A DNA stretch of 64,000 bases, from assembly GCA_037974965.1 (NCBI GenBank), contig JBBPFI010000007.1, positions 62,001 through 126,000 of the forward strand, in the 5' to 3' direction. Position 1 is the stretch's first letter, and the number at the start of each line of letters is the position of its first letter. Made by a program: the position numbers and the translations under genes. Below the pieces are notes generated by a model. That model searched no databases. It was not told the DNA's origin and worked only from the letters and a program-made list of their open reading frames with translations. The DNA is from Dacryopinax spathularia. Its lineage: Eukaryota; Basidiomycota; Dacrymycetes; Dacrymycetales; Dacrymycetaceae. This document shows positions 1-64,000 of this stretch, piece after piece.

Positions 1-2480
1 AGCAGCTGGCTTGAACGCTATAAGCATCTACGTACACTGGTATGTGCTTTCAACGGCGACTTCATTGGCTTCTAACGCGAGAACAAAACAGGGGATTCGT
101 CAATCCGTCGAATGGGACGATTGACTTCACCGGCGTGCGTGCCCTTTCACCCCTCTTCGATGCCGCCCTTGCTACTGGTCTATGGGTCGTCGTCCGCCCT
201 GGACCATATATCAACGCCGAAACGACCGCGGGGGGGATCCCTCACTGGGTAACGAGCGAGGTTGACGCCCACGTCCGAACAAACGAGACCGGGTGGCAAA
301 ACGCATGGATGCCCTATATCAAGGGAATTATAGAGCAGATCAAGCCGTATCAGATTACGGAAGGAGGTCCCGTGATCGCTGTTCAGGTGGATAATGAGTA
401 TATGCAGGCGGACAGCCCGGGTTGGCCAGGGAAGGCGGAATATATGGCGCAGCTGGTATGATACGCGTTGATTCTGCAAGCTAGGACAGGAGCGTCTGAC
501 CATAGTGTGATACTTGCAGGAGGATGTGTACCGATCCGAGGGCATAGTGCGTTAGTATAATATTCTCTCCTTCGATATGCTGAATGTGTCGCAGGTGGTC
601 CCCCTCACGTCCAATGATGCGTACATGGGTATGTCATCCACCGCACCATCAAACGTACACCCAGACCTGAACCTCGCCTTTCAGGCAACAACTTTGCAAG
701 CGGAACCGGCGCGGTAGACATCTACGGCCTGGACAGTTACCCGCAAGGCGTGCGTCCATCCTATTCCTTTCAATGGCGCTCGAGCAAGCGCTGAGATCCT
801 TCGTGCGCTAGAGCTGCTCCACTCCTGACGTCTGGAACGCGGTTCCTACCAACTACTATGAGTATCATGTCTCTACGACACCCCAAGAACCGTTCTACAT
901 GCCTGAGTATCAGGCTGGGTCTGTAAGTTCCCTTTGGTGGCGAGCCATGAGCCTCATCTCATATGAAACTTCCAAGTGGGATGGATGGGGATCGAACGCG
1001 GGATATGAGAACTGTCGCGTATGTTCTGCCGCGCGGGATGGAAAAACCAGACCGAGACTGAAAAATCTGTCCAGATCTTGACGGATGCCGCTTATGAGCA
1101 AGGTGGGCGTGGCTGAGTCAATACGCAATCTCTTGCTGACTATTGACGCAGTCTTCTACCTAAAGTGGGTCCTTGTATAGGTCTGAAGACGTCCTGCTCA
1201 CTTGGCTAGCTTATGGGCAAGCAATGTCAAGATGGCTAGCTTCTACATGTGTTCGTACTGAAATGCACGCATCTCGATCCAGACTTACGGTTCCTAGTCT
1301 ACGGCGGCACATCATGGGGCTATCTCGCTTTCCCCTCGGTCTACACCTCCTACGACTACGGTGCTGCGATACAGGAAAACCGTATCCTCACACCGAAGTA
1401 CACTGAGCTCAAACTGGAGGGCCTCTTCCTCCGCAGCGTCCCGGATTTCTACAAGACGGACGTGATCGGCGACAGCACCACTTCTGCGGTCAACCTCTCG
1501 TCACCCCTCGTCCTTGGGACGTACTTGCGCAATCCCGACACTGGGTTCGGGGCGTATATTGTGCGGCAGGCGAACTCGTCGTCACTCGAGACGATCGGAT
1601 TTACGCTGCAGGCCAATACGTCGGAAGGAGTCTTGACACTTCCGCAAGATGGATCGAATATCACGCTGACAGGTCGCGCGAGCAAAGTTATTGTGCACGA
1701 CGTTGCATTCGGCTCGTCGAAGCTACTGTACTCTACAGCATCGATTATGTTCGCCGGCAGGATTGGGGAGCGAGACGTCCTGTTTCTCCACGGACCTTCG
1801 ACGGACTCCCACGAAGCAGCATTCACGCTCTCCGGATCTTCGTCGGCCAATGTGAACGTGTCTGGTCCACTCGATATACAGTCGAACCCGATTCTGTATG
1901 GAGACTACTCGAGGATTGACGTCCCGCCCGGAGGCACTGGGTTGAGCTACATCTACGAGACCTCCTCCGCTCTCGTCCTCTTTGCAGACTCCAACACTGC
2001 CGGCACCTTCTGGGCACCGACTATCGCCCTGCCGACAGGATCCCCGTTCCAGAACTATCACCAAATGGGAACGAATGAGACTGTACTTATTGGTGGACCG
2101 TATCTCGTGCGTAATGCGTCCATATCTGGTGACACCCTGGCGCTACGGGGTGACCTCAACGGAACGACCAACCTCACCGTTCTTGCGCCAAGCAACGTCG
2201 CCAAGCTCACCTGGAATGGCGTGGCGGTTGCCCTGAATACGGCGCCGAACGCACCTACCATGACTGGCGTTGTGAGTGCCACGATAACGCCGAATCTGAC
2301 GGCGTCGAGCTTCACGTTACCCACCCTCGACACCTGGAAGTATGCCAACAGCTTGCCAGAGGTGAGTGTACAACTGCTGTTCGTATAGCATGTACTTAGT
2401 GGGGTATGTCAGATATCTGGCGATTATGATGATTCACATTGGGTGACGGCTAACGAGACTACCACGAATATTCCCTATGC

Positions 2481-5272
2481 AGGGGGATGGCTCATGGTCA
2501 TGACCGAACCGATATGACCATGGTTATCCGGTTCAGTTTCGATTCGGTCATGTAACCATAACCATGACCATGACTGAGATTGCTGGAATATAGAAACCGG
2601 TTAGAACTGGTTTTAACTGGTTCAGAACCGGTTACAGTATATGCATCCGTTGTTTACATCCGGAGACAGATTTTGCTCTGCCCCACATTGACAAATATGG
2701 TATATCGAATTGCTGTGACTTTGACCTTGCTACAATGGATCGGACTTCACTCACCCCGGTACCTGCAGATGAGCTAGATGAAGAGGGTGTGTCATACCTA
2801 AGATCATTGACCGGATATTGATACTTGCCCAGATGTGTGTTATATGGGAGCAAACTCCAGTCAGATCACGGGAGAAAGCCAGACTACAACAGCCAGCGTT
2901 CGAACTGCGGAACAGGCAGAGCTCAGTGATCTGTCTGATCTCGACCTTCGACCAGTGAAAAAGCGGACAGGCCGTCGTCGAACAGCAGCTATTCATGGGT
3001 ATTTTGTAGAGCTGGCAGAGGATAAAGAGAGTCGTTGGTGCAAGCTCTGTTGGTGCGCTAATGTCTGCTGTACTCGTCTGATTCTTGCTGATAAGGAACA
3101 GAAAGGCATCTAGCGTGGACCCAAGTCTTCCAGATGATCACAGGAAGCTGAGCCGAAATAGTGGTACAACGACTATGCGTGCACACCTCCGCTCATTTCA
3201 TAAAGCAGCTTGGAACAAGTTCACCCTACGTGAAGGTCACTCAACACCCAGCAGCGAACCATCAACAGGCACTCAATCCACTCTCGATGAACACGTGCAG
3301 CATGTTGAGCGCTATACACCCTCCCGTTTACAACAAGCGTGCCTTCGCGTGATTGCTGCACTCGACCTACCATTCATCACTGTGGAGCGCCCAGAATTTC
3401 AAGAGCTGGTTCGCCTTCTTCGACCAGATGCTGCTTTACATGATCTTCCTGGCCGAAGAGGTCTGACAGCTTTGGCTATGAGCCAGTCAGTCTATGAGAA
3501 AGGGCAGATTCGAGACCGTTTGCACAAGGCTGTTGGGCGGAAGAGCATCACCCTTGACGTATGGAGCGACACTTCGATGCAATCCTACGTTAGTGCCAAA
3601 GCACATTATATTGTCATGTCCAATGAGAAATGGTCCCTGGCAGAGGACCTCATTGGCTTTCGCATTATTCATGGTTCACATACCGGCGAGAATCTCGCTA
3701 AAACCGTCTTCGCCTTCTTCGAAGAAATGGATATCACCGGTCAGATTGGCTGGATAACAACCGATAATGCATCAAACAACGACACAATGCTTTCCACCTT
3801 GGCTCAGCAGTTGAATCAGCATGGTGTCAGCCCTGATCGCTTCAATGCTGAATCCAATCATATTCGGTGCATGGCACACATCTACAATCTTGCGGTCATC
3901 GACATGCTCAAGATACTCGTGCGAAAACCAGCATATGACAATGCGGCAAATGCGACAGAAGCTGAGCTCACAGTTGAAGACCTACGTGATCCAGTTGTGG
4001 CCCTCCGTGGTCTAATTGTTGCGCTACGTTCATCCTCATCACGTCGAGACGCCTTCCAGACCGCACAGGCAATCCATCGAAAGCTTCAGCGCAACCCTGC
4101 AGGCGAGCTTGTGGGTGCATTGGAGCTCATCCTTGACGTTCGAACACGATGGTCAAGCACGTATTTCATGCTCCGACGGGCATTGGACCTCCGCACCTCC
4201 CTTGACTCTGTTCTTCTCTTCCCAGATCATGCCGAGAAGCTTGCAAAGTTTCGAATCACACCAGATGGCTGGAAACGCCTCGAGCAGATTACCGAGATCC
4301 TCAGCATTGCACACCGCGGACAACAAGCACTCTCTGCAGACAGCCACCCTACGCTACACCTGGCCATTCCAGCACTAGAGTACCCAATGGCGGAATGGGA
4401 GAGATTGGAAGAAGGCAAGTATGCAAATGATCCCGACATGCGTGCTGTTCTTCGGGCAGGCATTGACAAGCTCGGCACCTACTATCTCAAAATGGAGAAG
4501 ACGAATGCCTATGGTATTGCAATGATCTTAACACCATACGTCAAGATGAAGTATTTGGATATGTGGTGGTCCGACATGTCGCCCTCAAACCCGGATGTCA
4601 CTCTTGCACAGCAAGCAAGAGGCGCCTTTATCAAAACCTTTGATCGATTTTACATGACAGCAGAAGCGCCAACACCTTTGATTGACACAGCACCCCCGCT
4701 TTGGGGAAATCTTTGGCAATCCACCTCGCTTCCGATACCCGAGTGCTTGCGCTACCTGAAAGAAGAAGCAACCGCACATCCTGAGGCAGGTGGACCAGAT
4801 AGCCTCACATACTGGTATACACGACAGACAACCTATCCTGCTTTATCACGTATGGCAGCGGACTATCTTGCCATCCAGGGCTCAGCAACAGCCGTGGAGC
4901 GTGTGTGGAGTAGCGCAGCTAACACAGATACTCGAAACCGGAACCGCCTTTCTTCAAGCCGCTTCGAAGCGCTACAATTTCTCAAAGCAGCATATCGCCA
5001 GGAGCGTCCAAGCCTCTTGAGGCCAAAGGAGCTCCGCAAACTTCGACTGCAGCAGATTGATGAGGAGATTTGGCGGGAGGATGTTGAAGCAGATAATGCT
5101 GAGATGCTGTTTGACGATGTCTAGGATGTCATATCATTGATTAACCGGTTCTAACCGGTTCTGAACCAGTCATTGACCATAACTTGACCATAACTTGACC
5201 ATGACCGATAGAAGCGAGAAAGTGAGAACCAGTGATGACCTGACCGAATCATAACCGACCGAATCCATCCCT
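2481..5272 (+). mobile_element. hAT-family DNA transposon, apparently full length
   Basis: The 2,792-bp element lies in an exon of GH35 copy 1. It is flanked by 8-bp direct repeats, CCCTATGC at 2,473-2,480 and ACCTATGC at 5,273-5,280 (7 of 8 match), the duplication size expected for hAT. The ends are short imperfect inverted repeats, AGGGGGATGG on the left and AGGGATGG on the right when reverse-complemented. Subterminal zones carry clustered AACCGGTT-like motifs (about 2,594-2,636 and 5,142-5,170) and repeated CATGACCATAACC-like motifs, plausible transposase-binding sites. The open transposase gene and near-perfect target duplication point to a fairly recent insertion. Confidence 0.9.
2844..5124 (+). 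CDS. hAT transposase with BED zinc finger
   Basis: This is the transposase of the surrounding hAT element, about 745 residues from two exons (intron about 3,053-3,095). The start is the first in-frame ATG. The join rebuilds a BED finger: WCKLC from exon 1, then TTTMRAHLRSFHK from exon 2, giving the C-C-H-H ligands. The RNase H-like core follows, with TLDVWSD near 3,553, WITTDNASNN near 3,752 (second catalytic Asp) and HIRCMAHIYNLAV near 3,859. The C-terminal hAT dimerisation region reads YPALSRMAADYLAIQGSA and then ERVWSSA near 4,828-4,918. The reading frame is open throughout, so the protein may still be active. Confidence 0.9.
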
Positions 5273-7549
5273 ACCTATGCTCCTTCTGGTATTTGCCTCC
5301 ATGTTTTGGTATGGAGATCATCACTAACTCCATATCGAAGGTAATGGTCCAATTCTGTATGGTTGCGACTACGGATTGTACGTAAATAGGGTTGGATTCC
5401 AGCCCTATTGGGTTTTTGTGCCTTATTGAGACTTGCGTAGCTGCGAAGGAGCCGTCCTCTGGCGCGGCCACTTTCAAGGCACGGGGAACGAAACGGGCCT
5501 CGAGCTCTACATCAACGGCGGTCAATTCTTCGCCGCTTCCATCTGGCTCAACTCCATATTCCTCGGCACGACATTCGGCAATGCTTCAGAAGAGACGAAC
5601 ACGCTTTTCGAGTTTAGCGGGACAGGCCTGATCTCGGCCGGGGAGGACAACGTCGTCACCGTTGTGCAGGATAATATGGGTTTGGACGAGAGCACCGATA
5701 GTATGCTATTCCTTATCCGCGGTCCTTGATTGCTGACAGTGATCGTAGCCGATACCGATACTGTCAAGTCCCCGCGCGGTATCCGAGGGTACAGCATCCA
5801 AGGAGGGAACAACTTCACAATCTGGAAAGTGCAAGGCAAGGTCGGCGGGTACACCAAGTACGTCCGTGCCCACCCCTCCTCCCCAGCTCGACCCAGCCTC
5901 ATCTGACGCACACTCCAAAGTTTCCCCGACAAAACCCGCGGGATATTCAACGAAGGCGGCTTCTATGCCGAACGCTCCGGCTGGCATCTCCCAGGGTTCG
6001 ACGACACAACCTGGGAAAACCGATCTCTCTCTACTGGTCTTCCAGGCCCAGGGGTGGGGATGTTCAGGACTACGTTTGAGCTTGATATTCCCTCGGAAGG
6101 AGTGGACGTGCCGATTTCTCTGGATTTTGAGAGGACGGAGGGAGCGTATAGGGCGCTGCTGTTTGTTAATGGCTGGCAGGTAGGGAGGAGGATCGCTAAT
6201 CTCGGGTAAGATCCCTCTTCTCCTAGCACCTCCGAAAACAGTGCTTATGCCTGTCTCTCCGAAGACCACAATACAGCTTCCCAGTGCATCAAGGGATCTT
6301 GGACTACTCCGGCCCAAAGTACATCTATTCCTCCATGTCGTCTATTTGGGCATAGCGCTGATTCTCGCGCAGCACGGTAGCTGTCCTCCTTTGGGCTATG
6401 GGGGAGACGGGTGCGAACGCTACGTTGAGCTTGAGTGTTAGTGGGATGTTTGAGGGAGGGGTTGGACCTAAGTATTTCGGTCAATAACCCTGGTTGGAGC
6501 TCGAGAGGGCAGCAGATCTGATCAAGGAGCGGAGTACCGTTCAAAAATGTCGCACAGGTAGCTCAGTAGTGCCATAGGTTTATCGGTACATAACATCTTC
6601 CTTTGCCAGCATAAACGTAAGAATTAGGCGGCATGCCGAGACTTGGCAATGCTTGGCCCAGGGATGATCCTTGGCCAGACCTCGTCTTTACCGTGCTACC
6701 AAGGCGAAAATTAGGCTGTGCATCACAATGGATCGTCAATTTGTCCCTAGAATGCAGAATAGCGCTAATTTCGCACCAAGCCCTACCATCTCGGAACGAT
6801 CGACTGAGCCTCCTTCAGCGCGTTTTAGCAGACCGACGCACCGCGACGTGCCAATGCCCGAACCCCGTTACGTATCTCTGCCTGCCACGACTTGAAACCG
6901 GCAGCACGACATCCGGCCCAACCGCTCTGGACACAAGAGTTCTGCCGATGCCGAGGACTAATCTTGGATAATCAGAGTGAATAACACAGGACTAAGGTTT
7001 TTTCGTTATTGGCCGCGCCGTTGGAAGGTTCGAAAAGCCAAATATAGACGAGATGTTGCCGAATTTAGCGATTTGCTTGAAATTGCTGGCACCGACCTGG
7101 CGCGGCTTTCATAATATATTCGAATGGTCCATGGTCAAGAACAGTCAGATCATAGTGACACATAGCGCGGTAGAACGTCAGTCAGAAAGAGAAGACCACC
7201 GTTAGAAAGACACGAGATGAATATCATTTGAGCACATAAAGAGCCAGCCAGGTTGATCATCGTCCGAGGAGGAATGAAATGCGCCCTAACAACTCGTGCC
7301 GTGCCGGTCGCGCTCGGCATCCCCAAGAAGCCACTCTCCGCATGGCGCCACGCTCAAAACCCGAGGACTTCCGTGTTTCGTGACAAGTGCTATGCACTAT
7401 GCACTGCATAGTGCAGAGTGCATAGTTTTTGCTTCCATTTGCTTCCGCTTCCGCGGCGCGATTGGACCCTGACCCTCTGTAATAAGTAATAAATACTAAT
7501 AAAATACAACAAAAATGTAACAATATATATATAGGATACCGTTTAAAAC

Positions 7550-7617
7550 CTACCGACCTAACCCTAACCCTATCGCTACCGACCTAACCCTAACCCTAAC
7601 ATCCCTAACCCTAACCT
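7550..7617 (+). repeat. Interstitial telomere-like repeat (CCCTAA)n
   Basis: Several runs of CCCTAACCCTAA lie within about 68 bp. Two of them sit in a longer direct repeat that begins TACCGACCTAACCCTAACCC. The unit is the complement of TTAGGG, the telomere repeat of many basidiomycetes. Genes continue on both sides, so this is internal and not a chromosome end. It could be a relic of break repair with telomerase, or of a subtelomeric fusion. Confidence 0.8.
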
Positions 7618-7665
7618 CGGGCATAGTTTGCTATTTTTGGGCAAAGTAGGGCCGGAAATAGAAGG

Positions 7666-7700
7666 ACAGAGTTAGCGGCATAGCCGCTAACTCTGTTTTT
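7666..7700 (+). other. Perfect 14-bp stem hairpin followed by a T run
   Basis: ACAGAGTTAGCGGC at 7,666-7,679 is the exact reverse complement of GCCGCTAACTCTGT at 7,683-7,696. The loop is 3 nt, and the run of T extends through 7,700. The shape resembles an intrinsic or Pol III stop signal or a small foldback remnant, but no transcript that would use it can be identified nearby. Confidence 0.5.
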
Positions 7701-8283
7701 GTCAATTTTGCTCCGATTAATTTTCCGAAAATTTTGCATTGATTCTGTGCAGTATGGCATGCATTCACAGGTTTTTATTTTCTTTTAATGGCTTGAATAA
7801 TGCTATAATTGCATGAAATATGTGTTTTGAAAAGGAAGCATTTTTTGCGGCTGTGCGAAATTTGAACCCTAGCGGCTGTGCCAGGGTCCTATGCACTATG
7901 CGCGGCACGCGCATAGCGACTGTCACGGAACCTGGATGTAGTGGAAAACCCTGAGATTCCCTTATTACGATCGACGCGTTCCCTCCGTTCGCGTCTGTCA
8001 GATTCCTGTGACTTCTGAAGGCGGTGCTCCGAGTTTCGCGCGTCGCCGAGCGTTGCAGTCCCGCGACATCCATCGACAGACGACGGCGACGGTACTGCGC
8101 AGCGAGTCTGGGCAAATAATCTCTTCCTTCCCTCTTCCTTCTTCTCTTCATTGCCTTGACAAACAGAAAAAAAGAGCGGGACATCGCAGTGCGACACCCA
8201 CCACTTACTTACTCTCAAACCGCAACAACCGGCTTTGAGCTCCACACTACCTGATCGCAAATTAGCGCGGAGAGACGGTTACG

Positions 8284-10245
8284 ATGTCGAACCCACCACG
8301 GAGACCGCCGTTCCAGCAGATCGATTCCTATGGGTATAGGGACGATGATGGGCCTTCACAGGGAGCTCAACCTGGTGAGCCTTCCTCATAAGCCTGCGAA
8401 AGAGTACGACGCACTAATCCGTCGGAACAGGACAGTACTATAACCCGCAACACAACGTACGTCCCTACCATTTCATTCCCAGCCAGCAGACATCTGACGA
8501 GCAGAGCAGCAACCCCTGTCCGGCACAGGCCCTTCTTCCTACTCCCTCGCCTCCAACTCCAACCCCAACCCATTCTCCTCCCAGCCCTACCTGCCCGGCG
8601 CAGGCATGGGCGAGTCGAGCGAAGTCCTCCCCCTCCAAGCCACTTCCCGTCCGTACCAACAGCAGCAGCCAGACCGGTCCCCGTTCGCGGACCCGAACGC
8701 ATCGTCTGGCGACCTCGTACCGCAATTCGACTCGAACGTGCATCTGCCGCTGCAGCATGGGAGGGGGACGGACGTAGCGACGGGGATGTATGGAGATCGT
8801 TATGGCAGCTTTGTGGACCTCGACGCGGCCCGTCAGGCTGGCGCCGGAGGCACTGGAGGGATGGGCGGCGGGGTGGGCGGAGGAGGCAGAGGGTACGGCG
8901 GCGCGAATACGGGCGGGCAAAGTGAATGGCTCGAGAAACAGCAGACTGGGAGCAAGAGGAACAAGACCCTCCTCATTGTCGGGATCGTCGTTTTCGTCGG
9001 CGCTGTGATCGCGGCTATCGTCGCTGGGGTGGTGATCTCGAAACGCAATTCCTCCAGCTCCTCATCTTCCAGCTCTTCTGGCAGCTCTTCCGGCTCAGGC
9101 TCGGCCGGTACAGGTGCACTGGCTGGGTCGGCGGGCGTGGTTCAGCTTACGGATCCGAACGACCCAAGCACGTACATCAAAGACCCCCGCCTGAAGAACT
9201 CCTTCTACGGGTTCGCATATACGCCCCTTAACGTGCAGCTCCCGTGGTGCGGGGCCGTCCAGGCGAACGTTACGGAGGACGTTATCCTCCTCAGTCAGCT
9301 GACGACGCGGATACGACTGTATGGCGCGGACTGTAATCAGAGCGCGTTGGTGCTGGAGGGGATTCAGCAGAGTAAGGTCGACTTGGGGGTTTATCTCGCT
9401 ATCTGTACGTCTTGCTCTTTCCCTCCCTTTCTCTGCTGTGCTGTGCTTTGTTGGGCCGGAGTGAGGATGCTGATGCGCGTGGGATAGATGTGACGGACAA
9501 TACGACGAGCTATACGGAGCAGAAGGCGAAGGTGCTCGATGCGATCCAGACGTACGGGACTGACCACGTCCTCGGCGTATCAGTAGGGAACGGTAGGTCG
9601 CGCATACATCTTGCTAAACCCTCATCCGAATGACCATTATGCGCAGAGTTCATCCTTAACAACCTGACCGCCCTGAACCTGAACGACCCCAACTCCACCG
9701 CCGGGATCGCAGCAGCCGACTACCTGATCTCACTGATGAAAGACACGCGCGACTCGCTGAACGCTCTGGGGCTGAGCAAGACCATCCCCGTTGGCACAGC
9801 TGACGCAGGCTCGATGTTCACGCCCCACCTGCTCGCAGGCGCAGACTACGGGATGGCGAACGTCCACCCCTGGTTCGGGAACGTCGCGATCGACCAAGCC
9901 GCCGACTGGACATACAACTTCTTCGAAGAGTTCGACGTTGCGCCCTCTCTCGCCGTCTCGAACAAACCGCCCATGTCGATCGCCGAGACGGGCTGGCCGA
10001 CCGCGTCGAGCGACGCGAAAGACGCGACGGACGGGCCGTCCGCGGCGAGTGTGCAGAATTTGCAGGTGTTTATGGACGACTTTGTGTGTGCGAGCAATAC
10101 GAATGGGACGGCGTACTTCTTCTTTGAGTACTTTGATGAGCCGTGGAAGGACGCGGAGTTTGGAGGGGTGGAGGGATGGTGGGGGGTGTTTACGAGCAAT
10201 AAGCAGCTGAAGAACTTGACGATTCCGGATTGTGCGCATTCGTGA
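8284..10245 (+). CDS. Membrane-anchored GH17 glucan 1,3-beta-glucosidase
   Basis: This GH17 enzyme cleaves or remodels cell-wall beta-1,3-glucan and resembles the btgC type. Five exons are inferred: 8,284-8,374, 8,431-8,456, 8,507-9,404, 9,487-9,592 and 9,647-10,245. The N-terminal about 175 residues form a Pro/Ser/Gly-rich cytosolic tail. One membrane helix follows near 8,968-9,045 (LLIVGIVVFVGAVIAAIVAG), then a Ser-rich stalk, so it is a type II membrane protein with an outside catalytic domain. FYGFAYTPLNVQ opens the barrel. The acid/base Glu is in VGNE (codon spans the exon 4/5 join) and the nucleophile in IAETGWPT near 9,979. The start is the first ATG, and the frame is kept across all joins. 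The family is clear; the exact substrate is not. Confidence 0.92.
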
Positions 10246-10612
10246 GTGGACGTCTCTCTGCTCGGGTTCTGGGGGGTGAGAGTGGGAATCGGGGAGTGGG
10301 GAGCATGAGATATCTGAGGGCGGGAGAGCGGTTGTATGATACTTTTGGCTTGATGCTGCATAGTTAGTCACGGACTTGCATATGGACTATATATCAAAAT
10401 CTCCCGGATATATGCTGCCATAGTCTGCCACAGGACGTCTTCCCATCCCTCGTCCGTTCACTGATAACCACAGAGACATCGATGCGAGGCAAGTCTCACG
10501 AGGGTATTCGGGAATAGCATTACATTCAACACATCACCACATCATCACCGGCATCACCAGCATCAACGAGCACAACAGACCACACGAGGTGGAGATGTCC
10601 TCCGTCGACGGC

Positions 10613-11118
10613 TCAATGGCTCATCGTCGTATCCTCCCCCTGCGAAGCAGTCTTCTCGATCTCCGCCCTACCAACAAATCAGCACGCCCCTTCTCACATC
10701 ATGCCGCAAAGAGAGCGACGTACCTCAAAAGCTTTGAGAAGTCGTCGTCGACATCATCGTCGTCCCAGTTCTCTTCCCACAGACTGTCAGCTACGCGCTG
10801 GTCGGCCGCGGGGTTCGAGGAAGGGTCGGTCTTGAGGTATGACAGGTCCGTTTCGCCGTCGTCCCAGTCTACACGTCGCACGATAGTAGTCAGTACCGAT
10901 GTTAGCTGGGAAAGAAAGGGAAGGGATGGCAGGGATGGGATAAGATGGAATGGGGCAGGAAGGGAGGTGGGAGGAGAAGGCGCACCTTGCGTCTCGAACT
11001 CTTCGAACTCGTCGTCTTCTTCTAAAGCGCCGAGCTGGGGTAAAGGCTCTTTCTTCTCTTCTGTTGGCTTGTCGGCCGGTGCTGTCGAGTTGGTCGTCTC
11101 GGTGGGTTTTGAGGACAT
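10613..11118 (-). CDS. SEM1: 26S proteasome lid subunit Sem1/Dss1
   Basis: This small acidic protein of about 110 residues is encoded by three exons. Dss1 tethers proteasome lid subunits and also joins the TREX-2 mRNA export complex and BRCA2-type repair factors. The family signature is plain: LEEDDEFEEFETQ at the end of exon 1 (near 10,985-11,030), W-D-DGET at the start of exon 2, then SLWEENWDDDDVDDDFSKLL. Exon 3 supplies RAEIEKTASQGEDTTMSH and the stop, matching the usual C-terminal helix. The usual protein has 70-100 residues, so this one is slightly long at the N-terminus. It is transcribed divergently from the sirtuin gene, with about 600 bp between them. Confidence 0.92.
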
Positions 11119-11735
11119 GATTAGACTGAGGCTGGTATATGCGTGCCTTGCGAGAAAGTAGTCTACTCAAGTTCGGAGAGCGGCGAGGATGTAAGGGCAA
11201 AGTGCAGCGACGCGTCAGGCTCTCTTCGAGTGGCGAGGGCGTTCTCCGGCAGGGCGAGTTGGCCGAGTGTGGCTGTGCTAAGAAGTCTCGGGGGCAGACC
11301 TTACTCAGGGTCATCATCCATCGATGGGTCGACAGTGAGGCGCACACTGACTGACCTGGCAAGGGCGAGGCGCTGAGGCACGGCACCACCATCCTCACAC
11401 CTCGCGCACGGGCCAGCGCTCAACCACATCCTACCGCACCGTGTCGTCAACCTCAGCATCGACAAGGACAACGACGACGACGAGTGAGGCTGTTCCCCCC
11501 TCTGTGCGGGTTTCTGCTGGCCTTGGACTGTTTGTGGCCATTGATAGTGCTCATCGCTTGACTGGACTAGACTTGTGGCAATCATCTACATCCACGGTTG
11601 ACAAGACATCAAATGCTCCCACGCTCATCAGTTACCTCTACCTGCACTCTTCTCTAATTTGCATTTTCTCTTCTCTTTCTGTCTGCTTTCCGCATATTGC
11701 ATCTGGAGTGGCCATCGAGCGATCTGGCTCCCAAC

Positions 11736-14220
11736 ATGGGCCCCAAGCAACCCACCACGGCGCATATACATATCCCCCCGGCGCCACCAGCCGCGGTGCC
11801 ATCCCATGCCCGGCCTTCCCCTGGTGTCGACCTACAGAGGCTAGCAGATGCGATTGCGCGAGGCAAGCGAGTGGTAGTCGTCTGCGGTCCGTCCCCCCAT
11901 TTCTCTCCACTTGTGTTCGCCCACCTGATCCATCCTTCCGTACAGGCGCAGGCGTGTCAGTCGCAGCCGGTATACCCGACTTTCGCTCCCCCGCTGGACT
12001 GTTCAAGTCGCTTAAAGAAGACAACCCCTCCGAGCTGCTAACAAGCGGTAAAGACCTGTTCGACACACGTGTATTCCAGGTCCGTTCCTCTTCCCGTCCC
12101 CGCCTCACGCTTCTTAAACCCCTGATCGCTGCTTCTCCTAGTCGCCTCAAACCCTCGCTCTCTTCAACAAGACCATGGCCGCCCTTGCGCTCACTTCCGC
12201 CCAAGCCCAGCCAACGATCTTCCATGGGTTATTGAGGAAAATGGAGGACAGGGGGAGGTTGTTGAGGGTTTATACCCAGAATATTGATGCGCTTGAGGAG
12301 AAGGCTGGGCTGGAGCTTGGGGTGCCGGTCTGGCCGGCGAGGGAGAAGAAGGGGCCGATCATGGGGCGGAGAGGGGTGAAGCGGAAAGCGGAGGCGATGC
12401 TCTCTACACCGTCTACGTCTACCTCCGTCCTGGGTTCGCATATGGTGGCCGGCACGAGTCCTACGAATGCGGTGGACGACACGGCTTCGGTATCGCGTTC
12501 CAATGATGGCGACATGACACCGGCATCGACACCACGACAGCCCACCGTGCCACTACCACCCGTACCAGGACCGCCACTACCGAACCCAGCACTGAACGGC
12601 CTCCTCACCCCTCCCAAAACTCCCAGTCGGAACACCTCCCCAGCAACCCAAGCATCCACTACCACGGCGCGTACGTCTCACCCTCCCGCAGCGAAATCGC
12701 GTCCCTCGACACCATCCTTCCGCGCGCCGCGTTGTATTCCCGTACACGGCACTCTCCGCTCGCTCTACTGCGTGTCATGCGGGTACAACACGCCGCTCGA
12801 AACCAAGCTCTCGATTCTCTCGACCGGCGCATCCCCCTCCTGTCCGAAATGCGAAGAGATCGACACGGCCCGTCAGGCGCAGAACAAGCGTTCGCGCGGG
12901 ATAGGCCGGCTCAGGCCGTCCGTCGTCCTCTACGGCGAAGAGCACAAGGAGGGCGAAGCGGTTGGCGAGTGTGTCCGGCGGGACCTCGTGGGGCTCGGGG
13001 ATGCCGGTCCGGGAGAGAGAGCAAAACAGAGTCGGAGACCCGATTTGCTTGTCGTCGTTGGGACGAGTCTGCAGGTCCCGGGCACGAGGCGGATCGTCAA
13101 GGAGTTTTCGAAGGCCGTTAGGCCGATCCTTTCTGCCGAGCCTGAGGAGAAACCGCTTGCTCGAACCGACGACCACGGGCGAATGGACGCAGATGTGGAT
13201 GTTGATGTCGATATCGATGGAGAAGCGGATGGAGAAGGGGAACGGGGAAGACAAGTGACCGAAGTGGATATTTTCGGCGCACCCGATTCGCCCCTCACTC
13301 CTCTCTCATCGGATTCGGACCCCTTCTTTGCCCCCACACCGCCCCGCAAGCGGCCCCCGCCCAAGCCAGCTACATCACAACCTGAGCAGTCCGCGATTCG
13401 GACTGTCTACGTCAACTTTGACTACCCCACCCCCGCCAGGGACTGGGAAGGCGTCTTTGACGTATGGGTGCAGGGGGATGCGCAGGTCTTTGCGCGTGCT
13501 GTGGCAGATGCGCTCGCACGTGTCGAGCGGGAGGAGAGACAGGCAGAGGCAGAGCGGGAGAGGAGGGAGGCGCAGAGGGAGCTATTGCTTGCTAGGCGGG
13601 AAGAGGAGCGCGAACGGGCAAGGAAGGAGGAGGAAGCAGCTCGGGAGATGTTGAGTCGGCAAAAGTTGGCCCCTCCGACGAAGGTGAAGCCGAAGGCGAA
13701 GATCCCAGCCGCGCACAAGGTGAACAGCGGGCGGCAGAGAAATTCATGGAGAAAGCCTGTACCTCCCACGCCTAGTACACCAGCGCGTCGCCCACCTCAG
13801 CCAAGGCCGCCGAACAAACATCAGCTCCGCCCCTCCCCGCCGCCGCCGCCGTACACCACGCCTATGAAGGCAACGGCGCACCTGCTGCCCGCTACGCCCG
13901 AGTCTCTTGCCCGATATACACCGCACCTCCCTCAGCCGACTATCACGCCTTCGCCCGTGTCGCCGTTGAGGCTGAAGATCCGCTTCCCGCCGGGTTTCTG
14001 GGCGAGCATGAATTCGCTCTTCACTCCTTCGACTCTGCGAACTGCACCAGTCACAAACCATTCCTATGAAGAGGAGGAGGACGAAGAGGAGGACGAGGAC
14101 AGCGAGGCGGAGGAGGTCGTAGAGGGCGATGGCAGCCCGAGAAGACCGAACCAGAGCGAATATATGCGCAAGGTGGGGTTGGGGTTGAGGAAGCGGAAAG
14201 AGCTAAATTATAGGGTATAG
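11736..14220 (+). CDS. Sir2-family NAD-dependent deacetylase, HST3/HST4-like
   Basis: Three exons are inferred (11,736-11,886, 11,946-12,079, 12,142-14,220). NAD-binding motifs are GAGVSVAAGIPDFRS across the first join, then YTQNIDALE near 12,273 and the catalytic His in CIPVHGTLRSL near 12,735. The zinc site is C-x2-C (YCVSCG near 12,768) with CPKC near 12,841, and VVVGTSLQVPG closes the fold. IPDFRSPAGLF and SLQVPGTRRIVKEF resemble Hst3/Hst4, which remove acetyl from histone H3 K56. A Pro/Ser/Thr-rich linker of about 130 residues sits between the NAD and zinc parts. The long tail has an Arg/Glu-rich helix (near 13,520-13,650) and an acidic run near the C-terminus. The start is the first ATG in frame with the fold. 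Confidence 0.88.
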
Positions 14221-14421
14221 GGTGATGACATGAGCTTGCGTTTTGGGACATATGATACCCGCATCCATCATCTTTCCACCATTGTTAGTTTGCAGCATTG
14301 TTCACTCGCATGTACGACTTGGACTGTGTATTCGTATTGGCAGTTGCATGCATTGGTCCATCTGCTACATTATTGGTACAGTATACTATTGTTCGTACAG
14401 ATCCGCGTTCTCGCTGCAAGC

Positions 14422-15428
14422 TCAGTCCCGATCGGGCGACTGGCTGGGCGTTCGACTCCTGAACTGACCAGGCGATGCCGGGGAGTGGGTTGGCGACCTG
14501 CTCGGGCTCCGACTGACGAACCGACTCCCAGGCGGACTTGGACTCCTCCCCTCGCTCTTCACGCTCGCGCTCCTGCTCCTGCTCCTACTGCCCCCATTCA
14601 TCTTCACATCCCCATCACCCTGCACACTCCCACTCCTGCTCCTACTCCTACTCCTCCCCCGCTCACTCCCACTCACATCACTCTCCGCCTTCATAGCATC
14701 CAACAACAAGCTCGCCCTCGGCGCCAATCCCTCCACCTCCTCCAAAATCTCGCGCTTCGTCATCCTCGGCAGGATGATATCGCACACCCTCTCTTCCCTC
14801 AGGAGCTCGTCGACGTATTCGTCCATGTATGTCAGTGCGTAGCCGGACATGTTCCTCACGCGGAGCTTGCGGTAGTCTTTCATGAGGGGCTCGAGGAGCT
14901 CGTACACCTCTCGGGGCCGGAAGACCAGGCGGATGTACATCGCTGCCAGTGCTCGTAGGTACCTTCAACCCTATTAGCATCTTACACCCAAGATGTGCGA
15001 AGGAGAGGTGAAGGGACGCACTTGAACTCCTCCACAAGGAGATACTCAATTAAGATCTCCTTCTCTGGCTGGATCTGGAGCAGCTTCAAAAGTAGACACA
15101 TAAAGTGCGTCGGCCGCTGGTTGCCATACACGCCGCCAATACAATTCAGCTCGATTGCTTTGTCTATCAGTGTTTCCGCTATGGTAAAAGTGAGTGGACG
15201 AAGGGATTGAGGTGAGGTGAAGCGAGGAGAGGTGAGGAGGAGAGGGACGGACCGGTGAGCGCGAAACAGTGTTCTTTCCAGTAGAGGGATTCGTAGATCC
15301 GGTTACGGATGACGGTTTCGATGAGGTACTATTCCGCTGTTAGTACGTTACGGCAAGGAAAAGAGGAGGCGTACTTGTGGGTTTGTGCCGTGCACTGAGG
15401 TGGCACCTCTCACTGTTGTGTTGGCCAT
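14422..15428 (-). CDS. PRP38: Pre-mRNA splicing factor Prp38
   Basis: Prp38 is a U4/U6.U5 tri-snRNP (B complex) protein needed for spliceosome activation. Exons read MANTTVRGATSVHGTNPQ, then YLIETVIRNRIYESLYWKEH, AETLIDKAIELNCIGGVYG, LLKLLQIQPEKEILIEYLL and YLRALAAMYIRLVFRP. All are near-diagnostic Prp38 strings in the expected order, followed by LLREERVCDIILPRMTKRE. The C-terminus (about 14,422-14,690) is an RS domain with many SR dipeptides, as in animal and basidiomycete PRP38A rather than budding yeast. Its 3' end faces that of the sirtuin gene, about 200 bp away. Confidence 0.93.
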
Positions 15429-15577
15429 GACTTTGGGTTTGTATGGTGGTCGGTAGAGGGTAGGGGACGACGGGCGCTTGAAAAGCGCGTTACGCGTTCG
15501 GATTGGTCAATAGCGGGTGTATGCCATTCCAGGCCCCACCATCCCATATTCCATCTACAATAACTACATCAAACAAA

Positions 15578-16457
15578 CTAGAAATGTACGCCCTTATGCT
15601 CGATCCCATCCACTAAGATATTCGACCCGCTCGTGAACCCACTCAGAGGACTGCAACATAACACGACCTGAACCGCAACTTCCTCGGGCTTGCCCATCCT
15701 TCCGAGCGGGTTGTTCGCCATCGCTCGTGCGAAGGCTTCGGGCCGCTCGACTTCGCATTTATGCCATACGCCTCCCTAAGACTGTATGAGAGACCGTTGA
15801 GAAGATATCAGGGAGACGCATACCTTGAAATAGATATTCCCCGGGCTGACAATGTTCGCCCTGATCCCCTTCGGCGCCAAAACGAACGCCAACTGCTGCG
15901 TATAATGGATCAACGCAGCCTTCGTCGCCCCGTACGGTCCGGGGACAGTGCCGTCTATCTCGACTCCTGAGACTGAGGAAACGGTGACGATGCTTGGCGA
16001 TTTTTTGGATTTCTCGAGGTAGGGCAGGGCGGCTTCGACGAGGACGACGACGGAGAGGAGGTCGGTATGGAACATCTTTTTCCAGTTGTCGACCGTGTTG
16101 GGGATTGCCATCGCACTGACTGCATGGCACGGAGTAAGCCCAAGCGGTATAACACAGTGGGGTAAAACCATGCGCACCATTCGAAACAACCGAATCGATC
16201 CCCCCGAACTCCTCACCAACCTCCTTGACCCACACCTTCACCGCCTCAAGATCATCGATATCCAACGTCTTCCCCTCGATCTTCAGCTTCGGATACGCCT
16301 TCCTATACTCCGTCAAGCAGGCGTCGACGTCCGCTGCTGTCCGAGCGCAGAAAGCGACGTTGGCGCCTTCGGCTAGGAAGTGCTCGACGATCGAGCGGCC
16401 GATGCCTTTCGTCCCGCCTGTGACGAGGATGTTGGAGCCGTCGAGCTGAAGATGCAT
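15578..16457 (-). CDS. Short-chain dehydrogenase/reductase
   Basis: This is a classical SDR of 257 residues from three exons (16,178-16,457, 15,824-16,119, 15,578-15,775). The nucleotide site reads VTGGTKGIGRS at residues 12-22. The next motif, VVSNVSAMAIP, replaces the usual NNAG and is common in fungal SDRs. The active site has Ser in SSVSG and Tyr-x3-Lys in YGATK, followed by SPGNIYF and a C-terminal SGSNILVDG. It is probably a cytosolic NAD(P)H-dependent oxidoreductase; the substrate cannot be read from sequence. The donor after SN was chosen because it restores this motif and keeps the frame. Confidence 0.88.
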
Positions 16458-16920
16458 GGTTGCAGTTGGGAATTAAAGAATGATGATGGCTGTTAAGGAT
16501 GAGAGGTTGTAGTTGCTGATCCGACGAACATTCGAGGTTTGTATGTCGGACGACCTGAGCTGGCCGGGATCGGCATTGGACAGGATGTCCGCCGAACGTT
16601 GACAATAATGATAACAATGCGTCATATCATTGTATAGACAGTGGATACCTTTAGAAATGCCGCCTCTGTAACTCTCAGTGGTCCTGAACCACCTGCAAGC
16701 CTGGTCGTTAAGAGCGACATGAAGCATGCATCCTCTCTCTCATGACTCGCAAGGTGGTTGTGCAAGACTCGACAACTTCTTTCATTCCAGTGCCTCCCAT
16801 CAGGGACTTCGCCACTTTTCCCTCTCTTTCCACCCTCTCATCTCTCTCTTTCCCTCTCCAAGCGCATACAGCTTCATTTCTCCTACTTACATCTAACGAC
16901 CGAGACGACCATATACCACA

Positions 16921-19005
16921 ATGTCTTTCCAGAAGGATGATGATGGATTCGTAACTGGCCCTGGTGCGCTGTCCGCCTCAAACTCTTCCGACCGGGCGGA
17001 CTGACGCGCTCCTGCAGCAGCGAATCAAAGCTCGGCATTCTCGATCAAGCCTGCCGCTGGTCCACAGGGACAGGCAACGCTCGCCAGCCGGGTCGGCCAG
17101 TTCTCCCAGCCTGGGACGTTCGGGAACGTCCCTTCCCCCACTGCGACCTCGCCCACGCAGACGCAGAGCCAGGGGTTCTCAATCCATGGCGCTGCTACTC
17201 GCACCCCGCCGCAGCCTCTAAGCCCGACGGGGTCGAATCAGGGCTACGGGGGAATAGGAAGGGGTCAAGGGCCACAGAGGCCCACCCAGAGCTTGCCGGG
17301 GAAGAACCAGCCTGTGCCTGAGAGGCGAGACGGGGAGGATAAGAACAACCTTGGTACGTCCCCTTCCCTACCATAATCGCCGCGGAAGACGCTGAGATGG
17401 GGGATAGTATCGACTTTGCAGAACTATGAAGTCCAGGTGACGCTTGCGGACCAGCAGGCGGATCCGAACAGTCCGTTGTACAGTATCAAACGTTTCCAGG
17501 ATCTTGGATTGTACGTGTCTTACGTTTAGGCGCTGTGAAATAGGCACTGACATGGATTGTAGGGCACCTGAGCTGCTGCAAGGTCTGACGATGATGAACT
17601 TCTTCAAGCCCTCAAAGGTGCAGGAGAGAGCTCTTCCTCTACTGCTGCAGAATCCGTATGTCCCCGTATCTTTTACAGTCAGGGTGGTAGCTCATTTCAG
17701 GCAGACCGCGTAACCTCATCGGCCAATCTCAGTCCGGAACAGGCAAGACAGCCGCCTTCGTCCTCGCCATGCTAAGCCGGATCGACTTCGTCCGCGACGC
17801 GACTCAGGCAATCTGCCTCGCCCCCACTCGAGAACTCGCCCGTCAGATCCTCGACGTCGTCCAAACCATGGGCAAGTTCACGCCCGTCACGACCTTCTGC
17901 GCCGTCCCCGAGGTCGGATATGACGGTCGGATGCACGCGCCCAGTGCGCCGACTAAGGCGCAGATCGTCGTTGGTACTCCGGGGAGCGTGGCGAGTATGG
18001 TAAGGAATAGGAGGCTCGACCCGACATGGGTGCAGATCTTTGTTCTGGACGAAGCGGACAACATGCTGGATGCTGGATCGCTGAATGATCAGTGCTTGGA
18101 GGTCAAGAAGTACGTTTCACACCATATCCCTACACCCTTCGGGCGACTAACCACGGTACAGCCGCCTACCGAAAGACGCGAACGGCAAGACAAAAGCCCA
18201 GATCGTCCTCTTCTCCGCTACCTTCCCTGACGAAGTCCGGGCATACGCTGACAAGATCGCCCCCGAAGCGAACAAGATCGAGCTGCGGAAAGAGGAGCTC
18301 TCGGTCGCGAACATCGCCCAGTTCTATATGGACTGCAAGGATGCGGAATCGAGGAACGATATCCTTGCTGAGCTGTACGGGATCTTGACTGTTGGGCAGA
18401 GTATCGTTTTCTGTGATGTGAGCCTGGTCTTGCGCACAGGTAGGAATGAAAGCTGATGAACCGTTAGACTCGCGCTGTGGCGGACAGCATCGCCGCCCGT
18501 ATGAGAGACGACTACCACAAAGTCGCCGCCCTGCACGGCGCGAAGGACGCCAACGAGCGGGACGCCCTCATCGACGGTTTCCGGAACGGAAAAACAAAGG
18601 TCCTCATCACGACAAACGTGATGGCGCGCGGGATCGACATCCCCCAAGTAAACATGATCGTCAACTACGACATGCCGAAGGACGCGAACGGGCGGCCGGA
18701 CGCGGAGACGTATTTGCATAGGATTGGCAGGACGGGACGGTTTGGCGCGAAGGGCGTGGCGATTAGTTTTGTGCATGATTTGAAGAGCTGGAATGAGATG
18801 AGGGAGATTGAGGCGAAGCTGAATAGGCCGATTATTAGGGTGGATACGGATGATATTGATCTCATGGAAAAGGTGCGTCTATACGGCGTTGATTTTGCTG
18901 CAGCCCGCTGACCGGATCATGCAGACATTCAATGATGTACTGAAGAAGAAGGTCGAGGTGCAGAGCAGCGGTATGAATCAGGAGGTGTCTTCGCACGCCA
19001 AATAG
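16921..19005 (+). CDS. DBP5: DEAD-box RNA helicase Dbp5/DDX19
   Basis: Dbp5 removes export factors from mRNA at the cytoplasmic face of the nuclear pore and aids translation termination. At least six introns are seen. After a Gln/Pro/Gly-rich N-terminal region (about 17,021-17,355) the helicase motifs come in order: Q-motif region [25 protein letters not shown] (motif I, across a join near 17,735), APTRELARQ (Ia), [13 protein letters not shown] (II, near 18,048), FSATFP (III), VFCD (IV), [13 protein letters not shown] (V, near 18,614) and [12 protein letters not shown] (VI, near 18,711). The NYDMPKD string and the order [11 protein letters not shown] near the end are typical of Dbp5. It is complete from the first ATG to TAG. 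Confidence 0.94.
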
Positions 19006-19210
19006 AGGGAGACTGTGATCTTAGCTGTATCAAGTGCGTTGCGGAAGATTGGATGATAATGAGACGTTGCCCTTTGCATCTGTACCGTCTCGAAAAAGTG
19101 CCGAAGACCGCAAAGCGCGTGCCGACAGCCAACTATCATAACGAACCCACGTTCGCGAGCGTCATAAAAGCTCAATACGCTTGATTGTCACCTGGAGTAG
19201 CGCTAACAGC

Positions 19211-22200
19211 TCAGATGTTCTGACCACGCGAGGTCCATCCCGGGTTGTCCAATGTAATTGGACCAACGCCGCCATCGAAGACACCATTGACGGTCAAGTT
19301 CAGGGAAGCGTTCGCCCCAGTATCCTCCATCGCCCACAACAGAACAGCAACAGTACTGGGAAAATGTGAATCATATGATCCGATCAGACAAGGACCCATA
19401 ACACTCACTTCGTGCCTGAGTAATTCAAGATGCCTTGGTGTACCGGGAAGCTGTATTGCGGGCTTTACGAGGATCAGCGTTCGTGAAGGGCTTCGAATGA
19501 AATAATGATTTACCCAAGATTGGCAACCCTCCGACCAACTTGCCAGCCATTGACGAAGAGAAGGGCGCGGTAAGCTTGAGGGGTAGTATCGAAATCAAAC
19601 GAGATCGGCACATCGACACCGCTCGGAATGTTAAGATCAAAGGTGGTCCGGAACATTCCCACGCCAGCGTTGGACAATCCGGTGGAAAGAGGTCGGCTTT
19701 CCCACTTAGAATCATCGAAGCCAGGCAGATGCCAGCCAGCACGCTCTGCATAGAAACCTCCCTCGTTGAAGATACCCCTCGTCTTATCCGGGAAGCTACC
19801 GAAGCGGTCAGCACTTGGAAGAAAACTCAGCAAGCACAGAGCTTACTTCGTGTACCCTCCAATTTTCCCTTGGACTTTCCAGCTTGTGAAGTAGTTGTGT
19901 CCTTTAATTTCGTAGCCACGGATGCCGCGAGGTGACTTGGATGTATCCGCATCGTCTACGGGAATGTTAGTCATGGCATGCAGAAGCTGTGGGCGGGGAC
20001 TTACCATCGTTCGTCTCGTTCAGCCCCATATTGTCCTGAATAACGGTAACAACATTGTCCTTTCCCGCGAGAACGTCTCCCGCATAGAATGGGAAAACAG
20101 TGTTCGTCTCCTCCAGGATGTTTTGGTTATTGGAAGAGTTGCCGTATGTTGTTCCGATGAACTTAGAATTGAGCCACACACTGGCAGCAAAGGCTTCTCC
20201 GCCGTTGATCAAGAGTTCGACGCCTGTCTCGTTGCCAGTGCCTTGGAAGTGTCCACGCCAGAGGACAGCGCCTTCACAGCTGTGAAGATAAGGTCAGAGA
20301 TAGCCGGGCACGAGACGCGCGGAACGTACTAGCCGTAGTCGCAGCCGTACAGAATTGGACCATCGCCTGTCACGAGGGGTAAGGCGCTGTGGGCATGTTG
20401 TGATAGAGATAACATACCATAGAGCGGCTTGTACGGGATGTTCGTCGTAAACTTGTCCGCGGTTCTCCAGTGTGAGTCATCGTAATTTCCGGACACCTAA
20501 GGAAGATACTGCATGAGCTCGGAACAAACAAAAGGGCGGAGACGGCATACCTCGGGCAAGCTGTCGGCGTATTTCCAGTTGTCCAGCTTCGGGAGCGAGA
20601 AGCTCGAAGCGGACAGTTTGGGTGACAGCGTGGCAGTCAATACGCCAGCAGGCCCCGGCGCCTTACACGTCACATCAAGGTCGACTCCCTCGCCATTCCA
20701 AGTCACTTTGGTCACCTCGCTCGGTGCGAGAACGGTGAGGTATGTGGTTCCGTTGAGGTCACCGCGCAGAGCTAGAGTATCGCCAGAGATCGAGGCGTTG
20801 CGTACCAGGTAAGGGCCGCCGACTAGGACGGTCTCGTTCGTACCGAATTGGTAGTAGTGCTGGAACTTCGAAGCCGAAGACTGTTGGATGGTGGGTGCCC
20901 AGAACGTGCCGGCGGTGTTCGAGTCCGCGAACAAGACAAGAGACGAGGAGGTCTCGTAGATGTAGCTCAAACCAGTGGAACCAGGAAGGACATCAAGCAT
21001 CGTATGACTACCGTTCATCATTGATGAAGTCTGGATATTGAGCGGACCGGAAACGTTGACGGACGCAGACGAAGAGCCAGAGAGCTTGAAGGCCGCTTCG
21101 TGCGAGTCCGTCGACGGACCGTGCAGGAACAAAACGTCGCGAGAGCCGATCTTGCCTGCGAATAGGATGGCCGCGGTAGAGTAGAGCAGATGGGATGAGC
21201 CGAAGTAGAGGTCATGTACGATAACCTTGCTCGCACGACCGGTGAGGGTGATGTTCGATCCATCTTGCGGTAGCGTCAACACTCCCTCCGAGGTATTGGC
21301 TTGGAGAGTAAAGCCGACAGTGTCGAGGGACGAAGAGTTCTCCTGTCGTACGATGTAGGCGCCGAAACCGGTGTCCTGGTTGCGCAAGTAGGTGCCGAAG
21401 ATGAGGGGCGAGGAAACGTTGACAACGGAAGTAGTGGAGTTCCCAATGACGTCGGTCTTGTAGAAGTCGGGCACACTGCGCAGGAAGAGACCTTCCAGCT
21501 TGAGTTCCGAGTACTTCGGAGTAAGGACGCGATTCTCGGCGATGGAGGCGCCGTAGTCGTAAGAGGTGTAGACACCGTGAAATGCGAGGTATCCCCAGGA
21601 GGTGCCGCCGTAAACTATTCCATATTAGCATAATTCAGTCACATGTCATATGGTCTCATCGCGCACGCATATAGAAGCTAGCCATCTTGACGTTGTTGGC
21701 CCATAAGCTGGAACATAATGAGCAGCCATTGGGCTCGTTAGCAAGTGACTCACTTCAGGTAGAAGACTGAAGGGATTTGGTCAACACTGTACTCATCCGA
21801 ATGAGACGGTTACTCACTTTGTTCGAAATCAGAATCAGTCAGGATCTACAGTTCTCTATCAGCAGTTCGTCCAACACGAGAATAATCGCCCATACTCGAC
21901 AATTCGCATAGCCCGGTGCATTAGGTCCCCAAGGGTCGAACTGAAGCCATCTATCAGCATCGCGATCGCGTTAGCCCATTAGATGGCGGTCACTCACCGC
22001 TCCACCCTGGAACTCCGGAATATAGAACGGTTCCTCCGGGCTAGTAGCCAAATGGTAGGTATAGTAGTTCGTCACGACCGGGTTCCAGACATAAGGATGC
22101 GAGCAGTCGAACTATCGTTTCCAAAGATCAACATAGGCAAGAGCAGGGTAGAAGAAACACGCACGCTTTGGGGATACGAGTCAAGTCCGTACAGATCGAC

Positions 22201-23359
22201 TGCGCCGGTTCCGTGGGCGAAGTTGTCGCCTATTCAAGCCAACGAGTAAGCGAATAGTTTCTCAAGACGAGAAGGTGGAGACATACCCATGCCCGGGTCG
22301 TTGTAAGTCAGCGGCACGACCTAACCATGCCTTAGCTCGCCGGCAAAGGAGCAAAAAGATCGAGGCTCACAATGCCCTCAGATCGGTACAGGTCCTCCTA
22401 TAGTGATGATCAGACGACAATGATTGGCAATAGGTCGACTGGTCCTCACAAGTTGTACGAAATACTCCGCCTTCCCCGGCCACCCCGGGCTATCCGCCTG
22501 CGTATACTCATTATCGATCTGCACGGCAATAACCGGTCCTCCCTCCGTGATCTGATACGGCTTAACCTGGTCGATAATCCCTTTAATATAGGGCATCCAC
22601 GCGTCCTCGTACTCTGTCGCATTTGTTCGGAGGTGGGCGGAGACGTCGGACGTCACCCAGTGCGCGATCCCGCCTGCTGTGGTCTCGGCGTTGATGTATG
22701 GACCGGGGCGGACGACAACCCAGAGGCCGGAGGCGAGGGCGGCGTCGAATAGGGGGGAGAGAGCGCGGATGCCGGTGAAGTCTACTGTACCGTTCGAGGG
22801 GTTGGTCAGGCCCCTGCACGCACACATGTGAGCCCCAACATGTGCCGCACGACCTCGCCGAAGTACGCACCAGTGAACGTAGATACTAACAGCATTCAAC
22901 CCAGCCGCCTTCGCCTTCTGCAGGATATCGGGCCACAAGTCCGGCACCGGCAAACGCCAAGTATGAAACTCTCCCGACCTGCGCCATCATCAGCCCTTCC
23001 CACAACCAGTTCCCAGTTCCAGAAAGTGGTACTGACCAGAGGAACACCCGCTGTCCCATTACATACAGCGAGTACGGATCCCATTGTACAAGATCAGTAA
23101 GGTTGTTGCTCGTCAGCGCCGCCGAGCGAGACTGTAGCCCGTCAACCGGCGGCACAGCGGACAGCCCGAGCAAACCGATGGCGGTTGAGAGGAGGCTGGG
23201 GAGACGCATCGTCGTTTGCAGATAGCCGACCACCAGCAAGAGTAGGAGGAGGAGTACCCCGAGGAGCACGTTCGACCGCCTTGACCGGCTCTTTCGGGTT
23301 GGGAGGGGGTATATGTATCCTCCTAGTTCTTGGAAAGAAGACTTCGAAGAGGTGGACAT
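19211..23359 (-). CDS. GH35 beta-galactosidase, copy 2 (intact, membrane-anchored)
   Basis: This complete GH35 gene has more than ten short introns and is the inverted paralogue of the split copy at 2-6,521. The start is the ATG at 23,359; the frame upstream has no other ATG. A cytosolic Arg/Lys-rich segment precedes a strong hydrophobic helix near 23,245-23,282 ([19 protein letters not shown]), so it looks like a type II membrane protein or one with a long signal anchor. Motifs are [36 protein letters not shown] (catalytic Glu in NEY, near 22,500), [24 protein letters not shown] near 21,540, and C-terminal jelly-roll segments such as [19 protein letters not shown]. It should hydrolyse terminal beta-galactosides at the cell surface. 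All exons that could be compared with copy 1 align. Confidence 0.9.
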
Positions 23360-24016
23360 TGCGTGCTGCTCCAAAGCTGACTGTTCCTTCTGGCTAGCCA
23401 ATCACTCCAGTCCTCGGTCCAAGCCAGTGAGCAAAAACGCGCACCTCATGCCCTCCCCCTTCTTCTGCCCATCCATCTCCGAGCTTCTCTTTCCCATCTG
23501 CAGGTGCGAAAGAAGGCAGAGAAGCGAGAGTGCGAGAATGGACGTCATCAACCGCGAGGACGGTTGAAGGACATGAGGGAGGCGAGAGGGACTCGGGGTG
23601 TTGTGTGACCGAGATGGGCCGGGGTTCTCCCGCGCTGCTTGGGGAGCTCATGATCAGCTTGCTGGACAGGTCACGTTTGCCTTTTGGCTAGGAGCGACGA
23701 ATATGGACGTGGGAAGGCCAGGGATGGTATATGCGTGTAGAGGAGTGGGCATGTGCTGGCAGGGTAGTCGTTGATGGGGAGGACAATAACGAGGGGGCGA
23801 GTTGCGAAGAGCGTGATGCGGAGATGCGAGGACCCGATCGGGAATGCGGGGAAGTCGGCCTCACAGATCGGGCTACTTAGGCAGGCTTGGCTGTTTCGAC
23901 AAGACAAACAACACTTTCATTCCATTCTTTATTTTCCCTGGTTAGTTGCTACATGATCCTTTTCCTTCCTTACACTCCTCTGGACTTATACGTGCTGGTG
24001 CTTGAACTGGACGAGC
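23360..24016. other. Intergenic, GH35 copy 2 to GST1
   Basis: About 650 bp lie between the start of GH35 copy 2 and the stop of the first GST gene, both on the minus strand. I see no gene. The part next to 23,360 is presumably the GH35 promoter. Confidence 0.5.
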
Positions 24017-25340
24017 TCATTTCTGCTGGTTGCCAGCCATGATCCATTTCCTCGCCTCCTCAGCAATCTTCTCCTCTTCCTCCTTTGACAGGTTGGGCTT
24101 ATGCCCTCCGCTGGGGACGTTGACCCCAAGTTCGACAGCGGGACGAGCGGCAATACGGTCGATCCAGGCCTATCGTTCCGTCAGCACATACCACCCATTT
24201 ACCGAACGCAAGGTGAGGCAAGGGGACGTACAGCAACGGCAGGGCAGAAATCGAGGTTCTCGATACCGCACCATTTCCATGCCCTGACCCATCCGAAGGC
24301 GTTGATATCTGCTCCCCCGTATCAGTACACCACATCCAACCGCACAGGAGGCAAGAGGAGAGGAAAGACGCACCAGCAAGGCTGAACTTGCCCTTCCCTG
24401 ACCCCGCTAGATAGTCGCGCCCTCCGTTGGAGGTGAGCCGGATCTCGAGGACGCTGTAGAGGCGCTTCGTCTCGTTGATGTAGCGGTTGATACCGTATGG
24501 ACTGCAGGAGCATAAAAAGGTGAGTATCTGCCAAGGTATGAGCAGGAGCGGGGAGGATGACGTACATCTTCTCAGGCGCGTAGCGGTAGAAGTGGTTCGC
24601 CTACACGGGAGTCGCGTCAGAATGCACTGTTCCAACAAGCGCGCGAATGTCGTACCTGACCCTGCATAGGTCCCACACCACCTATGCACGCATACATTCA
24701 GCTACCATGCATACATACCAGTCCAAAAAGACCAGACATACCATGCACAAAGAAGATCCACTGCAACATCTCCGAATAATCGTCCGCCTCCTTCACGGGG
24801 TCAAACCAGAACTTATGCTCGGGATCATAGTGCTGCGCGAGGTAGAGCAGGATAGCAGCGCTCTCGAATACGTTGAAGTTGTTTCGCTTGTGGTCTGTGA
24901 GGGCGGGGATCCGGCCGTTAGGGTTGATCTGCGCGCCGTTCGGGTTAGCGACGGTTCATACTTCCAGCTTGCAACCAGCAGAGGCCGGGGCAGGAGACGA
25001 GCAGGGACAAGGAGGGGAGGAAGAAGGGAATGAAGAGGAGGAGCAGAAGACGCACCTTGATGAACCACTCCTCCTTCTGCTCGTTCTTCTGGAAACTCAA
25101 CGCCTTCGCCTCATAGTCCACCTTCTCAGCCCCATAAGCAGCCTTAAGCTCCTCGAGGTACACAGACACTTTATACCCGTTGGGCGTCGCAGCTGTCCAG
25201 AGCGTGAAAGGCTTCGACATCTTGCTTTGTGCTGTTGCTGAGGCGGTGTGATTCAGCCTAGTAGGATGGGGGAAAGAGCGCGCGAGTAAGTTTAGGCGAT
25301 GGAGAGCTGTTGGGCGGAGTGCACGGAGGGGGAGGGACAT
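24017..25340 (-). CDS. Glutathione S-transferase 1, Ure2p-like class
   Basis: This is the first of three tandem GST genes. The protein conjugates or reduces substrates with glutathione. The thioredoxin-like half reads [17 protein letters not shown], then [15 protein letters not shown] and [15 protein letters not shown], the glutathione-site layout of Ure2p/YfcG-type GSTs. The helical half has [19 protein letters not shown] and [19 protein letters not shown]. Five or more short introns separate these pieces. There are two in-frame starts. The ATG at 25,340 adds 40 residues rich in Arg, Leu and Ser with few acidic residues, which looks like a mitochondrial presequence. The ATG at 25,220 (MSKPFTLW) gives the normal cytosolic length. 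Both forms may be made. Confidence 0.9.
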
Positions 25341-25459
25341 GCCACGCTCAACCTGGCGAGGTGTATGCTGCTTATAAATGCTCTCAACATGGGGTCGATG
25401 ATACGATCGGAGTTTAGGAGTGATGGGTGAGAGGGTGCCGCCGGTCGGCCCGATGGGAG

Positions 25460-27599
25460 GAGGTAATTGCTAGATTACCCCAAGTCGGGAGCGCAATTGC
25501 TACAATACCCTGCCCGGGCCCTATTTGCTAGAGTACCCCTCGGTCAAAAAGAGCCGGCCCTAATCAACTGACAAGGGTGCAAACGAGATGGTGGTGGTAC
25601 AGGAGAGAGATGCACACAAGGGTCCGGTCTCCGCTATCGCTACTTTTGTGTACTGTCCGACCGAGGTAGTTATATTTCTGACGTAACAAAATATAATGAA
25701 TTTCAAGCTATTCAGCAAGTATTTACAGTTCCTTATGCCTCTTTCCGCTTTCTCGTTCGTCGTCCTTTTGTCTCTTTCTCTGGGGGCGGGCGAATACTGC
25801 TATCGGCGTTGCTCAGCTCCGAAAGAAGAATTGGTGGATAAGGCTTGCTATATGTTGCTCGAAGCGTATTGGAGGAGTAATAAGAGCTGATGAAGACCCG
25901 TGGTGCGAGGTTTGATTGGCGACATAGCTTGATTGCATGGCGACACGGAATAAGATGCTCTTGGAAAATACCGCAGTCACACACACCCATTGCATTGGTT
26001 GGATCCAGAAAGACTCGATATTCTTCTGGCTTATCGGAGTCTGGTGATTTGACTTGCGCATAATATGGGGTAGAGCGCCAGAGAAGATATTTGGCAGAAT
26101 GAGCGGCTTCGTTGGCCAAGAATTCATAAGCAATGCTGGTAAACTCGGTCGTGATCATTGCTGCGTTCATCGCTGCTGTCGCAAACTTTGTCATCTGATC
26201 CAGCCAAATATGTGCGAGGAGGTGAAGTGCTGAATAACGTCGTGCTTCTTCATAAACTCCATTCATTGCTTCAACAGAGTTGGAGGTGACTTTTCCGAAG
26301 CGTCGTGCCAGCTTTGAAAAGGCATACATCGCCCATCGAGAATGCGTGATCCCATTGAGATAAGCAGCAGCGGGCGGATTAACATTGTGAAGCTTGACAA
26401 GCTCTTCTTGAAAGAGCGTTTCCGTCTTGGCATGAAGAAGTGGCCAGAATCGGTGCCGGACGTCTCGGCCAAAATGCAATTCTGCATTTGCAAGAAGGTG
26501 ACGGGCACAAAAAGCTTCGGCAGCATGCGGTAGCTCAAGCTCGATGCCATTCAGAAGTCCTTTTTGTCGATCCGATATAATAACAGTTGAGGGCTCGTTA
26601 AGGTGTGGGAGGGCGGCTTTGAGATTTCGGAGAAACCATCGCCATGTTGCAGTATCTTCTTGTCGTGACAGTGCCCATGCCAAGGTAACAATGCGGTCAT
26701 TTGCGTCGTATGCTGTTGCAAGCATAAGAATATACTTGAATGCCGTCTTCGTAAAAGCGCCATCAACAGCCACAAAAGGGCGCAAATGTGTCCATGCATG
26801 TTTTGCGGCGGAGGGACAGATGAATATTGAGTGAAAAGCATTTTCTCCATCAAGGTGAAGGTCAACCGAAGCCTCGGGGTCGCATTTTTGGATAAGCTCT
26901 GCATATGCCGGTAACTTCTGAAAGTCGTCAACTTGCTGTGAAATTGACTCGTTAACGTGATGTTGGTGAGCCCGCCAGCTTGCAAAGTAATCGAGCTCAA
27001 TTTCTTGCTTCAAGAAAAGGTCTTGGATTACTTGCGGAGCGATATTCTGACCGGGAAGCAGCATCGTTGAAGCTTTGTGATTGACATACTTGGCACGTCT
27101 TGTGGCGGCTCGTGGTTTCTTCACCTCTCCCTGGCATGTATGATTGGGCACCAGTGTCTTCAGTACGTAAACCGCTCCTCGAGCCCGGAGAGTTGCAGAA
27201 AACGGGCAGTCGACAGTATCGCAAATCATCTGGAGACGAATGCGATCTCGGCGTTTCACTCGACATGAAGCACCTTGTGCATTGCAGTAGTCAATCAGAG
27301 CAAATGAGGCCTCATCTAGCGTGTTGAAGAACTGTCCTTCCTTGAGCGTAGACATAACAGCAGTATCTGCCATCAAGAAGGATGCAGAAGGTTGCAGAAC
27401 GAGAGGTAACGTGCATTTAAACACGTCGCGTTGGGAGGTGCGGACCCTTGTTTACCTCTTCCTTCCTTACCACCACAAGCGACCCTGTGGTGGTTGCTTA
27501 GGGCAGGCTTTTTGGGGACGGGGTACTCTAGCAAATAGTGCCCGCCCGGGGTATTGTAGCAACTACGAATCCGACACGGGGCATTCTAGCAATTACCTC
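25460..27599 (-). mobile_element. Mutator-like element (MULE), full length
   Basis: The 2,140-bp element carries 80-bp terminal inverted repeats (25,460-25,539 and 27,520-27,599, roughly 80 % identical). It is flanked by a perfect 9-bp duplication, CGATGGGAG, at 25,451-25,459 and 27,600-27,608, the size expected for MULEs. Each repeat contains three spaced copies of a TTGCTA..TACCCC motif. It has one long open reading frame on the minus strand. It lies between GST1 and GST2, upstream of GST1, and next to a Tc1 element. Confidence 0.93.
25733..27373 (-). CDS. MULE transposase with SWIM zinc finger
   Basis: This intronless gene of 546 residues is the transposase of the surrounding MULE. The start is the first ATG in the frame (MADTAVMSTLKEG). 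An N-terminal WRKY/FAR1-like zinc region (YCNAQGASCRVKRRDRIRLQ, then CDTVDCPF) precedes the DDE core. That core has FVAVDGAFTK near 26,760, IISDRQKGLLNG near 26,570, and a downstream FCARHLLAN containing the conserved C..H. The C-terminal SWIM finger reads CDCGIFQEHLIPCRHA near 25,935-25,985. The frame is fully open, consistent with an autonomous copy. Confidence 0.92.
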   Translation of the reverse strand: MADTAVMSTLKEGQFFNTLDEASFALIDYCNAQGASCRVKRRDRIRLQMICDTVDCPFSATLRARGAVYVLKTLVPNHTCQGEVKKPRAATRRAKYVNHKASTMLLPGQNIAPQVIQDLFLKQEIELDYFASWRAHQHHVNESISQQVDDFQKLPAYAELIQKCDPEASVDLHLDGENAFHSIFICPSAAKHAWTHLRPFVAVDGAFTKTAFKYILMLATAYDANDRIVTLAWALSRQEDTATWRWFLRNLKAALPHLNEPSTVIISDRQKGLLNGIELELPHAAEAFCARHLLANAELHFGRDVRHRFWPLLHAKTETLFQEELVKLHNVNPPAAAYLNGITHSRWAMYAFSKLARRFGKVTSNSVEAMNGVYEEARRYSALHLLAHIWLDQMTKFATAAMNAAMITTEFTSIAYEFLANEAAHSAKYLLWRSTPYYAQVKSPDSDKPEEYRVFLDPTNAMGVCDCGIFQEHLIPCRHAIKLCRQSNLAPRVFISSYYSSNTLRATYSKPYPPILLSELSNADSSIRPPPEKETKGRRTRKRKEA

Positions 27600-27656
27600 C
27601 GATGGGAGAGAGGGGCGATGGCGTCACCTGCCGGGGCGTTGCGTGCTGACTGACTA

Positions 27657-29014
27657 CAGTGGTGGCCAAAAGTAATGACGCGCGCGACGCGCGTCTCGTC
27701 GCAAAATCGTCATTTGTAAACATCATTTCGTACCACGTTTCACACCCTTTGCCACAATGTAAAAAGCTGTGGTTCATTAATAGAATATGTGCATAAGAAG
27801 CTAATCTATCAGTATTTGGTGTGGAATCCATTATTCTGGATGCATAATGCTACTCTCCGAGGCATGGATTCATAGAGTCTCTCAATGTACGATAGTGGAA
27901 TCTCGTCCCACACCTCAACTGCAGCATTCCATACTTCTTCATGTGTCTGCGGAGCTGGAGTTCGTGCTCTAAGGCGAGCCTTGAGGTACTGCCATGCATT
28001 TTCGATAGGATTGAGGTCGGGTGAATAAGGTGGCCAGTCCATGAGAAAGATTTCGTGATTGTCAAGCCAACGCATGACACCCGGTGTTTTGCTCTTCGAA
28101 TCATTATCGTGCTGATAGATAACTTCGGTGGTCATCTTCCTGAGACGTACGAGAGCTTGAAGAAAGCTTTGATCGACAGCGCAAACATATTTTTCCCAGT
28201 TGACTTTGCCCTCAAAGCGGTGGAGCGGACCGGTCCCTTCTGCAAGCATACAGCCATAAACGAAGACCTTCTTAGGGTGTTTGACTCGAGCCACGGTCTT
28301 CCCTTTGGCATATCTTTCTCCCACCCTTCTCCTGATGTATCTCCGCCCAAATGATCCCCAAACGCTCACTGCAGACTCATCTGCAAAGACAACCTGCTTC
28401 CAGTCATCCACAGTCCACCCTGCCCGCTCTCGTGCCCACTCAAGACGGATTTTTGCTCGGTCTTCATCCAGAAAAGGCTTTTGTGCAGCAACTCGACCAT
28501 GTAGACCCGCTTTTGCCAGTACTCGACGAATAGTCCGGCTGCTGACATGTGGAAATAGCACTCGTTGGCACTGAGCGGCATCAACCAAGCGGCCATCATC
28601 AAAGGCACGGACTGCGAAGTCGATTTCAGCTTGAGTAAGGCGCCGGGGGCGGCCAGCTTTTCGGATTGGGGAGTAAATGTGGTGTCCTTGAAACTTCAGG
28701 CGGTAATACTGCCTCTGGCAAGTACGTCTTGAAAGATCGAGCTGAGATGAGATCTGGTTCCAATCCATCCCATAATCTCGGAGCACAAGGACGGCACGGC
28801 GTTTTGATGGGGTACATGGGGTATATTGCTTTTTTGCAGTTGGGGGACTTCTAGCCTGGGACCGGGTAGTCACCATATCAGAATTTCAAGGGTATATTAG
28901 AAGTAGAGTATGGAGGTATATGCAAGAGAATGTAGGTAGAGCGACGACGACGAGAGAGCTCAGGGCATATCCAGGGTGCGGTGTCGCGCGCGTCATTACT
29001 TTTGGCCACCACTG
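27657..29014 (-). mobile_element. Tc1/mariner element, full length
   Basis: The 1,358-bp element is flanked by TA at 27,655-27,656 and 29,015-29,016. Its terminal inverted repeats are identical over 32 bp (27,657-27,688 and 28,983-29,014, starting CAGTGGTGGCCAAAAGTAAT). It lies only 46 bp beyond the MULE target duplication. Perfect ends and an open transposase suggest a recent insertion. Confidence 0.94.
27809..28876 (-). CDS. Tc1/mariner transposase, DD34E
   Basis: This intronless transposase of 355 residues starts at an ATG just inside the right end of the element. The N-terminal helix-turn-helix region reads KRRAVLVLRDYGMDWNQIS, followed by an AT-hook-like GRPRR. The catalytic residues are Asp in VVFADESAVSVWG, Asp in IYQHDNDSK and Glu in PPYSPDLNPIENAW. 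There are 34 residues between the last two, so it is DD34E, as in Tc1. The frame is open to the stop, and it is probably autonomous. Confidence 0.94.
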   Translation of the reverse strand: MVTTRSQARSPPTAKKQYTPCTPSKRRAVLVLRDYGMDWNQISSQLDLSRRTCQRQYYRLKFQGHHIYSPIRKAGRPRRLTQAEIDFAVRAFDDGRLVDAAQCQRVLFPHVSSRTIRRVLAKAGLHGRVAAQKPFLDEDRAKIRLEWARERAGWTVDDWKQVVFADESAVSVWGSFGRRYIRRRVGERYAKGKTVARVKHPKKVFVYGCMLAEGTGPLHRFEGKVNWEKYVCAVDQSFLQALVRLRKMTTEVIYQHDNDSKSKTPGVMRWLDNHEIFLMDWPPYSPDLNPIENAWQYLKARLRARTPAPQTHEEVWNAAVEVWDEIPLSYIERLYESMPRRVALCIQNNGFHTKY

Positions 29015-29178
29015 TAACACTGATCTTTCTGGAATGTCGCTCTACAATACAACTTGCCCATATCAATCGATAGCATACAGACACTCCTTAGGCAACAGTA
29101 TAATCCGCTCGGTAATCAGGGACGCGTTCATCTCAATTTCACCATGCTTCAATCTCTTGACAGTGACACTCGACCCGA

Positions 29179-30291
29179 TCAGCTCGAGGGCTTAACAGGC
29201 ACCTGCAACCCCTTCTGCACCCCTTCCCTCGCAGCGATCCTCTCGATCCACCCCTTCACACCCGGAAATTCATCAATCTCAATGCCTGCAAACCCGTAGT
29301 TCTTGACCCAGGGGAAGGCCTTGATTTCTATGCTTTCCCATCAGCCTCGAGGTCTCGATGGCAGCAGGGGAGAGGGGGAGGGGGACGGACCTGCGAGGGA
29401 GAACTTGCCCTTCCCGGGGCCGGCGAGGTACTCGCGCCCGCCGTTGGAGGAAAGACGGATCTCGAGAACGCCGAAGAGACGCTTGGTCTCGTTCGTATAG
29501 CGGTCGATGGCATATTGACTACAACCCACGACGAGCAGCGTCAGCGCCAGCCGTCGAGGCCAGAAAAAGGCTGGGGAGAACGTACATCTTCTCCGGGGCG
29601 CCCTTAAAGTGTCCCAACTGTCCCATCATCGGAGCCACCCCACCTATCTCCTCATCAGCCCTCGCTCTACCACCGCAGAAGGAAGAAAGGGAGGGGCGCA
29701 CCATGCGTAAAGAAGATCCACTGCAGCATCTCCGAATAATCGTCCGCCTCCTTCACGGGGTCGAACGTGAACTTGTGCGAGGTATCGTAGTGCTGCGCGA
29801 GGTAGAGGAGTATCGCGGCAGTCTCGAACACTTGGAAGTCGTGGCGCTTGTGGTCGATCAGGGCGGGGATGCGGCCGTTGGGGTTGATCTGGCGCGAGCG
29901 TTAGCGAGCGAGTCCTCGACATTAATCGACGCATATAGCCAGCTTGGGGCCACCGGGGCGAGCACGGGGTAGGAGGAAGAGAGGCGAGAGAGAGGGGACG
30001 CACCTTAATGAACCAATCCTCCTTCTGCACGTTCTTCCCTATGTTGATCGCCACAGGCTCATAGTCGATATGCGACGTCCCATACGCAGCCTTCAGCTCC
30101 TCCAGATAAATACTGGGCTGGTAGCCATTCGGCGTCGTCCAGGTATACAGCGTTAGAGGTTTCGACATGCTTGCTGCTGCTCGACTAGTAGAAGAGAAGG
30201 TACGAGCGGCGGTAGGCTGAGGTGGAAATGTGGTCCGGGCGGCGAAAGATGGTCGTCCTGCCCTAACAAAGCTAGCAGCCCAAGCGCGCAT
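29179..30291 (-). CDS. Glutathione S-transferase 2, Ure2p-like class
   Basis: This paralogue of GST1 lies in the same orientation and is separated from it by the MULE and Tc1 insertions. The glutathione domain reads [17 protein letters not shown] and [15 protein letters not shown], with [14 protein letters not shown]; the helical domain has [16 protein letters not shown] and [19 protein letters not shown]. It has the same intron pattern as GST1 by eye. As in GST1, an upstream in-frame ATG (30,291) adds an Arg/Ala/Ser-rich leader of about 41 residues, while an internal ATG at 30,168 gives MSKPLTLY and cytosolic length. Stop is at 29,179-29,181. Confidence 0.9.
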
Positions 30292-30764
30292 TTATGCTCT
30301 CTCTTGCTCGCGGAGGGAGGGGGATGGCGCAACGGGCCTTAAATCCCGCTCTCTCCGAATCGGGCATTTGACTAGGAAAGGCAAAGGGCGGCGTGAGCGC
30401 GTATGTGCGGGGGGAGGCGAGCCGCGTCTCACGCGTTCAGTGGTCTCACGGCATTTGTGGGAGGGGGATTTGTAAGGTGCGTAATGATGGGAGTGATTGG
30501 TCAGTCTGTTTAGGGTTGGTTAGGGTTGTGACAAAGTGGGACACGCTGGGCTGACGAGAAGAGGTTCGGGCGTCCGATTTGGTTCGTCCGTCCTGCCAGT
30601 CGTGGGAGACTGTGAGTCGCTCGGATCGGGATATCTTTACTACATGCTATGCCAAGACCAATGCAACAGTGCGGACCGTGTTCACACCGCAGCACCAATC
30701 ACCACCTGTGGACATCTCGAGATGTTGGATTTCTCAGCACCCCTCCCCTCCAGCACAAGTGGCC

Positions 30765-31630
30765 TAAGGCGGCCCAGCCGCAACCAACGCCCTCTTCACC
30801 GCCTCCCTCTGCCCAACCCTCTCCCTCCAAGCCTTCAACCTAGGATAAAGATCCATACAGTCCACTCCGCAGAACTCGCCTATCCTAACCCACGGGAAAG
30901 CGTTCATATCTTCCCCCTTTATTGTTAGCATATACTCGCAAAGGGGGAGAGGGGAAGGGACGGACCGGCGATTGAGTACTTCCCCCTTCCCGACCCAGCG
31001 AGGTAGTCCCTTCCTTCTTCTCCCTGAGAGAGTCGGAGCTCCAGCACGCCGTACAGCCGTTTAGTCTCTTCCAAATACCGGTTGATAGCGTACGGTCTAC
31101 TTCTTTATCAGCTTCTCCCCTGTGCCTGTTCATGATCAGAAATGAAACAGTAAAAGAGACGCACACATCCTCCGAACAGAACTTCCCAAAATGCGCCAAC
31201 TGAGCCTGCATAACCGCCAGCCCGCCATGAACCCACATGACCCACTGCACACATTCGCTCCATTCGTCCGCCTCCTCCTCGGGATCGAAGGAGAACAACC
31301 TTTCAGGATCATAGTTCTGCACGAGGTAGAGGTGTATAGCGGCAGTTTCGAGGACTTTGAACTCCCCCCTATTCGGGTCTACAAGTAGCGGAATGCGGGC
31401 ATTGGGCGTCAACTGCTTGCGCGTCAGCTCTCGTGCTCCCACAAAGAGATAAGAAGGACAGGGCATACAGCGGCGAACCAACCCTCCTTATGCTCATCCG
31501 CATTGATGTTCACCAGCTTCGCTTCATAGCTGAACCCCGAGGAGGCATAGGCAGCGGCAAGTTCCTCGAGGAGGACAGAGGTCCGGTGTCCGTTCGGCGT
31601 GCCCCATGTGTATATGGTTAGTGGTTTCAT
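30765..31630 (-). CDS. Glutathione S-transferase 3, Ure2p-like class
   Basis: This is the third member of the tandem set and the most divergent. It starts at [19 protein letters not shown] with no upstream leader, so only a cytosolic form is expected. The glutathione site is [15 protein letters not shown] and [16 protein letters not shown]; the helical part has [19 protein letters not shown] and [17 protein letters not shown]. The giant element is inserted 273 bp upstream of its start and may have displaced promoter elements. The gap between this gene's stop and the start of GST2 (30,292-30,764) shows no gene. Confidence 0.88.
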
Positions 31631-31903
31631 CCTTTCTCAGCTTAGATAGAGGCAGGTCTGTGCAGGAGGTGGAGAGTGGGGTGTTTGCGACCGGGGAGGG
31701 TGGGGTGGGCATTTATGCAGCTCTGGTTGGGTGTATGGGAGCATGAGGAGGGAGTTGCTCGTCAACACTGGCAGGCGACGCTGACGAATACGTTCCGAGT
31801 GCAAGAATTTCCAGTAAGCACACTTTCTGGAGGAATACAAGTGTTCATAATAACAAGCTTGTCAAAAGTCGCTGCAGGAAGTAAAGGAAGAAACCCTGGA
31901 CAT

Positions 31904-31967
31904 TATGGAAATGAGGAGCGGACAGCTTAGTTTGGGACCCTGACAGGCTGCCAGACCCGTTGGGTCT
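31904..31967 (+). repeat. Left terminal inverted repeat and subterminal hairpin
   Basis: The 33-bp terminal repeat is at 31,904-31,936. A hairpin follows at 31,953-31,967 (AGACCC, loop GTT, GGGTCT). The target duplication GGACAT abuts it on the outside. No coding sequence is seen between here and 32,376. Confidence 0.85.
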
Positions 31968-32375
31968 CGCACACCCATTTCCTCGATATTGTCCGACGAC
32001 ACCACTGTTATTTTGGTTCCACTTTTAGCTCCGCCGTGCCTTGTCTCCGCTATAGGCGCCCAGAGTCGGACTTTACTACCTCCCGCCGTGTCCTTACAGC
32101 CGAATGCTCTCGAACTCATCGCATAGCCTGCTATGCTGAAGATCAGTTGGGAACAACACGAGGACTGGGAGGCACCGGAAGCTCCGTATGACAGCTGCCG
32201 CTTTAGCTCCCTCTTGTCTTTGGAGTGTGTTCTACTCTTGTGTCGCTCTGTTAATGTTTATGCAAAGTATTATTTTTTGTGGACGCCTCAGCACTCTTGT
32301 CCATCTGTCCACAGCAGCCATAAGCGACTTCTCATTCTTCTACAGCATACACATGGTTGCATATTCTCGCTCAAA

Positions 32376-34711
32376 CTATTCCCTGTCCGAGTTTTCACCG
32401 AGATCAAACATTACATCCACATCATCAGACGCCTTTGGAGGCGGGGTTTTCCCTTCGATCGACCGATTAGGACTGCTCTGCTGTGTCTGCGTACCGCTAT
32501 CTTTACGTCGAATGGTCTCCCATAGTAGGTCGGCAAACAGAGTTTCCATATCTTCAGCCATTCCGAAAAGCCTAGTTTTGAAACCCAGCCCATGGCTGCC
32601 GTCGGTGTTGATAGGCAGCGTCCCGCCATGCAAGGCACAGAAAGTGCAATGAGCACAAGCTTTCTTGGCCGTCACCGCGAGCCCAATCATGTTCTAGCTT
32701 GTCATCAGTTTTTCACCCCAAGTAAGAATCTGCCCCGCACCTGAAAGGCTCTCCATACAACTCCTTGTGCCTTCACCTGCCTGAAAAGATCGCAACGGCG
32801 GTCCTCATGAGTGCACTTCTTCTTGTCGCACACCGACGTGAACGTCTCATTCTCGCTGAAACGCTTCACCGCCATGAGAATGGCTTCTGAATGATATGTG
32901 CAGATAATTCCCTCAGCCGTGCTCGAATGCTCCAGCCACTTGTAGATCCGCAGGCTGTCCTTGTACTTCTTATCTTCAAAAGCCTGATTCAACCATTGCT
33001 TGATCTGCTTGACTTCCGCTTTCTCCAGCCGAAAACGGGGAGTGTTGCGCCCGTTTATGATATACACACTCGGTGTCTTCTCGGTCGCCCTTGCTCTGGT
33101 AAAGTAGCGGCCTACTTCACGAGTGGCGAACCAGAACCCACAGAGGTTGTTGAGAGTGGTGGCGACCATGGTGCCGGTGTAGTCGAGCCCGTCCATTTCA
33201 TCATCGTACTCAACCTCTAGACTTTTCGCCTCCTCCAGCGCAGCCTGGCTGATCTCATCGTCCCCGTCATCAGGCTTGAAGCCCTCCCGTGCCTTGGCTC
33301 CTGCGTTGTGTTATCTCAGTAGCTTTCTTTCCCGTTTGGCTCCCCCACATACGAAGATACTCCCAAAGACCCAGCTTGCGGTCCCCCAGGAGTTTTCGCA
33401 ACACGCCAGGAAGACTAAGCAGGTTGGTTCCCTTGTCTCCTGGAGGCCCATGGAAGAGGTTCGCCATCACCTCCAGCGTGGCGCTTAAATCCGTCAGCAT
33501 CGTCGTGAACGCCTCGCTCGTTAGGATGGTAATCCCCTTGTCGTGATCACTAATCGCCTGAGCTGAGACTTTCAAGCGATCCAGAAGATAGGCCAGAAAC
33601 GCGGCCCACGCGCTTGCGTTGTAGGCTGAGAACAGTCCGTATGTGATCGCCCCCTCTCTGCGCGTCAAAAGACCCCAGTTGACTGGGACGCCCTTTACGG
33701 GCACTCGATGCTTCCTCAACCACCTAAGACATTTTGTCACGGAGTCGCTGAGATCGACCTTGCTCTCCATTTCGTCCCCTATCATGGCCTGCTTTCGCTG
33801 GGAACCGTGCCATTGCATCAAGATCTCGTCCAGGGGCTCGCTGAATGGTCGGTCTATGGTGTCGCATCGTTGTAAGAACTTCCCCACCAAATTCCGCAGG
33901 GTATAGCGATACAATGTTCTAGTATACACTATGTCAACATTCGGTTCCCACGGTGTTCGAAGCATTCACCTATTGAATGAATCCATGGTGTCCGCCTGCT
34001 TCAGGAGACCGAATAGCGCCGCCGCATACGAGCCGAAGTCCGCGGCTCCACAGTTGTCAGCTCTAGCCAAAACCGTATCTGTCAGTAGGTACTTGGTGAA
34101 AGATTGCCCACGCACTCGGTATACACCTTCCTAGTTATGTCTTCAGTTATATCCTCGTTCCCACTGATCTGGTTGATGCTCCATTCTATCGGACCCCCGA
34201 TCCCGTCTGCTCCGTCGTACACTTCCGGGTTGCGACATATCAGAATGGTGTCACCGGCGTCATCTTCGAGCCCCATAGGTACGGACACCGTGCTGGACAT
34301 CAGAAATTCCCTAAGCGTTGCCTTCCTTGAGGTTTGCGGGGTAGCGGACGCCAACTTGGCCTCTGTCTTGGGCTGTCCGGGAGGTTGCTCCGCGGTCGCT
34401 GCCATTTTCGTCCCGGCAGTCTCGTCGCCGGGCCGTGCATTTTCAGTTTGGGCTGCGGACGTTCTGGACATCGTGACGGCGGGTATCCTGGCAAGTTCGA
34501 TATCATAGCCAAAGCAAAGCAGGAGCGCGAGGGACTTCAGGAAAAGCAGCACACAAGACTTGGTGGGTTTCCCCGAGAACTGGGGATTGCTGATGGGCTC
34601 CTGGTGCTTGCGAACTCCTTCGGCTATGCAACTGATAACCGTGGCACGCTTAGTTGGCGAAGCCAATTCAAGAAACCGTATCGTAGCAGGAGGGGGTTTA
34701 GTCTCAGACAT
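32376..34711 (-). CDS. Deaminase-like protein A with HSE and CxxC motifs
   Basis: This five-exon gene encodes about 750 residues and is carried by the giant element. After a variable N-terminus and a helical middle region (for example TLYRYTLRNLVGKFLQRCD) the C-terminal part has TYHSEAILMA near 32,850-32,880, then C-x4-C-T-H-x4-C (CDKKKCTHEDRRCDLF). After a phase-0 intron comes NMIGLAVTAKKACAHCTFC near 32,640-32,690. His-x-Glu followed by Cys-x2-Cys is the zinc-binding and catalytic layout of the cytidine deaminase fold. The spacing and the preceding KK resemble the fungal OTT_1508-like deaminase group. Assignment to that group is inference; the substrate (nucleic acid or nucleotide) is unknown. 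Gene B next door is a paralogue. Confidence 0.5.
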
Positions 34712-35050
34712 AGTCTAGGATCCGCTTGCTTGCCGAAGTTGCTCTTCAAACCGTAGTTGTTGAATATTTCTCGATATTGTCGCTCGGCATCAGTGGCACT
34801 GCCGCGGAGGCTCCTGAGTTGAGTCAGGCAACCTCATTGTCAACACGTGCCCTTGATGCCATTCCCGATTGATTCTCATTCCTTCAGATCATCGAAAGTA
34901 CGCATTACACAACTAGGTTACAGGATACTAGAGGTGAACAAGTTACAACAATTCCGTTCCAAACCAGTGAACACCGATTCCACCCTAAGAGACGCATGCG
35001 AAGTCCATCCTGAAGCCGCGCAGTAAAGCATCTGCGCTGGCGTGATATAC

Positions 35051-37312
35051 TTACTCAATCGTCATTGCTGATTGGTCATCTCCTTCCCAGCAAGTACCGC
35101 TCATTGCTCTCTCGACTAGTTCCACACAGTGCCGTTCCAGCATGTGAACCAGGTCGGACTCCTCCTCTTCCGTCATACCGAACGGCCAGCACAGAGGGAC
35201 GCCCGTCGGCTTCAAAGGAGAATGAATACCCCTTCGTCGCTGCGACATCCAGTCGCAAAGTGCGCAGACATCTCCCTCCGGCTCCGTTTCGCGTTCCCAG
35301 TAGTTGATATTCTGCTACGCATTAGTCCTAAGGGACGTTGGTTAGAGTTGCGCCCGCTTACCTTACAAATTGCTGTCGCATTCACCCAACGCAGCTCCTT
35401 GTACAGGTCGCAACGTCCATCCTGATGCCTACACAGCCCTGTGCACAAGGACTCCGGCCCTCTTCCTTCCCGCAATGCAGCAAGCACGCTCCATGAATGC
35501 ATATTGCTCCACAGAACATCGCCCTCGAAAGAGGTCAACAGTGCTTCCAGGTCTTGTAGTAGCGGTGGCGGTAGCGCGATTTGACTGGACAACCAGACGA
35601 TGAACTTGTGGCTGATTTTCGAGTTCATCGGGAGCCCCCAGCACCTATGTAGCTGGCCTTTGAGAATCAGTTGTTCCGGTCCGTGCTCCTTGAGCTGTCT
35701 CGGGAGCTCGGCATATTTGAGCCCGATCTGACGTGCGGCTGAGATATGGCGGGCGAGATCGTTGATTTGATGCAGGCTGGCTTCCAAGAACGCCTCTCCA
35801 GTGACCTGCGAATTCTTGCCTATAATCAGACCACTCAGCTGCGAACAGACTTGTATCACAATACTGACTTGCCTCTGAGGTGCGACAGCTGTTCAAGTAA
35901 TCCGAGATCCGGGCTGGTAAGAAGACCATGAAACAGCCCGAAATTCTCCCCAGTTCCGTACGTGGCCCGTGTATGATACACCATGCTCCACAACACCTCT
36001 AATCTGCGAAATAGCGCTATGAAAACTTCGCCAATGTCCGCCTCCTTTGTCGCCCGTTTAGTCAATCTGACCAACGCACATTGCTTAGGGGTGTACCAGC
36101 AGATCGTCTCACGGCCCAGAGCCCCACACCCAACACACCCCAATCTCAGTCGCTGTCCATAGACGGCCATGAAATCGGTGTGCGCAACGACCGAAGCTTT
36201 GATTTCGATTTCCTTCAACAGCTGGGCGAGCATGTTGACCCATAATGCAAACGTGCGAGGGCTGAACTCGACGCGTCTTGTGTCGTGGTTTTCGTCCAGC
36301 ATGGCCTTCCATTGCTTGTACAGGGATTCGTTTCCATCTCGCTTGGCCTTTTCTGTCACGTACTTCATGTACGCCCATGGCGCCTCGGGTATATCGACCG
36401 TATATGCTGGCTGCAATGATGACTCCAGCTGGGCGGGTGGACGCCAACATTCCAGAACTTCTGAGAGAGATTTGCCATCCTCGTGCTCCAAACGCGCCAC
36501 CCGATGATGAATCCACCCTACTTGCTGGCGTACGATGTATTTGGCCAAACTCCTGAATCCCATCGAATGAGCAGGCCATTGCCAAGTGCTGTTGCCTGAT
36601 ACACATACCAAACCTCGCTCTCTGTCACTGTGCGGATATTATTTTCATGTGAAACAGTGTACAGGTAATTCGTGCAGGTTTCAAATGTCTTCTCAGAGGC
36701 ACACATATCCAAGGATGGGGGCCTGCTCAGGGAGCGTCAGTCCGCAACTGGGAGAGGTAAGAATTGCTCCTACCGATTAGCGAGACCGGTCTCGAGGGAG
36801 GTGCGATCCATTTTCTGAGGGGAAGTTTGATGGATATGCCATGTGACGCTGGGCCGATCGCAATGTTGACAGTACGAGCCAGGCGCCCATAACGACTGAC
36901 ATTGGCAGACTTCCAAGTCGACGACGATCATGGTCAACCGATCTCGCGCGATAGCGGCTGCCACCGCTGCTGATGATCGCTCAATGAAGCCAGATTCTAT
37001 CTGTCGCAGATGTGCATATGAGGCCAGGACGCGCGACTCCCTTCTCGGTATATCAGCATTTGACGGCTGACAACTAGGCGGTGATTTGGGAGAATGCCGA
37101 TCGGTAGGTCTCCTAACCTGACATAGTGCGCCTAGATATGAGGATACCGTGCCAAGCAATATCGCCGCCTCAAAAGCAGTTAGACCAGCACAAGTAGACA
37201 ATGTAGGCGTTTGAGGCATGACAGACTTGCCAACCCTGCCAATGGCGGTTACTGTAGATGTGTCATCTGTAGGTGCTGTGCCATCGTCCGCGCGCGTCAA
37301 GCACGGATGCAT
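35051..37312 (-). CDS. Deaminase-like protein B, paralogue of A lacking the catalytic Glu
   Basis: This multi-exon gene lies directly upstream of A on the same strand. Its C-terminal part mirrors A: NMHSWSVLAALREG stands where A has TYHSEAILMA, CRHQDGRCDLYKEL matches A's CTHEDRRCDLFRQV, and after a phase-0 intron at the same place NINYWERE...VCALCDWM matches A's NMIG...CAHCTFC. The Glu of His-x-Glu is replaced by Trp, so catalysis is unlikely and a regulatory or binding role is possible. One intron (near 35,820-35,872) appears to start with GC (GCAAGT) in place of GT. A Cys-rich N-terminal stretch (CQCQSLWAPGSYCQHC near 36,850-36,900) may bind zinc. The start ATG at 37,312 is provisional; another in-frame ATG lies at 37,219. 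Confidence 0.5.
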
Positions 37313-37595
37313 CCCCGACCGCGCGCTAGCCGGGCTTCTTTAGGGCTGTGCGGGAGGGTTCTTTGGATAAACGGGATGGGACGCGACGCAACTGCGTCTT
37401 CTCTAACCGCACAGCACGTACAGAGGTTATCGGATCCTAATTCTGCCCGATCGGGCGTTCCTCGTCTTCCAGTCCTACTGCTCACCACAAAGACAACAAA
37501 TCGAGCTCGCAATCCCTCTCTTATGATGACAGCCACCTGCAGAACAACTACGCGCCCCTGGGACACTCTAATGCTAACGACCTTCCCCCTTTCCA

Positions 37596-40030
37596 TCAGT
37601 CCGTCGAAACAATGGCTTTGACTACGCCAGAGACAGCTTGCTCCTGCTCCTTAGACCGCCATTTTAGGTCTTCAATCTGACTCTCATTCAGCCTGCTTAT
37701 TTCAGAGGAACTTCAAAACCTACCTTGTGGAGCCTTCCTAGCAAATGGTCCAGTACGACGTCTCCGCGCATGTCTACCCAAGGCACTGACGGGTCACAGC
37801 ACCTGTCAATGAGGGACAGTATACTGCCGGGAAGCTGTTTGTCCGGTGCCCTGGTGATCCACCGTGAGGGTAGCCTCCGAGTATACGGATCATAAGCCTC
37901 GGATTCATGGTCAGAGCCATCGCCCAAGGCGCATTCCGGAATGGCATGAGCAGGAATCTTCTTGCTGTCTGGCAGTTGCACATGACAACGGAGCAAGCAA
38001 GCCCGCAGCTCCGTCTGCCTGGACTCGCTCAATTGATCTAGGCGATGATATACGTGACGCAGCTGTATGCTCTCAGTCTAGGGCTCTTCCGCATGACAAT
38101 ATCGTGGCCTCACCTCGGGTCGGCGAAATAAGGGCGGTACAACTTCAAATACTCGCACCTTCCCCCGCCGAATTAGGTCACTCCGCACTCCGGCTCTGGT
38201 TGCTAAATGAGCTCTCCAGTCCCGGATGGCTTCCTCATCAGTACTCCCTCCTTCCGTAGAGTACTCCTCCGACATGAGCGGCTCGACAAGTACGCATGTC
38301 GGGTCCCAACCTTCTGTCGCTTTGAAAGCGGGCACGGCTTTGAGTCGCCTGTCTAGCTTCTGTACGCGGTATCAGCTCTCCGTGTCAATATGCTTGTGAC
38401 AGACGTACGCTTTTCAATCGCTGCATCCGCCGGTTGCTCTGCTTGCTGGCCAGAGCCTTCAGGTGTTTCTTAGCATCCTGCTGGTTCTGATGGGCGCGAT
38501 TCATCGACTTCCAGGTCACCTTGCTGCAGAGGCGCCGCAGATAGGCTTTGGTTATTCGATCGTTGCGCCCGCGCCATATCCTCTTCGTAGCTTCCAAATG
38601 TATCTCCTTCCAGACCCGCTGTACGATGCGTTCCCGTAGCTCTTGATTACGTTCACTGTTTTTGCAACCGCGACGGAAGTCTGGACCAATGGGGCAATCG
38701 TCTGCCCCCTCGTCGCCGGCGTTTCGGATGCTCCCGTCTGCAGCGACATCTTCTCCGCTATCATCCATATCCCCACCTTCTGCATCTCGTTTGCACGTGG
38801 AATAAGACTCAGACTCTGCGGCGTGGAATTCGTTACTAAGGGCCCTCTGCATGAAGGTTAGTACCTTCCCTTGGAAGTCGCGTTACACGACACACCAAAC
38901 AAAGAATCCGAATATCTCGCGGAACATCTTCGTCATCCTCGTCATCTCCATCGCAATCCGAGTCCTGTGACCTTCTAGCACTTCTCTCCACCGCGCCAGA
39001 GCCGTTGGTATCAGTCTAGACGATGTCATCAGTATTAAGCCCTGAGCGGAAGTTCGGCAATCCTGACCTTGCGTTTGTTCTTCCGTCCACGAATTCTCCG
39101 CGGTCCTGAATCCTGGATAGCTGGGGCTTGGGACATTGAGGTATCGGGATTCGGTGGAGAACGTCCCCGCCCAGTAGCTGCTCCAGCACCACCGCTTGTA
39201 CAGCCAGAGTGCGCCATAGAGGAGGCCTGCTTGACTTCGTCTAGCGCGCGTTGGAGAGAGAGCAACGTGGCCTTCATTCGTTTGTTCTCATCTATGAGCG
39301 TTCGGCGAGAGCTGTCATTGTCGTGTTCCTCCCCGCTTTCCCTCTCTTGCTCGGCCCTCTCCGCAAGCAATCGGGCTCGGGTACACTTGAGCTCCTCCTG
39401 CAGATTGCGGACCGTCACTTGAGCCTTTTCCTCTCGTTCTCGAAGGCTCGCGTTATTAATTTCAGCATCCCGCAGCTGGGCTTGATATTGCTCGACCTCC
39501 TCCACGTATCGCTCAGGAGGGCAGCTATTGCGAAGAGTCTCCATTTCCCCCTGAAGCTCATGAAGGCGATCCAAAGCAGCTGATAATTCGGTTCGTGCGG
39601 TGTCCAGGGCGCCCCAGGCGGTGGCCTCTGACTTCTGAAGTTCCGTTATGCGCGTCTCCAAAACCGTCTTCTCGTCCTGCAAGGTGTCCACACATGCCGA
39701 CAGATGCTCCCGCTCTGTCCGAACCTCGGCGCAAGTCTTCTCCAGAACAGCACAGTTCTCAACCACCGCTTGGTATTGCTCCTTGTAATCGTCGACCATG
39801 CCAGCGTAGATGTCTCTTGCATTGGTGGCATTTCGGCGCTCAGCTTTTTCCTCGCCGAGGCGCTTGCGCAGATCTTCGATTTGAGCTTGCAGCGGGCCTC
39901 GACTGGCATGCGCTTGCTGAGGGCCCCGGGACGTCGCTGCGCTGTTCGGTTGCCCCTGGGCGGATGCGGCTCCAGCACCTCGAGACAGCGTGGCTGTTTC
40001 TGCTGCGGTGTCCGAATCCTCAGTCCGCAT
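37596..40030 (-). CDS. Long coiled-coil protein of unknown function
   Basis: The first large exon (39,035-40,030 region) encodes over 200 residues of heptad-like coiled coil (IEDLRKRLGEEKAERRNATN and on), with a Ser/Gly-rich head and a basic segment ending RIRGRKNKRK. Later exons add an acidic patch (CDGDDEDDEDVPRD), a Lys/Arg-rich helical region (HLEATKRIWRGRNDRITKAY) and a C-terminal domain with TEGWDPTCVLVEPLMSEEY and DEEAIRDWRAHLATRAGV. The last exon ends IVSTD and stop. I do not recognise the family. A DNA- or protein-scaffold role would fit the basic and coiled-coil parts but is only a guess. Upstream exons at 40,150-40,768 may belong to the same gene. Confidence 0.5.
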
Positions 40031-40149
40031 ACGTTTCAGCCAAGTTCTAGACTCTCCGATACGAAGTACTCACTTCACCAATACCCGAACTTCCCCTCGT
40101 CAGCCTACTTCGCCTTGTCTGCTTATTGCCAGGTTCCTCCACGCGGTTT

Positions 40150-40768
40150 CAGGCCTCCACCGGTATAAGGGCTGTGGGGGCAGATCTCTCACCTTCGATA
40201 TCGATGCAACCGAGGCCGTCGTCGTCGTCTTCCCAGTCGTTGTATGCATGGGCAGGGTCGAGCTTGACCCGGACACCTGTAATGCATTGCATAACTGACT
40301 ATATGCGCGCGCATATAGCTAGTCTAGCCATGCGTACCTGCCCATTCCGAGTAGAACGTGTTGTGCAGCTGCCGGCTTGCGGTGTGGGCAGAGTAAAACG
40401 CGGTTTGGGTCCTGCAAGACAGAGCGTCAGTACTTCACTATCTCCACTGCGGCTTGCTGAATAGTGGGCGTACCTGCTGGCCCGGGAAGCAGAACAACAT
40501 GCGGCCCTGATCTCTCTCGCGGACGCAGCGGAGGATCCAGCATATATGGATGCAATCCCGTCGGAGCGAGCGAAGGCCGAGTGCGAGTTGTCCTTGGAAG
40601 CCGGGAGCGGGTTGGTGGAGGCCGGAAGCGAGTGGGTGGTGTCTGCTCGACATCTATGGACGATAACTCGTCGTCATCGGACGAGACGAATATGATCGCC
40701 GTGCGGGGGCGTGGCCGCTTGCTACCCTGTCCCTCTGCAGCCTCAACAGCATCTTGTTTAGCAGGCAT
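40150..40768 (-). CDS. Pro/Arg/Thr-rich hypothetical protein (possible 5' exons of the coiled-coil gene)
   Basis: The reading frame starts MPAKQDAVEAAEGQGSKRPR and continues through TAIIFVSSDDDELSSIDVEQ and a Pro/Arg/Thr-rich stretch. At least two further exons with good splice sites continue the frame, down to about 40,190. The IIFVSSDDDELSSIDV string resembles a SUMO-interacting motif (hydrophobic residues followed by acidic and Ser residues). No stop before the coiled-coil exon is certain, so this could be a separate short gene or the 5' part of the gene at 37,596-40,030. Function unknown. Confidence 0.35.
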
Positions 40769-41020
40769 GTTGTAATGAGCGCCAAGGTTGAGTTCGTCGT
40801 ATTGAATGGGATGCAGGAGCTTCAGGACGTGACGGACCGATTGTGGAGATGGCGATCGAAGCCAGAAGAATCGAGACCGCAGAACCGACGCGCCGGACAT
40901 TACAAGGGTCCTTTGACGCGGCTGCCAACTGCACTCTGGACGGGCCCGAGTAGATCCTCGCTCTCTTTCTGACCACCACTCCGTCCCAACCCTTCATCCA
41001 TATCACTTGCACAATACGCC

Positions 41021-41434
41021 ATGCCCGCCTTCAAGGACTCGTACGCCCCCAGATGTAAGTACCCTGCGCGAGAGTGAGGACTACGCTAAATGAGCACTCA
41101 TCCAGATACGGAGCTCCTTTGGGGCATACCTGGCACGCTCCCAGAGGAGAACGACTACGTCCCCTACAACCGCTCGCAGCACTATCAGTCGTGGTATTCC
41201 ACGAACGACCCAATTCCCACAGACGATCCCGACATCCTGAACCGCAAGATGGCGTTCTACCTGTGGCTGGACGATTACTTTCCGCGCTTCGGCAGGGTTA
41301 AGAGCTGGAAAAAGTGGGCTCTGAGAGTAGGCGACATCTTCTTGCGATTTTGCCGCAGGCCCTCAATTCAGTTAGGCCACCCCGAAACGTTCAGCTGCTT
41401 GGTGGGGCCGCTGGCTCCACCAAGACCTTTATAG
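41021..41434 (+). CDS. Small hypothetical protein
   Basis: Two exons (41,021-41,054 and 41,106-41,434) give about 120 residues: MPAFKDSYAPR, then YTELLWGIPGTLPEENDYVP, a Trp/Tyr-rich segment (HYQSWYSTNDPIPTDDPDI) and FYLWLDDYFPRFGRV. The intron has a clean GTAAGT donor. No signal peptide or membrane helix is seen, and I do not recognise a family. It is transcribed divergently from the gene at 40,150-40,768, with about 250 bp between the starts. Confidence 0.45.
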
Positions 41435-41942
41435 GTTGCAGACGATCCTGGGATATATGCGGAGGAAGGAGTTCGCATAGTCCGAGAGGTGACTGGATCG
41501 CTTTCCGCATACAAGAGCCCGCTGTAGCATAAATGGGCTGCGTCCTCTTTATCCCTGTGCATGCACTAGAAGGGAGTTAGCAATTGGTATTCAGTGACAG
41601 TAAGGCGTACCGCAGGTCTGGCTCGGTCCTAAGACTATCCAGCCAGAATGCTTCGCCAGGCAATTCGCGCAGGCTCGTCCCCCTCGAGTCACTCCAGTAG
41701 CCAAGCAGGATAGTGTGGTCGGGGTACGTACGCTGATTCTGACCTGCACACGATTGCATTGCATACCATTACAATTGTGGTCAGTGCATAAAGGCTCTCA
41801 ACTAGATACTCGCCGCCCCCAATCACTCGCCTCTGCCCCCACCGCCACACGATAAACTGCTTCTCCACACTCCACACTCGACTGCAACCCTGCCCATTCC
41901 TCCCCGCACCTCTCTGCACACTTGACGAATCGGGACTCAGAT

Positions 41943-42788
41943 TTAGGTAGCGGCCGCCGTATTCGCGGACGTAGTGACTGTCGAGAGCGAGGCGGTGGCC
42001 GAAGACATCATCGCGAATGTATGCTGCGCCGTCAAATCCACTTGATGCAGCTTGCTGTTATAGAGGAGGCCTAGAAGGTTCGTTAGCACTCGCTCCACTG
42101 GGCGATAGACAACACTTACCGAGCACAAGGATTGTGATGGCGCAACCCACCATGAGCACGATGAGCAGCACGTTGCAGGGACGACCGAGGCGATTATCTC
42201 CCTGAATACGGCGTCCCTCCGCTTCGAGACGAGCCAAAAATACCCCGGCGGATTTCAGACACGCCCAAAGCCACGCCATGACTTCGGCGGGGACACGAAC
42301 GAGAATCTGGGCAGCGCCCCATCCGCAATTCGCCCCCAACGCTTCCGGGGTATATTGCTCATAGAGCGGCATCTACAATAATCAGCTAAGAGAAGTTAAG
42401 AAAGGCTTATGCGCACCTGGGCTACTTCGCTAGTAGGCGTGGCCATCTTGATGGCTTTCCAGTCGGACAGGTCGAAGGAGGTAATGTGGCGTCCGTCCGA
42501 CTCAGAGTAGGGAGGAGGTTTGGTCGCGGATAAGGGTCTGCCGGGAACAAGTCAGCGAGACGCAAAAGGGACCAAGGGACCCTGATGTCACGCACGGATG
42601 CAAACTGCTTCCGGGCACGTTTGAGTCCGCTGGTGCCCGTCCCACGTTTGCTACCCTTGCTTCGTCCACTGAGCTGGTGGAGCAACGCAAGCTCTCTCCC
42701 ACTAACAAGGCTGTCTGTAGGGTGAATCAGTTAAAAGCGAGACTACCATAGCGGAAACATACATTGCCATAGTCGCGTTGTCTCTCAT
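41943..42788 (-). CDS. Small single-pass membrane protein, unknown
   Basis: Four or more short exons are inferred. A consistent frame reads GRHITSFDLSDWKAIKMATP, then after an intron MPLYEQYTPEALGANCGWG and AEVMAWLWACLKSAGVFLAR. A strong hydrophobic helix follows near 42,120-42,180 (CNVLLIVLMVGCAITILVL), then a short Ser/Thr/Ala-rich tail ending at TAG/TAA near 41,943. The start is uncertain because the first-exon frame does not join cleanly. Residues before the helix are Arg-rich, which by the positive-inside rule puts the N-terminus in the cytosol. Function unknown. Confidence 0.4.
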
Positions 42789-43562
42789 AACTTGCGTTGT
42801 CTGGACACAAAGGCTCGTATCCGTAAGGAGGATATGCAGGATGCCGCACCGAGTCTTGTGCGGCGAGTCGAGAAGCGTTGCAGGTGGGCGTATCTGGCCA
42901 GATCAGAGAGCAGGATAAGCGAAACGGACAATGAAGAGACGTTCACGTACCTGTGGACTCCAATGGCTGGCTGTCATGGTGTGGCGTATTCCGTACTGCA
43001 TTCATAGTGTTGTTGCCAAATAGAGTAAGAACTCCTTTGCTTATGCAGCGTGCGGGGTTGTGAGTCTTCCTTCAAGTGCCAAATTGCAAGAAGCTGGGCG
43101 CTACTGGATTGCTCAGACGTTATACAGAAGTTGAGTTGCAGCCAAGATGTAGTCTATAGCGATAGTGAGGCGGAGCTGGTTGAGTGATGGTGATCGTCGT
43201 AAGTAGAAGGTGAGTTAGCGGATACACCCGTGGCTGCCCTCTGTAAGAGGCTGTGCCGGATTATGTCATGCGTGGGACTTCTCTACCTTTCGATCCTCCT
43301 ATCAGAAGACCATCTCCTCAGTGTCAGGTTAGGACTTGGGAACGTCTGTGCGCCGCGTCACCAAAGGATTTTTGAGCTCAGTCAAAAGAACTCTAGAGCT
43401 CAGTCAAAAGAATTTCACTTCACTCTCCCCGCTACCACCGTGCTGTCCTGAGTGATCGATTACCGTGCATCGCGTACTGTATTGATAAATTATGGCTAGT
43501 TAGGTGCTGTAGCTTGCATGGGGCCAGTGTTGGGAACATTACTCTTGCGGTTATACCCTACT
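42789..43562. other. Gene-free stretch before the tandem array
   Basis: No supported gene is seen. A 22-bp direct repeat, beginning GAGCTCAGTCAAAAGAA, occurs twice in tandem near 43,373-43,412. Confidence 0.5.
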
Positions 43563-44440
43563 GTGAGGTGCCTAGCCGGGCAGACACTACAGGAAAATGA
43601 TACCGTTTGCGAGTGTTCAGCGAAGATAGATGCCTGAACTATTGGCAGGGCTTATCAGTACCAAATATCCCTCCACAGGTGTCTAGGCGGGCTAGACACC
43701 CAGGAAATTCATCCTCAGCCATGCGTTGTCCAGGTGTCTAGTCCAGCTAGACACCCGGGTAAGCAGCGAGCGTTGTATAAGTGTCTAGTAGGTGTCTAGT
43801 AGTCGAGCTAGATACCCCGGCTAGCGATTCTTAGAGGGCCTTGTATAGGTGTCTAGTCGAGCTAGACACCCGGGTTAGCGATTCTTAAAGAGCGGTGTAT
43901 AGGTGTCTAGTCGAGCTAGACACCCGGGTTAGCGATTCTTAAAGAGCGGTGTATAGGTGTCTAGTCGAGCTAGACACCCCGGTAAGCGATTCTTAAAGAG
44001 CGGTGTATAGGTGTCTAGTCGAGCTAGACACCCGGGTAAGCGATTCTTGAAGAGCGGTGTATAGGTGTCTAGTCGAGCTAGACACCCGGGTTAGCGATTC
44101 TTAAAGAGCGGTGTATAGGTGTCTAGTCGAGCTAGACACCCCGGTAAGTGATTCTTAAAGAGCGGTGTATAGGTGTCTAGTCGAGCTAGACACCCGGGTA
44201 AGCGAATCTTAGCGAGCGTAGTATAGGTGTCTAGTCGTTAGGGATCCTCAGCCATGCGCTGTACAGGCGTCTAGTTGGACTACACACCTGCTTATCGATT
44301 TATTAGCCACGTTCGAGCTGTAGACGTGTACAGGTGTCTAGTTCGGCTACACACGTGGTTATTGATATATTAGCAATGTTATCTCTGTAGACTCGCCTGC
44401 TTATTTCGCTGCATGAGGATCTAGTCGAGCTAGGCGCCTG
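43563..44440. repeat. 54-bp palindrome-containing tandem repeat array
   Basis: The core runs from 43,849 to about 44,240 with a strict 54-bp period; GTGTCTAG begins at 43,849, 43,903, 43,957, 44,011, 44,065, 44,119, 44,173 and 44,227. Seven units hold a full palindrome with 9-bp arms, GGTGTCTAG and CTAGACACC, around TCGAG. The spacer (CGGGTTAGCGATTCTTAAAG) varies little. Degenerate units with the same arms but other spacing extend the array to about 43,563 on the left and 44,440 on the right. There is no coding potential. It sits near the middle of the giant element, between the membrane-protein gene and the helicase gene. Confidence 0.9.
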
Positions 44441-44815
44441 TGTTCCAAGCAGGCTATATCACCGTGCACCGGAGTCAGACACATCAAAGCCTAAGCGTTA
44501 ATAGTACCCCGAGCGCCAGCTTTAATTGTGTATCGGCTGTCAATGGACGGATCCGGCGGTGTGCAGGACTCCTACCGCCGCGGCCATGTTGCATAAAACC
44601 CTTGAATGGGTGGTAGAGCGGCGAATCGGATGACAGGCGTTGGGCGTAGGAGCTTGGCCGAACGTATTTCGTGCCTCTCGAGCAAGGGACGAGTCCTGGA
44701 CACCGTGCCCCAATATCAACATTGACATTACGGAGGCGATCTGGCTGTAGTCTGGGGGCCCGCAGGCAGAATGGAGGCGGCCGCAGTCAACTTTACCGGG
44801 CACCTCAGAACAGTA

Positions 44816-46997
44816 CTATAGAACTGAATAACCTTCGGATCCGCACGAATCTGCCCCCAGGACCCGTATGAGACACCCAGTTCGCCCGTATTGTGTTGGG
44901 AGTACCCACCTTGGTAGGGTCATATCCTTGAACTTCAAGCGACTCCAGGCTGGTTGTCCGTGAAAGAGCCACGTAAGCGTGCCCTGTCCTACGTTAGGAA
45001 GCTGCCGGGTGTCCTGAGAGTAGCTGCACATGCCATATTCCCAAGTGTTACCTATATCAGCATATACCCGCGTGAACGATTGGCCCTGTGCAGTATGAAC
45101 TGTGAACGCGTAAGCAAGGTCGAGGCATATCTAATCACCGAAGTGAGTATGTCTGGTCCAATGGGATGTGCTACCTGTTCACTCATCTGAAGACGCCAGG
45201 CAGCCAGTGCACCGCTATCAGTATACACGTCCCAGTGCATTGGAGTGATCATAGTAACAACTTCGGGGTGATTACCCTTCTTCGGGAATCGCACAATCGG
45301 AAAAAGGCAGTTATTGTTGGAGAAGCTGTGTCTGACCGACCTTCCGAGGTTGCGATCGCTTGAGTCCATGCTTGGCTGCCATTGCTCATTGTTGTCTTTC
45401 CAATCGTCCGCCGTTACAAACCCAAGTACGACACCCAAGCGGCCGTTAACCAGGTGAGGATTGTCTCGCATGTTTCGCAATAGCCGTACGGCAGCGCCGC
45501 TTTTGAGGCGGACTACAGTCGGCGCCTTTAGCTTGTTGAGCCTTCTGTAAGCTAATTGCTTGGCTTGGGGAAGTGTAACAGTATCCATGGCTCGGTAGAC
45601 GTGCTCTGTCCCTGGGAGCTTGTCAAGAGCACTGTTATTGGCCTCGAGTACTTTGAAACGCGTGGAATATCTGCAACCCTGGTCAGCATCCTGTTGCCCT
45701 TCCTCGCTCGTACTCGCACATGTAAACTGGCTCCAGGCCATCGCGGTAGGAGACTGCTTGGGCTCGCGACCGAAGCGTTGCATCGGTTGAAGCGGAAATC
45801 TTCCCCTCCCTTATTTCATTTAGTATTTCCACGAGACCTGCGGGAGAGAGAGTGAGCATATTGGGTGATCTGGGAGATGTCTGATGCCTAACGATAGTCC
45901 TGCTGTCTGTACACTCGGCTCAGGGTGTAAGAATGCGGTATGAGCCATGACCAGGCTCGAGATTCGAAAGCAAGGGAGGTATCCTCTCCTTCCTCCACAA
46001 CGGGGGGCAGTTGGAAGAAGTCGCCACACAAGATCAGCTGCTCAAAGATCAGCGCTGCTGTCATGAACAAGCCACAGCTGCGCACCTGAATGCCACCCAA
46101 AGGTCTGTGGCTCTTACGTGCGGCTCTAGCAATGGCATCCAGAGCGCTAAGTAACCATCCGGGAAGCTGAGACACTTTGGCAGCTCGTCAGAGACATCGT
46201 GGCCAGGACCTTCCGCTTTGTGGGGGCGCACCTTCATCGATAATCAAAACACCTGCCCGCATCCACCGCGTTCTAGCCTCTGGGTTTCGTAGGACCTTAA
46301 ACACCATTTCTTCCTGCGTCTCTTCTCTGCCGTTCAAGCCCGCCCAACTGTGCAACGTCCTGCCATCCAGGTGGAATGCTGCTAGGCCTGTGGTAGCAGT
46401 CACCACGACAGCGTCCGGGTCGTCGCGAAAGCGTCCCTCTCGGAGAGAGAGTATAATCTGACGAAGAAGAAGGGTCTTCCCTGTGCCTTGAAGCGCCTGT
46501 CATCTATCGCAATTCCAGCCGGCACATGTAAACATACCGGCAGGTCCAGTAAAGAATAGATTGCTGCCCGAGACAACAAGGTTGTGGATGAATTGTTGCT
46601 CCTCGCTCAAGCTGGGGCTGGATGGGAAGTCCACATGAGCGCTATCAACTCCTGGATCTATCGGGCGCATGCTTCCCTCGCCAGCTGAAGTGTCCTGGCA
46701 AGGTGCATCCACATGCTGCGTATGCCCATGCCCATCTTCTTCGGGGGGGGAGCCATTGGAAAGGGGCGGTCGACTCTGTACATCCCCCCTATCTAGGCAA
46801 TCGGATGCTTGTGGATCGACAGCTGTGGACTGGTGTTTCTGCGTGGGGTGTGTGCCGATGAAGCTGACTGCAGGAGCCGGATATGCGAGGTCCAAGGGCA
46901 GTAAGCTGAGCGTTCCAGATCTTGAAACTTGGAGGAGACTTAATGCACGATGTAAACGTTGATTCTGGCGAAGTTCTTTTCGGGTAGCGGGAGGCAT
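44816..46997 (-). CDS. PIF1-family DNA helicase
   Basis: This multi-exon gene encodes an ATP-dependent 5'-3' DNA helicase. The Walker A motif GPAGTGKTLLLRQ is formed across an intron near 46,470-46,540. It is followed by VVVTATTGLAAF, LHSWAGLNG, VLIIDEGA (Walker B-like), ILCGDFFQLPPV near 46,020-46,050, LSRVYRQ, a VRLLRNMRDNPHLVNGRLG segment near 45,450, and DLAYAFTVHTAQGQSFTRVY near 45,060-45,110. This is the full Pif1 motif order. The first about 150 residues are Pro/Ser/His-rich and unrelated to the helicase. The 3' end at 44,816 is the next in-frame stop and is less certain than the core. It may serve replication or end processing of the element. Confidence 0.85.
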
Positions 46998-47249
46998 GGC
47001 TTAAGTTCATGAGGGTACAGGTCATGGTAGATGGAGAAGGAAGATGGGGATCCTCAGTGTGACTGGGTCGCTGCAATGGGAGCGCGTTCGACTTTGGGCG
47101 CCTAAGACGCCCCTGGCACGCGCTCGCTCAACACAACATCCTTGGACACCGTCATCAACCTTCTTGTGCTGCCGACTTCGTCTTGAAGCTCCAACGTCTA
47201 CAGTTGAAACCGTTATTCCTTGCCACCAGCGGAAACGACTGACTATATA

Positions 47250-49457
47250 ATGGGAGAATCTGTTGGACTCGACCCGCATATACGAACAGCAACCGCTCTC
47301 TCCAACTCAGCCCCACCACAGCAGCGAGTTGCTCACGCAAAGTCCCGCTTGGATGGCTACACCATCGACATTCTCGCCCGTTGGGAGGAGATCTGGAGGG
47401 AGGAGAGGGCGCAAGTGCTTGAGCGGAACGGCCTAGAGGTACGAGTGCGAGAGACGATATTTTGGTCGACTAAGCTGGTGAGCACATCTACATGCTGAAA
47501 CCAGCGCGCATTGAACTCTCTGTCATAGAACGCGCTGTCTCGAGCATATAGCTACCTCCGGCTCAGCGATTGGCCCACTCCACTCAAAGAATGCGCTCGC
47601 GCCTTTGTCCGCCAGTGCGAACAGTTGAGACGAGAGAATGCAACCCTCCCTAACGGCGACCTGGCGGGACTCGACCATACTCTGCTTCCCTCCGATATCA
47701 CCTGCGAAGTGTCTTTCATCGACCCGAGGAAGGATCATACCATGCCCCAGATAGGGCCTTTCGAGACGGATGATGGTCTCCTGGCTTTGTTTTGCCGAAG
47801 TAATGGAGCCAAGGTCCAGCTGCGCGTTCCCTGGTGGGAGGGTTACCGGCTTATCTATAGCCAATTGATGGTATCCAACCTACGAAATCTTGCAACCCCT
47901 CAGCTGGATAAGGCGAACAGAAGGGCAATCACGGCATGGATCCAGCAAATGATGACTCTTTGGGTGAGCGGCCATCCATTGGATTCGGACCTCAAACTGA
48001 AACCTGTAGTTAGAACCTCACCATGGTGCATCTCGACGAGTCCCAAATGGGCCCATGGCCCGCTTCAATCCAATTGCAGTTTATCAAGGACATGGACACC
48101 ATGTTCAAGGCCTGCATACTGCTCGGCCGTTCTGATGAAAATACGCTGCTAAAGGCCAGCTATACCCCGCTTCAGTTCCGGGCGTTCTGCTTTGGTCGCC
48201 TACCCACCATCTTGGATGGCGCTCCCAAGTCAGTCCTCGGCGTGTCTCAAGCCAGTCCATGGTTCGTCCGAGATGACGATTCTGCCATGGCCAGACGAAT
48301 CGCGTATTGTCAAGCTCTGCTCGATGCGGCTTTCGGCGACGATATTGTTGATCATTCTATCGACAATCCAGTGTGGTTGAGTGGAAGGCGAGAAAGCGTC
48401 GAGTTGTACGTTTTGTACGCTACGGAGCATGTAGTAAGCCCATATTTTAGTTTCCGAGGTCATGCATAAGTAACGTGTTGGGGGTACATGCAGACTTCGT
48501 ACCTGCTTCAATGTCATATGGCACGAGTACCGCCGAGCAGTCGCCTGACGGGCTGGATATCGACTCTTCTTCTACAGCTCACCGACCTCTTATCGGGATA
48601 TGACGAGCTCCGCCTTCCTATTCCCCTGGAGCTACTGCCACTAGAGGGACTACCCGAGAAGAGTTGGTTGCTTTGTACCAGCAGCAGTGGCTTGAAACCG
48701 GCAAGAGAACACGTCATTAATGCGGTCATGTGGTCAAATGTAGCGGCGGGACTGCTGAAGCATATTGAGGCGAATGGTAAAGGACTTAAAGACACAACCT
48801 CACAAGAGACATGGCTAAGGCAGGCTACATTCTATCCAGTAAGCAACGCCAACTGGGAGCATTGGTTTCTACTGAATCATGAATATCCAGGTCGCGTTCT
48901 TCACCCTCCACCATGTAGATGCGTGCGAAGAAGCGGGTGATGATGTTAACTTCGACATGCTGTCGATCCTGCACACGGCGCATCACATAGCAGCGAACCA
49001 CTTGCCGCACATGGCCAGGCTATTGCCCGATCCAGTGGTGATCCCCAAGGCGATCCGCCAGCGTCACAAGGCCGCCTTTCGGTACACCGACCGCCAGCAG
49101 AGGGCCGATGTCAAAGGTCACACACGTAAACAGCTTGGCATCCTTCAATCTTCTCTGCGACCCCCTCAAACTACCGAAGAGGCGGGCCTTGGTAACCGTC
49201 CAGCAGGCCTGTTTGCGACAAAGGCGTGTTGCTCGGAGCCAGACCATACTAGCGAACTCAAGTCGATTGTTTCCCCCTCTTCACGCCATGCACCATCCGC
49301 TAACAATGCTAACGGCGTTGTGGCTGCTGTCCCTTTGAGCCAAGCTGGAAGGGGCGGGGTTATCAGCGACACTCGTGGAACGCTCCCCGATATCGATGCC
49401 TATGTCAGGAGATGCACTATCCGCGGGCGAATCAGAAGACAACGCTCTCACACATGA
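47250..49457 (+). CDS. Large protein of unknown function
   Basis: About five exons give a protein of roughly 600 residues: MGESVGLDPHIRTATALSNS, then RWEEIWREERAQVLERNGLE, LSDWPTPLKECARAFVRQCE, VPWWEGYRLIYSQLMVSNLR, LQFIKDMDTMFKACILLGRS, SWLLCTSSSGLKPAREHVIN and VAFFTLHHVDACEEAGDDVN. It is mostly helical, with a basic C-terminus (TIRGRIRRQRS). No known motif is recognised. It is divergent from the helicase gene (starts about 250 bp apart), so the two may share a promoter region. Exon joins in the middle (near 48,000) are tentative. Confidence 0.5.
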
Positions 49458-49585
49458 GAGGACCGGACTGGCGTTCTTCGCAAAGCACGACTTGTAGTTC
49501 CCAAAAAGATTGTATTAGGAGGTCTGCCCAGTGTTCGGGCTATGATTGAATACCGTAGACTACGAAGCACAGCCCCATTCCATTC

Positions 49586-51471
49586 TTAAGGATGCTGAGC
49601 GTGAGCTGTCTGGGTTAGAGGCGGTCGCAGCAAATCATGGACTTCAGGTATTAGTTGACCTGCAACGGGCTCGTGGCGCTCTTCGGACTCGAGATGTAGA
49701 CCTGGCGCGGGATACATTACGTTGCTATCCTCTTCGTCTGGCTGGTAGGCGAGGATCATATACTCGTCTGCTATGGTCATGTTGACCTCGACTTGCGATG
49801 CCAGGTTGGACAGGATCTGGTCACGGGTGGGCGAAGACATGAAGACAGCTCGCAGTTCGAGAAAGACTGGCCATAGTGACCTTAAGGTGATGGCAGGGAA
49901 GCCCCCAGCTGGAATATTGTGAGCCAACTTCTTCCGATAGAGGTACAGACTTACCTGCATACAAGGTTGAAATCTGCAGTTCGAATGCCTCAGGGACCAG
50001 CTGGAATACCGGATGATCTGGAGGGGCATAAAGCTGCTCGACCGCAGCCAGATCGTCTTCGGTAACCATTACCTACTTGATTTAGATCGTGAGGTTGATT
50101 GGCGCTGTGACGGCGTACTTACCCGAAAATCTCTTGCATGCTTGTACAGGTGGGGATGTCGAATGATGTGCTCCGGAACGCCAATTGGGAGCAGCTTATT
50201 TCTGTCTGCTCGTGGTTTGCTGGCATTATGCATGGCGACATACTCATCTAACTTCTCTCGCAAGAAGGGAATCACAAGCCATCGAAAGATGAACCTGTCA
50301 CCCGATTAGCGCATCAGTCGTAGGCATTCCGAGCTGGACAAGGCTACGCACCATTGCAGAGGGTCTTGCCGGTCATAGAATCCCCTGCGGACGCCTTCCG
50401 CAAAAACGTCTTCATATCCAGGAGTGAACTCCCGACGAAGTTGGCTCCATTTACCCTCGCATCTCACGTTAAGATGACCTCCGCACCAAACGTGCTGACT
50501 CGTGCCAATGAGGGATGGATCGAGGCTTTGACGCAGCATTGTATGTCCATTCGCTATGCCATTATTTTCGGATCCCGGATCGCTCTGTGTCACAAGAGGA
50601 ATTCCTGCATGGCGGTAACTGTGATCAGTTCGCAGTACACGAGAATGAACACCGTCACCTTTATATTTGCGCGCCATTTCAAGGTAGAAACTGAATATAA
50701 GGCGAGGATTCGAGTTCGTCCACCAGGGCCGTACCCACATGAGGGCCCCGGAGAAGAGCTCCATACCTAGGTGGAGGCAGATGCCGTGACGCTTCCACTT
50801 ATCGTGTTGGTCGACAGCGACGACCGCGAAGACGCCGGCGGTCCAGAACTGCTTGCGCTTCAGCCGATTGGCCTTCCTCTGTGCCACCTCCTGAGGATAG
50901 TTGGCGCGTTTGTATCCCGCAATGGCAGTCCTAGACCATGAATGAGAATATCAGGGCACGTAGAAAAGGTGGAGACTGACTCCGATGCCAACACGCCCTT
51001 CATGCGAAGCCATCCTTGCATTCGCTTGATGCCCGTATGTGCACCATAGCCCGCCTGCCTCAGCTCCTCGATATACGGGCCAATGGTGTCGGCGTTCAGA
51101 CCCTGTTGTCGCACACTGAGTAGGCCTAACCCCTCGCGGCGTCGCTTGACCGTTTTGGCACTGCATGTCTAGAATGAGGAAAGGTTGACGAAGTGCGGCA
51201 GACTGACGTACGACAGACCCCATCCATGCATCGCGCCCTGGACCTCCTCGAGAACGGCCTTAGCAATGGCACTGTCGTTCCATCCGTACCCATGGTAGCG
51301 CTGGATTAAAGGAAGTAGCAATGCGTCTGGAACTGGAAGCGAACTCGAGTGAGCGTGGTGAGTGAGTCTACACCATCTGGGGAACTGACCAGATGGGAGA
51401 TGTTGATTGGTGCGACGCTGACTGGCGGAACGCCACTGCGTAGGGACGTCCGCGACAGTCCGAGTCGACAT
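49586..51471 (-). CDS. RVE-type (DDE) integrase
   Basis: This multi-exon gene is the likely integrase of the giant element. An N-terminal helix-turn-helix-like region (YIEELRQAGYGAHTGIKRMQ) precedes an RNase H-like integrase core: FAVVAVDQHDKWKRHGICLH near 50,800-50,850 (first Asp), IPLVTQSDPGSENNGIA near 50,560-50,610 (second Asp), and CEGKWSQLRREFTPGYEDVF near 50,400-50,460 (likely Glu, 40 residues after the second Asp). Downstream are FRWLVIPFLREKLDEYVAMH and the basic KPRADRNKLLPIGVPEHIIR. It resembles the integrase-core family widespread in Agaricomycetes rather than retroelement integrases, and no reverse transcriptase lies nearby. The start is the first ATG in frame. Confidence 0.8.
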
Positions 51472-51952
51472 CCTCTCGAACGTCTGCGCCTCTCCTATTG
51501 TCTCTGGCACCTGCGGCCTCTAGATGTACTTCTGCAGACTGATATGAATCGGGCCGCTCCTGAAGATGGTGCTCTCATGCGCTATCTGTCTCCACCAATA
51601 TACCACACCAGCAGTCCGACGAAGGGGGCAAACCCGTGAATACCTGGCTGATCTCAGCGAACATCCCAGTCGAGTCGAGTCAGTATCAAGATTCCCAACA
51701 GAAACCCGCCGTGCGGCTTGTGTGGGACCAGTCAAAGTGATTACCGAAGCGCTGATGATCCGCGTTACCACCCCGACGATCAGGAAACGAGTGTACTCTG
51801 CGGGCCTGACTCGTCCTCGCCAGCGACGACTCGGAGGAGAAAAAGCAAGCATACGAGTCATGCCACATCGCCCAGACACCCTTTGGAGAGCTATATAATC
51901 CAGTGGTTCCTGATGCTTAAGGAGCACGCGAGCACTGCCAACCACTGAAGCT

Positions 51953-54576
51953 ATGGACCAGGTCGCTATAGGGGAGTCTATCTTGACGCCCCTGGGCATT
52001 ACCTCGATCGCCAATGAACCGCTATGGTGCCGACGCGGCCCCCGTTGTTTCACATCGCCCAATGAACGTGGTTATATGGCTCCTGGCCAGCCGTATCAAG
52101 TCATAGCAGTGAATGGCGAGGCGGTCCCTGTGTGCCCGCCGTGCTATGCGCATTACGTGCAGAAGGCTGGTACTACAGTTCAAGCCACGACCATGCGTGC
52201 GGAGACGTCGAGGAATATGAGCGCAGCCGATGGCGCTTACGCGATGCCCGTTGGGCCCAACCCTAAGACAGTGAGTCGCTTCAATGAGAATGCTAAACGC
52301 AAAGGTGAGTATTCGCCCCACATGTCTGATAGAGACACTGACCTCTATTTCGTGACTGTCACAGTGACCGGTCGCTCTGTCGTCCACTCTATCGGATCAC
52401 TCCCTAAACTACGGGGACCATCTAACTCCATGGGCATCACGAGCCTCCTGAAGCCGACCTTCCCTCGCACCAGAGGCTACACGTCAAACCATCAGTATTA
52501 CGAATCTGACAAGGAGAGAATGGGTCGCCAGGCATATGCTCCACTGCAGCCTGAAACACTCTTCGTCAAATTTGAGGTTCATTATGTGGAGCCCGGGCGA
52601 GCTGGGTCCCAACTGTATGAGGTATGTGCGTCGAAATGGCCAGAAACCTGCTGAGCTCAGCTATTGGAGCAGAACCTCCAAGACAAGCACGAAATGGCGG
52701 CCAAGAGCACGCCGCCTCAGATAAAGGCCGCAATATTCAGTCTGATGCAAAGACCGCTGATGGAACGAACACAAGGATATCCCCTGCGAATCGAGGATTT
52801 CAACTTGCGAGGCAAGGATACGACGGACTACGATCGATTTCCTTCTGACGAGCCCCTCTTCTACAAGTACTGCTTCGCCACGCCTCGCGGCAAAGCAAAG
52901 GACACGGTTCAGGCGAAGTTCCAGTACAACAAAAGCTTCGATGTCCGGCTGATAATGCAGCGCGAGGTTTTCCTTGGCATCGAAGAGCACATCGACAGGA
53001 AAGCGAGGGAGAACCTGGCGTCTACTAGAGCATATATCTCGCCTGTGGCGACCGCGGCTTCGGAGGAGGCAGAGTTCCAGCGGCTAGAGACAAACACGCT
53101 GCCTACGGTTTGGGCGCACTCCGGCCTCAGGAAGAGACGCGGCTCTGAGGGCACAGCCGAGGTACGCCCATTTGGCCTTGGTCGGAGACGATGTTTGGAA
53201 ACCTTCTGACTACCGGAGTAGATTTCTCCTGGGGCGAGCAAGCGATCCTTGCACACGTACCCCACTTCGAAAGATACCCCATTCATTCAGCGCCCCGCAT
53301 TCCCCAACCCAGCGGCTATACGGGATGCGCTGATGGGAAGCGCAGCGAGCGTGGCGGAGGATAAGATACCATCAGGTGAGAAAATCTCCTTTAAGAATTG
53401 ACGGTCCACTGATGCCTTCCACAGGTGTCTATCGGGAAATGGGCATGTTCATCGTTGCTCCGGTGCTGGACTTTGCAACGCTGGTGAACGCGAGATACCG
53501 GCTCAACATCGACTGGTTCCAAGCCGGATGGACCGCCGAACTACAAGTCGACGAGCGTGTGGAATCCCTACTGGGCAGGGCCGGCAGCTTCAAGACAGCT
53601 CATCCGGGCGTGCTCGGTCTGTATCTTCGGGAAAGAGCAGGCGAGACTGGAGAGGAAGACAGCTTCTTCAAGCCTGGCGAGCGCACGCCAGTTGCCGTCA
53701 AACGGTGGACAATTCAGCACGACAACAAGAAGGCTCGGGTTGGAAAAGCGAAGGAAGAACTCAAACTAGCTGGTGAGGAGACCTGCCTCATCTGGGCAAC
53801 CTCACTGCAGCGCGTCGTTTCGGATGAAGTCAAATCGAAACTGGAAGCGGCACACCCAGACAGCCTCATGAAGTCTGTGGACTGGCCCGAGGTCAGGTTC
53901 GTCCACTCAGGCCTCTTCCGAGTTAGTCAGACGAAGGTGACCAAGGAGCGCAACCAATCGTCGAGGCAGCACCAGGTGTACCTGGTGGAAGAGCTAATCG
54001 ATGTGGCTGAAGAGCCAGACGGCTTTGTCAAGTACTTCCACAACTCTTCGCCTATCCCCCGTATCGTGCATGGAAAAGAAGGCGACATCGCTTGGTTCCT
54101 GTCTTTCGCCCAACACCTGCAATACGAGAGGACAGATGGTCTGGTGTATGTCAGTGATTATCAAGGTGAGTGAGCACGGCATCATAAGTGGGCACATCAC
54201 TGACATGTAATCCCAGGATCGAACGGTCTGCTGACTGACCCACAGATCATGACAAACCCGTATGTTCACCGCTCCCAAACCTATAGGTAAGTGCGCTGAG
54301 CGTTTTTTCAGGACGCTGCAAGGTGTGCTGTTCGGTGGAGGCAACGTGGGAGATGCAGTTACTACGTTTCCCGTGGAGCACATATGTGGCAAGTACTGCG
54401 TAGCATTCGGCCTTCGATCCCTTGCAGCGAATGGTGTGGAAAGGTCTGGGGAAAGAGGGTGTATGTCAAAGCCTGACGAGCCTGACGGGCTTCCATATGA
54501 GCCGAACAGCGCATCGAAGCCACACACCGCTATCAGACCAGACGACTTAGGGTGTCAGCCGGACGGAATGGACTAG
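51953..54576 (+). CDS. Alpha-type (MHCK/EF2K family) protein kinase
   Basis: About six exons give about 640 residues. The N-terminal part has a Cys-rich patch (CRRGPRCF and VCPPCYAHYV). The C-terminal half is an atypical alpha-kinase domain: FRVSQTKVTKERNQSSRQHQ and VYLVEELI (N-lobe), FLSFAQHLQYERTDGLVYVS (near 54,100), DYQGSNGLLTDPQIMTNP across an intron near 54,160-54,260, then FGGGNVGDAVTTFPVEHICG and KYCVAFGL near 54,331-54,413. Family members carry DLQG, LTDPQI, the GxGNxG loop and a His/Cys zinc site at these places, so the fold looks complete. Alpha-kinases are expanded in basidiomycetes; the substrate is unknown. It is divergent from the integrase gene. Confidence 0.82.
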
Positions 54577-54877
54577 GGAGCGTGCAGTTGTCAAGAAGGG
54601 GGAAGGCTGTTCCTGAGCGAGGTTAGGGGACTTGCGTCGTCCGGTAACCGTTCTCGACCGGGTTGAGCAAATATACATTATTCTAGTAACTTTAATTGGA
54701 TATTACACTTTTTCATGATATCATTTCAATGTGCGAATTGAGTAACGCGCAAATGGACGCGGCAGGATGTCCTGGGAATTGGGGTTCGTTCTCATGGACT
54801 CATGAACTCCTGTTGATTTGGAAGGCGCATGCGCCTCGGATGTCATCTTACTCTACTACTACCACAAGCTATACAGC
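54577..54877. other. Intergenic, alpha-kinase to F-box-like gene
   Basis: About 300 bp contain no gene. The stretch near 54,670-54,725 is AT-rich and could hold the alpha-kinase 3' end and the start of the next promoter. Confidence 0.4.
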
Positions 54878-56409
54878 ATGGCAGCCCTCGGTTCACTCCT
54901 CGACCATGCAGATCTACGTGACGAGATTCTGTCTTACCTGTCTCGCAAAGACCTACTATGCCTTGCCGCTGTTGCTAAGAAGATGAGTCGAGCAATGGAG
55001 GTCCTATGGCAGAACGTGGATGAGAAGATGCTGCGATCACTCGTGAGAGCTCTTGTGGAGGAGCCCCTTGGCGATCAAACTGTAGGCGGGGGGTAAAGGT
55101 TGTGATCTTTCGCCATCTGACATATCTGCAGGCGCTTGCTCGAGTGAAGTGGTACTGCGAGCGGACAGTCAAGATCGAGCTGGGCACGTACACGAGGAGG
55201 GAGACTAGCAAGCTCTATGACGACCTCACGACGTTGGCTTACGCTCTGGCACTCCAACCATTCCCTCGGCTACGCAGCGTCTTCGTAGAGGTGACCGATC
55301 CTCGCGGTCTCCTTCTGGCGACTAGGGTGGTCGGTCCGACAGTCACGCGCATACATCTGGCTCTCTGCGAAAAGAGGAACACGCATGACCGGGAGGAGTG
55401 GCGGGAATGTTTCGCCGAAGCCATCAAGCACGTGTACACCCATTGCAAAGATATCGCCTACCTCGCCGTAACCGGTACCGCCACGTTTGCACTGGACGAC
55501 AAAACTATGGCGGCTTTGAAGCAGTTTAAGGCGCGCTCGAGCTTAAAACGTGTATCGCTCGCCATCGAGTGCTGTCTCCAGTCGGTTTTCGAGGCTTTGC
55601 AGGAGCATCCTGCCATCGAGCGACTGGACTTTGAAGGAAGCATTCTCCCTTCCAGCGGCTTCGCCTACTTCTCGGGAGCTCAGACACTACTCCCATGGGC
55701 AAATCTGAAGCATCTCACCCTTGATATGCGAGCTAGGGCGGCGATACTTCTGCTGGAGAGTTTGAACGCCCACCTGAAGACCCTCGACGCCGCGTTGACT
55801 TTCAGGTGCTTGCAAGATGAGTACGAGGAACTCACGCAAGTTCTCGGCAAGAAGTATGCAAGTGTAGTTGAACTCCGCATCGCGGTCCACCCTTACTACC
55901 CAACCTCTTCGGACGACGAGCTCGACTTCGGAAAGGCGACGGCTCCCCTGCAGAAATGCAACCAGCTGGTGCGTTTGGCCTTCCATCACTACGCCATGCA
56001 GCCACTATTGGTGGAAGAACAAGCCCTCGAGAATCTCATACGGCATATGATGTATCTTGGTCGGCTAGAGTTGCTTTGGTCGGCTACCTACCTGAAGCTG
56101 AAGAAGACTGAGAGGCGAGGTTACAATCTGGACCAAGGAATCTCGCTCGAGACCTTGAGTAACCTGATCCACCTCTGCCCAACGCTTCGATCAATGAGAC
56201 TGACTGGAATAACGTGGGACTTGCCACTCACTATACACAAGAGCAATCGCGGCTTCGTCGTACAAGCTACGTGGGTATCCGGAAATCCTGTTGTGCTGGC
56301 GAGAATCTGGCGACGAGCATGGCCCGACTTGAGGCTTGTGATCGACAGCAACGCTCTGGCCGCGAAAATCATCAGACTGGCACGGCTGGAGCTGGCCCTT
56401 GGGAGCTGA
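54878..56409 (+). CDS. F-box-like protein with a long repeat-type C-terminus
   Basis: Two exons (54,878-55,081 and 55,132-56,409) give about 490 residues. The N-terminus reads LRDEILSYLSRKDLLCLAAV and AKKMSRAMEVLWQNVDE, the pattern of an F-box, which would bind Skp1 in an SCF ubiquitin ligase. The rest has leucine-rich-repeat-like strands (LKRVSLAIECCLQSVFEALQ, AIERLDFEGSILPSSGF, LKHLTLDMRARAAILLLESL, LCPTLRSMRLTGI), as in many basidiomycete F-box proteins. It has the same orientation as the alpha-kinase and sits near the right end of the giant element. The target is unknown. Confidence 0.65.
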
Positions 56410-56848
56410 GTTGCTGCGAACCAGAAGATCTGAAGGAAGGACTTCACAAAATGGCCTTGCTTTAGGTGAAGTGGGGTGACGATCTGGTACACGGACTGTG
56501 AGAGAGATGGTCTAATGGGTTTCGCAACGGTTATGTACTGGTAAAATCGCATGTAGAACATGGAGGCAGATATTCATTTGCGACATCAATGGCTGGCAAC
56601 TTTAATCACAGTGGGAAGACGGTTGTAACTTTCTATAACTAGCAACAAGCGCAAATATTACTAAGAGAGTACCTCCGAAGAGCGTCCTCAGGTCGCAGAC
56701 TGTAAGGCGGCGGAAGTAGCGGGCTAAAGGTCTACTGCGATTGACGGAGGGAGCACAAAGACCGCATGAAGTCGATATCGCCAAGTATGTTAGCGCAAAT
56801 CAAGGCAGTGAAATAGGAAATTGCATAAAATATGGACATGGTCACATC

Positions 56849-57360
56849 TCACAAATGATGGGGGAAACGTGCGAGTAGCGTATCCAAGTCCTTTGCCCAC
56901 CGCGCGCAGAGAGCAGCCGCCTCCTCGTCCTGCTGAAAGAAAAGGTTGTATTGCTGCACTAGAAGCTCGGGTACGGTTTCGTTTGTGGCGTGCTGAAGTG
57001 CTGATTGGATATCTCTCCATTGCGAGGCATGTCGTACTTTCAGAGTCGCTTTCTCCTCCTCAATTAGAAGATCGAGTTGGGCTAAGGAGGAACAGAGGAC
57101 TGAGTTGTACGGGGTAGCATTCATGCGACCTAGGATTGGTGGTCACGTCGGAGTATTTGAGGCGCGAATGTAACTGACTTACAAAGGCGTTCCAGCGCCT
57201 CACGGCACTGATACTGAGTAGGACAGAAGTATAAGGCGGTCGACGCGAATTGCGGCTGTCGATATTGCCCTAGTCGGCGGGCGAACGGATAGTGGCATGA
57301 CATCTGGATAATGGTGGGGATGTAGCAGAAGATGTCGGGGCTCAGGTCAAGGAGGAGGGA
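56849..57360 (-). CDS. Small hypothetical helical protein
   Basis: The last exon (up to about 57,126) encodes RMNATPYNSVLCSSLAQLDL, then EEEKATLKVRHASQWRDIQS and NLFFQQDEEAAALCARWAKD, ending FPHHL and stop. An intron with GTAAGT and CCTAG ends joins it to an upstream exon reading LSPDIFCYIPTIIQMSCHYP and FCPTQYQCREALERL. The 5' end is not resolved; the first ATG seen in that exon lies in MSCHYPF. It is probably a helical protein of 150 residues or more. No family is recognised. The stretch from here to the right terminal repeat shows no clear gene. Confidence 0.4.
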
Positions 57361-57881
57361 AGCTTTCTATAGTAAGACGTACTGTATAGTCTCAAGGGCG
57401 GTGGCTTGATGCGGCACAACAGTGGAAGCCTGAGGGCAGCGGGTGGACCAGAAGGGTATCGTGCGCTCCCACCTGGACACGAAAGATGAAACTGTCGCCT
57501 TTTGTGACGCGGATATGAGTGAAGACGCTATAGGAGGAGGAGACAGGCAAGCGGCGCCTTTGCAAATGAGGAATGCATCGAGTTAACAGGCGGAGTGTAC
57601 GCATCCTGTACTGACAGACATTAGGCAACTCCAGTGGCAAGACGAGACAGTCAGGCAGAAAAGACGGCTCTGCCAATGCCCAACTCAGGTAGCAGAAGAA
57701 GTGAGAGTAGGTTCGCAATGACCGAGTTCGCGGTAGTCAGAGACAATTGGACTACGCGAACAGGCGCCCGTCATACACACCAAGACAGATTTTGATTCCG
57801 ACCTGCGGAGTGTCAAGCGGGCTCGAAAACTAATTGGGCTATTTTCTGAGGACTCTGGGTACGAAGGGTCGACTCTGGGCT

Positions 57882-57955
57882 GGTCTGGGCAGACCACTCA
57901 GGGTGCTGTCCACTCCGCGGCGCCCAAACTAAGCTGTCCGCTCCTCGTTTCCATA
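57882..57955 (-). repeat. Right terminal inverted repeat and subterminal hairpin
   Basis: The 33-bp terminal repeat is at 57,923-57,955 (reverse complement of the left end, one mismatch). A hairpin GGTCTG, GG, CAGACC lies at 57,882-57,895. The target duplication GGACAT follows at 57,956-57,961. Confidence 0.85.
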
Positions 57956-58210
57956 GGACATCCCACGATGCTGCCCAAAGGGATCCCCTTGCACGTCACG
58001 TGCTCCCATTCCAATGATTTGGATCCAGACCAGACCAGCAAGGACGAACAATCCTTCCAATCATGTACAACTAACCCAAGTGTGATTAGGTCTACCAGAA
58101 TGCAGTACAATAAAAAGCCCCTCTCCGATGCGGGAGTGGGTTAGGACGCAAGATAGACATCCCTTGCATCCCCCTCCTACACCGCCTTCCTCCCACCCAA
58201 GTCTCACGCA

Positions 58211-59928
58211 CTACTCACAAAACCCACCCTTCTCAATCATCTCATCAACCACAGCATCCAGCGCCTCAGTACCCGTAAAATGCGCACTATCCAACCCCAT
58301 CGTCTCCAGCACATAAGGCGTCGTCAGCCCAAACTGGTCCACCGCTGCCCACCCTTCTTCCCTCGCCACGGGCTCAGCCAAAGAGCTCCAAAGCTCCATC
58401 CGCGCGTTCGTTACGTGATCGCGTTTCTCGCGGACGAAGTGGTCTGAGCGCGGAGGATGGGCGGGCATGTTGAGGTATATTAGCCGCTGGCCCTCAGGGC
58501 GATGGGGGCAGGAAGAGATCAGGTGGAGGAAATACTGGATTCGCTCGAGCGCTTCGGCCGTGCGGGTCCCTTCGGCAGCGGAGAACCACATTCCCAGACT
58601 CAACAGGACCACATCCGCCTCCCTAACCTCTGCGCAGACCTTGTCGGGCTCCAGCGCTCCAACCGGGTCCCAGACGAATCTGCTCTGCACGAGCCCGGCA
58701 GAATCGGTCTTCTCGCCCATCTTCTCGCTTTCTGTTAGGGTTGTCCATCCCCCCTTTAGGCGGTGAAGGAGTGCGTCGTGCGCTACCCGGCCGTGCGAGT
58801 CTCCAGTGGCGAATATCTTCATTGGCCGCCTGGTACAGCGTTCGGGAGAGGAATAACGCAGTCCGTGGGCGTAGCGGCAGGTATGGGGTACGAATGCGTA
58901 GGCGCCGAGCATCTGGCCTGGCGTTATGGGGAGGTCGGCGAGCTCGAGGATGGGGCGTATGGGGATGTACGCGCCTCGGATCGGGTCTGGGCCTGAGCAG
59001 GGAGGGAGGGTATCGAGTGACACTAGAGGAGGGGGGGAGAGCTCGACAAGCCCAGTCGTGATGCTCGCTCTGTATGGCGTGCATTCAGCCGAGCAAGGAG
59101 GTAGCTGAACGGGCTCGGCGAATAGCTGGGCATGGACGACCTCGGGCCAGGAGGCGTTGTTCTCTATCACCGCAAGGTAGTTCTGCCTTTCCATATCAGC
59201 CTATTATCCCGATGAGGGTGCAGGGATGGGTAACGTACGGGAAACTCGAACCACGCCTGCACCCATGCCGGCCCCGCATTACTCAGCTGGATATCCCACT
59301 CATACCCACACGCCACGCTATCAAACCGATCCGGCGTAGCCCACATCCCTCTCTCAGCGCCATCCGTGCGGATAAGGAAGGAGTCAGGCCCGAGAGTGTA
59401 TTTCGCCCAGGTGTCGACGGAGGCGAGGGAGGAGACGTCCCATTCTTCTGGGTTTGGGCATGTTGACGGATCTGAGCGGCGGAGAGAGAGGGTGAATGCG
59501 TTGCACGCGCTGGGGGAGGTGCAGAGGGAGGCGGTGAATGTTGGGTCTTGCAGCGGGAGGGGACGGCAGGTCTGCTCGTCTCGTCGAGGGAAAGGTGGGA
59601 GCGGGGCGATGGGTGATGGACAGCGGGAGGTTTGAAAGGTAGCATGGGGTAGAGGGAGAGGGAGCTGCCAGGATGGGCCGGTGAAGGAATAGTAGACGAG
59701 GAGGGCGAAGCTCGCTATGATGACGGTGACTGATGGCAGCCTTAGCCGACCGCGGGGGAGCATCGCGCTCACACCCTTTCCGTTATCGGCTCGCCCGTCC
59801 TCCGAGAACACCGCAATAGGTATGGCAGCTAGGGAAGAGCGATAGGAGCGCGTTCCATCGTGGTCGTCGACGGCGTTCAGCTGACTGATGAGGGAGAAAG
59901 GAGGAGATGAGCAGCCCATCAGCCACAT
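58211..59928 (-). CDS. Type II membrane SGNH/GDSL-like protein
   Basis: Two exons (intron near 59,195-59,232) give about 570 residues. An N-terminal cytosolic segment is followed by a membrane helix near 59,680-59,735 (LPSVTVIIASFALLVYYSFT), so the rest should face the Golgi lumen or outside. The lumenal part starts with a Cys-rich region (RDEQTCRPLPLQDPTF, SLCTSPSACNAFTLSL). The SGNH-type core has FATGDSHGRVAHD (Ser nucleophile in GDS), VVLLSLGMWFS and the C-terminal DSAHF (Asp-x2-His). This resembles polysaccharide O-acyl transferase or esterase domains (PMR5/CAS-like) that modify cell-surface glycans. That role is inferred from the fold and topology. Its 3' end faces the giant element insertion. 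Confidence 0.7.
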
Positions 59929-60391
59929 CTTTCATCTCTTGCGGTCAAAGTCGGCGCCCCCGCATTCTTCGATTGGATGGAAGGAACCGCAAGGGATTCC
60001 GGAAGCCCATTCTTCCCCGTGTTGTCCCTGATAACACGGACCCCCGAAAATTACGGCCGGCTTGTCGTTATTTTCGTGCATAACTTGGAGGGCCTGGGTG
60101 GCCTAGGTCTGTGGCTGCTTCGTAGTCTCAGACATCGTGTCCACAGAGATGTCGCCCAGAGTTCAAAGAACGCCACAAGCTGTCAAACTCGCCGAGAGTG
60201 CTTGAGAACGATCGAGCTTCCATCAGGAACCAGGCCAGGCACTGCCACTTCCGCCGCCTTGGGCTGGGCGCGGAGATACCACACTACCACCACAGAAGTG
60301 CGTGTTTATGATCACGATGGCATAGACTACAAAGTACACATCAAGCTTGCCCAAGCGCATCATTACTGTGCATATATGCGCTCGCGAGCAC
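59929..60391. other. Intergenic, SGNH-type gene to atypical SDR
   Basis: About 460 bp contain no supported gene. The part next to 59,929 is presumably the promoter of the SGNH-type gene. Confidence 0.4.
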
Positions 60392-61226
60392 TCACCTCCT
60401 CACCTTGACCGCAACCCTGCCCCCGGCCCACCTCTCATCCTCCATATTCCTCACCAGCCAGAGGGCAACACTATCATAGCTCACTCTATACCCCACCGCC
60501 GCAGCGAGCGTAACTAGGACCGCTCCGATTAGGGGGATATGACAGATCCATCCTGGGACTGGCCAGCTCGGAGGCTTCGGGGAGGAGGCTTCCAGTGCCA
60601 GAGGCTACACGCAGTATCAGGCTCGTGCAGGGGTCGAAAAGGGAGGAAGAGCATACAGGTCCCGTAAACATTAGGCTAGGACAGAGCATAGACCACACGA
60701 GTCCTTTCTTGCTCTTCAGCGTCTCCCAAACCGTCCTGCTCTCCGTGTATAGCCAGTTGCTGTGCACTGCATCAGCACATACGATAGTGATAGGCCAGAG
60801 AGAGGAAGGCTGGACGCACGAATCCATCAACAACCCTCCGCCCGGTCTGTCACAAACGAACATCCCTGCCACCTGCCACAGCCTCCTCCTTCCCTCTTTT
60901 GGCAGTTCTTGTGCGCATGCATCTGCCACTGCTATCGCGATGTCGGGGAAAGAACTGTGCTGCCATGGCAGGAGGGCTGCAAAGCCAGCGGCATTGATGA
61001 CCATTTCTGGCTCGTGCTCTTTGAGAGCGGCTGCGAGTGAGTCGACGGAGAGCGCGTCTCCCTCTACGACTTTGAGATGCTCGTGATGTGCCAGTCCCGT
61101 TGGGAGGAGGCCGAGGAAGCGGGAAGAGGAGCGGACGAAGGCGATGCATTCGTGTCCTGACGTGAGGAGGTGTACGGTGATGCGTAGGCCTAGGCGACCT
61201 GATGCGCCGATGAGGAGGACTTTCAT
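60392..61226 (-). CDS. Atypical short-chain dehydrogenase (NAD(P)-binding, COQ11-like)
   Basis: The protein starts MKVLLIGASGRLGLRITVHL, with the glycine-rich GxSGxxG nucleotide loop of atypical SDRs. VINAAGFAALLPW is the next NAD-binding element. HSNWLYTESRTVWETLK holds a Tyr seven residues before a Trp-Glu rather than Tyr-x3-Lys, as in the NDUFA9/COQ11 group. An intron with GTATGC and GTGTAG ends (near 60,600-60,660) leads to a last exon with a hydrophobic stretch (IPLIGAVLVTLAAAVGY) that may sit in a membrane, ending VKVRR and stop. A mitochondrial inner-membrane role in quinone metabolism is possible but not shown. Confidence 0.65.
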
Positions 61227-61557
61227 TGTCGTGGTTCGTCCTGTGGTAGGCGGATTGAAGGAGGGACAGGAAGGAGGTGGGAGAGAGGCATTAATGAATG
61301 ATCATGGTGTTGAGGAAGACGTAAGAAACGCGCGTCACGTCGGCGGGGACGCGATCGATCGTGTGGGGGACATTACGTCGGGTCCCTGACTTCTGGAATG
61401 TCTGCAGGGAAGTACACGATTCACAGTATGGATGTATGCACATCGACGGTATGCTGCCCGACCGCAGAGCGAGGTGGTTGCAATATAGTCTATTAGGAGA
61501 TACACTCTATCCCGTCCCTCCCCAACAACCCATACCGATCTACGGATATCCTGCAGC

Positions 61558-62953
61558 TCACAGCTCCGTCTTCGCCTTCCCACTCCCGCCTTCTCGGAAT
61601 ACGTCCTGCAATGCTCGCTTCGTGTGGTCCGAGAGTGAAGTGGGGAGGACGACGCTGTACTCTATGAAGAGATCGCCGTGCTCTTTGTGTCGCTGGAAGA
61701 TGGGCATGCCTTCGCCCTTGATTTGCTGAACGAAGCCTACCAAACCGGGTCAGTGAGAGAAGTAGAGAACGAAAAGTGAGAGCGCACCTGGCTGTGTCAC
61801 ACCGTCCCTCTTGAGCGTAACGACATGCCCATCCAAATGCGTCAAATTCCTCTCGAAGCCTAACAACGCCTCCTGCACGCCCAGCGTCTCACGCCAATAC
61901 AAGCTCCCCTCCTTCCTCCTCCACCCTCCGACCTCCTTCTTCGTCCTAACCCTCAGCACCACGTCCCCAGCCTCCCAATCCGGGCTCTCATCCGCCTCTC
62001 CCTCAAACACCACCTCATGTCCCTCCGGCATACCCGGCTCAACCTCGAGCGTATAATGCCCCGTATGATCCACCACCTTCCCGCCTCCACAAGCCGGGCA
62101 AGGCCGAGCGATGATCTTCCCCCTTCCCTGACACTCATCGCACGTCATCTGACTCTGGGCAAACATACCCGGCATAATCTGATGCCTGACCAGCTTTACA
62201 CCGCTCCCTCCACACCCGCCGCACGTTTTGACGTCCCCGTCTGACGCCGCGCCGGTCCCACGACAGTGATCGCACAGCACTTTTTTCTTGAGCATAAAGT
62301 CGATGCTGTTCCCCGTGTAGGCATCAGCGAGCGAGATCTCGAATTCGGTGACCATCGTCGGTCCGCGTCTAACTTGGTCTTGAGGCACTGTTGCACATCC
62401 ATGATCAGCCGAATACGCCGCAGAAGAGAGAGAAAGAGGGCGTACTCCCACCACCGAAGAACTGCGAGAATATGTCGAACGGGTTGGCGTGGTGCGCCCC
62501 TTGGGCATGCTGCTTCAACCCCTCCTCGCCATACTTGTCATATATCCCTCTCTGCTGCGGATCGGACAAGACCTCGTACGCTATTCATCATGTCAGCGTC
62601 ATATCCCAGAGCTCAACAAAGCGGGGGAGTGGAAAGAGGAGAAGGGGAGGGGAGAGGGCAAGAGACGCACCCTGCGCAACCTCGACAAACTTCTCCTCTG
62701 CCCCCGGATCCTTGTTCTTATCCGGATGATACTTCCTCGACAGCTTCTTATAAGCCTTCTTGATATCCTGCTCGCTCGCAGTTCGTGCCACTATCCCCAG
62801 CACACTCACGTCAGCCTACTCCTTCTCCCTGCCACGCAGCTGAGCGAGCGCACCTCCAAGAATCTTATAGTAGTCCGCCCCAGCCGCCAGGGCAAGCAGC
62901 GCGACCGATAGCCATATTAATAAGAGCTGCCAGGGCGGTAAGAGACCCGCCAT
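61558..62953 (-). CDS. ER-lumen DnaJ (Hsp40) co-chaperone, SCJ1/DNAJB11 type
   Basis: This type I J-protein stimulates the ER Hsp70 (BiP/Kar2). The N-terminus [20 protein letters not shown] is a signal peptide, cut near [12 protein letters not shown] starts the J domain, and [11 protein letters not shown] holds the HPD motif near 62,720. The G-rich region is [14 protein letters not shown]. Four zinc-finger motifs follow near 62,090-62,275: [24 protein letters not shown] and CPACGGGK. The C-terminal substrate domain ends at SGKAKTEL, which resembles the K/HDEL retrieval signal and fits an ER location. At least four short introns are seen. The start is the only ATG that gives the signal peptide. 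Confidence 0.92.
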
Positions 62954-63252
62954 AATCTAGTAAGGGCGCAGTGTGGCCGGATATATGCACGCCTTGGGCT
63001 GGAAGGTGACGGGTGTAGGGGATGGGTCGCGAAGCTCAGTGACACGTTGGACCCCTGGACGTGGCCGATTTTTGGAGAGGCGCGTCTTCGGCGGTTGATG
63101 TAAAGCGACCATGACGGATTTAGCTTTTTCTGCTCTTGCAACCTTGTTCTCCCTCGACGATAACTAGCTTTCTTAGGCGATAACGTCAAGGTTTCTTTGT
63201 CATATATGGCTTATGCGTGCTATCGGATCGGATGACAGCACAATACTGGCTA

Positions 63253-64000
63253 TCAGTACGGATACTTGCTATTCTCCTCAACACCCTCAATCACAACACC
63301 GGCCTCAACCTGCTTCCTATGCGCTTCATCGAGATACGGCAGCAACGCGTCCTTATACAAGTGCGCAGCTTTGTAAACGAAGATGTCTTCTGGGAAACTG
63401 CGGATTGCGGATGCAAGGCGACCTGGGACGCCGGGCTCTTGGGCTAGTTTGGTCTAGCTTTCTGTCAGTCTCATTCTTCACTGAAACTTGGCGGGACATA
63501 CCATTGGTTCGATATACGTTCTGTCGCTCCGTGAGTAAGATGAGTAGGGAGAAGGGAGACCATCGCACCTCACGGTAAACAAGATCGCCCCCGTCCTCGG
63601 CATCCTCCTCAAACTCTGCCTCTCCGTCCTAAAATGGATATCCTCCACCCGCATCGTCGGCTCCGGCGGCCTAAAATCGCCCCACAATTCCTTCTTCGGC
63701 TCATGGGTCGCTTCGTCGAACGCGTCTTCGTGTCCATTTGTGGGCTCGGACCATGAGAGCTCGGAGTCTATTTGGATGAAGTAGTTGTTCCGGAGGACGG
63801 GCTTGTCTGTGCGGAGTTTGCGGAAGAAACGGGTGAGGGAGGGCTTGAGTTTGGTTTCATCTGAACATTTGGGCTGTTGAGCGGCTATACATGACAGAGA
63901 GGACAGATCTGACATTGAGGTACATTTCCTCCCATGTGGATGTCGTCAAGAGCCTTGCCAACTGACCTAGCTATTAGCAGGAGAAGTCGCATATGATTCT
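63253..64000 (-). CDS. DUF3445 protein (heme-dependent oxidative N-demethylase-like), partial
   Basis: The 5' part of the gene lies past the window edge. Visible pieces are NYFIQIDSELSWSEP, MRVEDIHFRTERQSLRRMPR and TGAILFTVR near 63,560-63,660, close to the R-x-ER-Q-x-L-x-R-x-P-x-(S/T)-GA-x-LFT signature of DUF3445. The last exon reads SAIRSFPEDIFVYKAAHLYK and LLPYLDEAH and ends EENSKYPY with stop at 63,253. Members of this family in bacteria and fungi bind heme and oxidatively demethylate small amines. The function here is inferred only from the signature. Confidence 0.65.

Follow-up and report, generated by a model that had tools for sequence, protein, structure and literature searches.

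Giant mobile elements of fungi are often sought through tyrosine-recombinase captains. Among the giant or helicase-bearing systems already described, Starships are large fungal elements with many genes between their ends, and Helitrons encode an HUH Rep plus a helicase and make no target-site duplication. Polintons have target-site duplications of 6 bp; those of Ginger elements differ in length from the 6 bp of the element reported here. Published Polintons measure 15 to 25 kb, at most 40 kb, and have a DDE integrase (PMC6431247), and one example of a captain-based search is available for comparison (PMC13066641). The closest relatives, however, appear to be fungal IS3EU transposons, which, in the portions of the literature drawn on here, usually have 6-bp target-site duplications, TA..TA termini (TAYGG..CCRTA in families that carry a TET gene), and a DDE transposase core that lacks an upstream HHCC motif, with an alpha-kinase gene opposite to the transposase gene in the TET-carrying families (PMC12730594, PMC10045372). 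In the latter families, the inverted ends exceed 30 bp, and the TET/JBP gene lies between the transposase and alpha-kinase genes (PMC12730594).

In a 64,000-nucleotide stretch of Dacryopinax spathularia DNA (the window), positions 31904 to 57955 are a single transposition unit (Table 1). An earlier note, made from the letters alone, had reported 33-bp inverted ends with 32 matches inside a perfect 6-bp duplication, and this was confirmed, with GGACAT on both sides. With up to 3 mismatches allowed, the end pattern matched nothing in the window except the two element ends, and none of 100 shuffled sequences contained two matches. A second full copy of 25,950 bp was found in the same genome (C2:2941183-2967132), with ends identical at 33/33 positions and with its own target-site duplication, CCTTAC; BLAST similarity between the copies stops where the element stops. 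The two differ by 255 substitutions (0.98%) and 9 indels, and the second copy has lost 206 bp at about 48741-48946, inside the gene without an assigned family. This small distance, the intact duplications, and the open reading frames of the window integrase, Pif1, and geneA models bear out the earlier suggestion of a mobile element that moved fairly recently.

TABLE 1 Features of the element and its borders, in window coordinates
Feature	Position	Strand	Details
Left target-site duplication	31898..31903	.	GGACAT
Left terminal inverted repeat	31904..31936	+	33 bp; includes GAGCGGACAGC
geneA, probable OTT_1508-like deaminase	32376..34711	-	678-aa model; 5 exons: 32376-32693, 32759-33300, 33353-33840, 33970-34062, 34116-34711
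ORF pieces	35215..37339	-	226, 260, and 189 aa; no Pfam family at E 0.01
Coiled-coil-looking protein	38833..40030	-	361-aa model; acidic C-terminal tail
Repeat array	43669..44444	.	Palindromes GGTGTCTAG-N5-CTAGACACC; spacing mostly 54 bp
Pif1 helicase	44805..46997	-	613-aa model; 8 exons
Gene without assigned family	47250..49454	+	372 aa in first three model exons; more ORFs beyond
DDE integrase/transposase	49586..51471	-	506-aa model; 8 exons; PF24764
Alpha-kinase	52076..54550	+	645-aa model (684 aa in second copy; 3' exons tentative)
F-box-like protein	54878..56409	+	493-aa model
Subterminal second copy of end motif	57905..57915	-	GAGTGGACAGC; right end only
Right terminal inverted repeat	57923..57955	-	33 bp; 32/33 versus left end
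Right target-site duplication	57956..57961	.	GGACAT

In this genome, 11 full-size elements lie between ends with the motif of the window element; they measure 8.7 to 8.8, 16 to 17, 26, 30 to 31, and 47 kb, and all 11 have perfect 6-bp target-site duplications and contain integrase and alpha-kinase matches. Seven inverted pairs, the window's included, each have a different perfect 6-bp duplication, and perfect ones also flank the three compact pairs (8.7 to 8.8 kb) and the single 47-kb pair (4/4). Fifteen short pairs (0.6 to 3.2 kb) have duplications of 6 bp (11 pairs) or 7 bp (4 pairs); across all bounded elements, from 0.6 to 47 kb, a duplication was present in 26 of 26. The termini read TAYGG..CCRTA in all 11 full-size and all 15 short elements, the end searches having required a TAYGG-type pattern while tolerating up to 3 or 2 mismatches, and clean terminal identity is shorter than 33 bp in the 16- to 17-kb and 8.7-kb families. 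The earlier note had anticipated further inverted pairs 15 to 40 kb apart, each flanked by a 6-bp duplication and enclosing the same integrase and helicase: six such pairs beyond the window have the duplication and the integrase, and three of the six also have Pif1. In the 26- to 31-kb elements, a Pif1 helicase gene is present as well, together with one for a probable OTT_1508-like deaminase; neither was detected in the 8.7-kb and 16- to 17-kb elements, which nevertheless have clean duplications. For one element (C2:461 kb), two inner left starts had no matching duplication, so the outer start was taken. An end pattern with variable spacing yielded no additional end families, and ends were located at 11 of the 18 loci with both integrase and kinase.

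The integrase has a D168-D227-E268 triad, with 40 residues between D227 and E268, and each of the three is kept in 13 of 14 alignment rows; in that 14-row alignment, no H or C occupies an invariant or near-invariant column before D168, as an HHCC motif would. The window protein exceeds the PF24764 cut-off (33.3 versus 26 bits) only once its exons are spliced: on unspliced exons the integrase did not rise above chance with Pfam (best E 0.02), and a genome search with PF24764 at E 0.1 listed three relatives weakly and not the window integrase. Its gene lies head-to-head with that of the alpha-kinase, about 0.6 kb separating the two models, an arrangement found at 17 of 18 loci (one differs); 8 of the 26 integrase matches lack a nearby kinase (10-kb limit).

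On the basis of published descriptions of IS3EU, we are confident that the window element is a giant IS3EU-type DNA transposon in which Pif1 and the deaminase-like gene would form a co-occurring accessory module. The assertion that it fits no named class thus has to be withdrawn, since its termini, duplication length, and opposed integrase/alpha-kinase pair are published IS3EU marks (PMC12730594, PMC10045372). With the TET-carrying fungal families as described, it shares 6-bp duplications, TAYGG..CCRTA, ends of more than 30 bp, a DDE transposase, and the opposed alpha-kinase (PMC12730594); it measures 26 kb and differs from them in its Pif1, deaminase-like, and F-box-like genes and its palindrome array, and among the 129 ORFs (of 226) scanned against Pfam none matched a TET/JBP family. 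The latter sets it outside the TET-carrying subset, not outside IS3EU. Some observations sit less easily with an IS3EU assignment: the TAYGG..CCRTA and alpha-kinase marks derive, in the accounts at hand, from TET-carrying elements, the integrase of the second copy, unlike the open window frame, is interrupted by a stop codon at S410, and the four short relatives mentioned above have 7-bp duplications. One could suppose a new superfamily of giant elements that resembles IS3EU in duplication length and terminal letters just by convergence, given that the available IS3EU descriptions make no mention of Pif1 or deaminase genes and that the likeness was drawn from such descriptions rather than from an aligned reference transposase. 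We consider this very improbable, as termini, duplication length, and opposed alpha-kinase partner all match the published ones, and as the same genome has compact 8.7-kb elements that share the end motif and encode related integrases. As far as our literature search reaches, what is new is the form, an enlarged IS3EU with Pif1 and a deaminase-like gene. The earlier note had called the pairing of integrase and helicase new; the class already has a name, but the literature searched yielded no giant element that combines an IS3EU-type integrase and Pif1.

In the Pfam scan, which covered 129 of 226 stop-to-stop ORFs of at least 60 aa, all matches better than E 0.02 belonged to helicase, F-box, and alpha-kinase families. 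Among the families listed for these ORFs there was no polymerase, capsid, Rep, or tyrosine recombinase, nor was an ATPase or protease family found, in agreement with the earlier remark that captain, DNA polymerase, capsid, and Rep are absent. Descent from a Polinton-like element or a virus, with later loss of the polymerase and capsid, would fit the RVE-type integrase, the giant size, and the 6-bp duplication, and published Polintons do cover this size range with a DDE integrase (PMC6431247). Yet the ends differ (33 bp, starting with TATGG), the integrase has an alpha-kinase partner and compact 8.7-kb relatives, and protein-primed PolB, capsid, packaging ATPase, and protease were not found in the scanned 129/226 ORFs, on which grounds we rejected Polinton and regard such a derivation as hardly conceivable. 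Starships, like the window element, are giant and fungal and enclose many genes (PMC13066641), but the enzyme here is a DDE integrase, and Starship was rejected for want of a captain family in the same 129/226 ORFs. Zisupton-type elements (with 8-bp duplications in the source consulted) and Ginger were both rejected on duplication length. Helitrons also encode a Pif1-like helicase but were rejected because a target-site duplication is present and no Rep family was seen (129/226 ORFs).

A home-made gene finder fused or missed element genes, and the integrase was spliced by eye. Among the labels given in the earlier note, integrase and PIF1 (115 bits; cut-off, 25.9) held above the Pfam cut-offs, alpha-kinase did so on the second-copy model only (38.4 versus 21.3 bits, the window's single exon ORF alone reaching 17.2), F-box-like fell below (21.0 versus 24.3 bits), and coiled-coil was assigned only by look. 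Relatives of the coiled-coil gene, the gene at 47 kb, and the ORFs at 35 to 37 kb were found only in the two copies (21 of 152 candidates scored).

Whether the larger gene set travels as a unit was assessed from genome matches, collapsed from rows to loci: integrase, 99 to 26; geneA, 62 to 20; kinase, 49 to 18; Pif1, 113 to 90 (23 second pieces left out); and PF24764, 38 to 22 (leaving out 12 second pieces, three on integrase loci, and one weak match at C14:243 kb). The window Pif1 shares about 25% identity with two long ORFs, judged Helitron-type by eye, in the same genome. Split-gene Pif1 lies near 16 of 26 integrase loci (1.9 expected) and long-ORF Pif1 near 1 of 26 (2.0 expected); given this and the low identity, an origin of the helicase as a Helitron fragment is disfavored. 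At the 18 loci with integrase and kinase, split-gene Pif1 and geneA are both within 25 kb at 10 and both missing at 8, never one alone, and geneA is near split-gene Pif1 at 18 of its 20 loci (2 are without Pif1). This joint presence or absence speaks against Pif1, deaminase-like, and F-box-like genes being passive passengers caught between IS3EU ends, as does dN below dS for Pif1 and geneA between the two copies, small as the counts are. The passenger explanation does gain from the 8.7-kb and 16- to 17-kb elements that move with neither gene detected, from a gene order that varies among loci, and from 17 of 44 split-gene Pif1 loci that lie more than 25 kb from any match to integrase, PF24764, or geneA; we nonetheless judge it unlikely. 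Across seven gene models, the copies differ by 44 synonymous and 45 nonsynonymous changes and one new stop (dS, 0.0169; dN, 0.0054; noncoding, 0.0110). With so few changes per gene (synonymous/nonsynonymous: Pif1, 11/6; geneA, 10/5; integrase, 6/5), the test for purifying selection on any one gene is a weak one.

By its sequence signature, geneA is probably an OTT_1508-like deaminase, a group with a described part in OLD-ZAO antiviral RNA editing (PMC12754623). Its H-x-E and C-x-x-C motifs lie in the last two exons, so that the signature crosses an intron, and both recur in 11 of 11 homologues (read at 11 of the 20 loci), 8 of which match PF14441 at E ≤5 (best 0.0018). The deaminase-like label holds by its motif; the window domain itself drew no PF14441 match, nor did the full-length protein at 0.5. 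Searching proteins with geneA gave nothing at E 0.001 among 8000 candidates scored, and a PDB profile search with the domain gave a single weak, unrelated match. Compared with described OTT_1508-like deaminases, which share the signature, geneA is transposon-borne, has an additional C/H cluster and a C-terminal QSSPN motif, and is a predicted deaminase.

The palindrome occurs nine times exactly in the window copy and 11 times within one mismatch in the second copy. At up to one mismatch it is absent from the rest of the 29-Mb assembly; with 20 of 20 sites inside the two 26-kb copies, a general host repeat was ruled out.

In the mechanism that we propose, the integrase would recognize TAYGGAA-N9-GGACAGC at the element ends, perhaps assisted by the subterminal GAGYGGACAGC, and would join the ends with a 6-bp stagger, by either cut-and-paste or an IS3-like copy-out route. 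Larger elements would gain or lose Pif1 and the deaminase-like gene together as a module, which is not required for movement as such (unless supplied in trans), because the 8.7-kb and 16- to 17-kb elements, with neither gene detected, have clean duplications. Most likely, Pif1 would assist when long intermediates are replicated or repaired, the deaminase would act on host silencing or rival nucleic acids, and the F-box-like protein would act on host protein turnover. We offer only tentatively, and with more doubt than belief, the idea that basidiomycetes have a DDE-driven counterpart of Starships, IS3EU transposons that became giants by acquiring the Pif1-deaminase module and a central palindrome array, which would jointly replicate long intermediates or counter host silencing. 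If this is true, genes usually called cargo would be part of the mobility or persistence machinery. The locus places a Pif1 helicase and a deaminase-like gene inside a DDE transposon, a kind of element that captain-based searches would miss. The smaller and larger relatives suggest how it may have grown, and with one genome and one end motif spanning sizes of 0.6 to 47 kb, growth from small to giant transposon is directly testable.

One further relative, the C8:803-kb element, was negative in a first end test, and its end was then located by likeness to the window end. In the parts examined, tblastn found geneA and the kinase but not relatives of the F-box and coiled-coil genes, and a tandem-repeat scan gave just short arrays of other units. 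A predicted coiled-coil gene in this element does look similar to that of the window, by eye only.

The giant transposon in the window bears the marks of IS3EU, a published DDE transposon group (IS3EU/GingerRoot); it has been mobile in the recent past, and it is one of a size series within one genome. The near-identical inverted ends and intact 6-bp duplication proposed in the earlier note were borne out: 33-bp inverted repeats matching at 32 of 33 positions stand at both borders, with GGACAT outside each, and with up to three mismatches the end sequence occurs in the window at these two sites only, two matches being found in 0 of 100 shuffles. The assembly searched (29.2 Mb in 24 contigs, with the window as C7:62001-126000) holds a second copy of 25,950 bp on another contig, with ends matching at 33/33 positions and the duplication CCTTAC. 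Similarity between the two copies starts and stops at the terminal repeats. Between them are 255 substitutions (0.98%) and 9 indels, so the element may fairly be called young, or recently moved, if this is taken as about 1% divergence, with no date attached.

Coordinates of features in the window and on contigs (C) of the same assembly
Feature	Location	Description
Window element	31904-57955	giant transposon
Palindrome array	43669-44444	steps mostly 54 bp
Second copy	C2:2941183-2967132	
47,038-bp inverted pair	C8:493616-540653	perfect CCATCT duplication; ends 27/30 matching; integrase and kinase close to right end
F-box relatives (48-67%)	C8:329-339 kb; C1:2510-2520 kb; C3:996-1018 kb; C4:990-1005 kb; C17:264-280 kb	split-gene Pif1 at a distance of about 8-14 kb; no window-type integrase detected within 25 kb
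geneA and Pif1 matches	C11:400-421 kb; C4:512-534 kb	near strong PF24764 integrase of another branch
Small Tc1-type element	27655-29016	perfect 34-bp inverted ends; 358-aa ORF with DDE_3 and HTH_Tnp_Tc3_2
MULE ORF	25733-27451	572 aa; MULE transposase domain and SWIM finger; between two repeated genes named GST in the earlier note
hAT ORF	3082-5124	680 aa; hAT dimerisation domain
Telomere-like repeats	7550-7615	interstitial CCCTAA
Related gene pair	89-2361; 19211-22827	inverted orientation; pieces 73-91% alike; presumably glycoside hydrolases

Over seven gene models compared between the two copies, pooled dN was 0.0054 and dS 0.0169 (45 nonsynonymous and 44 synonymous changes, plus one new stop), with small counts per gene; noncoding divergence was 0.0110. 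In the second copy, residue 410 of the integrase is a stop, and the counterpart of the gene at 47.3 kb carries a 206-bp deletion.

Substitution rates between the window element and the second copy
Gene	dN	dS
Integrase	0.0043	0.0169
Pif1	0.0043	0.0248
geneA	0.0032	0.0215
Coiled-coil gene	0.0061	0.0115
Alpha-kinase	0.0068	0.0109
F-box-like gene	0.0072	0.0194
Gene at 47.3 kb	0.0070	0.0077

A strict pattern search for the end returned 14 matches (1 and 1 with the reversed-pattern control), forming seven convergent inverted pairs of 16.3 to 30.9 kb, with seven different duplications, all perfect at 6 bp, and 50-bp flanks that by eye seem unrelated. With a looser pattern there were 62 matches (control, 10 and 10): the 14 strict ones, three pairs of 8.7 to 8.8 kb, one 47-kb pair, 15 short pairs (0.6 to 3.2 kb), and in addition two surplus left starts and eight unpaired matches. 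The duplication is a perfect 6 bp in all three compact pairs and in the 47-kb pair, whether that is a single giant element or a composite; among the short pairs it is 6 bp in 11 and 7 bp in 4. Integrase and alpha-kinase matches lie inside all 11 full-size pairs. None of the 15 short pairs contains a listed integrase match, and these are therefore taken as non-autonomous. The earlier note named as support further inverted pairs 15 to 40 kb apart, with duplications of their own and the same integrase and helicase; pairs, duplications and integrase were found, but matches to Pif1, like those to geneA, lie in 4 of the 11 only, namely both 26-kb and both 30- to 31-kb pairs.

The integrase and Pif1 models, spliced by eye, are open in the window copy (506 and 613 aa). 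The integrase scores 33.3 bits against PF24764 (cut-off, 26), and D168, D227 and E268 are each kept in 13 of 14 aligned rows, the deviating rows being P0213 for D168 and P0122 for D227 and E268. Its closest relatives among the matches listed are Calocera proteins (top four, 49 to 54% identical), and the 120 listed named matches are, as far as the names were recognised, all from basidiomycetes, which makes a dacrymycete the probable host. IS3EU termini are described as TA..TA with duplications usually of 6 bp (PMC10045372); the TET-carrying IS3EU of rust fungi have TAYGG..CCRTA ends of >30 bp and 6-bp duplications, and in all TET-carrying IS3EU the transposase and alpha-kinase are oppositely oriented (PMC12730594). 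Here, a kinase lies within 10 kb of 18 of the 26 integrase loci, head to head at 17 of the 18. The alpha-kinase reaches 38.4 bits when modelled on the second copy (17.2 bits, under the cut-off, for the longest window exon alone), and the F-box-like protein 21.0 bits, under the cut-off of 24.3. Pif1 scores 115 bits in its family match; the 20 best of 60 PIF1-type BLAST matches are 33 to 41% identical, and two long ORFs of the same genome, judged Helitron-type by eye, about 25%.

For geneA, the protein search gave no relative at E 0.001 among the 8000 candidates scored, and the full protein matched no Pfam family at E 0.5. Domain pieces spliced by eye from ten further loci and the window (11 of 20 geneA loci) all contain H-x-E and C-x-x-C, and other C and H positions are invariant too. 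In single scans allowing E up to 5, PF14441 (OTT_1508-like deaminase; best E, 0.0018) is matched by 8 of the 11 and not by the domain of the window copy. The same H-x-E ... C-x-x-C centre is reported for OTT_1508-like deaminases in a Neurospora paper (PMC12754623), and geneA is probably such a deaminase.

Association was counted from match lists, and the counts are lower bounds; since an element's copies cannot be treated as independent, computed probabilities overstate it. By a division of our own, split-gene Pif1 (open frames of <500 aa, together with the longer-framed loci at C4:512 kb and C11:421 kb) was separated from long-ORF Pif1. Within 25 kb of the 18 integrase-kinase loci, geneA and split-gene Pif1 occur both at 10 and neither at 8. 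Split-gene Pif1 lies near 16 of 26 integrase loci (1.9 expected) and 18 of 20 geneA loci (1.45 expected), geneA near 12 of 26 integrase loci (0.9 expected) and long-ORF Pif1 near 1 of 26 (2.0 expected). Against a strict module of Pif1 and geneA, 17 of 44 split-gene Pif1 loci lack integrase, PF24764 and geneA alike within 25 kb. At PF24764 loci of other branches, split-gene Pif1 is near 8 of 22 (1.6 expected) and geneA near 2 of 22 (0.74 expected); the C11 and C4 loci with geneA look as if the module had moved between integrase lineages. Of five further F-box relatives, every one has split-gene Pif1 close by (0.36 expected), two also long-ORF Pif1 (0.39 expected), one geneA and none the window-type integrase; they may mark another giant element type that has genes in common with this one.

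As far as the literature searches reach, the accessory module was not seen in print: no IS3EU with Pif1 or a deaminase was recognised in titles and abstract openings of open-licence papers, and IS3EU is absent from the main text of a giant-transposon review (PMC6431247).

The repeat array carries palindromes, GGTGTCTAG-N5-CTAGACACC. With at most one mismatch, the palindrome has 20 sites in the entire assembly, 9 in the window copy, 11 in the second copy and none outside the two (reversed control, 0). The array may serve as a binding site or have an origin-like function. Taken as 801 nt of single-stranded DNA, it has a fold better by 12.5 standard deviations than those of 20 shuffles, an outcome that palindromic repeats make inevitable.
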